This document shows, one piece after another, positions 1-64,000 of a stretch of DNA of 64,000 bases. The DNA is from Diploptera punctata (lineage: Eukaryota > Arthropoda > Insecta > Blattodea > Blaberidae), in NCBI GenBank assembly GCA_030220185.1, contig JASPKZ010007249.1, positions 310,001 to 374,000 on the forward strand, read 5' to 3'. The notes beneath the pieces were generated by a model that did no database searches, was not told the origin of the DNA, and saw only the letters and a program-made list of their open reading frames with translations. Position numbers and translations under genes: made by a program. How positions within the stretch are numbered: position 1 is the stretch's first letter; the number at the start of each line of letters is the position of its first letter.

Positions 1-337
1 ACTTCGATCATGTTTTCGGTATACGCGGAGAAGAGGAATTTGATAGAGTCTACCAAAGAATTCAACTGGAAGAACAGGAGAATCGGCGTAATATTGTACG
101 TCGCAGACGTGTTTGTATACGGTATTATTTGCGGGATGCAAGCATAAATGCATTCCTCTATAGCAGATGAAAATAACGGAAGTGGTTTTATCGCTGAGAA
201 TTCTGGGTAATTTGTTGCCAATATTACAAAAACGTCAACATTCATGCATGACCAGTTAAGACGGCCATTAATTTGATCTCAGCTCACCAGTGATTGGAAG
301 TAATTTGAGTAGAGAGTAATGTATTTGCATACGACCC
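1..337 (+). repeat. Foldback element arm (GGCCGC-end family), cut by window start
   Basis: This is one arm of a foldback element found again at 35050-35636, 37905-39109 and 56001-56590. It contains the same partial reading frame (Glu/Gln/Arg-rich, with EEQENRRN) and ends in a diverged form of the family terminus near 320-337. The start lies outside the window. I do not recognise the encoded peptide. Confidence 0.8.
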
Positions 338-645
338 TACGTTTGGTTTGTATGATGCAATTTGGTCCCTTTCTTTGTCAGGGTATCTGCCATGTCATTT
401 CAAAGTAAGCCCACATGAGAAGGTATCCACTGCACACAGATTTCCTATTGTAAGTGTGTAGTGCTCTTATTAACTTTCTAGTTTGGAGTATTGTTTTAGA
501 TGGTGGATTGTTGTTTGAAATTATTGCTTGTTATATTTGAAGAGAAAAATTTTCGCCTAAATCAATAATAAAAACATCATTATTGCTTGTTATTCCCTAA
601 AAATTATAATATTTTATAATAAGAAGAACTCTAAAAAATAAAACA
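338..645. other. AT-rich stretch, no gene seen
   Basis: No convincing exon, repeat boundary or RNA gene is visible here; poly-A-rich DNA leads into a LINE fragment. Confidence 0.5.
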
Positions 646-1075
646 TTAAACATTAAAAAATTAAAATTCTATAAAACTATAACAGTACCTATGTTAACAT
701 ATGCTTGTGAAAACTGGACACTTAATAGATCAGATAAAAGGAAAATAGAAGTAGCTGAAATTAAATTTTTATGTTCAGTAGCAGTTATACACTGTTGGAT
801 AAGAAATAAAATGAAGAAATAAGAGCAGAATTAAACATCTACAGTGTTATAGAAAAAATTCAAAACTCAAGATCTAATTGACTCCAGCATATAGAAAGGA
901 TGATATCAAATAGACTCCTACAAATTTTGTTTCACTACCAATCCAGAGGAAGAAGAAATATTGGATGCCCCATAACTAGATGTTGGGATATGGTCTCTTG
1001 ATATGGAAACAGGTCTATGGTTTAATTCCATTTTGTAGATGAAGAAGATAATGAATTTCCTCAAAGCTACACCTG
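646..1075 (+). pseudogene. LINE reverse transcriptase C-terminal fragment
   Basis: The plus strand encodes a decayed version of the LINE segment also seen at 8093-8655. It keeps a Tyr-Ala-Cys-Glu-Asn-Trp-Thr-Leu segment in place of the usual YGSEAWTL, followed by remnants of the RGRRNIGCP tail. Several stops and frameshifts are present, so it is dead. Confidence 0.65.
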
Positions 1076-1230
1076 ATTCCATTAATTAATGTCATCATCA
1101 TGATAGTACATTCATGAATTTAGGTCATTTGTTGACCTGTTTCGGCCTCAAGAGAAACACCATCCAGAAGTCTTTTGAGTGGACGTCCTGGTCTTCTTCT
1201 TCCTGCAGGTTGATGTCCTTCCAATAAAAA
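1076..1230 (-). pseudogene. LINE 3' fragment
   Basis: The minus strand reads a GRRRPGRPLKR-type segment, the basic tail typical of insect LINE reverse-transcriptase C-termini. It is a short remnant. Confidence 0.5.
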
Positions 1231-1404
1231 AAACTGACTCACTTCAATGAGAGAATGAACTGACTAGGCCTGTAAAGAGACAGTCCTGTACATAGTTCAA
1301 TTTAGCACTAAAGATTGGACTGAAAACTAGCAGCTCTTCCGTGCTCTTTCTCCCACTATTATCACAGTTTCTTGTATTGCCTGGGGTTGGCCCAGCAGTG
1401 TGAA

Positions 1405-1510
1405 TGCGAATTGGCAACTCGGTTAGAGCATTCACCTAGAATGTGGAAGGTCCTGGGTTCAAGCCCCAGTCTGAGCGTATAATTTTTCTCTTGAAAAATG
1501 ATTCATCCAT
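1405..1510 (+). repeat. tRNA-like repeat, family K
   Basis: A tRNA-like segment with a box B-like GGTTCAAGCCCCAG is followed by the family tail TATAATTTTTCTCTT. The same tail follows the copies at 13418-13812, 46595-46700 and 58067-58267. Copy number and decay of the D arm argue for a repeat, not a working tRNA gene. Confidence 0.6.
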
Positions 1511-1824
1511 CATTGAGATGTATGAAATGAATGATAAAAACATTGAATAAGTTTATTGTTAATCCGGCTCCATCTAGCACAAAACTGATAAACTTCCAAT
1601 GGATATATGTATTATTTTCAAACTTGTAACAAATTGCAATGTATCAATTATAAGTTTTTTAGTAGATCATTGATCTACAAATATGCCAAGTTTCACAGAA
1701 TGATAAAAGAAATTAGAGTATATTTTTTGTAAGTGGTATATTAAATGTATTAACTGTCTTTTTAGGATAGAGTGGATATATCTAACATAAACAGTAAACT
1801 GTAAAATAAATAAATGTTACTTAC

Positions 1825-2050
1825 ATGTTCCTTTCCTGAAGCTATTACTACATCTTCATGAGCCAGAAGTAGTTCTACGGCTTCCACAAACTCTTCAGTA
1901 ATGGCATGTAGTAGGGCATCCCGAGCTTTTACACCATTTGTCAGCAATAACTCAACCATGGGTAAGTCTTCATTAATAATGGCAAGTGCAAGAGCACTCC
2001 TTCCCATTGGATCCATACAGTTCTTGTCCACATTTATGGATTCTAACATT
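1825..2050 (-). CDS. TRPC-type cation channel, ankyrin-repeat exon
   Basis: A 226-bp internal exon with an acceptor (TTTTTATACAG) just above 2050 and a donor (GTAAGT) at 1824-1819. It enters with one nucleotide of a split codon and ends on a whole codon, giving 75 residues. The peptide has [10 protein letters not shown], then MVELLL, then [19 protein letters not shown]. This closely matches the N-terminal ankyrin repeats of TRPC/TRP-gamma-like channels, where a CxDPxGRxAL block is followed by [19 protein letters not shown]. The channel is a plasma-membrane calcium/cation channel used in phototransduction and other signalling; the ankyrin region is cytoplasmic. Neighbouring exons are not visible and probably lie beyond long introns. 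The assignment to TRPC is firm; the exact paralogue is open. Confidence 0.87.
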
Positions 2051-2335
2051 CTGTATAAAAAGGTCTCTTTTTACTACCTTTTACATGCCCTAGCATTTTT
2101 GTACAGGGGAACTTGCATAATTTAAATATAAGGGATGGATTGAAAAACTCAAAATATCCAGAAATTCAAATTACACAAGTTACATTTAAAATCATCTGGC
2201 ACTTTCCGAAAATGATTTTCAATGATCAATTTATAATTTACAAAAAATAGGTGCCAAATTTAATATGGAAATATCAATTAACAAATTATATTATTTTTGG
2301 TCTGATCATCTTACCTCAATATTAATGTTGATTTG

Positions 2336-2380
2336 TTCTTGAACATGTTTCAAAACAATTCTGTTTTATCGTCAGCTTGT
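2336..2380 (-). ncRNA. Hammerhead-ribozyme-like motif (PLE-A copy 1)
   Basis: On the minus strand: CTGACGA (2375-2369), stem II AAAACA/TGTTTT, GAAAC (2351-2347), two-base loop AT, then GTT (2344-2342) as the cleavage triplet. The internal stem I is only about one base pair, so it may act as a dimer or be inactive. It lies just after the GIY-YIG coding remnant of the Penelope element. Confidence 0.6.
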
Positions 2381-2770
2381 CCAGACTGGTTTTATTTATG
2401 TTGCATTATGTTGCACAACCTGGATGTCGATGTCAGCTCCGTCCTGTGGTTGGCCAAAGAACCTCCAAACAAGGTCACGCTCTATCGGTATATCAAAATT
2501 CATAACTCTGTTTTTGTTCTTCTGAATATAATTTTTTTCCCAAATAGTCAGCTCTTTTGTATTTTCTAACTGTTTTAATAATGTAGTGTCTGAATTTGTA
2601 TTATGTTTTTCATGACCAAACATGAGCAGCAACTGCAGATTTTTCTATTTCCCCATTTTTAATATTTCTTAAGTGTTCTTTGGTTCTAATTTTTAGGTTC
2701 CTTTTTGTTTTTCCTATATATATCTTTTCACAACCCATGCATTCAATTTGATATATTCCTGACTATTTAT
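2381..2770 (-). pseudogene. Penelope-like element, GIY-YIG endonuclease remnant (PLE-A)
   Basis: The minus strand encodes the C-terminal nuclease of a Penelope-like retroelement. A Cys-x2-Cys block leads into [18 protein letters not shown] and then [13 protein letters not shown] frameshift follows, and a second frame continues with LKQLENTKELTIWE and VWRFFGQPQ. The same protein is encoded on the plus strand at 60723-61345. GIY-YIG nucleases nick target DNA to prime reverse transcription. This copy is broken and lacks the reverse transcriptase. Confidence 0.85.
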
Positions 2771-2780
2771 TTTTATATTT

Positions 2781-2822
2781 AATTAACAAAACTAAAATTA
2801 TGGCATTTCATGGGAAGGACCC
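2781..2822 (+). pseudogene. LINE fragment upstream of the BEL insertion
   Basis: The reading frame ends in MAFHGKDP, a segment that precedes the reverse-transcriptase thumb region in this LINE family. It continues in the same sense at 8093-8655 once the BEL/Pao element is ignored. The BEL target duplication GACCC (2818-2822 and 8093-8097) splits it. Confidence 0.75.
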
Positions 2823-3285
2823 TGTTGACGCCTCAGGTTAGCGGCCATTGAGTGGTTAGCGAGATATGTCAGTGTTGGCTAACCTGAGTCTTCTCATGGA
2901 TTGAACGGCGTGGTGTGTGCATCGGTCTTGTGCGTGTGTAGCTCCTAGAGAGCGGTCTTGTGCGTGTGTAGCTCCTAGAGAGCGGTCGTCTTGTGTGTGT
3001 GTGTGTGTGTGGCTCGTAGAGAGCAGTCGTGTCTTGTGGTGCGCTCTGTGTGAGTGAGTTGTGAGAGAACTGAACACGACGTGAGCACGTGGTAACCTTA
3101 ATGTATATCTAGTTGAAATATAGTCTTATTTTCATATGTTTAATCCTTTGTGTCACAGCAAATAAACTCCTAAATATACAGTCCACTTCAGAGAGAAGAA
3201 CTTTATAGCTACTTACAGGTTTAGAAATAAAGTTCCGTGAACAATTAACCTGTATGTGTAGTAAGTATATATTATCCCTGCTACA
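2823..3285 (+). repeat. BEL/Pao 5' LTR
   Basis: Starts TGTTGACGCC and ends CCCTGCTACA. It contains two copies of the CTCCTAGAGAGCGGTC motif and a (GT)n run near 2992-3010. The 3' LTR differs by scattered substitutions and a shorter GT run. Confidence 0.95.
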
Positions 3286-3291
3286 TATTTT

Positions 3292-3308
3292 TGGTCCTCC
3301 GGGCCGGA
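3292..3308 (+). other. Candidate primer-binding site
   Basis: TGGTCCTCCGGGCCGG begins six bases after the 5' LTR, where a tRNA 3' end (…CCA) would pair. I did not identify the tRNA. Confidence 0.5.
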
Positions 3309-3866
3309 TATAACAGTCGCCTTGTGAAAAGTCGTAAATATTGTGACACAAAAGGTATTACTTACGTGAAGAACTATGTTAAACAAAGAACAGTGAAAGC
3401 GTTACCACGTGGTGTTTCCGTGATCAACTAGTGGACCGCGACCCCCTTGCAGAACTTCGAGCTTCGAGAAGTCTAGTTCCAGTGCAAGGAAATATCATTT
3501 TGATAGTGAAGTGTCTTCCAGTGAGCTATCCTTTGATATCAACGGTGCTGTGACCTTCTAGTAGCGTGGTGGCACATTCTAGAGTACCACAGATGTCTGG
3601 TCGATTGGAAATCCTAGTAGAGGCCTGAAAGATAAGTTACTATTGCATGCTTGTATCTCCTATCTTAGAGTTGATGTCCCACCTCATTCCATAAACCTAG
3701 ACTTGATATTTAGAGAACAAATTGACTAATTTAATCAGAATTGGTATAGAGTCGAGCTGACATGATATTTCAAATTGCCATATTATTTGTGTGATTTATA
3801 TATATTTAAATTATTTTATAAAATATTTGCTGTGTTATATTGTTCGGTAATTTGTTATTTATCAAA
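3309..3866 (+). other. BEL/Pao 5' leader
   Basis: Untranslated leader between the primer site and gag. No long frame or other element is evident. Confidence 0.6.
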
Positions 3867-4751
3867 ATGTCATTCGAAAGTGAAACAAAGGCCACCCAAA
3901 AGCGAGGCATTCTTAAAAGAAGCCTTACTAATTTGGAAAATTATATTAATAGTGAAGCTATTTCCCTAAACACCTTAGTAGCTAGACAAAATAAACTAGG
4001 AGATATTTGGGAACAGTTTGAGGCAGTTAAGAATTTCTTAGAGCTTGAAGTAGATTCAAAGCCAGGTCAGGATCATGCAAGGGATAATGAGGATTTTGAA
4101 AATGAATATTATGAGTTGTGTGGCAAGGTTCAGGATTTAATAGAAAGTCTTCAAAAACCCACAGATAGTCATGGTTTTGATGATTCACGTGCATCTAGTA
4201 GATCGAGTTGTAGTTTTAAGTTATCGGCTATTCAGATTCCCCATTTCCAAGGAGAATTGACTGAATATCTATCGTTTAAGAATATTTTTGAGTCCCTTGT
4301 AATTAACAATACAAACTTAGATAATGTTCAAAGGCTTCATTATTTATTATCGTCACTGGAAGGCGAACCTAGGCAATTACTCAGTGATTTAGCGATAACT
4401 GAAGGCAATTTTGGTACGGCCTGGAAGTTAATTCAGCAAAGGTACGACAACAGACGCATGATATTGTCTCAGCATGTTAAGTGCTTACTAAGCTTACCTT
4501 CTTGTAGTACAGGTACTGCTGCAGAGTATAGGAAGGTACTTAACCAAGTAAAGGGCAATATTAATGCCATAGAGAATCTTCAGAGTGATGTTCTGTTATC
4601 AGATCTAATGTTGCAGGAAATTATATCGAGTAAAATGAAAGGTATTCATAGGTCAGAGTGGGAAGCTGAACATGGTGCTACGGATATCCCTAGCTTAGTC
4701 GATTTTATGGAATTTTTGGAGAGAGAAAGCTCAAACCTTGGAGCTCAGTGA
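3867..4751 (+). pseudogene. BEL/Pao gag (DUF1759-like)
   Basis: I take the ATG at 3867 (MSFESET…) as the start because it opens a basic N-terminus; an upstream in-frame ATG at 3840 lies in AT-rich leader. About 294 residues follow: a coiled N-terminal third, a Ser-rich linker (SRASSRSSCS), then the gag core with IQIPHFQGEL, LHYLLSSLEGEPRQLL and WKLIQQRY. These are hallmarks of the DUF1759 capsid-like domain. An in-frame TGA at 4749 stops translation before the zinc knuckles, which continue in the same frame. Confidence 0.92.
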
Positions 4752-5043
4752 AGGTTAAAAAACATTGTAGTAAATGAGAAACCAGATGTAAAGCCTAAAG
4801 TCAAATCTTTCCATATTGCTAATGGCAACAAATCAAGATATTGCCATAATTGCAAATCAAATAAACATAATTTACCAGATTGTGAGGAATTCAACCAATT
4901 AACAGTAGATGAAAGAGTACATTTAGTTGGTCAGATTAGATTATGTTATAATTGCTTTTCAAAGGGGCATACAGCGAGATTTTGTAAAGAGAAACCTTGT
5001 TCCAAATGTCAACGCAAAACACAATACTCTAATACATTTTGAA
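4752..5043 (+). pseudogene. BEL/Pao zinc-knuckle region
   Basis: Same frame as gag after the premature TGA. It has two zinc knuckles (CHNCKSNKHNLPDC, and CYNCFSKGHTARFC followed by CSKC), which bind the element's RNA during packaging. A frameshift near 5015 then moves the coding sequence into the protease frame. Confidence 0.88.
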
Positions 5044-5745
5044 AGAAAGCCTAATGTTGAGCATCCAGCTATTGTGTCTCCCACTGCTATGAAGATAACC
5101 TCCGGGCTAGGCTCAAACGTACTTCTTAGCACTGCCTGTGTTAATGTGAAAGATAAATTAGGGCGTTTAGTTAAGGTTAGAGCGTTACTGGACTCTGCCA
5201 GCCAGTTACCTTTTATGACTACATATCTGTTGAGCAAGTTAGGTCTTGCAACCCAATCGTACAAACTTCCTATTGTAGGTATTGGAGACTCAGAAGTCTC
5301 TCCAGTCAGTCTTACTTGTAAGGTGCAATTGTTGTCTAGAGTGTCTAACTATAGGTTGAACTTGGATTCTGCTGTCGTAGATAATATCACATGTCAATGT
5401 CCTGCCACCGAGATTGATCATTCAAACTGGAATATTCCGTCTAACATTGTGTTGAGTGATCCAAACTTTAATAAACCTGCCACGATTGAACTTCTTCTCG
5501 GCGCAGACGTGTACCATGATATTGTTTGTTCTGAGACGTTGAGAAGGAAGGGATACCCCACGTTGATCAAAACAGAGTTTGGTTACATATTTTCAGGTGC
5601 CTTTCCTGAACTTTGTATTAAGAAAAGAGTAGATCCTCGTTCGGTAAATTTTGTGAAACTTGATTCTCTGGATAAAAAACTGGAAAGGTTCTGGCAGCTA
5701 GACGAACTGCAAAACCCCGTTCTTAGTCCAGAAGAGAAAAGCGTG
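5015..5745 (+). pseudogene. BEL/Pao aspartic protease (DUF1758-like)
   Basis: The frame encodes the retropepsin that cuts the polyprotein. The catalytic block reads VRALLDSASQ with its Asp codon at 5191-5193. It continues through VGIGDSEVSPVSL and LLGADVYHDI to FGYIFSGAFPE, the order seen in BEL/Pao proteases. Family members usually have DSGS or DSAS here, so the active site looks intact. A frameshift near 5745 separates it from the reverse-transcriptase stub. Confidence 0.9.
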
Positions 5746-6040
5746 TGAACAACATTTCGTTGAAAACGTCCAAAGAGATGAATCTGGTCGTTTTATTGTG
5801 AAGTTACCTATACGTCTTGATGTTCCTTCGGTCGCTGAATCTAAACATACCGCTATTAAGAGATTTAAGCACATTGAGAGTAAGCTTGATAAACATTCTC
5901 AATTAAAAGAACACTATGTCGGATTTATGAGAGAGTACAGCGATCTAGGACACATGGAGCTTGCACCACCCTTAGAAGGACACAAGAGTACTTTCTACTT
6001 ACCGCATCATTGCGTAATTAAAGAGTCTAGTACAACGACC
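5746..6040 (+). pseudogene. BEL/Pao reverse transcriptase, N-terminal stub
   Basis: About 95 residues of the region before the catalytic core: FVENVQRDESGRFIVKLP, a YxDLGHMELAPP block and FYLPHHCVIKESSTTT. In complete elements that last motif is followed by KLRVVFDAS and the polymerase core. Here the sequence jumps to the segment just before the integrase, so palm, thumb and RNase H are deleted. This rules out self-mobilisation. Confidence 0.9.
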
Positions 6041-6044
6041 AACA

Positions 6045-7654
6045 ATGAATCGCCAACTAGAGTGGACTCAGAATTGAAGACACAAATTCCGGTACTGATG
6101 TCTAAGGTACAAGTGCCTGAATTTGAGAAGTACTCTTCATTTCTCAAACTGAAACGAGTATATGGATATGTACTGAGATTCATCCATAATACTCGTAATA
6201 GAGACAAATTATATTTCCGGTTCCTTGTCTTCAATCGAGTTGAAACGAACGGAACTAATGGTGGTGAATCGCATTCAAGACGTTGAATACAAGAGGGAAA
6301 TCCACGAGTTAACTTCCAAGAAACAAGTAGATTCTTCAAGTGACTTGAGATCACTTAACCCATTCCTGGATAAAAATGGACTTCTCAGACTTGGTGGCCG
6401 TCTTGAGAATTCTCAGTTGACATTTGATGAGAAGCATCCAATCATATTACCGGCTAAAAATTTTGTGACTAAACTGTTAGTGAAGCATATGAACATGAGA
6501 TGTTACTTCACTCCGGTGCTCAAGCAGTTCTGTGTTCACTGCGCACCCGTTATTGGATACCTCGTGGTAGAAATGCTATTCGTGGGGTAATTAGGTCCTG
6601 CTACAAATGCTTGAGAGTTAAACCACCCCGAACTAGTCAGATGATGGGACAACTTCCTGAGTATAGAGTAGAGCAAAGTCTTCCCTTTGTTAAGGTAGGT
6701 TTGAACTACGGAGGTCCAATTGTAATAAAGGGAGACAACCCAAGATCTAAGGTGAAATTCAAGGCTTACATAGCACTTTTTGTATGTTTAGTAACTAAGG
6801 CTATTCATTTAGAAGTTGTCAGGAGCCTTACTACTAAGGACTTCATTGCTGCCCTCTATAGATTTGTTGCCCGCAGAGGACGCCCTTGTCTCATATTGAG
6901 TGATAATGGTTCAAATTTTGTTGGGGCCAATAACGAGTTATTGAATTTTGTAAAGAAACATGCGATTGCTATTACCGAGAACATAGCAAATATGAACATT
7001 GAATGGAGATTTATTCCTCCTTCTAGTCCCCATTTTGGTGGACTTTGGGAGGCAGGAATAAAATCGGTTAAATCCCTTATGAAAAGGACTATGGGTAAAA
7101 CTATTCTTAGTTTTGAAGAATTGTGTACTTTGTTGTGTCAGATCGAGTCTGTACTAAATTCTAGATCTATCTGTACTCCCAGTGAATCCCATGAAGAAAT
7201 GTACCTAACTCCAAGTCACTTCCTGGTAGGTAGACTATTAACTAGTACTATCTCTCCTGATATAGCCAACTGTCCCCTTTCCTACGATACAAGGTGGAAG
7301 GTAGTTCAGGCTCTCTACAGGTCTTTCTGGCAACAGTGGTCCAGACAATACCTGCAGTCGCTTCAGCAAAGGAGGAAATGGATGTCTGCCGGGAGATGGT
7401 GCCCAGCTGTGGGTGATCTTGTAATCCTTCGGGACGACAACTTACCACCTCTGGTATGGGAAAACTGGTGTGATCCAACAGCTTCACCTGGGATCGACGG
7501 TGTGGTACGAGTGGTCACCATTAGGACTAAAACTGGATTATTTCCACGAGCCATTGTGAAACTTGTCCCCTTACCCAGTTATGTTGAGAGATTCACCGAT
7601 GTGTTAAATCGTGAGATCCCTCAAAGGGGGGAGTATGGTGACGCCTCAGGTTAG
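6045..7654 (+). pseudogene. BEL/Pao integrase, frameshifted
   Basis: Three overlapping frames together encode the connection region (PEFEKYSSFLKLKRVYGY), the H2C2 zinc domain (ending CYKC) and the DDE core. In the third frame (6500-7654) the core shows VGLNYGGP, LSDNGSNFVGA and FGGLWEAG. The first catalytic position, normally Asp in GVDYAGP, is Asn at residue 69; Asp135 and Glu184 are present. The C-terminal DUF5641-like part has CPAVGDLVILRDD. Frameshifts lie near 6240-6290 and 6500-6540. The frame runs 19 bases into the 3' LTR. Confidence 0.92.
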
Positions 7655-8092
7655 CGGCCATTGAGTGGTTAGCGAGATATGTCAGTGTTGGCTAACCTGA
7701 GTCTTCTCATGGGTTGAACGGCGTGGCGTGGTGCATCGGTCTTGTGCGTGTGTCGCTCCTAGAGAGCGGTCTTGTGCGTGTGTAGCTCCTAGAGAGCGGT
7801 CGTCTTGTGTGTGTGTGTCTCGTAGAAGGCGGTCGTGTCTTTTGGTGGCGCTCTGTGTGAGTGAGTTGTGAGAGAACTGAACACGACGTGAGCACGTGGT
7901 AACCTTAATGTATATCTAGTTGAAATATAGTCTTATTTTCATATGTTTAATCCTTTGTGTCACAGCAAATAAACTCCTAAATATACAGTCCACTTCAGAG
8001 AGAAGAACTTTATAGCTACTTACAGGTTTAGAAATAAAGTTCCATGAACAATTAACCTGTATGTGTAGTAAGTATATATTATCCCTGCTACA
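7636..8092 (+). repeat. BEL/Pao 3' LTR
   Basis: Starts TGGTGACGCC right after a purine tract (AAAGGGGGGAG, 7623-7633) and ends CCCTGCTACA. The flanking GACCC repeats the base string before the 5' LTR. Confidence 0.95.
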
Positions 8093-8655
8093 GACCCCAT
8101 ACAAAGTAAAATCTGTCTCCAGAATAAAATTTTAGAGAGAACTAATCAATTTAAATATATTGGATATTATCTCTCTATCTGGGATAAAAAGGATATTCCT
8201 GAAAAAAATTACTAGTTATAATAAAAGTTTGGGAATTATTAATCATGTTATGAAACCATCCCTTGTACAAAAAAACACCAGATTACATTTATATAACACT
8301 TTGGCTAGACCAGTGTTGACCTATGGTAGTGAAGCATGGACACTAAAAAGACAACATGAAAGCAGAATAACGTCTTGTGAAATGAGATTCATGCACAGAA
8401 CAGCGGGTTACACCAGATGGGATCAAAAAGGAACACCAATATTTTAAAAGAATTGAAGACTATGCCAATTTTGGAATATATAGTGCCAACTAAATTGGAA
8501 ACACCATCTTGAAAGAATGAGTTCAAATCGGATCCCCAAAGCTGTTTATAATTATATACCAAGAGGACGAAGATCACTGGGCTGTCCTATGAAACGCTGG
8601 AGGGAAAATTTTCTATAGGATCGTAACAGGCCTTGGCCTAATACTTGGAAGTAAG
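8093..8655 (+). pseudogene. LINE reverse transcriptase C-terminal fragment (continuation)
   Basis: Downstream half of the LINE interrupted by the BEL element. It reads KPSLVQKNTRLHLYNTLARP, then VLTYGSEAWTL and EMRFMHRTAGYTRWD, and later PRGRRSLGCPMKRW. This is the thumb and C-terminal tail of an insect LINE (the family often labelled endonuclease-reverse transcriptase). A stop follows near 8446 and the tail is out of frame. Confidence 0.85.
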
Positions 8656-8935
8656 AAGAAGAAGACATTTAAAATCAATACTGTACTATCAATATTCATT
8701 CATAATTTGGGCTACAAAATAAAATAACTGCGTGTTTTAATTTAATTTTGCAATAATTAAATTAATTTTTACACTAAGGAGAATACTGTAGAACAGTATT
8801 ACAGGTACAGTATTAAAGAGAATATACAGTGTAGTACAATACACTGATCCCACATTTTACCCCATGCATAAATAAATTATTTTTTAAAAGAAGCTTGAAA
8901 TATCCAATTGTTTTACAGAATTAAATCTGTTAAGT

Positions 8936-10210
8936 TTTTTTTAAATTTCTCAGGCACGTTTAGTGACTGAAAAAAATTACACTTACATTGGCTTGTCCCT
9001 AAATGTACCGATGAAATTTACCCAGAGAATGAAGAGCCTCCAATGATGATGGAATCTGCATCTATTCAGGTTCAAGTTCTTCCTTCTTTTCACCAGACAA
9101 ATTGCCACCTTTCTTGTTTAAAACTTCTGATAAAATGTCTTGGTCTGAGATCTCCTCATTCACTGCCGTGTTTTCTTCCAAGTTGATGTATTGATTAAAC
9201 ATAATTCCCATACTGTTGCTACAGGCATCCAGTGAAGGGACATCTTCTTCATCTATAGGCTCAACACCCTCATTTTTCTTTATAAACCCTGCTTTTCAGA
9301 AACAATTCACTACAGATTTTTTTTTGGTTACTTGAGATCAAACACTGTGATACATTTGTGCTGAGTTAAGAATCTTATCATTGAGTTCTTATTTTTGACA
9401 ATGAAAATGTCTGACAAAAGAGTTTGGGATTTTTTAACAGTACCCTGGTCCATCGGCTGCACAATTGAAGTCATGTTCAGGAGGGTAAAAAATAAACTTT
9501 ACATTGTCCATAAGATGAATAGAATTATGAGCAGTGCAGTTGTCAATAAACAGGAGAATATAACTACGAAGATGAGGTTAACAAGCCTTGAAACATATGT
9601 TAACAGAAACAACGATATGAGGTAAGAATTATGCAGACATAAATTACTATCAAACAGGAGAATTTTTCAATTTTGTTTATGGTAAATTTGTCTACTTTTA
9701 AAAGGCAATCTCAAAAAAATGTTCTCAGTCATTCAAGCTTTTTTATTTGCTCTATACTCTATGATTTTTGATTTGACATCTTTAAAACATCTTGGATTCG
9801 CAGATTTTCCTATCATGAGCAAAGGTAGCTTTTCACTCCCATTCATGTTAGCCACTATTACCAGTAATATAACTTTTTTCTTTACTTTTCTTCCCCCCCC
9901 CCCCATTGCAACATGCTCCCTTGAAAGTCAAAGTTTTGTCAGGTGTATTAAAAAACAAACCTGTATCATCAACATTGAAGATGCTTCTAACTGGCATTTC
10001 TTCAATCATTTGAAAAAAAACCCTCTTTCCAAGAATTTGCTGCATCCTGATTCATACTTGCAATTTCAACACAGATAGATTTAAAAGAAATGCCATTTCA
10101 ACCAACTGTTGCTAGCCTTGAACTTACTTGTACCTAAACTTGGAGAAAATTCTTTAGCTTTCGTATAAAAAAGGGGACCACTTAAAGGAATGCTTTTATC
10201 CCGTGCTTGT
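8936..10210 (-). pseudogene. pogo/Tigger-type transposase remnant
   Basis: Minus-strand fragments lie in transposase order. FNVDDTGLFF and [12 protein letters not shown](G)KKSKE sit at about 9990-9870. A second Asp block, IDNCTAHNSIHLMDN with a following IVQPMDQGTVKKS, is at about 9580-9430. An acidic C-terminus (EPIDEEDVPSLDACSN) is at about 9270-9180. The NADETGLF, DNxxAH and QPMDQG motifs are typical of pogo/Tigger DDE transposases with CENP-B-like DNA binding. A poly-C run at 9894-9904, stops and frameshifts make it inactive. Confidence 0.82.
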
Positions 10211-10299
10211 TTGAAACAAATTTAATCAAATTTAAAGTGGGAATTAACATTACGAGATACTTTCAATTTATAGATGAGTTGGAGAAAATGTTTTTATAT

Positions 10300-10627
10300 C
10301 CATCCATAGTAATTCTGCCCGAGGGAGGTCTTTTACAGCAATCATAGCATTTTCATGCTATGCTTTGCAGCTTTACTAGGGAATTAGAGGTGTGGTAGCT
10401 TCCCGTTGCTTTCCACACTGGTGAAGGATGATGATGATAATGATAAGGATGATGATGATGGCTGGATGATTTTCAGGGACCATTGGGCCCTAAGCTTCCT
10501 GACATTTGTCTTACAGGTGAGAAAAAATCCTGAAAAACCTCACCCAGGAGCCTGTACCAACCGGGAATTGAACCCGGGCCCACTGCGTGACAAAGCAGCA
10601 CACTACTTCGAGACCACAGTGGTGGAC
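10300..10627 (-). mobile_element. tRNA-derived SINE, family C
   Basis: On the minus strand it starts GTCCACCACTGTGGTCTCG, has a tRNA-like head with box B near 10570, and ends in a GATGAT-rich 3' region. A 12-bp target duplication, ATGTTTTTATAT, flanks it (10288-10299 and 10628-10639). Other copies: 16655-16998, 41698-41775 (fragment), 57267-57655 and part of 63496-63715. It is inserted inside a Penelope-type hairpin. Confidence 0.9.
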
Positions 10628-10639
10628 ATGTTTTTATAT

Positions 10640-10795
10640 GTCACCTTATAAAGTTGTGTGTTTTCACGATACTGGTATTTCGACAGTTGGAGTTTGACTG
10701 AAGATGAAGGTGAAATGACCTTTGAAACCAGTATCGTGAAAACATGCTATTTTATGAGGAGAGATATAAAAACATTTTCTTCAACTGAATTATAA
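10640..10795 (+). repeat. Penelope-type hairpin, right arm and loop
   Basis: TTTTCACGATACTGG near 10665 is inverted at 10727-10742, and outer arms pair across the SINE insertion (10265-10299 with 10755-10790). The right arm carries the hammerhead-like motif. Confidence 0.75.
10696..10735 (+). ncRNA. Hammerhead-ribozyme-like motif
   Basis: CTGAAGA (10698-10704), stem II AAGGT/ACCTT (10707-10711 with 10718-10722), GAAAC (10724-10728), loop CA, triplet GTA (10731-10733). Stem I is two base pairs (GA/TC), three with a wobble pair. Confidence 0.6.
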
Positions 10796-11179
10796 ATTGT
10801 TTAAAACACTTTAACACGCACTTGTTGATATCAGAATTTTCCAGTTGTCTCACTCTTTTCAGACTCTTTCAATTTTCACTTGAGGCACTTTTTAAAAGTT
10901 TGTCCTTATTCTTCAGATAAGTTGACAAATAATTTGGTTGCATCCCAAACTCTTTCACAATTTCTGATTTTTTTCTTCAAACTCTTTTTGATTTCTCAAA
11001 TGACGGCACTTTTTTTTCACAAAAAGTTAAAGTCTTGTACTGAATACTTGGTTTACTAAAAGACATAGTGACACTGATTTGCAGTACTCTGTAGCAGGAA
11101 TGTCGAGTGACAACTGAAGGGGCAGGTATTACAATACTATAAATACTGTATGCATGAACAATAACTGTAATTTAGCAGA

Positions 11180-11407
11180 TTGAGTTGCTCAATGCCAGTG
11201 TTCGGAAGCAGGGACAAGTTAATATCCCAACATCGAGAACTGAATAGGGCAGCAGATAGAAGGCACAAGTGTTGGAACTATAGCAGATGTGGATTGGGAA
11301 AAGTCAAATCTCAGAATGATGACCTCTTACAGAAACACATAGTTCTTCTGATCAACATAACATCAATTGACAAGAAAGTACTGAAGATGAAGCTGCCAAG
11401 GCTTTGA
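11180..11407 (+). pseudogene. Penelope-like element C-terminal remnant (PLE-B type)
   Basis: Only the last part of this 75-codon frame, near 11335-11407, is recognisable: LLINITSIDKKVLKM followed by a short tail and a TGA. The same tail occurs at 45290-45380 and, less decayed, on the minus strand at 59760. The upstream part is not recognised. Confidence 0.5.
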
Positions 11408-11420
11408 AATCGCGATCTAC
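11378..11420 (+). ncRNA. Hammerhead-ribozyme-like motif (PLE-B type)
   Basis: CTGAAGA (11381-11387), stem II AAGC/GCTT, GAAAT (11406-11410), a self-complementary stem III ATCGCGAT, triplet ATC (11415-11417), and stem I GTA/TAC. The motif overlaps the last codons of the Penelope-like frame. Confidence 0.65.
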
Positions 11421-11462
11421 GTACTTAGAAGACTGGATATAAGGAGAGGTATGAAGCATTTT

Positions 11463-12123
11463 GTCCTGTGCCATAGCCCAGTGGTTAAGGCAAGATGCCT
11501 TGGCGCAGAGCCATGGGACTTGTGCTGGTTCAAGTCCCCATGGGGGAAGAAATTTTCTCATGGAATTTCGGCCAGTATGGGACCAGGGGCCACCCAGCAT
11601 TGTGAGGTATTTGGGTAGCTACAATAAGTAGCGGGGGCATGCCGTAGCGTAGTGGTTAAGGCACTGAGCTACAAGCCGGAGGGTTGAGGGTTCAAGTCCC
11701 GTTGGGGTCAGGATTTTTAAACTGACCCAAACCTTCTGGCAGCACTATGGCCCTGGGGTCGACTCAGCCTCTAACAGAAATGAGTGCCAGACGCTTGTTC
11801 TGGGTGTAAAGGCGGCCGTCACGCAGGGCTGACAACCCGGCTGACATAAAGTGCCGATTGTCTAGAAAAAGTGGGAGCCTTAACCTCCTACTACCCCAAG
11901 GGCCTCCGGGCCTGTTGTGGGATCACTTTACTTACAATAAGTAGCGACTCCAGGTTGAGAAGACCAGCTATAATGGCTGGGGGACCCGATATGCTGACTA
12001 CATGTCACCCCTACACTGGCCGTATGATCGTCTACCTCTGTGATTAACACATGTGGATGTGAGACCAGCAGCCGGCTGGTAGGCCAAGGGCCTTCTAGAC
12101 CTGTTGCACTTGGAGTTGGAGTT
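11463..12123 (+). mobile_element. tRNA-derived SINE, family L, split by SINE M
   Basis: Head with box A TAGCCCAGTGG and box B GGTTCAAGTCCCC, then the family body (GGTTGAGAAGACCAGCTATAA). A 12-bp duplication, ATGAAGCATTTT, flanks it at 11451-11462 and 12124-12135. The related unoccupied sequence is present at 45419-45435. SINE M interrupts it at 11634-11933. Other L copies: 30372-30700, 33945-34290, 61733-62062 and 62766-63100. Confidence 0.93.
11634..11933 (+). mobile_element. tRNA-derived SINE, family M, nested in SINE L
   Basis: Starts GGGGCATGCCGTAGCGTAG, with box B GGTTCAAGTCC, and ends near GTGGGATCACTTTACTT. It is flanked by the 13-bp duplication ACAATAAGTAGCG (11621-11633 and 11934-11946). 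Related copies: 25916-26190 (minus), 28547-28838 and 49075-49350. Confidence 0.92.
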
Positions 12124-12135
12124 ATGAAGCATTTT

Positions 12136-12754
12136 AATTTAATCACATAGACAAAGTTTGTTGTCCCATGAAGCTCTTCTCACTAGCAGTAATTTCTTGC
12201 CTGTTTTCATGTCTGTATCCTCATTTTATGAATTTATTTAGTTGTATCTGTTTGTAGACTTGAAAGAAATTTAGTTTTCCTCTTGACTAGTTACTGGCAA
12301 GAAGGAGATAGATCAGAAGTAGGGCTGCCATCTGATCTCATTGAAAAGCTATATGCAGATTGATTTATTAGATTTCAAAATAATGCCCAGTTATATTATT
12401 TCTATTACTATAATTAATGCAATTACTTTACATTGTACAAAGCCTCTTTGATGTGCATTGTGTATTAATATTTAGCAAGTTTTAACAATGTATTTATGAT
12501 TTTGGTTTCATGTAGATCCTTACCTCTTTGTGGATTTTATATCACCTTTTTGCACTGCTAACAGATACTTTCTGTCATTATAAGAGAGCTCAGTCCTTGT
12601 CCTCTGCTTGAAACCTCTTTCTAGCCTTCGTAAACTATGCTGATCCTAAGGGAATACAGAAATAGGACCTTTGTAGTGCCTGAAATTTATACATTTACTA
12701 ACTGGTTATCCAGCTTTGCACAAGTATATGTTTATTCCAATCTTCTTGTCACCA
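12136..12754. other. No gene or clear repeat seen
   Basis: Unremarkable AT-rich sequence with no supported exon or element boundary. Confidence 0.4.
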
Positions 12755-12860
12755 ATCAGTTTAATGACCTCAAAAATGATGGATTCAACATTAATCTCGG
12801 TCATTTTTGACATTTTATTTCTCACCCTCCATGCCATTATGGGCTGAATAAAGACTTAAA
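12755..12860. repeat. Single unit of a diverged minisatellite
   Basis: The segment TCATTTTTGACATTTTATTTCTC plus flanking text matches the units repeated at 13845-14480. (Motif shown only as its start: TCATTTTTGACATTTTATTT.). Confidence 0.5.
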
Positions 12861-13417
12861 CTGCATAATTTCATGTGAATATGTTGGATGATGGAATGTG
12901 TTCTGAAAGGCATACGAAGTGTTTTTTTACTGAAATTTTACTTACAAGGAACTGTCAACCATTACATGCTGAAACCTACCTTGAAATTTCTCCCACAGAA
13001 GCATTGTGATGTACTAAGGCCATGTCCAAAAAAATTATCTGAAATTTTTAACTGCAAGACACAGAAATTGAAGCCAGATTTCAGTAATGGCAACCCACTG
13101 TGCATAGCAGATAGACTCCCTGCTTGACTTAGAGCGGAGGGAAGTGAGGCAGGTGGAACGTGGATGATAGGTAGTGAGGACTATCCAATACATCCAGTAA
13201 GGGGTTGTATTACTTCCCTCTAGTTTAAATGAGATATATGGCGCTGGATTTTAGTGCCTTGCAGTTAAAAACAGCAGATTTGTTCTTGACATGGCCTTGG
13301 TACATCACAACACTTCTCTGGAAGCAATTATAAGGTAGGTTTTGGCATGCAATAGTTGACAGTTTCCTTGTTAGTTGAGGACGTTTGAGATCTTAGATAC
13401 ATATTTTATTCATATTT
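12861..13417. other. No gene seen
   Basis: A 79-codon frame at 12888-13127 has no recognisable motif or splice context, and I do not support it as a gene. Confidence 0.4.
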
Positions 13418-13812
13418 GAAGAGAAAAATTATACGTTCAGACTGGGATCGAACCCAGGACCTTTGGCTTTCTAGGCCAATGCTCTACCGACTGAGCTATC
13501 TGGGCAAGTCCCAATCTAAATGCAAATTTACCTCTTATATATGCTGTTAATTCCAGTGCACCAAATGCTATGAAACCTTTGCTTCTATCTTGCAAATGGT
13601 GGCTTCTTTATTAAGAAGAATTGCATTTACAAGATAGAAGCAAAGGTTTCATAGCATTTGGTGCATGGGAATTGACAGCATATAAGAGAAACATTTTCAT
13701 TTAGATTGGAACTCACCCAGACAGCTCAGTTGGTAGAGCATTGGCCTAGAAAGCCAATGGTACTGGAATTGAGTCCCAGTCTGAGTATATAATTTTTCTC
13801 TTCAAATATGAT
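13418..13812. repeat. Inverted pair of tRNA-like repeats (family K) around a hairpin
   Basis: A minus-strand tRNA-like copy (about 13436-13507) and a plus-strand copy (about 13718-13790) face each other. The region between them is itself a 55-bp inverted repeat (GCACCAAATGCTATGAAACC near 13558 against 13648-13672). The outer tails AAATTATACG and TATAATTTTTCTCTTCAAAT are also inverted, so the whole 395 bp is one foldback. The tRNA-like part has box A TAGCTCAGTTGG and an AGA loop. It is most likely a foldback retroposon, not two tRNA genes. Confidence 0.8.
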
Positions 13813-13844
13813 TTATCTATCAATGGATAGGAAGTTTTACTATT

Positions 13845-14480
13845 CATCAAAGAAACCCTGAAAATTATGTATTTTTGACACAATCTTGGTCATTTTGGGC
13901 ATTTTATTCCTCATCTCTTCTCACACTCTATGTTAATGGGGACTGAACTTTGACAAACTGCATAGGGAATATTACTATTCATCATAGACCCTGACAACTA
14001 GGGATTTGATACTGAACATTTTTTTTTTTCATATTATTTTTCATGTCACTCCTTCTAACTCACTTAGGGGTTGGTTAAATGATATTGGGACTGTTGTCAA
14101 ACAGCTTGGCAACTCCAAAAACTATGGATCTTACACTGATCTCGTCTTTTGACATTATATTTCCATCTCTTCTCATCCTGTCTAAGGGTACTACGGGTAA
14201 AAACTTGGGTTTGCATGACATTGAGACTGTTGCCAATCAAATTAGCTACCCTGAAAACTATGGGTTCCATACTCATATTGGTCATTTTTATTACTTTTAT
14301 ATTTCACTCCCTCCTAGGGATGGAAGGAGTCTCTTAGCCCCTATAGTATATTTTCCAGATTCTAAGATATATTTGTTTAGTTGAAATTGCTCTAGGCATT
14401 CTAGAGTTATGCTGGAACTTATAATGGTTGTTATTGATTATTTTTACATGTCACCCCTGCTAGGAATGATAGTGGTCTCT
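13845..14480. repeat. Diverged tandem repeat, unit about 120-150 bp
   Basis: Five degenerate units carry the same order of phrases (CCCTGAAAACTATG, GGTCATTTT, CATTTTATTC, CTCTTCTCA). The pyrimidine-rich landmark falls near 13895, 14030, 14150, 14290 and 14439. Short open frames here are by-products. Confidence 0.65.
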
Positions 14481-14512
14481 TAACTTTCATAGATAGATAG
14501 ATCATCGGTTGA

Positions 14513-14935
14513 TTAATGTCTTTGACATCCTAATAGCCAATTTTGTCGGTCCATCCAATCTCCTGGTTGTAGATGTTTCTCCTTCATGTATAAACATATT
14601 CCCTGACTCCAGGAGGTTTTAGGTCTTCCTCTGCCTCGTCTTCCCTTAGGTTTCCATTCCAAAACACATTTTGGTAGCCGATCTTCTTCCATTCGCTGGA
14701 CATGTCCGTACCATCTTATTTGCTGAGTTTTAATATAATCTAAAATAGTGTCTTTAATCTTCATTTTCTCCCTTATAACTGAGTTCCTAATTTTTTCTCT
14801 TCTTGAAATTCTTGCTGCCCTTCATATAAAATCCATTTCCATTGCCAAAAGATACTTATTTGTTTTTGTTGTTAATGGCCAAAGTTCTGCTCCATAAGTA
14901 TTTTCTCTATTAGGTTTTTTAGCATTGCAATTTTT
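14513..14935 (-). pseudogene. LINE reverse transcriptase C-terminal fragment
   Basis: The minus strand encodes KIKDTILDYIKTQQIRWYGH, VQRMEEDRLPK, GRRGRGRPKTSW and the QPGDWMDRQNW end. This is the basic C-terminal tail of an insect LINE. The same tail is at 29040-29275 on the plus strand. Confidence 0.82.
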
Positions 14936-14939
14936 TCTG

Positions 14940-15065
14940 ATGGGAAGGAGCTGGCCTACTGCATCAACCCCCAACCTGGAGGACCAGAGTTTCTTTTTTT
15001 CAGGTGTCCATCCTTAGATCAGTTGCTTTCACTACAGCTAAGAGCCTGATCTGCCCTTTATCTTA
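14940..15065 (-). repeat. Fragment of the repeat seen at 19466-19725
   Basis: The reverse complement matches the end of 19466-19725 (GGTCCTCCA…TTGGGAGTTGATGCA). Probably a retroposon 5' end. Confidence 0.5.
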
Positions 15066-15309
15066 ACTTAACTTTCATACATACAGTAAATTAAACTCAA
15101 AATGTTGGTTGGAATAATGCTATAATGGAAAAGAAGAAATAAGTATTTTACTACAATTAATTATTCAAGGTTTGTTAAAAAAATTATTTAAATAATTACA
15201 TATAATATTTTTGCATAGAGTAGTTTGGAGCTAAATAAATGTTTCACATAAAGTTGATAGATAAAATTAAAGATAAAGTTAAGAACATTATTTATTATAT
15301 GTAGGAAAT
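15066..15309. other. AT-rich spacer
   Basis: Nothing recognisable. Confidence 0.4.
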
Positions 15310-15430
15310 AACACTATGAGATTTCTTTTAATTATTAATGAGTTGGTTATTTTGACTCACCTCATATTTCTTGAAATATTTTAAGAAATATGAGGTGAGT
15401 CAAAATAACCAACTCATTAATGATTAAGAA
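15310..15430. repeat. Near-perfect 45-bp palindrome with CCTCATATTTCTT arms
   Basis: ATTAATGAGTTGGTTATTTT … CCTCATATTTCTTGAA is followed by its reverse complement with a loop of only a few bases. The arms share the CTCACCTCATAT end and the GGAAATAACACTATGAG boundary of the Penelope-type hairpins. No hammerhead core remains. Confidence 0.8.
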
Positions 15431-15539
15431 CATTAATTTCACAGAACTTTTCATTTATTTAGAAGAATCATCTGAACATCATTTTGCACTTATGCTAAAA
15501 ATTTAAAAAAATAATAATCATAGGAAATGGAAAATTAAC

Positions 15540-15780
15540 GCTTCCTCATAATTTGTATACTTCATGTGAACACATTTCAGCATGGTTGAATTCTATCATC
15601 AGCTCGTTCCAACTGTTAAATTGGTGGTTTGCGATCTTGTGGGATACTCCCTCTTCCCTCTTTAGGTTGACCGATGAACTTCCAAATCAAATTCTTTTCC
15701 CCAGGAATTTCAAAATTAATTTCTTTCTCCTGGTAGAAAATTTACATCCAGACATATAATGAAAAAGTAATGAATTTTTT
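15540..15780 (-). pseudogene. Penelope-like element 3' fragment (PLE-D)
   Basis: The minus strand keeps LIWKFIGQPKEG, the C-terminal signature of these GIY-YIG proteins (compare VWRFFGQPQ elsewhere), and then the hammerhead-like segment. No upstream nuclease is left. Confidence 0.65.
15565..15604 (-). ncRNA. Hammerhead-ribozyme-like motif (weak stem II)
   Basis: CTGATGA (15602-15596), an imperfect stem II (AGAAT/ATGCT), GAAAT (15578-15574), loop GT, triplet GTT (15571-15569). Stem I is minimal. Confidence 0.45.
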
Positions 15781-15915
15781 AATTCTTTGGAAAAAGTATC
15801 TGATTTGTAAGTTCAGTGGTCAAACTAAACAAGGAAGAGGAAGCATCCTACAAGATAGCCAACTACCAATTCAATAGTCAGAATGAGCTGATTATAGAAT
15901 GCAAGCATTCTGAAA

Positions 15916-16565
15916 CATTTTGAAAAGAAAAAATTAACACTTGAACCAGGACTTGAACCCTGGACCTCTCATTCTCCATATGAGTATGCAATCCATTACA
16001 CTATTCAAGCTATGATACAAACATTAACATTTCTTTATGCGAAACATGGACTCTTACTTTAAGGGAGGAAAGGAGATTATGAGTATTTGAGAATAAAGTT
16101 CTTATGAAAATTCTTGGACCAAAGAGAGATGAAAAGACAGGTGAATGGAGAAGACTGCATAACAGTGAATTACATGGTCTTTATAGGAAGTCAGGTATAA
16201 TGAGAACAGTTAAGTCTCATAGACTGCGATGGGCAGGACATTTGGCACAAATGGGGAATGAAAGACATGCATGGAAGCTTCTTGTAGGAAAACCAGAGGG
16301 AAAACGCCTAGTTGGTAGACCAAGAATGAGGTGGGAAAATAACATTAACTATGATTTGAGGGAAGTAGATTATACAGGGGATGATTGGAAAACATTGGCT
16401 CAGGATAGGGATATATGGAGAGCTTATGTCTGCATGGCCATGAACCTATGGGTTCGATAGTGTCAGTGAGTTAGTGGTTTGTTAGTTATATACAATTCTC
16501 AAATCGTCCAAAAGCAGATAGATGTCGCTACCAGATTCAAGCGTTAATTTTTCTTTTCAAAATAA
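15916..16565. repeat. tRNA-like repeat with inverted ends, enclosing a LINE piece
   Basis: ATTTTGAAAAGAAAAAATTA near 15916 is inverted at 16545-16565. Next to the left end, on the minus strand, lies a tRNA-like segment (15935-16015, box B GGGTTCAAGTCCTGG). The layout resembles family K (tRNA-like body between inverted tails), with a LINE fragment inside. Confidence 0.55.
16030..16460 (+). pseudogene. LINE reverse transcriptase C-terminal fragment
   Basis: A 118-codon frame from 16104 encodes [40 protein letters not shown] and [14 protein letters not shown]. This is the C-terminal tail of another insect LINE. Minus-strand relatives are at 37505-37897 and 47560-47825. Confidence 0.85.
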
Positions 16566-16654
16566 TAATGTTGAGCAATGGAAAATATTAAATTTAGAAC
16601 CTCACATCAAAAAATTCTGAAACTTGTTCTCAAGAATTCTATAAATTAAGAGAT

Positions 16655-16998
16655 CCATCCATCCATAGTAATTCTGCTCAAATGCAGGTCCTTCACTGCA
16701 ATCATAGCATTTCCATGCTATGCTTGCAGCTTTTCTAGGGAATTGTAGGTGTGGTAGCTTCCCGTTGCTTTCCACACCCGTGAAGGATGATGATGATGAT
16801 GATAATGATAAGGATGATGATGATGGCCATATGATTTCGGGGACCATTTGGGCCTTAAAGTTTCCCTGACATTTGTCTTACAGGTGAGGAAAAACCCCAA
16901 TAAAAACCTCACCCAGAAAAACTGCCCCGACCGGGGACCGAACCTGGGCCCACTGCGTGACAAGGCAGCACGCTACCTCAAGACCACAGCAGTGGACT
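16655..16998 (-). mobile_element. tRNA-derived SINE, family C
   Basis: Minus orientation, from GTCCACTGCTGTGGTCT to a GATGAT-rich 3' part. The duplication ATTAAGAGAT flanks it at 16645-16654 and 16999-17008. Confidence 0.9.
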
Positions 16999-17008
16999 AT
17001 TAAGAGAT

Positions 17009-17256
17009 AGGATGTTAATTTTCTGATTCATAGCCTCCTGCATCCCAAAGAAAAATTTAATAAGGTATATAATAATTTTTGTGCTTAATAGGTTTATAGG
17101 GAGTCAAATAAAAAAAAGGGGGGTGTTCAAAAAAATTTGGGGAGGTTGGGGAGGAGCTTTTATGGGGGTTCTGATTTGATATTTTGTCAATTACAATTTT
17201 ATTATCACGTTTAATGGGTTCATAAGGGTGAAAGTAATAAATACATTTTTAAGAAT

Positions 17257-17291
<35 letters not shown>

Positions 17292-17560
17292 TTATTTAGG
17301 GGGCATTTAAGGGAGTTTTATGCAAGATGCCATCTAAAGATTGCAGTTGGAAATGGGGGGGTGGGGTAGAGAGCTTGAAGCTCTAAAGGTGTTGAATATG
17401 ATACCAGCGATCACATGAGTTGGAGTTATTCCTGAAGCAAAATAAATTAATTGCCAAAGATATATTTGATACCTAGGGATGCAGAAGATTAAGATTATTA
17501 AAGAAACCTCATAATATTACTTCCTAAAAATATTAAAGAAAAAAATGTTAAAACTGACAA
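17009..17560. other. G-run-rich DNA and (TA)n microsatellite
   Basis: Repeated G-rich runs (GGGGAGGTTGGGGAGGAGC near 17138) and a TA microsatellite at about 17260-17286. No coding signal. Confidence 0.5.
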
Positions 17561-17625
17561 TTATTTTAAAATTTACAAATCTCCAGATTCATTATAACAT
17601 CATAGAACATATAATATTGGATTAC

Positions 17626-17768
17626 CTTTGCATCAATAGACTGACGTTTATTTCCAATTTGATTTTGCACATCATTATTCTGTGATTGTAAAGTAGTTGC
17701 AGACCGCAGAAGTTCTTGAGCTTTTGACATATTGGTTTTAGATTCTGCTGCATCATTAATTCTTCTCT
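17626..17768 (-). CDS. Isolated coiled-coil exon (possibly laminin-like)
   Basis: The 143-bp exon has an acceptor TTGTTGACAG just above 17768 and a donor GTAATC at 17625-17620. It enters with two bases of a split codon and gives 47 open codons. The peptide is rich in Ala, Gln, Asn and Lys with heptad-like hydrophobic spacing (AQELLRSATTLQSQNND…). Such segments occur in laminin coiled-coil domains, but also in many other coiled coils, so I do not assign a gene. No adjacent exon is visible. Confidence 0.45.
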
Positions 17769-17904
17769 CTGTCAACAAGCAATGAAAAAGGTTTTTACAA
17801 AATAATGACAAGTTTAACATATTTTAAGAGAAAAATTATATGATCAAACTGGGGTTTTAACATTTTTACCAATATACAAAATATTAAATATTCTACAAAT
17901 ACAT

Positions 17905-19090
17905 GTTATACAAGGTGTCCCATTCAAACCTCCCACAATTTAATTAATCATAACTAACAAAGTATGCGGAATTATGAAGTGACGCCGGTATTAAATGAAA
18001 CAGAAACTCAAAGAATTTTTATTGCCACCCACTAAAACACCTCTATATGTGCAACATTAGTAGCACTAACAATATCAAGTCTATATTCGATTTTGTGCCA
18101 TGTTCTGTCCAACATGTCCATTGGTACTGTTGCAATTATGTCAAGGATACGGGTTTGTAAATCATGAAGATCTTGTACTGGAGTCACAAACACACAGTCT
18201 TTTACATACCCCCAGAGGAAGAAGTCCAGTGGAGTGATGTCTGGCGAACGTGGTGGCCAGCAAATTGGTCCGCCACGTCCAATCCACCTATCTGGGAAGG
18301 ATTCTTTGAGTGAATTCCGAACATCCAGGCTCCAGTGTGGTGGGGCTCCATCTTGCTGAAAGATTACTTGGGGTTGCAGATCAGCTACTTGGGGGTACAA
18401 AAACTGTTCCAACATGTCTTGGTATACTGGGCCAGTTATTGACTTCTCATGGAAGAAAAAAAGGACCTATAATCCTGTTCTTCATCAGGCCGCACCAAAC
18501 ATTTACTTTTGGGCTATCCCGGACATGTTCACGGTAGACGTGTGGATTTTGCGTACCCCAGATCCTTACATTGTGCCGATTAACAGATCCTGATACATGG
18601 AACATTGCCTCGTCAGAAAACAAGACATTTCAAGAAATTGAGGGTCCTTGTCAATACGATCCAGCATTTCAATAGCGAATGCCTGTCGTTGTGGCCTGTC
18701 ATCTGGCTTTATTTGTTGAACAATTTGCACCTTGTAGGGATACAAATGAAGCCACTTATGAAGCACTCAATGCACAGTTGATCTCAGCACATTGAACTGC
18801 CGGGAAGCTTGGCGAATTGATTTTTGTGGACTTCTCTGAAATCCTGCTCTAATTTCTTCAATCATTTTCTTCTGAAACATGTGTACGAGCACCTCCAGAT
18901 TCTTTTTTAACGTTTCCAGTTGCCAAAAACTTCTCAAGTCATGCCTTAATGGTCTTCCCATCAGGTGCATTTCCTCCATATTCTCTCTGGTAATTTCTTT
19001 GCACCATAATTATTGACTTTGTCTCTGCATACCAGAAAAGAGTTTATGCTCGTTGCTGAGGAGTCGCCATTTTGTTTTATGTCATGGTAT
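17905..19090 (-). pseudogene. Mariner-like DDE transposon, broken transposase
   Basis: Three minus-strand pieces in order: an N-terminal part (18979-18767) with a helix-turn-helix-like QKSIRQASRQFNVLRSTVH, a middle piece (18766-18566), and a C-terminal piece (18415-18032). The last holds QQDGAPPHW and, about 36 residues later, SPDITPLDFFLWGYVKD. These are the second and third catalytic blocks of an IS630/Tc1/mariner-type transposase. ACAAGGTGTCCCATTCAAAC near 17911 looks like one terminal inverted repeat. I find no matching right end, so it is truncated as well as frameshifted. Confidence 0.85.
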
Positions 19091-19319
19091 AGGTAATCAT
19101 GGTATTCATCTGAAGAAGGTACAAAGTACTGAAATAGCTGTAACGAATTTGTATGTAAATAAATATGAAAATCGTATAAAACTTTTACAGTTTTATTTTT
19201 ATTTAATTAATAATGAATTTTATATAATGTTAAATGAAGAGTTTATATAAATTATACTTTTTTTTTATTATTCCAGCTTTTACAATGAATATACATTTTT
19301 CCGGTACCCATGTTCACAG

Positions 19320-19465
19320 TTAACTACACATTTGTTTCAACACAATTTTCCATTCCTGTCCATCCATATATCTTCTTCTATTTCCCATTCACTCTTAGCT
19401 TCATTGATTCCCTGAATCCACGTAATAGTTGGTCTACCCTTCTTTTTCCTTCCCTGTGGTTCCCA
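19320..19465 (-). pseudogene. LINE C-terminal fragment
   Basis: The minus strand reads GRKKKGRPTITWIQGI and WMDRNGKL, a short LINE tail. Confidence 0.6.
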
Positions 19466-19725
19466 ATCCCCCAGGGAATATCGCCTTGACGTGGCGGAGG
19501 GGCTTAGTACCTGATGATCCAGACGGCTTACTGAGTGAGTCTTTTGACTACCAGTGGACAAGAGGTGAAGGGAAGCTAAGAATATTCCACAACGGGCGGA
19601 TGGGGCTTGATAGTTTTGGTAGACAGCCCATCTAGGAGAAGAGGACTCCAAAATTAAACTCCTGGTCCTCCAAGTTGGGAGTTGATGCAACGGGCTAACT
19701 CCCCGTTCATCAAAAAAAAAAGCAA
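19466..19725 (+). repeat. GC-richer retroposon fragment with poly-A end
   Basis: The block from AATATCGCCTTGACGTGGCG to a 10-bp A run stands out in base composition. A reverse-strand fragment of it is at 14940-15065, also next to a LINE tail. Confidence 0.5.
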
Positions 19726-20848
19726 TGTTAAAAAACCCAATAAATTATACTTATATACATAAAATTACTGATAATAAATAGAAGGCTAAAATTAATTCAA
19801 ATGAAAATATGCAGTGGTACATAAAAATAGCCTACAAATCTAAACAGGGCCTGTTTTTTACAGGGTGTTAGAAATTTGTGCAACAACCAATTTTCAAATA
19901 ATTTATTCTTTCCTTTATTAAGATTTTAAAAAATGTTATGTTTTAATCTAAACAAGCTGTTAACATATAATTTTTAACATAAAGTAAGCCGTGAAGTTAC
20001 TCATTGTAAATCTGTTGCACGTGTACAGTACAAAACTTCATTGGTTTCTTCCTGCATGCACATCCTCCCTCCCCTTTGTAAAACCTGGCTATTAAGAGTA
20101 ATGTATGTTGCAGTCTCACAGCATACATGGATTATTGAGATGTGTGAGGAGTGTATTACTGGTTTGTCTAAGAATTTAAAGTAATAAATACAATAACTAC
20201 TCTACAATCTAAACCATTTTCATGATTCATTGAAGAGAAATTGGATAAAAACCTGAGGAAGACCATACCATATCTGAATATAAAACAGTTCAATGCAAAA
20301 ACAGACAATTCACTTGAATTTTCAAGCAGGATGTTCATCGGTATGAAAAGCATAACTGACAGTGTGATTCTGAAGCAACAAATGCCCTCTGTTCTTTCTT
20401 TGTATTTTATTTACTAGACAAAATCTGTAGACATGCTTTCTAGTGAAAGATATTAATCATCTAGCAGAGAAAATTAAAAAGAACAAAACTTCAAAATAAC
20501 AAATCCAAATTGATTTTATTCTTGCATACTAAAAATGTAACTCAATCGGACAGAAAATATGGGAGGAGAATCACTTTGTACAATGAAAAAGTAAAGTAGG
20601 ACAGGTATATTTTGAACACGTAGAATATTAATTAATATATAGAATTAGACATTTTTACGACACCTCATATTTCAGAATATTAATGATATAAAGATTATAA
20701 TAAATGATATTTTGTTTCTGATTCTATTATATCTAAACAAAATTATTTATAAAAATTAAACTATACCAACTACAGAGAACAGTGAATGATTAATCATTAA
20801 ATTAAAGCTGTTTTTACTTTAAAATAGTGTAATACTTAATATTTATTT
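19726..20848. other. AT-rich stretch, no gene seen
   Basis: No exon, tRNA or element ends that I can support. Confidence 0.4.
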
Positions 20849-20905
20849 ACTTAGCCTGGTGGAGTTAAGGTCATGTGACTATCTCTTCCACTCAATCAGG
20901 GTATT
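20849..20905 (-). repeat. CR1-like LINE 3' tail fragment
   Basis: AGCCTGGTGGAGTTAAGG matches, in reverse, the 3' tail of the LINE at 32520-33310. A second copy is at 21390-21445. Confidence 0.6.
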
Positions 20906-20954
20906 AAAAAATTGTTACATTTTATCAAAATACAACAATCACAATAACAATGTG

Positions 20955-21325
20955 TGTTCTAATGTCATCCATTAAGCTTTTCATACTTCATGTTCTGCAC
21001 TACACCATAGAGTAAAAAGTACTCTATTACTAAAAATAAATAATAATAATCATCATCATCCGGTATCATGGCAGCTGTCACCATCTTCCGGAAACCAAAT
21101 GCCATTCCTCTCTGTCCATCCATTGATCTTCCTCCAATCTTCTGATATTCATAGCCGCTTGTACCCCTTCTATCCAAGTTTTCTTCAGTCTTCCTCCTTT
21201 CCATTGGGATCCATTCCATAACAATTTTAGGCAATATATGCTCTGGCATTCTTTTGACATGGCCATACCACTGTAATCTTTTCTTTTCTATAATGTTTAT
21301 GATGTCCGACTCCTCTTGTACACCC
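20955..21325 (-). pseudogene. LINE C-terminal fragment
   Basis: The minus strand encodes ESDIINIIEKKRLQWYGHVK, RMPEHILPK and LDRRGTSGYEYQKIGGRSMD in two frames. It is a decayed LINE tail. Confidence 0.75.
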
Positions 21326-21326
21326 A

Positions 21327-21381
<55 letters not shown>

Positions 21382-21450
21382 TAATAAGATTTCTTTAAAC
21401 TGGTAGAGTTAAGGCCACAGGGCCTTATCTTCCACTCAAGCAGTAAAGTA
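21326..21450. repeat. (AAT)n microsatellite and CR1-like tail fragment
   Basis: An AAT run of about 55 bp is followed by GGTAGAGTTAAGGCCACAGG, the reverse of the CR1-like LINE tail. Confidence 0.7.
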
Positions 21451-22127
21451 AGGTATACATATGTACAAAATGCATTAATACAATTACAATTTGAATTTTT
21501 TTAATGTATTTAATCAATTTCAAAAATTAATTGTCTGTATCACTTTGTCCTTGAGGCAATCCTCTAATGAGGAAAGTTGTATATAATAAAAAAAAAAGAC
21601 AAACTATTATTAAATACTACTAACATATAAATACAGACTTAAAATAAATATAATAATTTTAAATATTACAGTGGTTATAAGTACATTAACAAATAAATTA
21701 TGAATGTTATGATATTATGATAAAAAGTGATCTATTGTAGAGCTTTCAGAAATTATATTAATTTTTGTTTGAAAGTGGTTACTGTTCTGCAGCTCCTGAT
21801 TTCAACAAGTACCAATATCTAATAACTTGAAAGCAAGTCAGTGAAAGAAGAAAAATAATGAGATGTTCTATGATAGAGTATATTTAACATTAAATTGAAG
21901 TGAGAACTAATGGTTAACATTATGATTAAAGAATAAAATATAAAAGCGAACTGACAAGATATCTCGGATTAGAGGTGTGCATGATTTGGAACAGTAGACA
22001 AAGAGAATGTAAAGTGCTTCAATCACTCAGCTGGAGCCATGACAGAAATTCAATAGACATCAAAACATGGTCATATCTTCGGATATTACAAATATATCTA
22101 ATGCAAGCATTATGAACATGCTATTCT
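21451..22127. other. AT-rich stretch, no gene seen
   Basis: Nothing supported. Confidence 0.4.
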
Positions 22128-22480
22128 CTTTACCATTGATTACAATAATTTAATTGTCTTCATTAATTTACTTATTTCTATGATAGGAATAGCTTTAGCT
22201 TCTCAATATTAATTTAATAAATAATGCTATAGCTGTGTGGAGTCCTTTCATATCTTCTTGATGTAGAAGCCATTCATTGTGTATTTGTGAATGATGATTC
22301 ATTGCATTTGAATGTGGCACCAGTAGAGTAAGGTAAAGGAAGGATTTATGCTTGGATGGGAATGAAGCCTGAATTAGCTCAGTGGTTAGAGCATTAGCAT
22401 GGAAAGCTAAAGGTTTGGGGTTCGATTCCCGGTTCAGGCAAACATGTTTCTCTTTACCATTGATGTTATAGCATTTTTGC
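22128..22480 (+). repeat. Family T repeat with embedded tRNA-like segment
   Basis: One unit of the repeat arrayed at 56765-58066. It runs from CTCTTTACCATTGATTACAA to the next CTCTTTACCATTGA and includes a 73-bp tRNA-like segment (22370-22441). That segment has a 7-bp acceptor stem (GCCTGAA/TTCAGGC), box A TAGCTCAGTGG and box B GGTTCGATTCC. The loop reads GGA (serine) but there is no long variable arm. Repetition makes a working tRNA gene unlikely. Confidence 0.7.
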
Positions 22481-22539
22481 AGTTCAATATTCAAGTCAGT
22501 CAGTTATAGCAGTCAAAATGTGGCATGATGAGTGTGTGC

Positions 22540-23320
22540 ACTAGTGTCTATTTAATTTGAAAGGGTAGAATGCGTTTCAGGTGGCAAAGAGAATGGAGTG
22601 TTGTGAAAACTTTCTTAGATACTTGTTTTACTTGATAACTCCAGCCCAGTTTACTATCCAAGTAAAATTCAAGATTTTTTACTATGGGATTATATTGGGG
22701 GGTACATTTCAATATAATGGGAGGCAAAATTATCATTGTTGAGAGTAGCAAGTAGTCTTTTATGTGCAAAAATTATAGATTGTGATTTATTTGCATTTAA
22801 TCAAAGACTAAATTTATTTATACAAATTTAAAATCTCAGTCATGTCATTGTTCATTCTGCCAATGGATTGTGAAATGTCACTTAGTTTAAAATACATGCA
22901 TATTTATAAATAGCCTGCATAAACATATCAGCAGTGTGATAATTTATTTACTATGTTATTTATATACAGCAAATAAAAGAGGTCCCAAAACTGAACCTTG
23001 AGGCATTCCCACCACACTATACTGTCAAGAAGGAGATAGTTTACTTATGGACATACACTGCTTACAGTAGTGTAGATAGGAGTCCATTCAAATCAAACAG
23101 TTTTCAGAAAAGTGCCATGTTTTAATTTTACCAGTAACAAATCAATATCAATTGAGTTAAAAGTATTGGTGAAGTCAAGTTAATGCAATCAGTTCACTTC
23201 TGTCCATTGCCTCTTGAATATCTTCCACCATGCTCAGAGTGCAGTTGCAGTAGAGCATTGGATTCAAGAGCCTGAATGATACTTACCAAGTAAGTGGTAA
23301 ATTTTTAGGTAATCCATGAG
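22540..23320 (-). pseudogene. Jockey/CR1-type LINE reverse transcriptase fragment
   Basis: The minus strand shows a decayed RT core: LTLLDFTNTFNSIDIDLLLV near 23190, then a degraded GVPQGSVLGP region near 23000, and NLEFYLDSKLGWSYQVKQVS near 22670-22610. Many stops are present. Confidence 0.75.
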
Positions 23321-23329
23321 TTATTTATG

Positions 23330-23590
23330 TATAATGGATAGTCATATAGATGGTATTAATGTGATATATTTTCAATTTATATTCCACTACGATAACCTGG
23401 GTTCGATTGCTGGGATTTAAAATCTTGATTTTGGGTCTGGATATGAGTCCTGTCCTTGTGTTTGTATGTACCAAAAAAGGATAAAGGGATTTTTGTTCTA
23501 ATACCATCCACTGCACTTTTCGTGTTTTGGTTCCACACTAGGTGGATAGACGGTATTAATGTGGTCTATTTTCAGTTTATGTATCACTTT
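23330..23590. repeat. Segment between 45-bp direct repeats
   Basis: GATGGTATTAATGTGATATA (about 23348) returns as GACGGTATTAATGTGGTCTA (about 23550), with matching text on both sides. Between them is a tRNA-like ACCTGGGTTCGATTGCTGGG. It may be an old SINE with a long duplication, or a tandem repeat. Confidence 0.4.
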
Positions 23591-23689
23591 TCGTAGATGA
23601 CATATTCTTGTATTGTGTTCAGACAGGAGTGTAGGATGAGTGTATATTTATATGTTTGTGTAGCATAAAGTGTGTTATAAGAGGGGTGA

Positions 23690-23990
23690 TGATGAAGAGA
23701 AGGCAAAACGCGGTGCCGGAACATAGCCTACTACCGTTGAAAAGCACCAAGGGGGCCGCCAGGCTTAACTTCCCCATCCGATGGACGGATCGCTATCAAA
23801 AGTATCACATGCTTTTCTCAACATAGGTACTGAGGAGGGATTTGCAATTCAATACAGGAATCTGGTGTGCAATCTAACGATTAAAAATTGTACACCACCA
23901 ACCATCCTGGCCCTAAGATTGAACATTTTATAATTAAATTAATTTAACAGGTAAAAATTTGAACACCGCGAGTATCGAACTCGGGTCCGC
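23690..23990 (-). repeat. GC-richer repeat with tRNA-like head
   Basis: Base composition rises above the surroundings, and AGTATCGAACTCGGGTCCGC near 23962 resembles a minus-strand box B and T arm. Only this copy is in the window, so the SINE call is tentative. Confidence 0.35.
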
Positions 23991-25020
23991 TAAAAACACA
24001 AAACAAAGATATATTAGTAAAACGAAGGAAAACCTAGAAAAAATATGGACGAATGTAATTCTGTATAAAAATGTTACAAGTACGAAACCGTTCAATAGTC
24101 AAACCCAGTAGTCAAGCGACTACTATATTCACCTATAAATTGGTTCAAACTCAATTGGGATCTATAGTCTGTCCGTAGAATCTGTAGAGAAGCTGTTTGA
24201 AATAAGCCATCTATGCAGGGGTGGGCAAAAATGCACGGCCAAAGAGGCAGTTGAAGGAAGTGCAGAAGGGAGATCAGATCACGTGACATTACTCATTTCG
24301 CTCTTGAGTTTCAAACGAGAAAGATATATATTCGGAAAGCTGGCGAATTTCTCTACACTATCACCAACAGACTATAGACATATATTTTTTAGGAAGTAAA
24401 AATCATTCATAATTGCAGTCTTTGGTCCTATATTGTATTTTTATGACCCGTAAAAAGAACTCAATACAAGGACTCAGCAAAATATTTTGGGCATTTCACA
24501 TCCAACTTTGAATTACAACACTAATGACATGAGATCATAGTTAAAAATTACATACCTAAATTTCAAACAGCACAAATTAGCGTGTTCTTAAATAAAAAGC
24601 ATACTCATTGCTAATATAAAATTTACTATAATTTTCCACTTAACAAAATGAAATTACTGATGGGCCTACCATAGATGGATTCCCATATTTTGGAAAATTG
24701 TTGATACTACATGTAATGTTTCACTCTTCGGTTAAATCTTCTTCATATTATCTCCAAATTTTAATTTTGTGGAAACAATTTTACCCTAAGATATTAACTA
24801 AGTCATAATATATTCGTAGGTGTACTGTTGTTCTATTTTCACGAACATTGCTCTAATTTTGTTTGATATTTTATCAAGGACTACATCCCGTATAATCCTG
24901 TGTTACTTCCACTTCATTAAAAAAAATTCAAATTTATAAGTAGAAAAGTTGATTTATTTATAAACAGGTTTACAATGTAATAAAACATCTTCCTGTGCCA
25001 AAAGCTTTTTTAAATTTGTA
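23991..25020. other. No gene seen
   Basis: AT-rich sequence without supported exons or element ends. Confidence 0.4.
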
Positions 25021-25024
25021 TCTT

Positions 25025-25890
25025 CTATCGCCATTCTTCTCTATCTTCCCATTCCAATTCTAGCTCCCTCATCTCTCTTCTTACACCATCCATCCATTTG
25101 ACCTTTCTTTCCTTTCCCAGGTAGAATCCATTCCAAAGCTTGTCTGGGTAATCTTTTCTCTGGCATCGTACGTATATGACCATACCATCCTAGTTGTCTA
25201 TATTTCACAAAATCTAATATTGAATTTTGGACTTTCATTTGTTGTCTGATGATTGTATTTCTGATTTTTTTCCAATTTAGAATGTCTAGTTAAGCGTCTA
25301 AAACAATCCATTTCAGTAGAAAAAAAATATATCCTCAACTCATGTCGGGCCGAGGGATAAGATGAGATGAAGTCCCTACATTTATAAGGTCTGTGAACGA
25401 CAAGGGTGCTGGCCGACCACTCCTGACGCACCGTCACAGGGGCGGATGAATGAAATAAGTGTGAAGAAATGGTGGAGTGAAATTTATGACAGAGGAAAAC
25501 GGGAGAAACCGCCAGAAAAACCTGTCCAAGCTCCGTTTCGTCCACCATGAAACCCACATGGAATGACCGAGACTCGATCTCGGGGCCCCAGCGGTGAGAG
25601 GCGAGCGTCTAACCGTTTGCGCCACGGAGCCGCCTCATTTCAGTAGACATAAACTTTAAACTCAAATTTTTATTCAACTGCCAATTTCTGTACCGTATGT
25701 TAGCGTGCTTCGAATGATGTATTTATACATTTGTAATTTGGTACCTATTCTTATCACACAAAACTCCGTTTAACATTGTCATTACCGATCTGCCTTTTGA
25801 ATTCTATATTTTATATCATTTTCAGTTAATTTTGATCCACGGGTAATTACATTTCTTCACACCCTTTGATACATCCCATTCCATCTTCCA
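25025..25890 (-). pseudogene. LINE C-terminal fragment, split by a SINE
   Basis: The minus strand encodes VQNSILDFVKYRQLGWYGHI, RTMPEKRLPRQALEWILPG and KGKKGQMDGW near 25240-25040. The fragment resumes beyond the SINE at 25321-25635. Confidence 0.75.
25321..25635 (-). mobile_element. tRNA-derived SINE, family R
   Basis: On the minus strand, GGCTCCGTGGCGCAAACGG and box B GATCGAGTCTCGG form a tRNA-like head near 25630-25560. A 12-bp duplication, CATTTCAGTAGA, flanks it (25309-25320 and 25636-25647). It is GC-rich against its surroundings. Confidence 0.88.
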
Positions 25891-25915
25891 AAACTATATA
25901 GAGAAGTAATTAAGG

Positions 25916-26190
25916 TAAACTGATCCCACTTTACACGCCTTAGGAAGCCCTTGGGGTAGGAGATAAAGGATTCCCACCCTTCTAAATAACCAACACGACA
26001 TGTTAGCTCTGCATGAAGGCAGCCTTTATTCCCAGAACCTATCTGATACTTATTTCTGTTAGAGGCTGAGTCAACCCCACGACCATAGTGCCGCTAAAAG
26101 GTTTAAGGCAATTTAAAATTTCTGACTTCATCTGAACTTAAACCCGCGTCTTTCCGACTTGTAGAGTATTAGCTTAATCAAGTATACACG
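25916..26190 (-). mobile_element. SINE M copy, diverged
   Basis: The reverse complement matches SINE M: GACTCAGCCTCTAACAGAAA near 26060 and CCCAGAACCTATCTGATAC are the conserved body. I see no clear target duplication. Confidence 0.7.
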
Positions 26191-26395
26191 ACATTAACTA
26201 AGGACAAAATGGATTAGTGTTTCATATGCATGTGCTATACAGTTCTAGAAAGAAAATAGTTACCCAATTCGTACGGATTATTTTGTTCATTTGTATTTAT
26301 AAAAAATAACGAATTTGGGTTTCATTAATGTTTCTTAACATATGGGATTTTAGCATACGAACATGAAAATTATTATAACATCAATTTTTACATAC

Positions 26396-26458
26396 CTGAG
26401 ATGCTTCTAGGCAGCGATTGTTTATTATCCATGATGGTTCTATTTCAAATGAAGTTTC
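26396..26458 (-). CDS. Possible 63-bp micro-exon, unknown gene
   Basis: An acceptor (CTATAATTTCAG) just above 26458 and a donor (GTATGT) below 26396 bound 21 open codons reading ETSFEIEPSWIINNRCLEAS and a final Gln. Length is a multiple of three. It is too short for a family call, and chance cannot be ruled out. Confidence 0.35.
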
Positions 26459-26469
26459 CTGAAATTATA

Positions 26470-27585
26470 GTTTTGAAATTCGTGATAACATGCCAGGCGT
26501 GGTCAGTATGATCTAATTATAATACAAAATACATTTAACTCTGTAGATACGTCACCCTGTCATACAAACTCGCAAAACAGTACAGTCCCTGTTTTCGTCA
26601 TAATTTGTTAAATTTCCACGCAACTTCTTTTATTATGTGTGTAACGTTATTTGAATTAAGGTTTAGGTCTATTATATTATTTTACCCTTTGTGAATACTG
26701 AATATATTTGTCCTACGCATAAATTAGAAAGAGAACAGTTTTTCACAAACAAATTAACAACTTCGTAATATACTACGAAGTATTTCATAAAATAGAAAAA
26801 CATTCATGAAAATAAAGTATAATAAATAAATTACATAGCAAGAGAAGTAATGTAGCCTACTGACATTAATAGTCTCCGGGAGGACTTTAAGCCGCGAATT
26901 CCCGAGTCTTTAAATTTTCGGACTCATAAAAGAATCTCAAGTCCAATTAGTGAATGTGAGCAAAATTTAATCGGCCTTTCTCATCCAAATAATATGACAC
27001 TATAGTGTGTGAGAATTAAGTGTTATTGACAGCTTGAACAACATTTTTGTTCTCTGGTTCAAGTGGCTTCTGACTGAAATTTGACATCATCATTGTATCA
27101 AATATTGTAATGAGAAATATTTTTGGACATTGAAAACAAATTACAGTCAGTGAGATATAGAAATGTCAATCAAATACTTAAGTCACATACACTATGGTTG
27201 CCTTTCAGGTGTTTCTTTGAGGCAATGAGCTAATCACTCATATTTTTAGGGTAAAAGCTAAATAAATTAGCTATGATTCGGTAACTCACGTAAGACAGCA
27301 CCCTTACCCCACGTGAGGATGTACGGATCCTACAGACAGATTTACATTTATAAGAATATGATTATATGCCATTTCTTTATGCTATTTAGAATGAGAATAT
27401 TAAAGAATAAGCGTACGAAATTAAATTGTACATGCGGACCTCAATGCTGTAATTCTACATTCATAAAATATTTGGCTACAAATCTTACAAAGTATTACAA
27501 AAGAAAAACGAAATCATAAAAAAATAAATAATAATTTAAAAAAACTAAAACAACACGCTTTATTAGAAAACCGAAGTAAAAAATG
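26470..27585. other. No gene seen
   Basis: AT-rich; the 68-codon frame at 27313-27519 has no recognisable motif. Confidence 0.4.
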
Positions 27586-27589
27586 AAAA

Positions 27590-28210
27590 ATAATTTTAAT
27601 TTCCAACACGCTTGGGATAAAATTAAAGTGGCCAATAAAAAAATCATCTCAAACACATATAGAATAAAACTAGACTTATAAACAAAAAGAAAATAATTTT
27701 ACCATCAAAAGCGTGGGGTGCTCTATATCAATTAATATATTTGATAATAAACAGATATTGGTAAAAGTAAAGTCTCTAAGAAGAAAATGTAAAAATCATA
27801 AAAACACCCCACGCTTTTGATGGTAAAATTGTTCTTTTTGTTGATAAGTCTAGTTTTATTCTATGTGTGTTGGAGATGATTTTTTTTATTTTCTGACGAT
27901 TCTGGTCAGGATTTTAGAAACAAATATGAAATTATTGTATTGTCACGGGTCCTTTACAAGTATACAAAGTTTCAAGTCGATCCAATGTTTCTATGTGGGT
28001 GAAAATCGTGTTCAAAAATTCCATTACATACGTAGATACAAAGACACTTTTTTTTATTTTCTGATGATTCTGGCCAGGATTTTAGAAAAAAATTAAATTA
28101 TTGTATTGTGACACGGGTCTCTTTACAAGTATACAAAGTTTCAAAGTCGATCCAATGATTTTTAAAGGTGGTGAAAATCGCGTTGAAAAGATTCCGTTCT
28201 ATAGATATAT
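27590..28210. repeat. Inverted repeat plus tandem duplication
   Basis: The stretch with AATCATCTCAAACACATATA (27640) and ACCATCAAAAGCGTGGGGTG (27701) returns inverted at 27806-27885. Beyond it a unit of about 170 bp is duplicated (TTTTATTTTCTGACGATTCT at 27886; TTTTATTTTCTGATGATTCT at 28051). It contains no coding sequence I can support. Confidence 0.7.
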
Positions 28211-28546
28211 ACAGGTCATAGCCTAATAAAGCCCGTGGGTAAAATCAAGATGGTTACGTTCACAGTTTAGCAAAAACATTTCAAATAAATACTGAAAATG
28301 AAAAGCTTTATAACTACCACCATCATTGACACTACATTCTCGGGTTTATGCCGATGATGAGGCTGACAATGTTAATATCCATGAATTACTACACTATGCA
28401 TATTGTGATTGATATACCCTCTTATTTCATTTTGAAATCACCTCATTTATTGTTCTAGTTAAATCTACTTTTGACAGGCCTATAGATAAATTTTGTAAGA
28501 TATGTAATTTACTTGCGGAGTTTCGCTTCAATAAGTTACACTTAGC

Positions 28547-28838
28547 AGACACGCCTTAGCGTAGTTGGTTAAGGCAATACGTTACAAGTCGAAAGATCAG
28601 GGATTCGGGTCCTGGTGGGTCAGGATTTTTAAAATTGGCCTAAATCTTCTGCGACACTGTAGTCCTGGGATCGACTCAATCTCTAACAGAAATTATACCA
28701 GATGTTTGTTCTGGGGGTACAGACGGCCGTAAAGCAGGACTGACAACCCAGTTGACATTTCGTGCCGATTGTCTAGAAAGATAGGAGTCTGACACGCCAA
28801 GAGGCTTCCTTAGCCCTGTAGTGGGATTACTTTATCTT
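28547..28838 (+). mobile_element. SINE M copy
   Basis: Head CGCCTTAGCGTAGTTGG and the family body. Imperfect duplication AAGTTACACTTAGC (28533-28546) against AAGTTACAGTTAGC (28839-28852). Confidence 0.87.
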
Positions 28839-28904
28839 AAGTTACAGTTAGCTACCCGCTACGGTAATACATTTATGAAAAGTTGAATTCAATACGATAG
28901 CTTA

Positions 28905-29290
28905 GAGATTTATCATTAGTATATTAACAACAAATAAGTATCTTTTGGCAACGGAAATTGATTTTATACGAAGGGCAGCAAGGATTTCAAGAGAAAAAAT
29001 AGGGACTCGGTTATAAGGGAGAAAATAAATACACTATTTTAGGTTATATTAAAACTCAGCAATTAAGATGGTACGGACACGTCAAACGATTGGAAGAGGA
29101 TCGTCTACCAAAATGTGTTTTGGAATGGAAACCTGAGGGAAGACGAGACAGAGGAAGACCTAAAATCTCTCTGGAGTCAGGGAATATATTCATACATGAA
29201 GGAGAAATGTCTACAACCAGGAGATTGGATGGACCGACAAAATTGGCTATTAGGAATCGATGTCAAAGACATTAGTCAGCCGATGATCTA
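28905..29290 (+). pseudogene. LINE C-terminal fragment
   Basis: Two plus frames encode the same tail as 14513-14764: MEEDRLPKCVLEWKPEGRR and, shifted, YMKEKCLQPGDWMDRQNWLL. One frameshift lies near 29170. Confidence 0.83.
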
Positions 29291-30357
29291 TCTATTTATA
29301 ATTGCAAATACATAATCGGTACACAGTGCACATTTGATCATCACGAGTCTTAAAAGTCATTCCTAATTACCATTTTATTTAACGTAGGCCTGACGTTACG
29401 GAATATTTATTTTTGGTCGGTTTTCTACTGTAGCGAGAATATTTTTACGTAACTTTAAAACAGGAAAGAAAGTAATAATACGACGATATACTTTTGAAAA
29501 TATATTGTATTTAATAATGGATTCTTTAGATATTTTATTTTATTACAGATGTAAGAATCGCATAATGGAAATAACATTATTTTACTGAAAGGTAACTTAT
29601 ACATTTATTTAGGATAAAAACATTAGTTTACAGACTGTACTCCATTAATAATGGTCCTCGTAAAACGCGGCACGCTAGTGATGTACAGGGAATAGATTCT
29701 GTAATCAGTCACGCGTGGAAAATACAAAATTAAATAACACCCTAATCTAATCATTCTAAAAGTGTAATGCTGTAAAATTTCATCCTTCAGCTGTGTTCCT
29801 CATTTCCTATGTATTCACAATTGCAATAGATTTAATGGACATGGCTATTAATCTCTTGAGATGATTAGATCATTTTTAAGGTTGGAAATTTGTTTTAATT
29901 TTAAGAAGGAAGTGTGGAAGTTTTGATCTCATTTATTTTCATATATTATTGGTTATCATAATAATCCCGGGTCTTTTGTTGGGCTGGTACTCGGTACTGT
30001 TATTAAACAATTTTCCGAAGAGCGTACGGTACTGGAAGTTCTAAAACATAGAAATCTATGATGGTACGCTCTGCCTTTTATAAAATCAACACTGAAATCA
30101 TATTTTGCTGTATAGACTTGGTAGGATTAAAAAAAAACATTTATAACATATGTATACACCTAATATCCCGTGTGGGGACACGGGTGTTCCCTAGCGGGAG
30201 TTTCTTAATAGAGCTAATTTAATTGTTTATTTTACCTATACATGCCAAGGAGTGACATGCGGTTAGCTCATCACCTCAATGAGACATCTAACTGGCAACT
30301 AAAACAGTATGAAACTAATCCTAATCCATCCCATCCAATTACAATTCTAATTTGGGC
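29291..30357. other. No gene seen; one medium repeat copy
   Basis: 30170-30300 resembles 36210-36264 plus 36445-36530 (GTTCCCTAGCGGGAGTTTCT; GACATGCGGTTAGCTC), but without the hammerhead unit found at 36275-36434. The rest shows nothing. Confidence 0.55.
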
Positions 30358-30371
30358 TAATAATTAAAAAT

Positions 30372-30700
30372 GTCCCGCGCCGTAGCCGAGTGGTTGAGGC
30401 AAGAAGCCTTGGCACAGAGCTACGGAACTTGCACTGGTTCGAGTCCCCATGGGGGAAGAAATTTTATCATGGAATTTCGGCCAGTATGGGACCGGTGTCC
30501 ACCCAGTATCGTGATACATTTGGGTAGCTACATTAAACAGCGACTCCAGGTTGAGAAGACCAGCTATAAAGGCTGGGGGACCCGACATGCTGACCACATG
30601 TCACTCATACACTGGCTAGATGATTGTCTACCTCTGTGATTAACACATGTGGATGTAATGCCAGCAGCCAAGGGCCTTCTAGGCCTGTCGCACTTGGAGT
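30372..30700 (+). mobile_element. SINE L copy
   Basis: Head CCGCGCCGTAGCCGAGTGG and box B GGTTCGAGTCCCC. Duplication TAATAATTAAAAAT (30358-30371) with one mismatch at 30701-30714. Confidence 0.92.
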
Positions 30701-30744
30701 TAATAATTAGAAATAAGGTATTACTTGGATGGATGACAGCCAGT

Positions 30745-30955
30745 TAAATTTTGCAGAGAGCCTTTTTATTCAGACTTGCGGTTCTTTTATGAGCCTTAAA
30801 ATCTTCAGACTCGGGACCCATGGCTTAAAGTCTCTCCCAGTGGTCTTGTTCCTTGGATTTTTCCATCCTAAAAATCCATCGACTCCAACTGGGTTTGAAC
30901 CTGTGATCCTCAGGACTAGAGGCAAGGAACATAACCACTAAACTACTGCGGCTGA
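30745..30955 (-). mobile_element. tRNA-derived SINE, another family
   Basis: On the minus strand AGCCGCAGTAGTTTAGTGG and CAGGTTCAAACCCAG form a tRNA-like head (30955-30880), followed by a short body. Only one copy is in the window. Confidence 0.6.
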
Positions 30956-30979
30956 CATTTATAACATGGGTTTATAACA

Positions 30980-31310
30980 ATACAAGTATGCACCACTAGC
31001 TCAGGTTGGTAGCATGCATTTTTCTTGAATAACGGATCTGGATTAGATACCTCAAGAAGTGGAAATTTTAATTGTAAAATTTTCAATCTCGTGGCTGGGA
31101 GGAGCTGTGGTGTAGAATTTTTAATCGTTGGTTTGTACATCTGTTGCCTGGATTATATGCTGAAAAGACATGTGGTACTGTTACAGCGATTTGTCCATTG
31201 GATGAGGATGTAAAGCCTGACTGTCCCTTGATGCTTTTTGACAGGAGTAGGTTTTACCTTTTCCCTTCACATCATAATCATCCCTCGTACAAAACACATA
31301 CACCACACAC
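30980..31310 (+). repeat. tRNA-derived SINE, family N
   Basis: Head CACTAGCTCAGGTTGGTAGC, body GGAAATTTTAATTGTA, and end TTTTTGACAGGAGTAGGTTT. A second copy at 55815-56000 and 56590-56745 is split by a foldback arm. Confidence 0.65.
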
Positions 31311-31458
31311 AAATATTTAAATGAACACTCCTCTGTACAAAATGCAAGTAAAAATTATGTAGATAAAGTGATTTGTCAAAGTCGTAAGTAAATAGAAAAT
31401 AGATCACATATACCCAATCTACTCATCTAGCACAAAATCTGAAGCACTAAAGTGCACA

Positions 31459-32131
31459 GGGTGTCCAGCAAATTACAAATATGATATTCCTGACTACTTC
31501 CCATTTATTTCATGGCATCAAATAATAATTTCCAAATTTTTTGAGTGCTAAATTGAATTAATTCTAGTGAAGCTAATTTTGTAAAAATCTATTTTTAATA
31601 TGTGTAATAAAAGCATATGATTTATTTTTGAGATAAGATGTTAAATGAGAATAGCAAAATAATAATGTTTTTATTGTTTGAACATGAACTATGTTATGAT
31701 AAAATATTGCAAACAATCTCACGTTAAAATTACTTTATTCATATCTTATTTTTTTAACTGTTTGATTTTTTTTGTCAATGGCAGCAATTTCTTTGCCTAC
31801 TTAATTTTGTAAAGCTTTTTTTTTTTTTTGTTCCAGTTCTTTTATAAAAATCTCAGCTTTTCTACTTTCAACTTTAGCTTTTTCTTCTTCATACAATTTA
31901 TTTTTTCAATCTAACTCTGGTTCCTCATATCTTGAATAAACATTTCTCATTGAAATATTCCAATATCTGTATGCATTTTTAGAATGTGGTTTAACGATTG
32001 TGATTCTTTTGATTTGAATACAAGATAGATACACATCACTTTACAAATTCCCATCTATTTCCTGGTTGCTTTCAAATTCTCGACTTATTTCCAGTTTTCG
32101 AGATTTTCCTGACTGCTGAACACCCTGAGTT
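31459..32131. mobile_element. Candidate TIR element with AGGGTGTYCAGCA ends
   Basis: CAGGGTGTCCAGCAAATTAC at the left and the reverse complement of ACTCAGGGTGTTCAGCAGTC at the right share a 13-14 bp end, and both have ATTCCTGACT or TTTCCTGACT nearby. The interior minus strand has a Glu/Lys-rich broken frame (KLYEEEKAKVESRKAEIFIK). No target duplication is obvious. Confidence 0.5.
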
Positions 32132-32519
32132 CAGTGGGTGGTACTGGAATACACATATACAATATAAGGCAACAAAAATAATGTAAAATGTCTGGTTGTG
32201 ATTATGGAATACCTTACAAAATTGCTAGATATCACATATCAAAGACCTTACACTAACAATAGGGGTGTCTATTTAAGTGTAAAAGTGAAGAAGTTTACAT
32301 CTAATTTTAAACTCAAAATCATTTTACTTTTGCTTTTATTTCTAGAATTACAGTGTCCCTTTTTTGAATTCTTTCAATCCCTTTTTACCTCTGACAAGGG
32401 AACCATCTCACTGGACCACAAATATTTCAATGAAACAAATAATAGCCTATAAGCTAAATACTGTGTGGAAAATAATGTGGTAATAGTCATTTGTGTTGCT
32501 TATTTGTTATAAACAATAA

Positions 32520-33310
32520 AATATATTTGTGGTATTCGCAAATTTGACCATGTTACACCGTCCCTCGAACAATTATCGTGGCTTCGTCTAAGAGATCGTA
32601 GAACTGTCCATTCCCTATCCCTTCTCTATAAAATACTTCACACATCATCGCCTAATTATTTATCACACCGCTTCATCAGATTATCCGACACACATAATCT
32701 TGACACTCGATCCCATCAGCACATTGTCCTTTATATCCCTCCTCATCACACTGTATATTATTCATTATCTTTTACGGTCTCACTTACCAAAACATGGAAT
32801 TCCCTTCCGCCCTATGCCAGAGACTATCAAACTATAACATCCTTTAAAAACAAACTAAAGAATTATTTAATAACAAACTAACTTATACACCTCACTGATA
32901 GTATTCTTTTAACCATTAATAAATTAAATTATTTATGAAAATAATATTAAGATTAACAAATATTTTCTTTTGCTTTGTTTTAAATACATTGTATATTAAA
33001 TGTATTGTATAATCGTAAAATTAGTTTTATATATCTCATTATTTTTCTTTGTTTTTTATATACATTAGACAGGGACAATTTAATATGTCTTGCTTGTATA
33101 CATTTTATTATTATTTTTAGTCTTAATTTTAACTAACATTAACTGATTGCATTATAGATCGTAATATAATAGATATTATCTCTTTGATCAAATTTTTATT
33201 TAGTATTTAATATTAGAGTTAATTGAGATTGTTATATTCTGATGTAATATATGTTTGTCCTGGTGAGTGGAAGAGAAGGCCACATGGCCTTAACTCCACC
33301 AGGCTAAATA
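32520..33310 (+). pseudogene. CR1-like LINE 3' end
   Basis: The plus strand encodes a C-terminal domain: SWLRLRDRRTVHSLSLLYKI, SPNYLSHRF and TKTWNSLPPYARDY. It ends at a stop near 32880. The 3' tail carries GGCCTTAACTCCACCAGGCT, whose fragments recur at 20849 and 21390. Confidence 0.85.
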
Positions 33311-33317
33311 AATCTAA

Positions 33318-33321
<4 letters not shown>

Positions 33322-33366
<45 letters not shown>
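33322..33366. repeat. (TA)n microsatellite
   Basis: An uninterrupted TA run adjoining the LINE tail. Confidence 0.95.
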
Positions 33367-33369
<3 letters not shown>

Positions 33370-33933
33370 CATATATATTCTACTCTTACACTGATAATGA
33401 GCAAGTTGCAACCGGCTATAACTAGGAGTCATATATACTCGTATATATACTGTACTTAGCAAACTTCTAACCAAACTCACTGTCAGTTGCATTTTGGTTG
33501 AGCCCTTGAGTGAATGGTATATTTTAATCTCTAATATTGTAGTCTTACATATATTTTGTGAGGAATATGTGATTTTTTTGTTACATACTAGCTAATATCT
33601 GATGTGCGCTGCTATGCTAAAATAAATTAAATTTTTTTTTAATTTTCATTTTAGGTGAAATCCTATACCTAATGTTTTTAGATCATAATAGATAGCAACC
33701 AAACACTCACCGTACCTGAAAAACTGTACATACAAAGATATACCATGCGACAAATCAAACATGGCAGTTACTAGTCAATTTTAATTTTTGGATTTTTGAT
33801 AAACCCCAACTTTTAATTGTTGGATTTTGCTGATTTTTTTGAAAATACCTACCTTGGTTTTATTTTAATAGCATATCCTGATTTTAGTTGTGAAACATAG
33901 AAAATTGCACTAGAGCAATTTTTGTTTCAGGTA
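33367..33933. other. No gene seen
   Basis: AT-rich sequence with no supported feature. Confidence 0.4.
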
Positions 33934-33944
33934 AACTCCTACAC

Positions 33945-34290
33945 CGTCCTGTGCCATAGCCGAGTGGTTAAGGCAAGAAGTCTTGGCGCAGAACTACAGG
34001 ACTTGCGCTGGTTCGAGTCTCCGTGCGGGAAGAAATTTTTTTCATGGAATTTCGGTCATTATAAGACTGGTGCCCACCCAGCATCATGAGGCATTTGGGT
34101 AGCTACAATAAGTAGCAACTGCAGGTTGAGAATACCAGCTATAACGGATGGGGGATCTGACATGCTGACCACATGTCACCCCTATATTGACTAGATGATC
34201 ATCTACCTCTGTGATTAACACATGTGACGTGAGGCCAGCAGCCAGATGGTCAGCCAAGGGCCTTCTAGGCCTGTTGCGCTTGGAGTTTTT
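33945..34290 (+). mobile_element. SINE L copy
   Basis: Head CCTGTGCCATAGCCGAGTGG and family body. Duplication AACTCCTACA at 33934-33943 and 34297-34306. Confidence 0.88.
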
Positions 34291-34639
34291 GTAGAGAACT
34301 CCTACATCTAATGGTTACAGAGCATAACAGTTAGTAACTAAACACACGTGTATTCGAATGCAACATTGTGTCAAAATTTCAAATCAATCGACCGACTACT
34401 TTTCAAGTTTTACGAGCACAAATATAAACAGGCTGAATTTTCATATAGAAATTATATTAATTAATATTATATTATGGTGTGCATCAATCCTAATAGTGTT
34501 GTGAATATTTTAAAACTGGAAGATGAAACAGTGTATAGTGGAATGGTTGGACAAGGAGTAGAAGATTTGCATCTGAACTTCGAGAATTAATACACGACAA
34601 GTATAAAAACAGTATATTTACTATTAAGTCTTTCTAGAA

Positions 34640-34895
34640 GATTTTCAGGCTGTTAATCGTAGTCTTGAGGCTTGAAGTTCCCCGACTTTTCGCCAGAGAC
34701 TACATCCAGGATCCTCAAGGTTGACTTGAGACTTTCAATATATTAGTCAACTCTACGGGGAGGAAATCTACAAATACATTTGACGATTTGGAAAGAATCT
34801 CAAGCTACCCCTTAAGGATGCTGGTTGTAGTCTCTGCCAAAATGTTGGGAAATTTCATGCCTCAAGACCACTACCAACAGCCTGAAAATCTTCTA
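34640..34895. repeat. Imperfect inverted repeat, arms about 90 bp
   Basis: AGATTTTCAGGCTGTTAATC … CTTGAGGCTTGAAGTTCCCC is answered by GGGAAATTTCATGCCTCAAG … CAGCCTGAAAATCTT. One arm-like copy recurs at 37330-37450. The 97-codon frame at 34788-35081 begins inside an arm and has no known motif. Confidence 0.6.
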
Positions 34896-35049
34896 CAAAG
34901 TCATAATATGAATTCCAGTCATGAAAGCCTAAGTCAATATATTACTGTTTCATATAATTCTTTGGATGTTGAGAATGGAGCATTGTCAGAGAATGGCAAA
35001 CCTTCATGTGATGAAAGCGTTGAACTGTCACATTCCACTAGGAAGTATA

Positions 35050-35636
35050 GGGTCGAAATTATAAACGCATTAGACCGGTAAAAGGCGTTCTCTGCTGAGA
35101 AAGTTTTATCCTAATACATTTTGCTTACTCAGAAATCTATTCATGCGATAATAATTGTAAGCTACCTGACGAGGTAACTTAAGATCATAGCTCAAGATAG
35201 AAAATTATCGTGAAAATCCCGAAGGGAACCGATGTAGTTTGAAACCTTTGCAGCTTTATCCAAGATGACGGACCTTGAAGACTTCGATCATGTTTTCGGT
35301 ATACGCGGAGAAGAGGAATTTGATAGAGTCTACCAAAGAATTCAACTGGAAGAACAGGAGAATCGGCGTAATATTGTGCGATGCAGACGTCGTTGTATAC
35401 GGTATTATTTGTGGGACGCAAGCGTAAATGCGTTCCTCTATAGCAGACGAAAATAACGGAAGTGGTTTTATCGCTGAGAATTCTGGGTAATTCGTTGCCA
35501 ATATTACGAAAACGTCAACTTTCATGCATGACCGGTAAGTCGGCCGTTAATTCGATCTCAGCAATTGCTCACGGTGAGTCAGATCACCAGTGATTGGAAG
35601 TAATTTGAGTAGAGACTAATGTATTTGCATGCGGCC
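35050..35636 (+). repeat. Foldback element arm (GGCCGC-end family)
   Basis: A single arm in plus orientation, from ACGCATTAGACCGGT to GTATTTGCATGCGGCC. It encodes MTDLEDFDHVFGIRGEEEFD… with an Arg-rich end and a stop at 35454-35456. Compare the complete palindrome at 37905-39109. Confidence 0.85.
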
Positions 35637-36205
35637 ATTTTAATCTTCTAGTCCAGAAAAAATGAATGGTCTGTACACCAATAAATATTACTGGTATTAG
35701 TCATTACTATTAACAAGTACAAGAAGATTCAGAGACATTATGACAATTTAAAAGCTAGATTGCATCACAGCAAAAAATAAATAAATAAGCCATCCCACAA
35801 ACAGGGCCTAAGAGTCCACAATTTTAATTTAAAAATACTGGGCAATGTTGTCAGCAAAAATAAAAAATCAGCTATTTGCATCTGAAATGTTTCTCCTTCA
35901 TCACTTCAAGAAAGATATAGAAACAGTTCCAAAAAAGTAATAACGTTTGTTTCTAGAAAAGATACATAAGATGAGTGTAAATTTCTTGGAATAGTAAAAA
36001 AATACTCATCACAGATGCAAAAAAAAAAAAAAAAAATAAAGAAACCCTAAACATTGTTGAGCTAGCACTATAATTTTAGTTGTATTATAACTATTAGCAT
36101 AAATGCTACAATCTCAATACTCATCTTTAGCCCCTCACAGTTCTGGATTGTCAGTAAGACATAGATGTGTCTAATCCTAGTGTTTAATTAGCATTGATTG
36201 ATCCC
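35637..36205. other. No gene seen
   Basis: AT-rich, with an A run near 36018-36036. Confidence 0.4.
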
Positions 36206-36274
36206 TATTCATCGTATTGTGGGGACAGGGTGCTTCCCTAGTGGGAAGTTTCTTAACCAGACACATTTAACTAT

Positions 36275-36434
36275 ATGAAATTAATGTTGTGAAGTAAACA
36301 TTATGATGTATAATCATTTAAATTCATCGGATTATGGCTGAAGATGAACTTGATTATGTTTGAAACTGCAGTATCATGAGAAACATGAATTTATGAGGTG
36401 AGTAGTCAAAAAATGTTCTCTGATGAATTTCAAA
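36275..36434 (+). mobile_element. 160-bp hammerhead-bearing insertion
   Basis: Flanked by the 10-bp duplication ATTTAACTAT (36265-36274 and 36435-36444). It splits a repeat seen without the insert at 30170-30300. It contains GAAGTAAACATTATGATGT, the hammerhead-like motif and ATGAGGTGAGT, and has no coding capacity. Confidence 0.8.
36334..36377 (+). ncRNA. Hammerhead-ribozyme-like motif
   Basis: CTGAAGA (36338-36344), short stem II AAC/GTT, GAAAC (36362-36366), loop TGCA, triplet GTA (36371-36373). Stem I is ATGG (36334-36337) with TCAT (36374-36377). Confidence 0.6.
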
Positions 36435-36499
36435 ATTTAACTATGCTTATTTTCCTACACATGTCATGAATGGCATGTGGTTAGCATACTGACCCAATG

Positions 36500-36955
36500 A
36501 TACATCTAGTAGGCAACTAAGATATTACATGGAGTTTAGTCAGCATGCCTTTAGAACTTACATCTGCATGGAACCTTAGGATTATGATAAAGACGATACA
36601 ATATTTAAATGGTTCAGCAGCTATAAATGACAAAAAAGATTTTGTTACAACATTGAGAAAGTGTTTTGAGGGTTTTTGGATTAAGTTCACTGACATATTT
36701 AAACATTCACAACTTCAATAGAAAAAAAGAAACTCAAAAAGTACATAAAGCATGAACGTCAGACCTAAAGAACTTTAGATGTAAATTTGTCAAAAAATAC
36801 TGAAAATATACCTCCCTGGATTAGCAGCTGAATGCAAGACTGATAAATCAGAAGACAGATACAGTGTCAAAGCTTATGAGTACTCATAGGATGCCCTATG
36901 GCTAACGACATAAATAAAATAGTAGTAATACTATAATCTCACTTCTCTGAGAAGC
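36500..36955. other. No gene seen
   Basis: Nothing supported. Confidence 0.4.
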
Positions 36956-36959
36956 ATAG

Positions 36960-37250
36960 GGCCTTATTGATTTTTTTTTGTCAATGCTTCATTTCCTTCC
37001 AACTCTTTTGTCTTATTCTGCCCTTTGGTACTTGCTCTGCCTATTATTCTGGTTCATCCTTGGGGATTACAATCAATAAATGCTTTGTCTATGTTTCCAT
37101 CTTCTCTCCTCATCATCGGTCCAATACATTTCTATTTTCTATATGTAATCTCTTTCCCAATTTCCTGTAGGTCAGTTGTTTTCCATAGATCTTTGTTTGA
37201 AATGGTGTTTGCCCACCATATTACCATTATAATCTCAAACATCTGTTAAA
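36960..37250 (-). pseudogene. Possible LINE fragment
   Basis: The minus strand holds TPFQTKIYGKQLTYRKLGKR and nearby Lys-rich frames that resemble LINE coding remnants. Evidence is weak. Confidence 0.3.
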
Positions 37251-37504
37251 AAATACTTGTAGTATCTTTACAATTAAGCTTGTTTCACACCCGTAAAGTT
37301 TAACAGTTATAAATACAATAAGCAGTCAACAACCATATCAGTCTCAAGATACATTTCTCTGTGAAATGTTGGGAAACTCAAAGCCTCGTGACCACAACCG
37401 AAAGTCTGCAAGACTCTTTGTCAATATTGTGACTTTGTCCATGAAAGCCTGCATCATTACAAATGTAGCTTTTGTTTTATGTTTACAATGCAAAAGTTAA
37501 TAAG

Positions 37505-37897
37505 TGAACTAACTAACTGACTCTATTGAACCCATAGGTTTATGGCTGCACAGACATGAGCTTTCCATACATCCCTATCTTGAGCTAATGTTTTCCAATC
37601 ATCCCCTGTATAATCTATTTCCCTCAAATCATGGATAATGTTACTCTCCACCTCATTCTTGGTCTACCAACTGGGCATTTTCCCTCTGGTTTTCCTACGA
37701 GAAGCTTCCATGCACCTCTTTCATCCCCCATACGTGCCACATATCCTGCCCATCGCACCTACTAGACTTAACTGTTCTTATTATATCTGGCTTCCTATAC
37801 ATAACATGTAGCTCACTATTATGTACTTTTCTCCATTCACCTGTCAGTTCATCTCTTTTTGGCCCAAAAAATTTCCTAAGAACTCAATTCACAAATA
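37505..37897 (-). pseudogene. LINE C-terminal fragment, split by the foldback element
   Basis: The reverse complement matches 16030-16460 (GGCAGGAT…GCATGGAAGCTTCTCGTAGG). Text matching the upstream part of that LINE resumes at about 39112-39180 (GAAGTCCATGTTTTGCATCC), so the 1.2-kb element lies within it. Confidence 0.78.
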
Positions 37898-37904
37898 CTC
37901 GTCG

Positions 37905-39109
37905 GGCCGCATGCAAATACATTAGTCTCTGGTGAGTTGAGTTTTTCCGTGAGAACGTGGAAAGTTCGAATTAGCGAGTCACTGACTGGTCATGTATGAA
38001 AGTAGTTTTTTTCGTAATATTGGCAAGAAACTACCCAGAATTCTCAGCGATAAAACCACTTCCATTATTTTTGTCTGCTAGAGGAACGCATTTACGCTTG
38101 CGTCCCGCAAATAATACCATATACGACGACATCTGCATTGTGCGATATTACGCCGATTCTCCTGTTCTTCCAGTTCAATTATTTGGTAGACTCTATCAAA
38201 TTCCTCTTCTCCGCATATACCGAAAACATGATCGAAGTCTTCAAGGTTCGACATCTTGGACAAAGCAGCAAGGTACGCGGCAAGGTTTCAAACTACATCG
38301 GTTACCATCGGTTCCCATCGGGTTGCTCACGATCCATTCTCTGCAAAGTCACCTCGCCAGGCAGCTTAGGATTTTCAACAATTATTATCGCATGAACAGA
38401 TTTTTGAGTACGCAAAAAAGTCTTTGGATGCAACTTTCTCAGCAGAGAACGACTTTTACGGTCAATGCGTCCATAGATACGACCCGTAATCTTCTTTCCT
38501 CCCTTAGGCTCGAATCTATGAACGCATTAGACCGTAGAAGTCGTTCTCTGCCTGTACTCTGCTGAGAAAGTTGTATCCAAATACGTTTTTGCGTACTCAA
38601 AAATCTGTTCATGCGATAATAATTGTTGAAATTCCTAAGCTACCTGGCAAGGTGACTTAGGAGAGAAACGAATCGTGAGAATCCCGAAGGGAACCGATGT
38701 AGTTTGAAACCTTGCCGCATACCTTGCTGCTTTATCCAAGATGTCGGACCTTGAAGACTTCGATCAGGTTTTCGGTATACGCGGAGAAGAGGAATTTGAT
38801 AGAGCCTACCAAAGAATTCAACTGGAAGAACAGGAGAATCGGCGTAATATTGCACCTAGCAGACGTCGTCGTATATGGTATTATTTGCGGGACGCAAGCG
38901 TAAATGTGTTCCTCTAGCAGACGAAAATAACGGAGTGGTTTTATCGCTGAGAATTCTGGGTAATTTCTTGCCAATATTACGAAAACGACGACATTCATGC
39001 ATGACCAATTAGTGGGTAGCTAATTCGATCTTTGCACTTGCTCACGGAAAGTCAGCTCACCAGTGATTGGAAGTAATTTGAGTAGAGACTAATGTATTTG
39101 CATGCGGCC
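37905..39109. mobile_element. Complete foldback element, two 0.6-kb inverted arms
   Basis: Both ends read GGCCGCATGCAAATACATTA inward. The arms mirror each other to a centre near 38490-38508. Each arm encodes the same peptide start (M-S-D/K-M-S-N-LEDFDHVFGI or QVFGI…, then EEEFDR and EEQENRRN), with different stops. Single arms are at 1-337, 35050-35636 and 56001-56590. I do not recognise the peptide, and there is no transposase-like domain, so it is probably non-autonomous. Confidence 0.85.
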
Positions 39110-39184
39110 TTTAAAATAGAAGTCCATGTTTTGCATCCATATAATATAACTGGAAGAATAAAACTGGAAGAATAACTATTTTTT

Positions 39185-40960
39185 AATAAGTTAGCTACAG
39201 AGATAATTGTGTGAATATTAGATTATGAATTGGCAGTACAACTATAGTTCTTATAAAGTTCTTTAGCATCAATTCAGGACAAACATATGGATGTAGAACC
39301 CTCGGGAAATTGCTTTTGCTTGGAACATTAGGACTACAAGGAACATGATAACTAAATGGTACCATATAGGATATAGTATAAGGATAGGCTAGATTGGTTG
39401 CCAGAATAATAAGACAGAATAGCATAATTTTATTTTCAACACTAAGCTAACAGCACGAAAACTGAAATAGGCCTAATGGAAAATTAAACAACAAATGTAG
39501 AACATAAATAAAAGTATACACATTGTATTATAAAATTAATCTGTTATCAATATAATACTAGATTAACTCAGAATTATCCTATTTTCAATATTTAATTATA
39601 CTCCTAATAAATTGAACAGTAGATTTAAATATTTTTACACTAAAATGTCATAATTCTTTAACAGTAATAAATTTAAAAAGATGAACTATTAAAAGCTTAA
39701 GCCATAACAATGTTGTGAGCACAAATCATGGAAATTTTATTATATTTCCAGTTACTTATAATTTATAAAAAAAAAAAAGTAATGGTGACACCATGAAGAA
39801 AACTTCAATAAAGGCAAGATGAATTGGAAACTTTTACATTTTACCTGTGAGAAAAAAAGTCTCAATATGAATTCAAAACTTCTATTGAGAAAAATAAGAA
39901 CCTTTGTAGCCTGTAATAAAAGTATCTTTGATTCTATTATTGGTACAGATATATCACTTGTTAAATAAAACAAACCACATTGAATGAAAAGTTAGCTATA
40001 AAATATGTGAAATTTGAATAATTAAAATTTATGCTTCACTATCCTTAAGATTAATACACAGGCTTACAAATTTTAAAAAGAAATAAATATTAATTTAATA
40101 TTTGTAATTTTATATAAATTCTCTAAATGCCTATTAAAATGGAAACTTGCATTCATTTTCTGGCTAATAACAATACATTATTATATTTTATTAAATTTTT
40201 AGAAACTACAGCTCAAATTTTATATTATTAGCAAGATTGGAAATAAAAAAAATAAACAATAAAATTAGTAATATCTCCTCATAAATACAAGGAGAATTGC
40301 TTAATAAACATTTTCTGTGCATTTGAATAATTCTATAATTTATTATAGTTTATAAACAATTCTCAAAAATTTGTAACATTTTCTTTAAAATATGCTTTTG
40401 TACAACATAAATATTCTAAAATGATATAATATACAAGCTTTTGATTTGTTTTTGTACTTAAATAGACTCCAAGTAAAATTTAAACAATGAAATATTCAAC
40501 ATTTATATTAAATATAAGGGAAAAATTTTCATTCAGTAAATAGAGTAGTGTGTATTTAACAAATTGAAAATAATTTTAAATATGTGGAACGACAAACCAC
40601 AGACATCTAGTATAATTCTAATTGCTCTAAATCTGGTCTTCATTACTTACATGATTTTTGTTTTAATTTTTTCATTCAATTCATATTTTTTTCATTCAAT
40701 CTTATTATGGCATCATTATTTGTTCTGAAATCTGATCTTACCAGACTTTACTCTAGTGAAATCTTATGCTATTTAAAAGCTGATGAATTGGCGAACTTAA
40801 ACTACACTTTTGATGTGATATTTTAAATTTAAATTACTGGACATTATTATTTTGAAAAGAAAAATTACACTTCACTGTTTCTTCAAAGGAGTATATATAT
40901 ATTAATTTAGGAGTTCAGCATTTTTAACTTATATGGCGCACACACATATATATATATATA
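39185..40960. other. 1.8 kb AT-rich, no gene seen
   Basis: Very AT-rich, with no supported exon, RNA gene or element end. It may hold untranslated or distant downstream sequence of the dynein gene, but nothing shows it. Confidence 0.45.
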
Positions 40961-40962
40961 TA

Positions 40963-41691
40963 GTCAGGGTGTTGCAAAAAAAAAACCAACAATGGAAGTG
41001 AGGTAGTATATTGAGATATGCTGATCATTTTTAATAAGGTACCAATGCCCAGAAATTATGCGTTTTCACACTATGAGTATCTAACTTCTGAAGAGTTCCG
41101 TTAGTTGGATTTCAAGACTCAATACTTAATAAAACTGTCACAATCACATCAAGTTTTCAAAATATCCACCTCCCATCTCATTACAGAGCATACATCATCT
41201 TTATAGTGATTGGTGCGCATGTTCAAATACGCCTCGCCTCATTTGAATTATTTCTGTAGCAGTGTGGAATCGGGCTATACGATCCATATATGACTCTACC
41301 GGAGTCTGATAAACAGACTGTTTCATGTCGCCCCACAAAAAGCAGTCGAGAAGGTTAAGATCAAGGCCATGGGCCACCTCTGCCAATCCAACAACCTGGA
41401 TACGTGGTATCCAAATGTCTCGTCACATTAGCATGAAGTGAGCTGGAGCTCTGTCATGTTGCAGGCACATTCCGTTGCAAAGCCACACATCACAGGTCTG
41501 TACCTGTGAGGTGTTGTCACGTAATGAGTCTTCAAATCCTTTGAACTAACACTGCTCTTGAGACATAATTAACTATTCATAGTGTGAAAATTTATCATTT
41601 GCAGACATTGGTACCTTATTAAAAAATGATCAACATATCTCAATATACTACCTCACCTCCGTTGTTGGTGTTTGTTTTTTGCAATACCATG
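40963..41691 (-). mobile_element. Mariner-type transposon with 84-bp inverted ends
   Basis: Inverted repeats of about 84 bp (GTTGCAAAAAA … GGTACCAATG) bound 729 bp. TA lies on each side (40961-40962 and 41692-41693) within a TA microsatellite. The minus strand has a remnant at 41386-41201 with GLDLNLLDCFLWGDMKQSVY, equivalent to the SPDxxPLDFFLWG block at 18240. The rest of the transposase is missing. Confidence 0.88.
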
Positions 41692-41697
41692 TATATA

Positions 41698-41775
41698 TAT
41701 ATCCATCCATAGTAATTCTGCCTGAGGGCAGGTCTTTGACTGCTATGCTTTGCAGCTTTACTAGGGAGTTTAGTC
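41698..41775 (-). repeat. SINE C 3' fragment
   Basis: ATCCATCCATAGTAATTCTG and TGCTTTGCAGCTTTACTAGG match the 3' part of family C at 10300. Confidence 0.8.
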
Positions 41776-42162
41776 CAAATATTTAAAATATCTAGTCATT
41801 TTAAATTCAATATTTCACTAAATGAGTAGGATTTCTGTTACCATTCTATTCTATCTTGAACATTCATGATATTTTATTTCTTCCATATTATTATGAATAG
41901 TACCTGACTTAATAAACCTGATAATAACTAATTTGGAATAGTGCAAATAAATCTATGATTTTATATGTTGATATTTGTATATGATAAAAAAATTAAATTA
42001 ATTATTTTCCTTCACAGTTAGGCCCTATAAAACAAATTCCTCCCTTATGGGAAAAGAATTTTAAGTATTTTTGATTTTCCTCATGAGCATTGAGAAGCTT
42101 ACTAATATAATGTTTGCAGTATAGCTGTGCCATTATCAATCATTAAACATATATGATTTTTC

Positions 42163-42324
42163 TTAAATCTGTAAAAGCAAAGCAACTCCTGCCAATGTCC
42201 ATTTGGCAGGTTTATCCTTTGTTTTAAGGTTAAAGGTCCAAACGTATGTTGGTCCTCTTGTTCGAGTTTTGTAGACAGGACACTCATACATGTTGCGCAT
42301 ATCTTGCTTGTCTTGAGTGATTGC
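42163..42324 (-). CDS. Dynein heavy chain terminal exon
   Basis: 162 bp; acceptor TTTTTATACTCAG. It encodes 53 residues, with [20 protein letters not shown] and the conserved end [13 protein letters not shown], then TAA. A possible poly-A signal (AATAAA on the minus strand) is at 41878-41873. Confidence 0.96.
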   Translation of the reverse strand, partial: AITQDKQDMRNMYECPVYKTRTRGPTYVWTFNLKTKDKPAKWTLAGVALLLQI

Positions 42325-44299
42325 CTGAGTATAAAAATGAAGAAGTGCAACGATTTTATATAAAGAAAATTCAAATCACCTAAATAAAGCATTCAAATGA
42401 TGCAAGCAGTGGCGGAGCATGGAATTTGGACAAGTGTTAGCCGTCATTTTATTTATAGTAATATGGATATAATATTGTATTTATTATATTATTTCTAATA
42501 AGTAAATGACCTTCTAAAAAGAATGACATGCAATGTTAGGAGTATCAAATATAATAAACTACTATATGTATATGGCTTAGGAAATCGAAGGGGTTAATTG
42601 GACATATTAATAGTTAATTAAATATATAAATGCATTATTTTAAAACACTGATATTCGTCTCCAATTCCAGCTGGTTTCTAGAGCTTATAAGTGAGCTCTG
42701 TATGTCGTTAGCCTTGTCTTCTATTAAAGATACTAAGGGTGAGATCTCTGGTTTTATTTTATTGAATAAAGTAGCGGATATAGCAGCCTACATATTAAGT
42801 CGTTTTGAACATCATGTGATGTGCCAATGAACATAGTAGAAATTTCCAAATTGTTTCTTAAGTTAATGAATGAGTTGGAGAAAATCCTTTAACATCTCAC
42901 CTTATAAAGTTGTGTGTTTTCACGTTTCTTAAGTTCTCATCTATAATGCAACAAATAAATATAATTAGGCCCTACCTCTTTTGTTAGATTCAGAGGTTTT
43001 TACATGGCCCCTAAATGGCAGCTCTTGTTCAGCTAAGAAACACACAGCATCTATTAGGCAGCTAATAATGTACTTGTTTGCTGTAACGTTTTCGTTATGC
43101 TTATCCGTATTAATTTTGATAGCCTGGCTTTGGGACTCTTCAATCTAGTGGCCAAACTTATGTAGCACTATTTCACAGTTAATATGGATTTCAGATAGTT
43201 CATTGTTTTTCAGCACATGAAAACTATTTACATCAGAAACCCTCTTTGTTGTCCAAATATTTTTCTCCGTTGAAAATTGAAAGCAAGGCTAACAGTAAAG
43301 GGAACATGACATCCTGCAGCCATATGTCATGTTCAAACCAACCTTCATGTCCATCATTAAACGATGCACTTTTGTTTTTGATTGACTAAATTGCTATTTA
43401 AATTAGGAGTTGGTTTTATAACTTTTTTCTTTTTAATAAAGCTTCTGCAGGAAAAGGGATGCCTTAACAAGTCTTCAATAACTCAAGCACATTCCTCTCC
43501 CATGATAATATTTATTTAGTGGTTTAATTACTGTATTTGATATGCTCAGAAGCACTACATGTACACAGAACTTACTCAGAGCAACCGAAACCTCGCTGTT
43601 AGCCGTTTCTAGAGTGCTAACAGGGCAGCTACTGAGCAGCATTGGGCAGTCTGGTAACCGGATTGAAATGCAGCATGATGTACTACCGATCAGCTTGAAT
43701 GTGCCTGCGCCATAAATTCTCAAGATCTCGTCCCATGTTAGCCTCGGGAGAACGGCTAACAGTGTGGGTATTTAAATACGTTGAAGCACATTGTATAGTA
43801 TTGGAATGTTACAGTATATACGCAATGCATACAATATACATTATGATGTTACTATTGTTTACATCAATGCATTGTTGTATTGTGTTCCGGTATTATGTTT
43901 AGTTTTAATTAAATATCAAAGAGTTTAATTCTAACTTTCGACAGTGTTAGCCGGGCTAACAGTACTAACATGGACCCTCCGCCACTGGATGCAAGTAATG
44001 CATTGCATAAGAAAACTTGTGTACTAAATATTCACTTTTGTCATGAATTTCTCAATTCTTATTTTTATTATTTTTTTAGTAAATTAAGGTTAGGAACTAC
44101 CTGATGATAGTAAGATTCACATGAACTTACTGCACCTTTGGTGTGGAATGAGATGATGAACAACATGGACTCTTCAGACCCATAACCTGTCTTAATATTG
44201 AGCCTATATTTGAAATATGATAGCAAGTCAGCATGCTAATAATTAGATTACTGAAATATCTTGTATAAATTAAATATAAATTCTTAAATTGAAAATCCA

Positions 44300-44345
<46 letters not shown>

Positions 44346-47300
44346 AGTTTACTACATGGAAAATATACTTCAACTATTTTAGCAGGAAGATTTCAGTGAA
44401 AAAAGATATAAAATGAAAACTGTAAAGAGAGGAATCAAAAGAGAAGTGATGTTTCCTGCCCTGGAGATTCACTACAATGTTCTTAAAATTGTTTATAAAT
44501 TAATTTAATATGATTCAGATACCGAGCAAGTTGACTTGAGCTGTTTTGTTTGAGATTCTTATTCAGTAGATGGTGGGTTCAAACCCCAGTGCCGACAACC
44601 TAACAAAGATTCTCTCCAGATTTTTCACATCATCAAGACAATTGGTGACTTGGAATTTTACTACCAGGATCTTTATCATCATATTCAATATTTCACAGTA
44701 TCAATATGAATAAATAAAAAAAATAATTAGACACTATGTGATATTTAAATTAATATTGGGAAGTAAACATTATGAGGTTATATCATTAATAGTGAGTGGA
44801 GAACTTATTTTTAATGACTCACCTAATATAATTTCAAATTTCTTTGATACCGGCGGTTTCAGACAATATCTTGTCCCTCTTCAGTCAATTCATCAGTAGC
44901 CATGACTGAAGTGGGACAAGATATTGTCTGAAACCGCTGGTATCAAAGAAATTTGAAATGATATGAGGTGAGTCGTTAAAAATAAGTTCTCCACTCACTA
45001 TTAAAGACACTATGTGACCTTAGATGTTAAAAGGTCTATAAATAAGAATAAATAGAAGCATAAGTGATTTATAAATAATGCTAAATAAATAACATTGGAA
45101 TAACAAATACATTTCTCTTGCTATAACAGCAGTCAGAACATGGGATTTCCAGTTTGACTTGTTAGTTTCTGCTGAGAATTTGTATATTGCTAATTCTTAC
45201 ACTGGAGACAAGAGACATGAAAATACGCTATTTTTCTCCTAGCAGCTCTTTCAATTCAACAAACTGATTTCTGGGGATTCATACAGAGAAAATTAACCTC
45301 TACAAGAAGAAGTAGTTCTTCTGATTGACATAACATCAGTCGACAAGAAAGTACTGAAGATGAAGCTGCCAAGGCTTTGAAATTGCGATCTACTTAGAAA
45401 ATTGGATATGAGGAGAGGTATGAAGCATTTTAATTTAATCTTTAATCTCTGCACTTCTAAAGCCCGAGATTTCTGTAGCAGAAATAAGTAGCTGATTTCA
45501 AAATATCTGCGTATTTAAGGAACTTGTTAAATAAAGTACAAAGTTAAATTCTAACTCAATTATTAATTACAAATACACTGTCATCGTACTTATTCACCAA
45601 TTTTAATAAAATTAATTTTTTTTGGAGGTTCAGAATACCAATGAACATAAAGGAGAAGCCATCACTGTCAAAGAGTCAGAATTGATGACAGATTGAATGA
45701 TATGGACAGGTGTCAATAATATGTTACCTCTTAGATATGAGTTAAAATAATGATTATGTTCTGATGACAAAAGTATTTAACTTTATAATATAAATTACAA
45801 AGCAGTATGCAGATTTAAAATATGTGCATAACAGTTTTAAACAGAAGGCAGAGGACATTTTACAGCTGTAGTATAATATTTTTGGAACAAACTGATAATG
45901 ACGTCAATTCTAGTTCAACAAAAAGCTTTGACATCCCAAACAAAGAAGTGCTGAGCTATTTTCAGACATCAAGCAAAGGTGATTCTGTGTTGAATTAAAA
46001 AGAAAATAATTCAATATTATCTTTAAGCTAGATATTATGGTTCATATTAAGACATCAGACATCTTTTGTACAGAGCAACTAGATATTTCTGATGATTAAC
46101 AAGAGACCAACATATATCACATTCATAAACCAAAACTTGAATAGTCTGATAGTCTATATTAGACTGGTTTGAGAGGATAAATTAAAATGGATTATATAAT
46201 GACAAACAATATGGTATCAATTGTAACTTTTGTTTCATATATTCAAAATATAAACAAAATTCAGCATACATTTCTTTTCAAGTTTTTCTTTCTAGGCACT
46301 CATTTCAGTAAATAAATGTTTAAGTCAGGTAAACATCTTACCTCATAATTAATAGAATTCTTGAGAATATGTTTCAGTATACAGGGATAATGAAACATGT
46401 TCTCAAGAATTCTACAAAACTGAACCTCATAGTGTTACTTCCTATTGAAATATGGTATTAATTTGATGTTTTATTATTAATTTAACACTTCTCACTGAAG
46501 GATAAATTATATTTGAAGAGAACAAATTTTACAACAAAATTTTTTTTTACAAAATTATAATGTATATAAGAAAAAAATTTGCATCTAGATAGCAACTTGC
46601 CTTGGTAGCTCAGTTGGTAGACCATTGGCCTGGAAAGCCAGAAGTCCTGGGTTCAAGTCTCGGTCTGGGTGAAATTTTTTCTCTTCAAATATGGCATTAA
46701 CTTGTTTTAGTACTTGTGTTTTTATTTTATATAGGCTTATAGGTAATTGAAATTGTCTTCTTAATTAGAAAAAATCTTCTTTTGCCTGTTGCTAAAAATT
46801 ATTTATTTTTTATTTATTTCTTTTGTTCCTTCCATTTTCTATCCTTCTATTATTACACCAAACAAAGGAGAGACAAAATGCAAATCTGCACATTGCATAA
46901 GTAATTAATATCATAAATTTATTGTCTTTAGGAAAAATGGTCAGGAGCAGTAAAAATTTATGTATATGGACATGTGTCTTTAAATCTGGCTTATGTTATA
47001 AGAGATTAAATTTATAAATTTCAGATATATATCAAAGATTGCAGTTTAAAATGTTTGACTGTTATAAGTAATTTGATTTAGGCTTGAATTACATATTGAA
47101 ATTAAATTTATTATGGTGTATGATTATCACAATGTTCTATTCTCACAATATTTATATCTAATTTTATCGTGCAGTACATACTTAATTTTACATCTATTTA
47201 GGGGAGAAAAATATGGGTGCAAAAGTATTAATTTTCTAAAGCAAATAAATAAAAAATAAATCTTATGATATTAACAGAAATTAAACACACTGAACATAAT

Positions 47301-50300
47301 TACAACACATAGAATATTTTGAATATTATGACATTGGTATTACTTACTCTTATATTGACAACTGGCATCATTGGGAAAAGTTCTTTTAGCCTTGATTCCA
47401 AGATAACGCCTTGTTGAATATCCCACCTAGCTCCTTCCATGAAAAGTCCATGGACATAGGCACCCTCTCGCGGGGCAGACCTGACAATGAAGTTATACAA
47501 CATAACAAAACAAATTTTTTTTCTAAAACTGAAAATAAAACTTAATGACAGTGTTAATATAACTAACTAACTCACTCTCACTATTGAATCTGTAGGTTCA
47601 TGGTCGCATGGACATAAGCTCTCCATACATTCCTATCCTGAGCCAATGTTTTCCAATCACTCCCTGTATAATCTACTTCCCTCAAATCATAGTTTATGTT
47701 ATTCTCCCACCTCATTCTTGGTCTAGTATCTGGGCGTTTTCTCTCTGGTTTTCATACAAGAAGCTTCCATGCACATCTTTTATTCCCCATTCTTGCCACA
47801 TGCCCTGCCCATCACAAGACAGTGTTAATATACAGTATCTTCTTGATATTGTTGAAAAACTATTTTACATTATTTGTATTATGTATTGAAGTGCCCGATG
47901 TAAATTGAGAATCATTATCATAATTATTGAACAATTCATACATTTTAAATACACAGGAGTAACATAACTACTCGTGGGATGTAATAACTAAAGTAAGAGA
48001 CCAGGTTTCCATAATTAATTCATGAATAAGAGACCAAGTATCTGAAGCCTCTAAGAATATCAGGTTGCTTAACCCTTCAGAGCGGGTGGAGTTAAATGGC
48101 CGGCAATATGGCAATGTGGGAAGAGAATCATGGGTATTTAAACCCAGCCATTCAGTGCCAGTATTCCAATAATGCATTTAAATGGAAATATCTTGAGTAA
48201 TTTAAATGTTTTTTCAACTCGTTTATGGTGAACCCTTAATATAATATTTAATTAATTAAATTTGTTACGGTTCTCACGTAACATCTCTGCATATGCAGAC
48301 TTATTTATGATTAATATTTAATTTTAGGAAGTTATATTTTGAGGTTATTTTAATTATATTATTTTTGGTCTGGACATCTTACCTCAATATTAATGTTGAT
48401 TTGTTCTTGGACATGTTTCAAAACAATTCTCTGTTTTATCTTTGTCTGGGAAAGCTGAAGATAAAACAGAGAATTGTTTTGAAACATGTCCAAGAACAAA
48501 TCAACATTAATATTGAGGTAAGATGTCCAGACCAAAAATAATATAATTATTTATGATTGTTGTGCCACAGTTGAAGTAGGTCCTCTTTGTACATAGTAGC
48601 AGAGTAAATTGTACTAGGAATTCTTTGAAGAATTCAGAGAACCGGCTTTACCTAACAACAACGAAATATTTACACAAAGAGAAGGGTCTTCAAAAAAAAA
48701 AAAAAACAGAAAGAACTTCAAAAATTGGTGTGATAAATCTTCAAAGCATAAACCAGCTGTTTGACATTCGGGCACCAATAAGTGTATTTTTTCCCCTTGT
48801 GTTTACTTTGTTCATGTTTATTACAAACACATTGCTTCTATGCATTGACCTTCTTTCTTGTAGGGGGGGGGGGCAGCCTTCACCAAATGTGTCTTTCTAA
48901 CACTTTGGAAACATTATTTTAGGTCGTGTGCCTTCAAAAAATTGTCTTTCAACACATGAGACCTGTTGTGCTAAAAGACCTTCATCAACCCTAAATTTCA
49001 ATGTCTTTCTTCTGGTTTCCAAAGTGAAACCAGTTGATGATATATGACTATAATAGCTTCACTGGAGGTGTGGACTTGAAAGATCAACATGCTACATGCC
49101 GGAAGATCAAGGGTTCGAGTCCCGGTGGATCAGGATTTTTAAACTGAACCAAACCTTCAGGAGGCACTGTGACCCCGGGGTTGACTCAGCCTCTAACTGA
49201 AAAGAGTACCAGATGCTTGTTATGGGCCGTCAGACAGAGATAAGTACCCGGCTTACATCAAGTACCGATAGTCTAGAAAAAGTGGGAGCCTTAACCTCCT
49301 AATATCCCAAGGAGCTCCTAAGGTCTGTAGTGGACCACTTTACCTTTTAGATACTGAGTGAATAGTAGGCTAACTACCTTTCCATAATGTAAGGGTATCG
49401 TCAATTGAAATATATATATATATATATATCTGAAATTTACTGTTGTGGTCCTGTACTATAGCGTAAATCGGAAATAACTTTGTTGGGCCTTTATATGTAT
49501 TGAATTTTGCGACATTATTATTAAAAATGAAGAGATTTCAAAATAGATTCAATTTAATAGACAAGCTAATTTACAAAAAAAAGGTGAATTTATTTTTCTA
49601 AGAAATCCTTTATCAAGTTATAAATATAAGAAAAATGTCAGAGGCCGCAAGAGTAAATGCAAATATAAAATTATTTTTAACTTGTAACTCAGGGCCGTCA
49701 TCGATTAATATATGCACTAATATAAACTTTGAAGTCTCTACATAAAATTTATATAAACGGTAAATAGTTAATGTAAACACAAAGATCATAATAACAGTTT
49801 AAAGCACTGCGTGTAGCTAGCGTACATGTCACGTTGTTCCGCATTTGGTGAAGAATTCAACCTGCGTACATGTCACGTCGCTCCACGCTGACGGGTTAAA
49901 ATATATCATATAGAAGAATACATATCTTAATATTAAGATGAGTGATGACATAGCCATTGAAATTTGGGCAGAGACAAAAAACACAAAAAAATTATGAATA
50001 CAGTAGAAATGAATATGCTATGAGATACTGTTATAAAAAAAAAGATTAGATAGAAATGAAGACAAGATTTGAGACAACAATACAACATAATGACATAAAA
50101 ATGTATAAGAACTAGAAAAAGAGAGTGAAATGGGAGCCAATGATACCAGGTTATTAGAAGAGTAGTTTGGGATTTATATCTGAAAAGTAAAAGAGATATC
50201 GGCAGAACGAAGAAAGAATGTAAAGAAGGATTGACATAATTTTCTAATGAATTATCTCTTTTAGGTAGAATTTCTTATCACTCACCTCATATTGTTCTTC

Positions 50301-53300
50301 TTATTTGACTATAAACTAGTTTCAGAACATAGTTTCTGTTTCATCCTCAGTATCGTCACAACCGTTGTTCTGTCGTCTTGAAGAGCCATCCTTCGCTTGG
50401 CAGACTGCCAAGGATGGAACAGAAACTATGTTCCGAAACTAGTTTATAGTCAAATAGAAGAACAATATGAGGTGAGTGATAAAAAATTCTACCTAAATGA
50501 ATATACCTCATAGTGTAAATTCATAAAATAAGGTATTATCTCTTGTTTGTTGATAAACAGGCCATGACCTTACTTAAAATAATAAGAAAAAGTTTTATGT
50601 ATAGGTTATGTTTTTTTTACTAATACAAAATAGAAAGAAAAAAATAGTACAGGTATTAAATCTCTTAAATCATGAACAGAAAAATACTAATAGTGTCAAA
50701 AGTTGCAACGAAGAAGAAATCTAGGGAGAGGGAAGGGGAAATGCTAGTGATCTCAATATTTTCTTATAAATGGTACAACATTTTTTAAGTTTTTGTATTT
50801 GAGATACAGGTTCAAAAGAATTAACCTACTTTATGGAAATATATATATATATATATATATATACAATTTTTAAGGAAACATATTTGATTAGATTTTTATT
50901 TCAAATGCCTTGTAAGATACTGGTATTTTAGAACAAAATTCTAAACCTAAGCATTAGAAAGAAGCTGGTCCTTTTGATTTTTTAAATGAAGTATTTTAAT
51001 AGAAACATTACATGGGATGAAGGTATTTCCTTTAAATGTATTATATCAAAATCCAGAATTTTATAGTGAATAAGCATTTCCAAAAGTAAGAGATGATGGC
51101 AGACTCAAATTATTTATTAAGTAGAACCTCATAATGTTACTTCCTATTGTATTTTCATAATAAAACAAATACTATACTGTAATTAATATGAGTTAGAATA
51201 TATACGACTCACCTCATATTTGTAGATTTCTTGAAGATCATATATTTGATATGTTACATATCAATGTCAATTCTTTCTAAAGAGTTAGAAAGAATGATAC
51301 GTAACATATCGAAACCTTGGTTTTCAAGAAATCTACAAATATGAGGTGAGTCGTATATATTCTAACACCTATTAATTAAAATAAACCTCTTAGTTCACTT
51401 CCTTTAATATTAAATACTATACTGTATTTAGTTATGACATTTATTTTAAAATATAAATTTTATATATAAAATAAATGTAACAAAATTACATGTGAGCTGA
51501 AATATACAAAATAAATATAGCCAAAAATAAACTAGGGAAGAGATTTTGTAACTGTTCACTTTTCCTGCCTTCAAAATTGACATTGCACCCTTCTTTTATT
51601 TTCTATTTCACCTTGGTAATATTAAAAATTTTGTATGGCTTAAGCAAACTTACGTGAAATCTTCCTTCTGTTTTTTAGTAACATCACACTGTAGACACAT
51701 TTTATCCAAAGGCAGTTCATTTTTACGAGCAGTTGACTGCATTATAGCAGTCAGAAAAGACTGAGGATTGAAGAATCCTGCCAACCATACAGATGAAGGT
51801 AACTGAAACAATTTCAATGGATTTTAAAAAGACATGAACAAGACTACATGGTATCAATTACATATATATCATCTTATTTACTAACCACAAAGTCTGTAGA
51901 CCAGGTTTCTAATTCTCTAAGTCTTAAAAGTAAGTCAGCAAACCAGGCAGTCAAGCCTTGAAGTGAAGGATAAGCTCGCTGGGTCCAAATATGAGGAACT
52001 TGATCTAGAAATAAGGCATTCTGAAGCTCTTCCATATCTCCAGTAATTGTCAATTCACCCTGGAAAGAAAAACACAAATAACTTATTTTAAAGTACAGTA
52101 TACTGCATTTTATATCTTCCAAAGATTTTTTTCTCCTCCTTTGCTCATTATACATTAAACACTACAAATGTACAAAAGATACAGTTATTCCATCAATATA
52201 GTTATGCATCATTCCATACTATTTAGTTATCACATTACTGTATAAATAAAAAAATTGAATGTAATATTGCTATCTGTATGCTGAGCAAGGGACAAGATGC
52301 ATGAGAATTTCATAATTTGAATATGGAAAATAAATTTAAAACACAAAATTGATAGGAAGTAGCATTATGAAATATTTTATCATGAGTAATGCCACGAGTG
52401 ATTTCCAAATTTATCTAGAGAATTTTGAAATCAAGAGTGGCATCTGTTAGGACTATTTAACGAATAAAATTAAGCTGTTTACTCACAAATCATTATTTAA
52501 ATATAGTTATTTTAAAATATTTATATATTTAATGTAAACGGCAATGTTTGAAAACAAATGAGAAACATTTGTTATGTTTCATTTGTTCATCACTGCAACC
52601 AGATCATATTATTTATTGCCAGAGATCACAATATTGTAAGAATGCACTCTAGCATAGAAAAAAATTAAACACATCAAACTGTTTATAACCAACATTATAG
52701 GATATTAATTAATTTCTGATGTCCTATGATGTAAATATGTCAATTATATTTTTCTGGAACGTAAATACCTGGGACATAATACGTTTAAGAAAGTGCGAAC
52801 AGTAGTTTCTTTTTATTGTGGTATAATCAATTGCTACAAATGTTTTTTTTATTATATCCCACAAGCATTATCTGGTTACATTCGTGCACTATATATGTAC
52901 AATCTGGGAGCCACTTCCATTCTAGGATTCTTACATCTTTATATATAAATTGCTATATTCAACATATTTCTTAGAGAGTCAGTCACTGCAAAATAATGCT
53001 CTGACCTATTCAGAATGTTAAAAAGGAGGAGCTTTCTTTAATTTGATAAACTTTAGTTGATAAATTTGAGGTGAAACATGACTGTGATTGGTTGTAAATA
53101 AAAATTCATTGAAACGTGATTGGTCATTTATTCCCATTTGGGGCATGAGTTAAATAGTAAATGAAATTTGATTGGTTATTTACATCTCACCTTATATTTT
53201 GTTCTTTCACTTGGAATATGTTTCATTTCCCCAATTTTCAGCCAAAAACTGACTGTTGAGATGACCATTGGAAGCTTATATGTCTTTTCCCTTTGATGTT

Positions 53301-53738
53301 GGACATACGAACCTTACAATCAAATTCTTCTCCCTGAGAATTTTAAAATTCATTCTCTTTTGTCTGATGTAGATCTTCTTTGAAACTTGAGTTTTATATG
53401 TGTTTTTTTAGCAATTTTGATCTCTTCTCAATTCTATGATTTTTTTTTTTGTCCACAGAAGAGCAGCTAATACCAATTTTTATATATCTCCATATTTAAC
53501 ATTATTAAGATGCTCTTTCAAAACATGTCCAGGTAAGAGAGTGAAATATAAGGTAGGTTTAAATAACTGATGGGAGAGAAGCCTAAATTAGCTCAGTGGT
53601 CAGAGCATCAGCATATAAAGCTGGAGGTACAGGGTTCGATTCTCAGTTCAGGAAAAAAATTCTCTTTACCATTGATTACAATAGTTTAGTTATGTACATT
53701 AATTTACTTATTTCAATCATAGTAATATCTTTAGCTTC

Positions 53739-53783
<45 letters not shown>

Positions 53784-56700
53784 TTTTTCATAAAAGAAAT
53801 TGAATCAGTTATTGAGACTAACTCAAAAAGACCACAAAATAAAATTCATGTTGTGGATTTCATGATATTATACTACAGCATGTTGTGATGATTAAGAAAA
53901 GCCATAACATGTTCAGAATGTTATTAATTAATACCCAAAAAGTTGTGATGGTTTTTAAGTGGTGATATATATAAATGGAAATAATATTTTCTCTGTTATA
54001 AATTCCAAATATATTGAAGATGTAAACCAGATTTCAACAGTTGTGGATATGGCTGAAGATGGAAGGGATGCCTCCAGAAACCGCAGTTCCGAGCTAGAAG
54101 AACACAAAATATGAGGTGAAATACAACTCAGTTTTTATTAATTATAACCTGTTCACCGTATTGTGATTGCATCAGCTAGTGTTCCAAAATGTGTTATGGC
54201 ATTTCTTAATCACCAGAATGCACTGTGATCTAATATCATGAAATTCATAACACAAATTTCGTTTTGTGGTCTTTTTGAGTTAGTTACAATGCATTTTGAC
54301 TGTTTTTATAAGTGCCATAACATGAATGATGTTGTGGATGATTTAAAGAGACCACAATACATTGTGGATGGTTTTTTTCTTTTTTCGCTCAATGACCATA
54401 TTCTTTCATTGAGCCTAGTTATTTAATAGGAAATAGTGTTGGATAAGGCCCATTGGATATTTCTAGGATTTTTTTCTTTATGGAAAAAATAATATTTGAA
54501 CAAATAAATTGAATTGGTCCTTTACACTTCACCTCATATTAACTCTCTCATCTGGATAGGTCATCAGCCAAAACCAACTGAGTATATAGAATAGATTCAA
54601 TTTCTTTGTTAAAGTGCCTCATATTGTGACTTCCTATCAATTTTGTGGGTAAAATATTTAAACAATTAATTTCACGAATGATTATATTTTTGCTAATTAT
54701 GAATGAATGATTTTGTTAATCACTCATGCTCTATTTAAAACTATTTTTCTCCTAAAGTATAATTACCTTGAGACCAAGATCAAGTTCTTTGAGTGAACGT
54801 TTCATTTCTCCTGTGAGATAGTTCATGCGCTCACACTCCTGAAATGCAACTATAACATATGGAGTACGTTCCTCTACTTTGTTCATTATTTCTACCATGT
54901 TGAAATCCTCAGGAAGTTTCTCCATGATTTCATCAACAATCTGCTTCACCTGTAAGAAAGGTACAGGACGTCTAATTCTGTCAGAACACTAAAATAAAAA
55001 GTAAAGAAGGGAAATAATATATTATTACTATAAAATTAGAACTAAAAACAAAATCCGATGTGAAACTAAGATATGGAAAATATTATTAGAACCAAATACA
55101 ATACCAAACAACCCCTGATCAATTGCAGTTGCATCATTTCATCTTGAAACTGGTCATGATTGCTTGGCAGCACATCTACATAGAATTAAGCTACTAGACT
55201 CTCCATACTGCATAGTATGCAAGAACACAAATACGATAATGAACAAGGATCGCTTGATGTTCTGCACTGATCTTCAGAAAATAGTTGGAACACCATTCCA
55301 AATTGCTGAATATTATTGGGAAGCCCGCAAGCGAATGATGACAAATCAAGAGCTTCAGAACATTTGAATACTACTACTACTAAATTAGAACTCCTTTTTA
55401 TTTATATTTTGTTGATTAATAGCATATCTGAGGTCTGAGTATATAACTGGTGGGTTTGGAAATGTTAATTATTAATGAGTTGTATATTTTTACTCACCTC
55501 ATATATCTTGATTTTTATGCTGACTAGTTTCATCGCTTCTGTTCGACATTCTCGAGAAGAAGAAATATGAGGTGAGTCAAAATATACAACTCAGTAATAA
55601 TTAAAAGAAACCTCATAGTGTTATTTCCTACATATATTTAGTAAAGTTGACTATTCAAGTCATAAGGAAAACAAATAAGAACAAACTGTATTGAGAATGT
55701 CGCACAGAAGCCACGAAGCTAGTCTGCATAAAAATCAAGAAATATGAGGTGAGTTAAAATATATAACTCATTAATAATTAAAAGGAACCTCAAAGTGTTA
55801 TTTCCTACATACATTTAATAATTGGAAATTTTAATTGTAGAAATTTCAATGTCAGGGCCAGAGAGGTAGTGGAGTTGCATAATTTTTAATTGCTATGTTG
55901 TGCATTAGATTCCTGATCAAATTCCAAACCCCTTCACAGTGGATATGTTAAAAAGTATGTCATACTGTTAATAATAATTCATCCATCAGATGAGGCATAG
56001 GGCCGCATGCAAATACATTAGTCTCTACTCAAATTACTTCCAATCACTGGTGAGCTGACTTTCTGTGAGCAAGTGCAAAGATTGAATTAGCTACCCACTA
56101 ACTGGTCACGCATGAAAGTCATCATTTTCGTAATATTGGCAAGAAATTACCCAGAATTCTCAGCGATAAAACCACTTCCGTTATTTTCCTCTGCTAGAGG
56201 AACGCATTTACGCTTGCGTCCCGCAAATAATACCGTATACGATTCTCCTGTTCTTTCAGTTGAATTCTTTGGTAGACTCTATCAAATTTCTCTTCTCCGC
56301 ATATACCGAAAACATGATCATAGGTCTTCAAGGTCCGACACCTTGGATAAAGCAGCAAAGTACGCGGCAAGGTTTCAAACTACATCGGTTACCATCAGTT
56401 CCCATCGGGTTGCTCACGATTCATTCTCTGCAAAGTCACCTCGCCAGGTAGCTTAGGAATTTTGACAATTATTATCGCATGAACAGATTTTTGAGTACGC
56501 AAAAACGTATTTGGATGCAACTTTCTCAGCAGAGTACAGACAGAGAACGACTTTTACGGTCTAATGCATTCATAGATTCGAGCCTTTAAGTCTTGTAATC
56601 TCCTTGGTGTTAAGTCTTGTAATCTCCTTGGTGTTTTTTTGACAGGAGTAGGTTTTGTGCAAATAACAGGCTTTGCCTTATCCTTTCTCCCCATAATCAT

Positions 56701-59700
56701 CATCCTTCAAAAAAACACATTTATATTATACACGAACAATTAAACATAATAAATTACTGTAATCAATGGTAAAGAGAAAGCTTGGATGGGAATGAAGCCT
56801 GAATTAGCTCAGTGGTTCACAGCATCAGCACGGAAAGCTGAAGGTTTGGGGTTTGATTCCCGGTTCAGGCAAACATTTTTCTGTATTTAAATTAATGTTG
56901 GGAAGTAAACATTATGAGGTTATATCATTAATATTGAGTGGAGAACATATTTTAATAACTCACCTCATACAAACCAAATTTCTTTGAGGTGTTATTAAAA
57001 ATATGTTCAATACTCAATATTATACATTTTTCTCTTTACCATTGATTACAATAATTTAGTAGTGTACATTAATTTACTTATTTCAATCACAGTAATAGCT
57101 TTAGCTTCTTAATATTAATTTAATAAGTATCCTATAGATATGTGGAGTCCCTTCATGTCTTCTTAATGTAGAAGCCATTCATTGTGTATTTGTGAATGAT
57201 GATTCATTGTATTTGAATGTGGGACAAAGAGAGTAAGGTAAAGGGAGGATTTATGCTTGGATGGGAGTCCACCGCTGTGGTCTCGAGGTAGCGTGCTGCC
57301 TTGTCAAGCAGCGGGTCTGGGTTCAATCCCCGCTCAGGACAAGTTTCCTGGGTGAGGTTTTTTTTCGGGGTTTTTCCTCACCTGTATTTAATGTCAGGAT
57401 ACTTTAAGGCCCAAACGGTCCCCAAACATCATCTGGCTATCATTATCATCAATATCACATTCACCTCATTAGATTAAGTTTAGGTTTAAGGCCTCTCCTG
57501 GCACATCATTACTCATCATCATCACCCATCATATCATTGGGGCAGCATAACCCCGCCTTCCAGGCGCCCCAACCTCAGAAGTGGATTACAATACGCCAAT
57601 GCTAGGAGAGAATATCTGAAATGTCGAATAACAAACAGGTGGCATGAAAAAAAAAGCTTGGATGGGAATGAAGCCTGAATTAGCTCAATGGTCAGAACAT
57701 GAGCTGAAAGTTCGGGGGTTCGATTCCTGGTTCAGGCATCATTTTTTCTTTTTACTATTGTTTACAATAATTTAGTTGTGTACATTAATTTACTTATTTT
57801 AATCATAGTAACACTTTAACTTTTTAATATTAATTTAATAAATATGCTGTAGCTATGTGGAGTCCCTTCATGTCTTCTTAATGTAGAAGCCATTCATTGT
57901 GTATTTGTGAATAATGATTCACTGCATTTGAATGTGGGACAGAGTAAGGTAAAGGGAGGATTTATGCTTGGATGGGTAAGAAGCCTGAATAGCTCAGTGG
58001 TCAGAGCATCAGCATGGAAAGGTGAAGGTTCGGGGTTCGATTCCCAGCTCAGGCAAACATTTTTCTATGTTTTTATTATTAATTTCATACATCTCAATGA
58101 TGGATAAATCATATTTAAAGAGAAAAATTATAGTTTTTATTATTAATTATTTGCGTTTAGATCGGTACTTGCTCAGGTAGCTCAAATGGTAGAGCACTTG
58201 GACTAGAAAACCAAGGGTCCCGGGTTCAAGTCCCGGTCTGAGCGTATAATTTTTCTCTTTAAATATGAAACATTTTTCTCTTTACTATTGATTACAATAA
58301 TTAAGTTGTGTACATTAATTTACTTATTTCAATCATAGTATCACTTTAGCTTCACAATATTAATTTAATTTAAACATACACTCATCCTAGATTGCTCTCT
58401 GTCACACAATACTATTAATGTTTTCTGTGTAAATTAAAAAGAAATCAATCAAGCTCCATATATCTACTAAGTGCACAACCTGAAGCATGAAAAATGAGTG
58501 GATAGCAAAGAAGAAAAAAAAATGTATTTATGATAATGATACTAACTTTCTCTTCTGGAGTGACTGTAGCTCCACCTGAAGTTCCTGCATCACGAGGCTG
58601 CATCTCAAATACAGTTCGAAATAGATTTTCAGATGTAGTAGTAAGAAAACCAATTTCAGCATTTGGATGCAGGCCATAGAGATAGGGTGATTCTGGTGGC
58701 ATCATTTCATCTAAAAGAAAGAAAACACATCTGTTATAAATATTCAATGATCATGGCTTTATTATAAATTTAACATTTATTATTGAAGGTCAAATTATAT
58801 TTGAAGAGAAAACTATATGCCTAGACCGGATTTCAACCCATAAACTTTAGATTTATATGCTAATGCTCTACCACTGAGCTATCCAAGGTCTCCAATCTAA
58901 ATACAAATTTTTCTATGTTTTTATTATTCATTTCATACATCTCAATGGTGGATAAATCATATTTTTTCTCTTATACATTCCAATACCCAAGAGAAAAGTC
59001 TTCTGAAATAAGAAGCTGCCATTTGTGTGTCAAGCAATGTTTTGCAAGCCTTTGACACTCTAGAGAATTGGAATGTATAAGACAATATAATAAGGTGTGA
59101 CAATTTCGATCCTGGGTTCACACACCAATCTAGGTGTATAATTTTCTCTTCAAATATAATTCAATGACTGTGTTTATTAGAGTAACTAGATTCTTAAGAA
59201 AAATTACTTATCTTACCAATATATGCATGATATCCAACATAGTCTGTGTTTGGTGGAGCTGGAAAACCAGGAGCCAGTAAAAGTTCACCATCAACCTAAA
59301 ATAAAATATTTATCAATTATTCTAATGCAACCTTGTAATGAATTACTTTTCCTGAAAAAGATATCACTAAATGATAGCAAATTTATATATTTATACAAAT
59401 ATATATTTTGTTGAAATTCATCGGAGAACATTTTTGACAACTCACCTCATAGAATTCGTCTTTTTCACGATACTGCAGATTCAAACTTAGTCTAGTTCAT
59501 GCTCAGCCATAACTCCGACTCACGAGTTATGGCTGAGGATGAACTAGACTTAGTTTGAAACTGCAGTTCCATGAAAAAGACAAATTCTATGAAGTGAATT
59601 GTCAAAAATATTCTCCGATGAATTTCAATGAATATACCTCATAATAAAAGATAAATTAAAATGTTTCATACCTCTCCTCATAATTGATCTTCTAAGTAGA

Positions 59701-62597
59701 TCGCGATTTCAAGTTCATGGTGAACCCATCCTCAGTACCATTTTACCAACTGATGTTATGTCGATCCGAAGAACCTCTTCTTCTTCCCTCTATTGGTGGA
59801 CCGATGAACCTTTAGATCAGGTCAGAATTCGTGGGAATTTCAAAGTTTATAAGTTTTTCTTTGTTTTTCTGAATGTGGATTTTTTTTCACACTGTGAGTT
59901 CCTTTTGTTTATCTATTTGTTTAATTAGACTAGCTTTTGATTCAATTAGATGTTTTCAGACCAAGCATGAGCAGCTACTGCTGACTTTTCCACTTCTGCA
60001 TTTTTGACGTTTCTAAGATGTTCTTTCACCCTTGTTTTCAAATTTATTTATATTTTTTCTATATAAATTTTGGCACAATCCCTGCATTTGATCTCATAAA
60101 TTCCTGATTTGTTTTCTTCTTCAACTTTTTCATTTTTATTGGTTTTAATTATTCTATTAAGACTGTATTCGTTCTTCGGTGCCAATCTTATATTAAACTT
60201 TTTGAATTTTTTTTTTAAACTTGTAGTGTTTCAATGGATGGTAAGTGAATTTCTTGAATTCTATTTGTTCTGTTTATTTTGTAAGTGTGCTTTCATTAAT
60301 TAATTTTTCTCTTTTAAATTTATTTATTTTCTTGTATACCATATTTTCTTCATAACCGTTATCTATTACAACATTAATTATGTATTCTTTTTCTTTTTCA
60401 TAATTTTCTTTGCTCATAGGTATATCTACCAATCTATCCAATCAATCTATGTGTCAAACTATTGAATACTGCCTCTTTGTGAGCAAAATGGTTGAATCCT
60501 GAAGATTTAATATAGGAATTAATCACTATGAGGTTTAATTTCACCATATTTAATATAATTATCTGTCTATATGTGTATTCTTTCTGTATATTCCAAATTC
60601 TATCCTATTTTCTCCATTTCTTGTTAAATTAAGATCTAAAAATGGGATTTGTCTTTCAATTAAATTATTGTACTATTTTTTTCATCAAACCCGTTTTCTC
60701 TTGCTACTTCGATAATGTGTTCACAAAAGGATAGAAAAGTATAAGAAACAAAAACTGATCAACAAAAAATGAAAAAGAAAAACCACCTATGAAAAAATAC
60801 AGGAAATTCACATATCACCCTTGGGCACACAATAAATTCCAAAAGATATTTGAGAAGTTTAATATTAAATTAGCACTGAAAAATAATCACAGTTTAAATA
60901 AACTAATAAAAACCAACCAAAATGAAAAAAAACTGATAAAAATAAAAAATCAGGAATATATCAAATTGAATGTACTGGTTGTGAAAAGATATATATAGGA
61001 AAAACAAAAAGAAACCTGAAAATTAGAACCAAAGAACACATAAGAAATTTAAAAAATGGGGAAATAGAAAAATCTGCAGTTGCTGCTCATGTTTGGTCTG
61101 AAAAACATAATACAAATTCAAACACTAAATTATTAAAACAGTTGGAAAATGCAAAAGAGCTGACCATTTGGGAATAAATCTATATTCAGAAGAACAAAAA
61201 CAGATTTATAAATTTCGAAATATCGACTGAATGTGACCTCGTTTGGAGGTTCTTCGGCCAACCGCAGGAGGGAGCTGACATCGACATCCAGGGTTTACAA
61301 CATAAATCCAACCAGTCTGGACATGATGCTGAGGATGATTAGAAGACTAATCGAAACATGTTCAAGAACAAATCAACATTAAATTGAGGTAAGATAGTAC
61401 AGACTCAAAATAACTTGATTAAAGAACCTCAAAATATTACTTCATAAAATAAAACATTAATTACTTGTAAGGAGTTGGCATGCTACAAAATATGTGACAT
61501 CATTTACCATTTAAATGAGTTTGGCTGTAAGGTAACATTCCATATAAAACTAATGTCACACTAAATTCTTGGTTACATCCTTATTTGAGGGCAGTTTTCA
61601 ATCTTCAGAAAATATTCTACAAGGAGTTGAAGTGCATGTTACATATAATATTTAATTAATTTCAGTTATTATTTTTTTAAGATTTAAATTACAATTCTTT
61701 ATACCTCATCTCATATCCAATCTTCTAATTATTAAACTCCAAGCTTGACAGGCCTAGAAAGCTCTTGGCCTACCAGCTAGCTGCTGGCCTCACATCCACA
61801 TGTGTTAATCACAGAAGTAGACGATCATCTAGCCTGTGTAGGGGTGACATGTGGTCAGCTTGCTGGGTCCCCCAGCCATTATAGCTGGTCTTCTCAACCT
61901 GGAGTCGCTACTTACTGTAGCTACCCAAATGCCTCACCGGTCACATACTGGCCAAAATTCCATGAGAAAATTTCTTCCCCCAAGGAGACTCGAACCAGTG
62001 CAAGTCCCATAGCTCTGCGCCAAGGCTTCTTGCTTTAACCACTCGGCTATGGCATGGTACTGTCTTCTAATTATACTGGTTTCAAAACCTAGGTGGTTTC
62101 ATATTTAGTAATATCTTGACAAATGTTATGAACTGCTTCTTCAGTTCTTCTGAATGACATAACATTGGTCAAGATATTAACAAAGATGAAACTACCTAGG
62201 TTTTGAAACCAATACAATTAGAAGACTGAATATGAGGTGAGGTGTAAAGAATTTTAATTTAAATCTTAAATTTAACCTCATAGTGATTTTTCCTATAAAA
62301 GTTCAATACTAATTTGTTATTTTATTAAAATTAACATATGTACCAGTTCAGGTTGCATTAGTTCTTCCAGGTATGAAATACAGAGACGTCTGTCCCAATC
62401 ATCAGTGATATGGCCTCCATACATAATTTCACCAAATAAATACCGCAGATCTTCCCACGGAATTTTTGAATTGGCTTCTAGGTAATTGTAAAGAACAGAT
62501 ACACTAATGTTCAGATCACCTGTAAGAAAAATTATTGAAAATTAAATAAATAATACAGCATATATATATATATAGCATTTATTTTTCTTATCATACC

Positions 62598-62630
<33 letters not shown>

Positions 62631-64000
62631 TTTTCAATTTTGCTGAAAGTCATTATATCCCCAAATTATATACAGTTAATGTTGAAAAAAATAGTTCACA
62701 TTTTGCAGTAGATTTTAATTCAATAATCCCTTAGCAGTTTACCTCATAAGGTTACATTATCAAGTCCTGCACCATAGCCGAGTGGTTAAGGCACGAAGCC
62801 TTGGCGCAGAGCTGGTTCGAGTCTCCATGGGGGAATAAATTTTCTCATGGTATTTTGGCCAGTATGGGACCGGTGCCCACCCAGCATCATGAGGCATTTG
62901 GGTGGCTACAATAAATAGCGGCTCCAGGTTGAGAAAACCAGCTATAACGGCTGGGGGACTCGACATGCTGACCCCATGTCACCCCTACACTGGCTAGATG
63001 ATCATCTACCTCTGTGATTGACACATGTGTATGTGAGGCCAGCAGCCAGATGGTAGGCTATGGGCCTTCTAGGCCTGTCGCATCAGGAGTTAATTATTGA
63101 GTTACATTATCAAGTGACCTTCACAAATAACAAGAAAAGATGGAAATTAAATTAAGAAGTCCCTGACTAACATTTCAACCCCTAATCATAATTCATTTAA
63201 TTATAATTCTGATATAAGTCCTGCGCCGTAGCCGAGCGGTTAAGGTAGGGAGCATTGGCGCAGAGCTACGGGACTTGCGCTGGTTCGAGTCTCCATGGGG
63301 GAAGAAATTTTCTCATGGTATTTCGGCCAGTATGGGACCGGTGCCCACCCAGCATCGTGAGGCAATTGGGTAGCTACAATAAGTAGCGGCTCCAGGTTGA
63401 GGAACCAGCTATAACGGCTGGGGGACTCGACATGCTAACCACATGTCACCCCTACACTGGCTGTTGATCATCTACCTCTGTGATTGACACATGTGAAGGA
63501 TGATGATGATGATGATGATGATAATGATAAGGATGATGATGATGACCATATGATTTCGGGGACCGTTTGGGCCTTAAAGTTTTCCTGACATTTTTCTTAC
63601 AGGTGAGGAAAAACTCCGATAAAAACCTCACCCAGAAAAACTGCCCCAACCGGGGATCGAACCCGGGCTCGCTGCGTGACAAGGCAGCACGCTACCTTGA
63701 GACCACAGCGGTGGACAAAAGAAGTATGCTATTATATTAATTTATTATTTGAATATGAACTTAACAAGGATAAAATAACTATTTGATGATATTAAAATAA
63801 CCTAAGCTTTATAAAATAATTAATGGGTTATGACACTATGGGGTAAACTTCAATAAAATAAAAGTATGAATTGGAAATTTACACCTCATATGGAGATGAT
63901 GATCTCTGAAATATGTCCAGGATGAGAGGGTAATATTTCATGAGACAAAATGTAAAACTTCTAATTCATATTTTATAATATAACTTACCTACATTGAATG
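42163..64000 (-). CDS. Axonemal dynein heavy chain gene, last nine exons
   Basis: The minus strand carries the 3' end of an axonemal dynein heavy chain, the ATP-driven motor of ciliary and sperm outer arms. Nine exons (63989-64000 partial, 62344-62519, 59217-59295, 58547-58710, 54767-54949, 51886-52059, 51654-51802, 47348-47480, 42163-42324) join with matching phases. They give about 410 C-terminal residues ending [12 protein letters not shown]. Diagnostic blocks: [85 protein letters not shown] and [19 protein letters not shown]. They belong to the end of AAA6 and the C-terminal domain. Similarity points to the DNAH9/11/17 (beta-type) group, as recalled, without a search. The whole protein in this family is about 4,400 to 4,600 residues. 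Introns are filled with transposons. Confidence 0.95.
42407..43987 (-). mobile_element. hAT transposon in the last dynein intron
   Basis: CAGTGGCGGAG ends (imperfect inverted repeats) and the 8-bp duplication GATGCAAG (42399-42406 and 43988-43995) define 1,581 bp. The minus strand has a transposase remnant at about 43260-42990: [20 protein letters not shown], then a [19 protein letters not shown] block. The latter is typical of hAT transposases related to ZMYM-type proteins. Stops interrupt it. Confidence 0.92.
43996..44728. other. No gene seen; (TA)n at about 44302-44341
   Basis: Intronic AT-rich DNA with a TA microsatellite. Nothing else supported. Confidence 0.5.
44742..45004. mobile_element. 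263-bp foldback unit with opposed hammerhead-like motifs
   Basis: Flanked by the 13-bp duplication AGACACTATGTGA (44729-44741 and 45005-45017). It contains GGGAAGTAAACATTATGAGG, then two inverted arms (GTGAGTGGAGAACTTATTTT …). The minus-strand motif in the left arm has an intact core; the plus-strand motif in the right arm (44925-44953) has CTGAAGT instead of CTGAAGA. Confidence 0.87.
44844..44888 (-). ncRNA. Hammerhead-ribozyme-like motif, good stems
   Basis: CTGAAGA (44884-44878), stem II GACAA/TTGTC with loop GATA, GAAAC (44860-44856), stem III CC/GG, triplet GTA (44850-44848). Stem I TTGA (44888-44885) pairs fully with TCAA (44847-44844). Confidence 0.7.
45349..45395 (+). ncRNA. Hammerhead-ribozyme-like motif (PLE-B type), 5-bp stem I
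   Basis: Stem I AAGTA (45349-45353) with TACTT (45391-45395), CTGAAGA (45354-45360), stem II AAGC/GCTT, GAAAT (45379-45383), triplet ATC (45388-45390). It overlaps the end of a Penelope-like C-terminal remnant (about 45295-45380) related to 11335-11407. Confidence 0.7.
45440..46335. other. No gene seen
   Basis: AT-rich intron sequence. Confidence 0.4.
46340..46450. repeat. Penelope-type hairpin, decayed
   Basis: AGAATTCTTGAGAATATGTT is inverted at 46398-46417, with GAAACATGTTC kept but no CUGANGA. The boundary signature AACCTCATAGTGTTACTTCC follows. Confidence 0.65.
46595..46700 (+). repeat. tRNA-like repeat, family K
   Basis: GGTAGCTCAGTTGG and GGGTTCAAGTCTCGG, then a TTTTTTCTCTTCAAATATGG tail. 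It is one copy of a repeated family. Confidence 0.65.
46701..47340. other. No gene seen
   Basis: AT-rich intron sequence. Confidence 0.4.
47348..47480 (-). CDS. Dynein heavy chain exon
   Basis: 133 bp; acceptor CTTCATTGTCAG, donor GTAAGT. Reads [20 protein letters not shown], then [20 protein letters not shown]. Confidence 0.97.
47560..47825 (-). pseudogene. LINE C-terminal fragment
   Basis: The reverse complement matches the end of 16030-16460 (GATTGGAAAACATTGGCTCAG … GACCATGAACCTACAG), truncated. Confidence 0.75.
48313..48546. mobile_element. 234-bp foldback unit with hammerhead-like motif
   Basis: Flanked by TTATTTATGATT (48301-48312 and 48547-48558). The arms (TTGGTCTGGACATCTTACCT …) are close to perfect over about 100 bp. 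The family matches PLE-A 3' ends at 2336 and 61325. Confidence 0.88.
48452..48497 (+). ncRNA. Hammerhead-ribozyme-like motif, 6-bp stem II
   Basis: CTGAAGA (48456-48462), perfect stem II AAAACA/TGTTTT, GAAAC (48482-48486), loop AT, triplet GTC (48489-48491). The cis stem I is poor. The mirror arm on the minus strand has lost CUGANGA (it reads ACAAAGA). Confidence 0.6.
48560..49070. other. No gene seen
   Basis: The 91-codon frame at 48625-48900 spans poly-A and poly-G runs and looks spurious. Confidence 0.45.
49075..49350 (+). mobile_element. SINE M copy, 5' altered
   Basis: Matches SINE M from box B (GGGTTCGAGTCCCGG) to the 3' end; the first part of the head is missing. Confidence 0.8.
49351..50250. 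other. No gene seen; (TA)n near 49411-49429
   Basis: AT-rich intron. A short near-repeat of GTACATGTCACGT occurs at about 49822 and 49866. Confidence 0.4.
50261..50534. mobile_element. 274-bp foldback unit with hammerhead-like motif
   Basis: Flanked by ATTATCTCTT (50251-50260 and 50535-50544). The arms pair over GGTAGAATTT … ACTATAAACTAGTTTC. The left arm's minus strand has an intact core; the right arm's plus strand has CCAAGGA. Confidence 0.85.
50311..50353 (-). ncRNA. Hammerhead-ribozyme-like motif
   Basis: CTGAGGA (50350-50344), stem II AACA/TGTT, GAAAC (50323-50319), loop TA, triplet GTT (50316-50314), stem I ATA/TAT. Confidence 0.6.
51182..51411. mobile_element. 230-bp foldback unit, decayed hammerhead
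   Basis: Flanked by the 15-bp duplication AAATACTATACTGTA (51167-51181 and 51412-51426). The arms pair over TATATACGACTCACCTCATA. The right arm keeps a short stem, GAAAC, CTTG and GTT (51311-51322), but CUGANGA has decayed. Confidence 0.85.
51654..51802 (-). CDS. Dynein heavy chain exon
   Basis: 149 bp; acceptor TTGTTTCAG, donor GTAAGT. Reads [20 protein letters not shown] then [20 protein letters not shown] and ends in a split Thr codon. Confidence 0.97.
51886..52059 (-). CDS. Dynein heavy chain exon
   Basis: 174 bp, phase 0; acceptor TTTCTTTCCAG, donor GTTAGT. Reads [20 protein letters not shown] through [18 protein letters not shown] to TDFV. Confidence 0.97.
52060..53170. other. No gene seen
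   Basis: AT-rich dynein intron. Confidence 0.45.
53180..53570 (-). pseudogene. Penelope-like element 3' fragment (PLE-C)
   Basis: The minus strand reads [13 protein letters not shown] near 53530, the KEHLRNxKNGEI part of the GIY-YIG nuclease, then a Lys-rich frame. A decayed hammerhead-like segment (CTGAAAA … GAAAC … ATT) is at 53242-53210. Confidence 0.65.
53575..53720 (+). repeat. Family T tRNA-like repeat copy
   Basis: CCTAAATTAGCTCAGTGGTC and GGGTTCGATTCTCAG, followed by the T-unit text CTCTTTACCATTGATTACAA. Confidence 0.65.
53743..53780. repeat. (TA)n microsatellite
   Basis: Uninterrupted TA run. Another is at about 50838-50862. Confidence 0.95.
54048..54093 (+). ncRNA. Hammerhead-ribozyme-like motif
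   Basis: CTGAAGA (54053-54059), bulged stem II GGAAGG/CCTCC, GAAAC (54077-54081), loop CGCA, triplet GTT (54086-54088), stem I GG/CC. ATGAGGTGAA follows at 54111, as in the other units. Confidence 0.55.
54525..54650. repeat. Fragment of a Penelope-type hairpin
   Basis: CACCTCATATTAACTCTCTC and the boundary CCTCATATTGTGACTTCCTA are present. A minus-strand CTGATGA at 54577-54571 has no GAAAC partner. Confidence 0.45.
54767..54949 (-). CDS. Dynein heavy chain exon
   Basis: 183 bp, 61 codons in phase 0; acceptor TTCTTACAG, donor GTAATT. Includes [33 protein letters not shown] and [12 protein letters not shown]. Confidence 0.96.
55020..55367 (+). pseudogene. Jockey/R1-type LINE C-terminal fragment
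   Basis: The plus strand encodes [30 protein letters not shown] and [10 protein letters not shown]. This is the zinc-binding C-terminus after the RNase H domain in such LINEs. One frame change lies near 55160. Confidence 0.78.
55440..55810. repeat. Penelope-type hairpin and partial second copy
   Basis: TGAGTTGTATATTTTTACTC pairs with GAGTCAAAATATACAACTCA (55463-55593). A second right-arm copy lies at 55680-55800. GAAACTAGTC-like triplet regions persist near 55526-55535 (minus) and 55710 (plus), but the cores are decayed. Confidence 0.65.
55815..56000 (+). repeat. SINE N copy, first part
   Basis: GGAAATTTTAATTGTAGAAA onward matches 31060-31210. It is interrupted by the foldback arm and resumes at 56590-56745 (TTTTTTTGACAGGAGTAGGT). 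Confidence 0.65.
56001..56590 (-). repeat. Foldback element arm (GGCCGC-end family)
   Basis: Begins GGCCGCATGCAAATACATTA and runs to ATAGATTCGAGCC, equal to one half of 37905-39109. It has an internal deletion of the CGACATCTGCATTGTGCG part. Inserted in SINE N. Confidence 0.85.
56883..57023. mobile_element. 141-bp hairpin unit in the T array
   Basis: Flanked by ACATTTTTCT (56873-56882 and 57024-57033). It contains GGGAAGTAAACATTATGAGG and arms like 44742-45004, but the hammerhead part is deleted. Confidence 0.82.
57267..57655 (+). mobile_element. SINE C relative with poly-A tail, full length
   Basis: Head GTCCACCGCTGTGGTCTCG and box B GGGTTCAATCCCCG; the 3' half (GCCTCTCCTGGCACATC …) differs from other C copies. 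It ends in nine A. Duplication GCTTGGATGGGA at 57255-57266 and 57656-57667. Confidence 0.93.
58067..58267 (+). mobile_element. Family K unit, tRNA-like body with inverted tails
   Basis: Flanked by AAACATTTTTCT (58055-58066 and 58268-58279). CATATTTAAAGAGAAAAATT near 58109 is inverted at the right end. The tRNA-like body (58171-58245) has TAGCTCAAATGG and GGGTTCAAGTCCCGG. Confidence 0.82.
58547..58710 (-). CDS. Dynein heavy chain exon
   Basis: 164 bp; acceptor TTTCTTTTAG, donor GTTAGT. Reads [20 protein letters not shown], then [19 protein letters not shown] and a Gly/Thr-rich variable loop, ending PEEK. Confidence 0.96.
58790..59165. repeat. Inverted pair of family K units
   Basis: A minus-oriented tRNA-like copy (58820-58895) and a decayed plus-oriented copy (59095-59140) enclose a hairpin (TCTTATACATTCCAAT against ATTGGAATGTATAAGA). 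Same design as 13418-13812. Confidence 0.7.
59217..59295 (-). CDS. Dynein heavy chain exon
   Basis: 79 bp; acceptor TATTTTATTTTAG, donor GTAAGA. Reads [20 protein letters not shown] then GYHAYI, plus the first base of an Asp codon. Confidence 0.96.
59408..59640. mobile_element. Foldback unit with hammerhead-like motif
   Basis: GAAATTCATCGGAGAACATT pairs with the right end near 59626, and AATTCGTCTTTTTCACGATA with TATCGTG-like text of the right arm. The left arm's minus-strand core has two changes (CTGAGCA, GAATC); the right arm's plus-strand core is intact. Confidence 0.82.
59529..59572 (+). ncRNA. Hammerhead-ribozyme-like motif, good stems
   Basis: Stem I ATGG (59529-59532) with CCAT (59569-59572), CTGAGGA (59533-59539), stem II AACTA/TAGTT with loop GACT, GAAAC (59557-59561), loop TGCA, triplet GTT (59566-59568). 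Confidence 0.7.
59695..59739 (-). ncRNA. Hammerhead-ribozyme-like motif of PLE-B
   Basis: Stem I GGTA (59739-59736) with TACT (59698-59695), CTGAGGA (59735-59729), stem II GGTTC/GAACT with loop ACCAT, GAAAT (59710-59706), palindromic ATCGCGAT, triplet ATC (59701-59699). It sits in a dynein intron in the sense direction. Confidence 0.72.
59716..60722 (-). pseudogene. Penelope-like element, RT end plus GIY-YIG nuclease (PLE-B)
   Basis: From 60722 downward the minus strand shows the end of the reverse transcriptase (a [15 protein letters not shown] segment, [16 protein letters not shown]). Next come a linker with KKFTYHPL, the GIY-YIG nuclease ([16 protein letters not shown], then [13 protein letters not shown] and [10 protein letters not shown]) and a C-terminus reading [20 protein letters not shown]. 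The frame ends at a TGA (59718-59716) inside the loop of hammerhead stem II. There are several frameshifts. It is the most complete Penelope copy in the window. Confidence 0.87.
60723..61345 (+). pseudogene. Penelope-like element, GIY-YIG nuclease (PLE-A copy 2)
   Basis: The plus strand encodes [20 protein letters not shown], a frameshift near 60970, then [44 protein letters not shown], a stop, and [19 protein letters not shown]. The last codons (Asp-Ala-Glu-Asp-Asp-stop, TAG at 61339-61341) lie inside the hammerhead-like motif. It starts head to head with PLE-B. Confidence 0.86.
61325..61366 (+). ncRNA. Hammerhead-ribozyme-like motif of PLE-A
   Basis: CTGAGGA (61329-61335), perfect stem II GATTAG/CTAATC with loop AAGA, GAAAC (61353-61357), loop AT, triplet GTT (61360-61362). 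Stem I is TG/CA only. Confidence 0.62.
61672..62290. mobile_element. Foldback unit split by a SINE L
   Basis: AAGATTTAAATTACAATTCT at 61679 pairs with the text ending near 62270. The minus strand at 62118-62073 keeps GAAAC, CA, GTA and a 4-bp stem I (ATTA/TAAT), but CUGANGA reads CTAAATA. The SINE sits at 61733-62062. Confidence 0.75.
61733..62062 (-). mobile_element. SINE L copy
   Basis: Minus orientation; head CATGCCATAGCCGAGTGG near 62056. Duplication TCTTCTAATTAT at 61721-61732 and 62063-62074. Confidence 0.92.
62344..62519 (-). CDS. Dynein heavy chain exon
   Basis: 176 bp; acceptor TTTTCTTACAG, donor GTACAT. Begins with GT of the split Gly codon, then [18 protein letters not shown], and ends MQPEL. 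It covers the [13 protein letters not shown] signature. Confidence 0.96.
62560..62628. repeat. Two (TA)n microsatellites
   Basis: TA runs at about 62561-62574 and 62598-62626. Confidence 0.9.
62766..63100 (+). mobile_element. SINE L copy
   Basis: Head CCTGCACCATAGCCGAGTGG. A 15-bp duplication, GTTACATTATCAAGT, at 62751-62765 and 63101-63115. A short deletion lies inside the tRNA-like head. Confidence 0.93.
63217..63715. repeat. Chimera of SINE L and inverted SINE C
   Basis: SINE L (plus) runs from CCTGCGCCGTAGCCGAGCGG to GACACATGTG (about 63496). There it joins the GATGAT-rich 3' part of a minus-strand SINE C that ends GTGGAC at 63715. I find no target duplication. Confidence 0.8.
63840..63960 (+). 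repeat. Possible decayed Penelope hairpin piece
   Basis: ACACCTCATATGGAGATGAT and GAAATATGTCC resemble the unit ends with a decayed core. Evidence is weak. Confidence 0.3.
63989..64000 (-). CDS. Dynein heavy chain exon, 3' edge
   Basis: Last 12 bases of an exon before a GTAAGT donor (63988-63983). It reads x-Phe-Asn-Val plus the G of a Gly completed in the next exon. Confidence 0.85.
   Translation of the reverse strand, partial: HSM

Follow-up and report, generated by a model that had tools for sequence, protein, structure and literature searches.

The window analysed here is a stretch of 64,000 nt from Diploptera punctata (contig JASPKZ010007249.1, positions 310,001 to 374,000), and all positions given below are counted from its first base. 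Open reading frames (ORFs) between 3822 and 7654 on the forward strand belong to a BEL/Pao-type LTR retrotransposon (DUF1759, DUF1758, integrase and DUF5641), the named relatives of the last ORF being from arthropods. Two reverse-strand matches to the C-terminal domain of dynein heavy chain, at 51877–52161 and 54755–54988, place the window probably in or near a host gene. Ten tRNA matches between 13434 and 58888 (at the Rfam gathering threshold) are the heads of tRNA-derived SINEs; two of them, at 13434 (-) and 13715 (+), lie in a longer palindrome (13454–13766) with their tRNA-like ends outward.

Dispersed over the same stretch are thirteen motifs resembling hammerhead ribozymes (HHRs), eight on the forward strand and five on the reverse (2348, 15575, 44857, 50320 and 59707). 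These motifs are real, and they are scattered end-pieces of Penelope-like retrotransposons (PLEs), a kind of element already known to carry hammerhead motifs and to which the window adds further members. The initial annotation had described, at thirteen coordinates, a CTGANGA box, an inverted repeat, GAAA, a short stem III and an NTH triplet, and all of these are found in 13 of 13, the sites having been selected on the CUGANGA...GAAA core that all of them contain. Subfamily A is represented by the cores at 2348–2375 (-), 48455–48484 (+) and 61329–61356 (+), subfamily B by those at 11381–11409 (+), 45354–45382 (+) and 59707–59735 (-) and subfamily C by those at 36338–36365 (+) and 59533–59560 (+). 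The other cores lie at 10698–10727 (+), 15575–15602 (-; degenerate), 44857–44884 (-), 50320–50350 (-) and 54053–54080 (+).

By alignment, all thirteen are homologous copies of one unit of about 105 nt and so do not represent thirteen independent origins. The unit runs in the order stem I, CTGANGA, stem II (usually set off from the box by one extra base), GAAA, a short stem III, the NTH triplet and a common downstream block, ATGAGGTGAG, the similarity extending about 60 nt beyond the core into this block. A profile built from the 13 copies also picks up the partner arms of the palindromes discussed below. By eye, the (T)ATGAGGTGAG block (e.g. at 44963, 50467 and 59441) resembles a start codon with a 5' splice donor after it.

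Three of the motifs lie 3' of fragments of a PLE endonuclease of the GIY-YIG type. The first fragment, at 60926–61174 (+; PF01541, E = 1.3e-7), precedes the core at 61329 by 154 nt; the second, at 59955–60128 (-; 64% identity to the first), precedes that at 59735 by 219 nt; and the third, at 2537–2774 (-; two tblastn pieces with 93% and 60% identity to the first), precedes that at 2375 by 161 nt. The best named match of the endonuclease is itself from Diploptera punctata, with 92% identity over 59% of 83 aa. No reverse transcriptase (RT) match was found within the window in the 116 of its 122 ORFs of at least 70 aa that were scanned, the PLE coding matches there being endonuclease fragments only. 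The earlier proposal that the motifs are tied to PLEs and to short foldback units is borne out, since endonuclease fragments lie 5' of three motifs and the foldback arms are the PLE terminal unit.

As a plain pattern, CTGANGA-N4..34-GAAA is present 20 times in the window as compared with 6.2 +/- 2.7 times in shuffles, an enrichment which taken alone is weak evidence. A structural descriptor that requires stem II (score at least 3.5) is far more discriminating: it finds 11 sites, against a mean of 0.195 and a maximum of 2 in 200 dinucleotide shuffles. With stem I required as well, the figures are 8 sites and 0.035, and with stricter thresholds 7 and 0.015. Ten of the 11 descriptor sites are among the thirteen first reported, and the eleventh, at 19110, passes the descriptor outside any family context and is probably due to chance. 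Two further matches to the plain pattern, at 27893 and 28061, failed the descriptor and were rejected. The reported sites below the stem II cut-off are 36334, 15565 and 50311 (cores 36338, 15602 and 50350), the second of which is degenerate. The covariance check proposed in the initial annotation gave a negative result: the Rfam hammerhead models match none of the 13, neither at the gathering threshold nor at E up to 10, probably because stem III is short and a base is added. Several weak microRNA matches in the same search are located on long palindromes. This result shows that the Rfam hammerhead models overlook this class in this window.

The evidence for a fold lies in the stems. Pairs were counted by scripts with hand-set positions, the MAFFT alignment having misaligned stem III. 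If a single extra base is allowed after A9, 60 of 65 stem II pairs form in the 13 copies, as against 33 with none and 37 with two, and copy by copy one extra base gives the best pairing in 12 of 13, the exception being 54053 (4/5 without it and 3/5 with it). This base is T in 12 copies and G in one, and in nine of the 13 copies the T completes an ATG. Permutation tests, which count related copies as independent and whose figures are therefore not exact probabilities, gave a mean of 41.5 when the 3' strands of stem II were re-dealt among the 13 copies, 60 being reached in 0 of 20,000 trials; nine less related representatives have 42 of 45 pairs, reached in 1 of 20,000; and stem I has 48 of 65 pairs against 31.9 when permuted, with 0 of 20,000 reaching 48. 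Helix I has at least three contiguous pairs in nine of 13 copies, and only one or two in subfamily A (2375, 48455 and 61329) and in the degenerate 15602. The covariation of stem II, together with that of stem I in most copies, supports a conserved RNA fold. The initial annotation had argued that the pattern is not just copying; this is right in that pairing is kept between subfamilies though the sequence changes, but all 13 are nevertheless copies of one unit.

The stretch from A15.1 to U16.1, comprising stem III and its loop, is self-complementary in 11 of 13 copies (e.g. ACTGCAGT, ATCGCGAT, ACTAGT and ACATGT), region lengths being hand-set, G-U pairs allowed and an odd centre base ignored in 44884. 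The self-complementarity includes central bases that are unable to pair inside one short hairpin. It is named as a known signature of dimeric hammerheads in the legend to Figure S8 of PMC3088659 and in passages of PMC6466107, and fits the idea of a dimer.

The position of the motif was then examined in the 3.12-Gb assembly that contains the window. A search blind to the HHR, with the endonuclease protein as query, gave 144,167 candidates, of which the best 30 of 150 scored were oriented and inspected, the window's own copy among them (L031). In 24 of these best 30 loci an intact motif follows the endonuclease within 600 nt, 151–165 nt past the match, while the 600 nt upstream contain one in 0 of 30. 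The query was a subfamily A sequence, to which the matches are about 94% identical, so the 30 loci are close relatives and not 30 lineages. In the other six the core is mutated in five, and none was seen in the last (L047). An inverted endonuclease end lies upstream in 10 of the best 30. One locus (L032) has the stem II GATTGG/CCAATC where 61329 in the window has GATTAG/CTAATC, a two-sided change.

Terminal units of the other subfamilies were also used as queries, and since these contained the core the resulting core counts are not blind. For subfamily C (30 loci in 27 distinct elements, from 976 candidates of which 40 were scored, L001 being the window's own), the core is intact in 24 of 30, the end of a PLE ORF lies upstream in 15, an endonuclease in nine and an inverted unit in 16. 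For subfamily B (40 of 2213 candidates scored; 20 loci, including L064 from the window), the core is intact in 20 of 20, with an endonuclease upstream in nine and an inverted unit in five. Core conservation in subfamily C is not significantly above that of the rest of the unit (0.981 against 0.951; 1297 of 10000 random column sets are as high), so that the case rests on differences between subfamilies and not on selection within one of them.

Three larger regions were taken from the genome. In L061, an RT (RVT_1, 2.8e-8) and a GIY-YIG domain (1.4e-4; 22.5 bits, cut-off 22.6) are encoded in consecutive separate ORFs, with an HHR unit at the 3' end, an inverted HHR unit at the 5' end, a tail only on the 5' inverted arm and a 12-bp target-site duplication (TSD). 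L063, in which a TSD was sought and not found, carries two HHR units that point the same way and are 762 nt apart, the arrangement needed for a dimer in cis.

Within the window, the palindromes consist of the reverse complement of the unit followed by the unit, i.e. two units head to head without an ORF, and profile matches are inverted pairs or singles, no direct array of one family being found there. In five palindromes, those near 10.7, 44.9, 48.45, 54.05 and 59.5 kb, the centre coincides with the start of the core or is no more than about 15 nt away from it. Foldbacks with a core span 44742–45004 (TSD AGACACTATGTGA), 48313–48546 (TSD TTATTTATGATT), 50261–50534 (TSD ATTATCTCTT), 59411–59628 plus tail and, with ends set by eye, about 10245–10800; the core at 54053 is in a diverged palindrome (53811–54290), the degenerate core at 15575–15602 belongs to a palindrome centred near 15745, and that at 36338 has another arm of only about 16 bp (by eye; TSD ATTTAACTAT). 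A foldback at 15291–15423 is made of terminal-unit ends without an HHR core (TSD TTAAGAACATTA), and another, at 51181–51411, is without an intact one (TSD AAATACTATACTGT). At 56883–57023 a short foldback is inserted in a tRNA-derived SINE, and its TSD, ACATTTTTCT, consists of SINE sequence. Conversely, a SINE-like repeat (about 10310–10627) is apparently inserted in the left arm of the 10.7-kb foldback, with GTTTTTATAT flanking it on both sides (by eye).

TSDs were sought in 13 outlined units, namely 12 foldbacks and the PLE near 61.3 kb (the palindrome search gave 36 pairs, 25 of them listed). Perfect direct repeats of 10–14 bp were found at the ends of seven of the 13, a count that is not blind, the end windows having been set by eye; at random, at least 10 shared bases occurred in 43 of 3000 pairs of 65-nt windows. 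Among these 13 units, none was found at 10.7, 54.05, 59.5 and 61.3 kb, and only 7–8 nt at 15.75 and 55.6 kb. A tail of about 37 nt is present on one outer side only in ten units, near 44.9, 48.45, 50.4, 51.3, 15.35, 56.95, 36.3, 10.7, 55.6 and 59.5 kb (the last by eye). By eye, TATGAGGT of the unit is complementary to ACCTCATA in the tail, the counterparts in subfamily A being TTGAGGT and ACCTCAA. More copies of the tail, with 0–2 differences from the search pattern, are found at 17506, 46424, 51126, 55610 and 62275, pointing to more degraded PLE insertions. The foldbacks are the published Penelope architecture minus its ORF. A limited literature search met no ORF-less foldback PLEs in titles and abstract openings, which is no proof of absence.

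Folding predictions separate the copies. As isolated RNAs of about 65 nt, eight of 13 have a mean stem II pair probability of at least 0.71 and five of at most 0.30 (36338, 54053, 50350, 2375 and 15602), the PLE-linked core at 2348–2375 (-) having 0.04. In foldback transcripts (eight copies tested), the predicted probability falls from 0.97 to 0.00 at 59533, from 0.92 to 0.00 at 44884 and from 0.71 to 0.00 at 48455; of the weak folders, 50350 goes from 0.12 to 0.00, 15602 stays at 0.00 and 36338 and 54053 remain low and nearly unchanged. The core at 10698, where the other arm is without a core, keeps 0.95. For five foldbacks whose arms are nearly complete, the predicted structure is a long hairpin of 231–274 nt at -110 to -163 kcal/mol. 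In complete foldbacks, pairing with the other arm is thus predicted to win over the ribozyme fold. Head-to-head pairs of end-pieces make up most of the short hairpin units, and in them the ribozyme is probably masked.

The reading we prefer, and which as an identification of the PLE terminal unit we hold with high confidence, is that these are minimal type I HHR motifs in the pseudo-LTRs (pLTRs) of endonuclease-containing PLEs. The terminal unit of about 105 nt lies directly 3' of the endonuclease ORF, and units occur in head-to-head pairs, with or without an ORF, that bear the tail of about 37 nt at one end and are often flanked by target duplications of 10–14 bp. Catalysis is a separate matter. 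The initial annotation supposed that these RNAs self-cleave, alone or as dimers, and for all 13 together this is to be doubted given the lack of an Rfam match, a helix I of one or two pairs in four copies, the poor stem II in five of 13 and masking in foldbacks. In subfamilies B and C, self-cleavage is plausible for copies that are single or linked to a PLE; it is doubtful in subfamily A and unlikely in complete foldbacks. For the motif as such, catalytic activity is fairly probable, though less certain than the PLE identification.

The alternative that survives best is compatible with the PLE identification and contests only function: the motif would be a relic, a terminal sequence conserved in PLEs for other reasons (e.g. 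protein binding or as a splice-donor region) and without ribozyme activity here. It gains from the same Rfam result, from the weak helix I of subfamily A, the poor predicted stem II in five of 13 and the unexceptional core conservation in subfamily C, as well as from the HHR of the lizard element PAc, which according to the relevant passages of PMC11167929 cleaved only with protein and was dispensable for insertion in vitro. Against it, the pairing of stem II and most of that of stem I persists from one subfamily to another despite sequence change, the catalytic positions are invariant in a set of genome loci (albeit loci picked by the core pattern) and the motif is retained in 24 of the best 30 endonuclease-defined loci. 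We consider the relic unlikely, though it deserves some weight.

Much less probable is that the foldbacks are MITE-like DNA transposons whose terminal inverted repeats contain HHR-like motifs by chance. The units are indeed short, palindromic, dispersed and flanked by target duplications, but the duplications vary from 10 to 14 bp where a fixed length would be expected of a MITE, the one-sided tail makes the inverted ends unsymmetrical, the arms are the PLE terminal unit that adjoins endonuclease ORFs and L061 has the matching architecture with RT and endonuclease ORFs inside, so that this explanation is very improbable. Least probable of all is that they are animal retrozymes, the short non-LTR elements that occur in tandem and carry canonical type I HHRs. 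Retrozymes are likewise short and non-autonomous and have a type I motif, but their expected direct arrays are missing from the window, where the units are head-to-head pairs with a short stem III and linked to a PLE ORF.

PLE enzymes acting in trans would have inserted the ORF-less foldbacks as short inverted cDNAs, arising either by self-priming or by priming on both target strands. Two-strand extension of the PAc type, which could give head-to-head ends, and self-priming are both possible routes. The HHR would be used at one step in the RNA cycle of the PLE, working best as a dimer formed by its self-complementary stem III and possibly only together with a PLE protein, and in complete foldbacks it would be masked by the opposite arm and mostly inert. 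More tentatively, and with the odds somewhat against it, ORF-less one-tailed head-to-head pLTR pairs may constitute a self-perpetuating, non-autonomous and MITE-like class, a 'foldback PLE', moved in trans via two-strand or self-primed cDNA synthesis, that accounts for many of the 'dispersed' minimal hammerheads of animal genomes.

The relevant passage of PMC7761336 calls the role that HHRs play in PLEs unknown. With many related PLE copies bearing intact and naturally broken HHRs, covarying subfamilies and clean one-tailed foldbacks, the need of the HHR for mobility becomes a question that can be asked. The ends of the foldbacks may show at which points reverse transcription begins and stops, and of all these findings it is the one-tailed foldbacks without an ORF that most deserve to be followed up.

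Minimal HHRs of PLEs were reportedly recognized by Cervera and de la Pena in 2014 and by Lunse, Weinberg and Breaker in 2017. As described in parts of the papers that cite them (PMC7761336, PMC7229834, PMC6155905, PMC6466107), they are of type I with a very short stem III, lie in PLE pLTRs or dispersed in non-coding DNA and are prone to dimerize; the window copies are alike in all these respects and, set against those descriptions, differ in that 12 of 13 have a single base added between A9 and stem II. Animal retrozymes share with the window units their non-autonomy and a type I HHR, but according to the relevant sections of PMC7229834 have direct tandem repeats, canonical HHRs and circular RNAs.

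PAc, the Poseidon element of Anolis carolinensis, likewise has an ORF with RT and GIY-YIG domains and a pLTR HHR near the ORF boundary, and its enzyme cuts and extends both DNA strands (passages of PMC11167929). The PAc ORF begins at stem II, with C3 and G8 lying before its start codon, so that the layout may be the same here or general for PLEs (same source). The copies of PAc are described in these passages as tandem, with foldbacks unmentioned there, whereas the window units are head to head. The closest parallel in architecture is Penelope of Adineta vaga, for which the corresponding parts of PMC3846280 describe inverted pLTRs, an optional tail on one of them, TSDs of 8–10 bp, host sequence between pLTRs mobilized in trans and head-to-head palindromes explained by self-priming. 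The window has the same inverted pLTRs, one-sided tail, short TSDs and head-to-head palindromes, and differs from what is described there in that many of its units are without any ORF and consist of two terminal units head to head.
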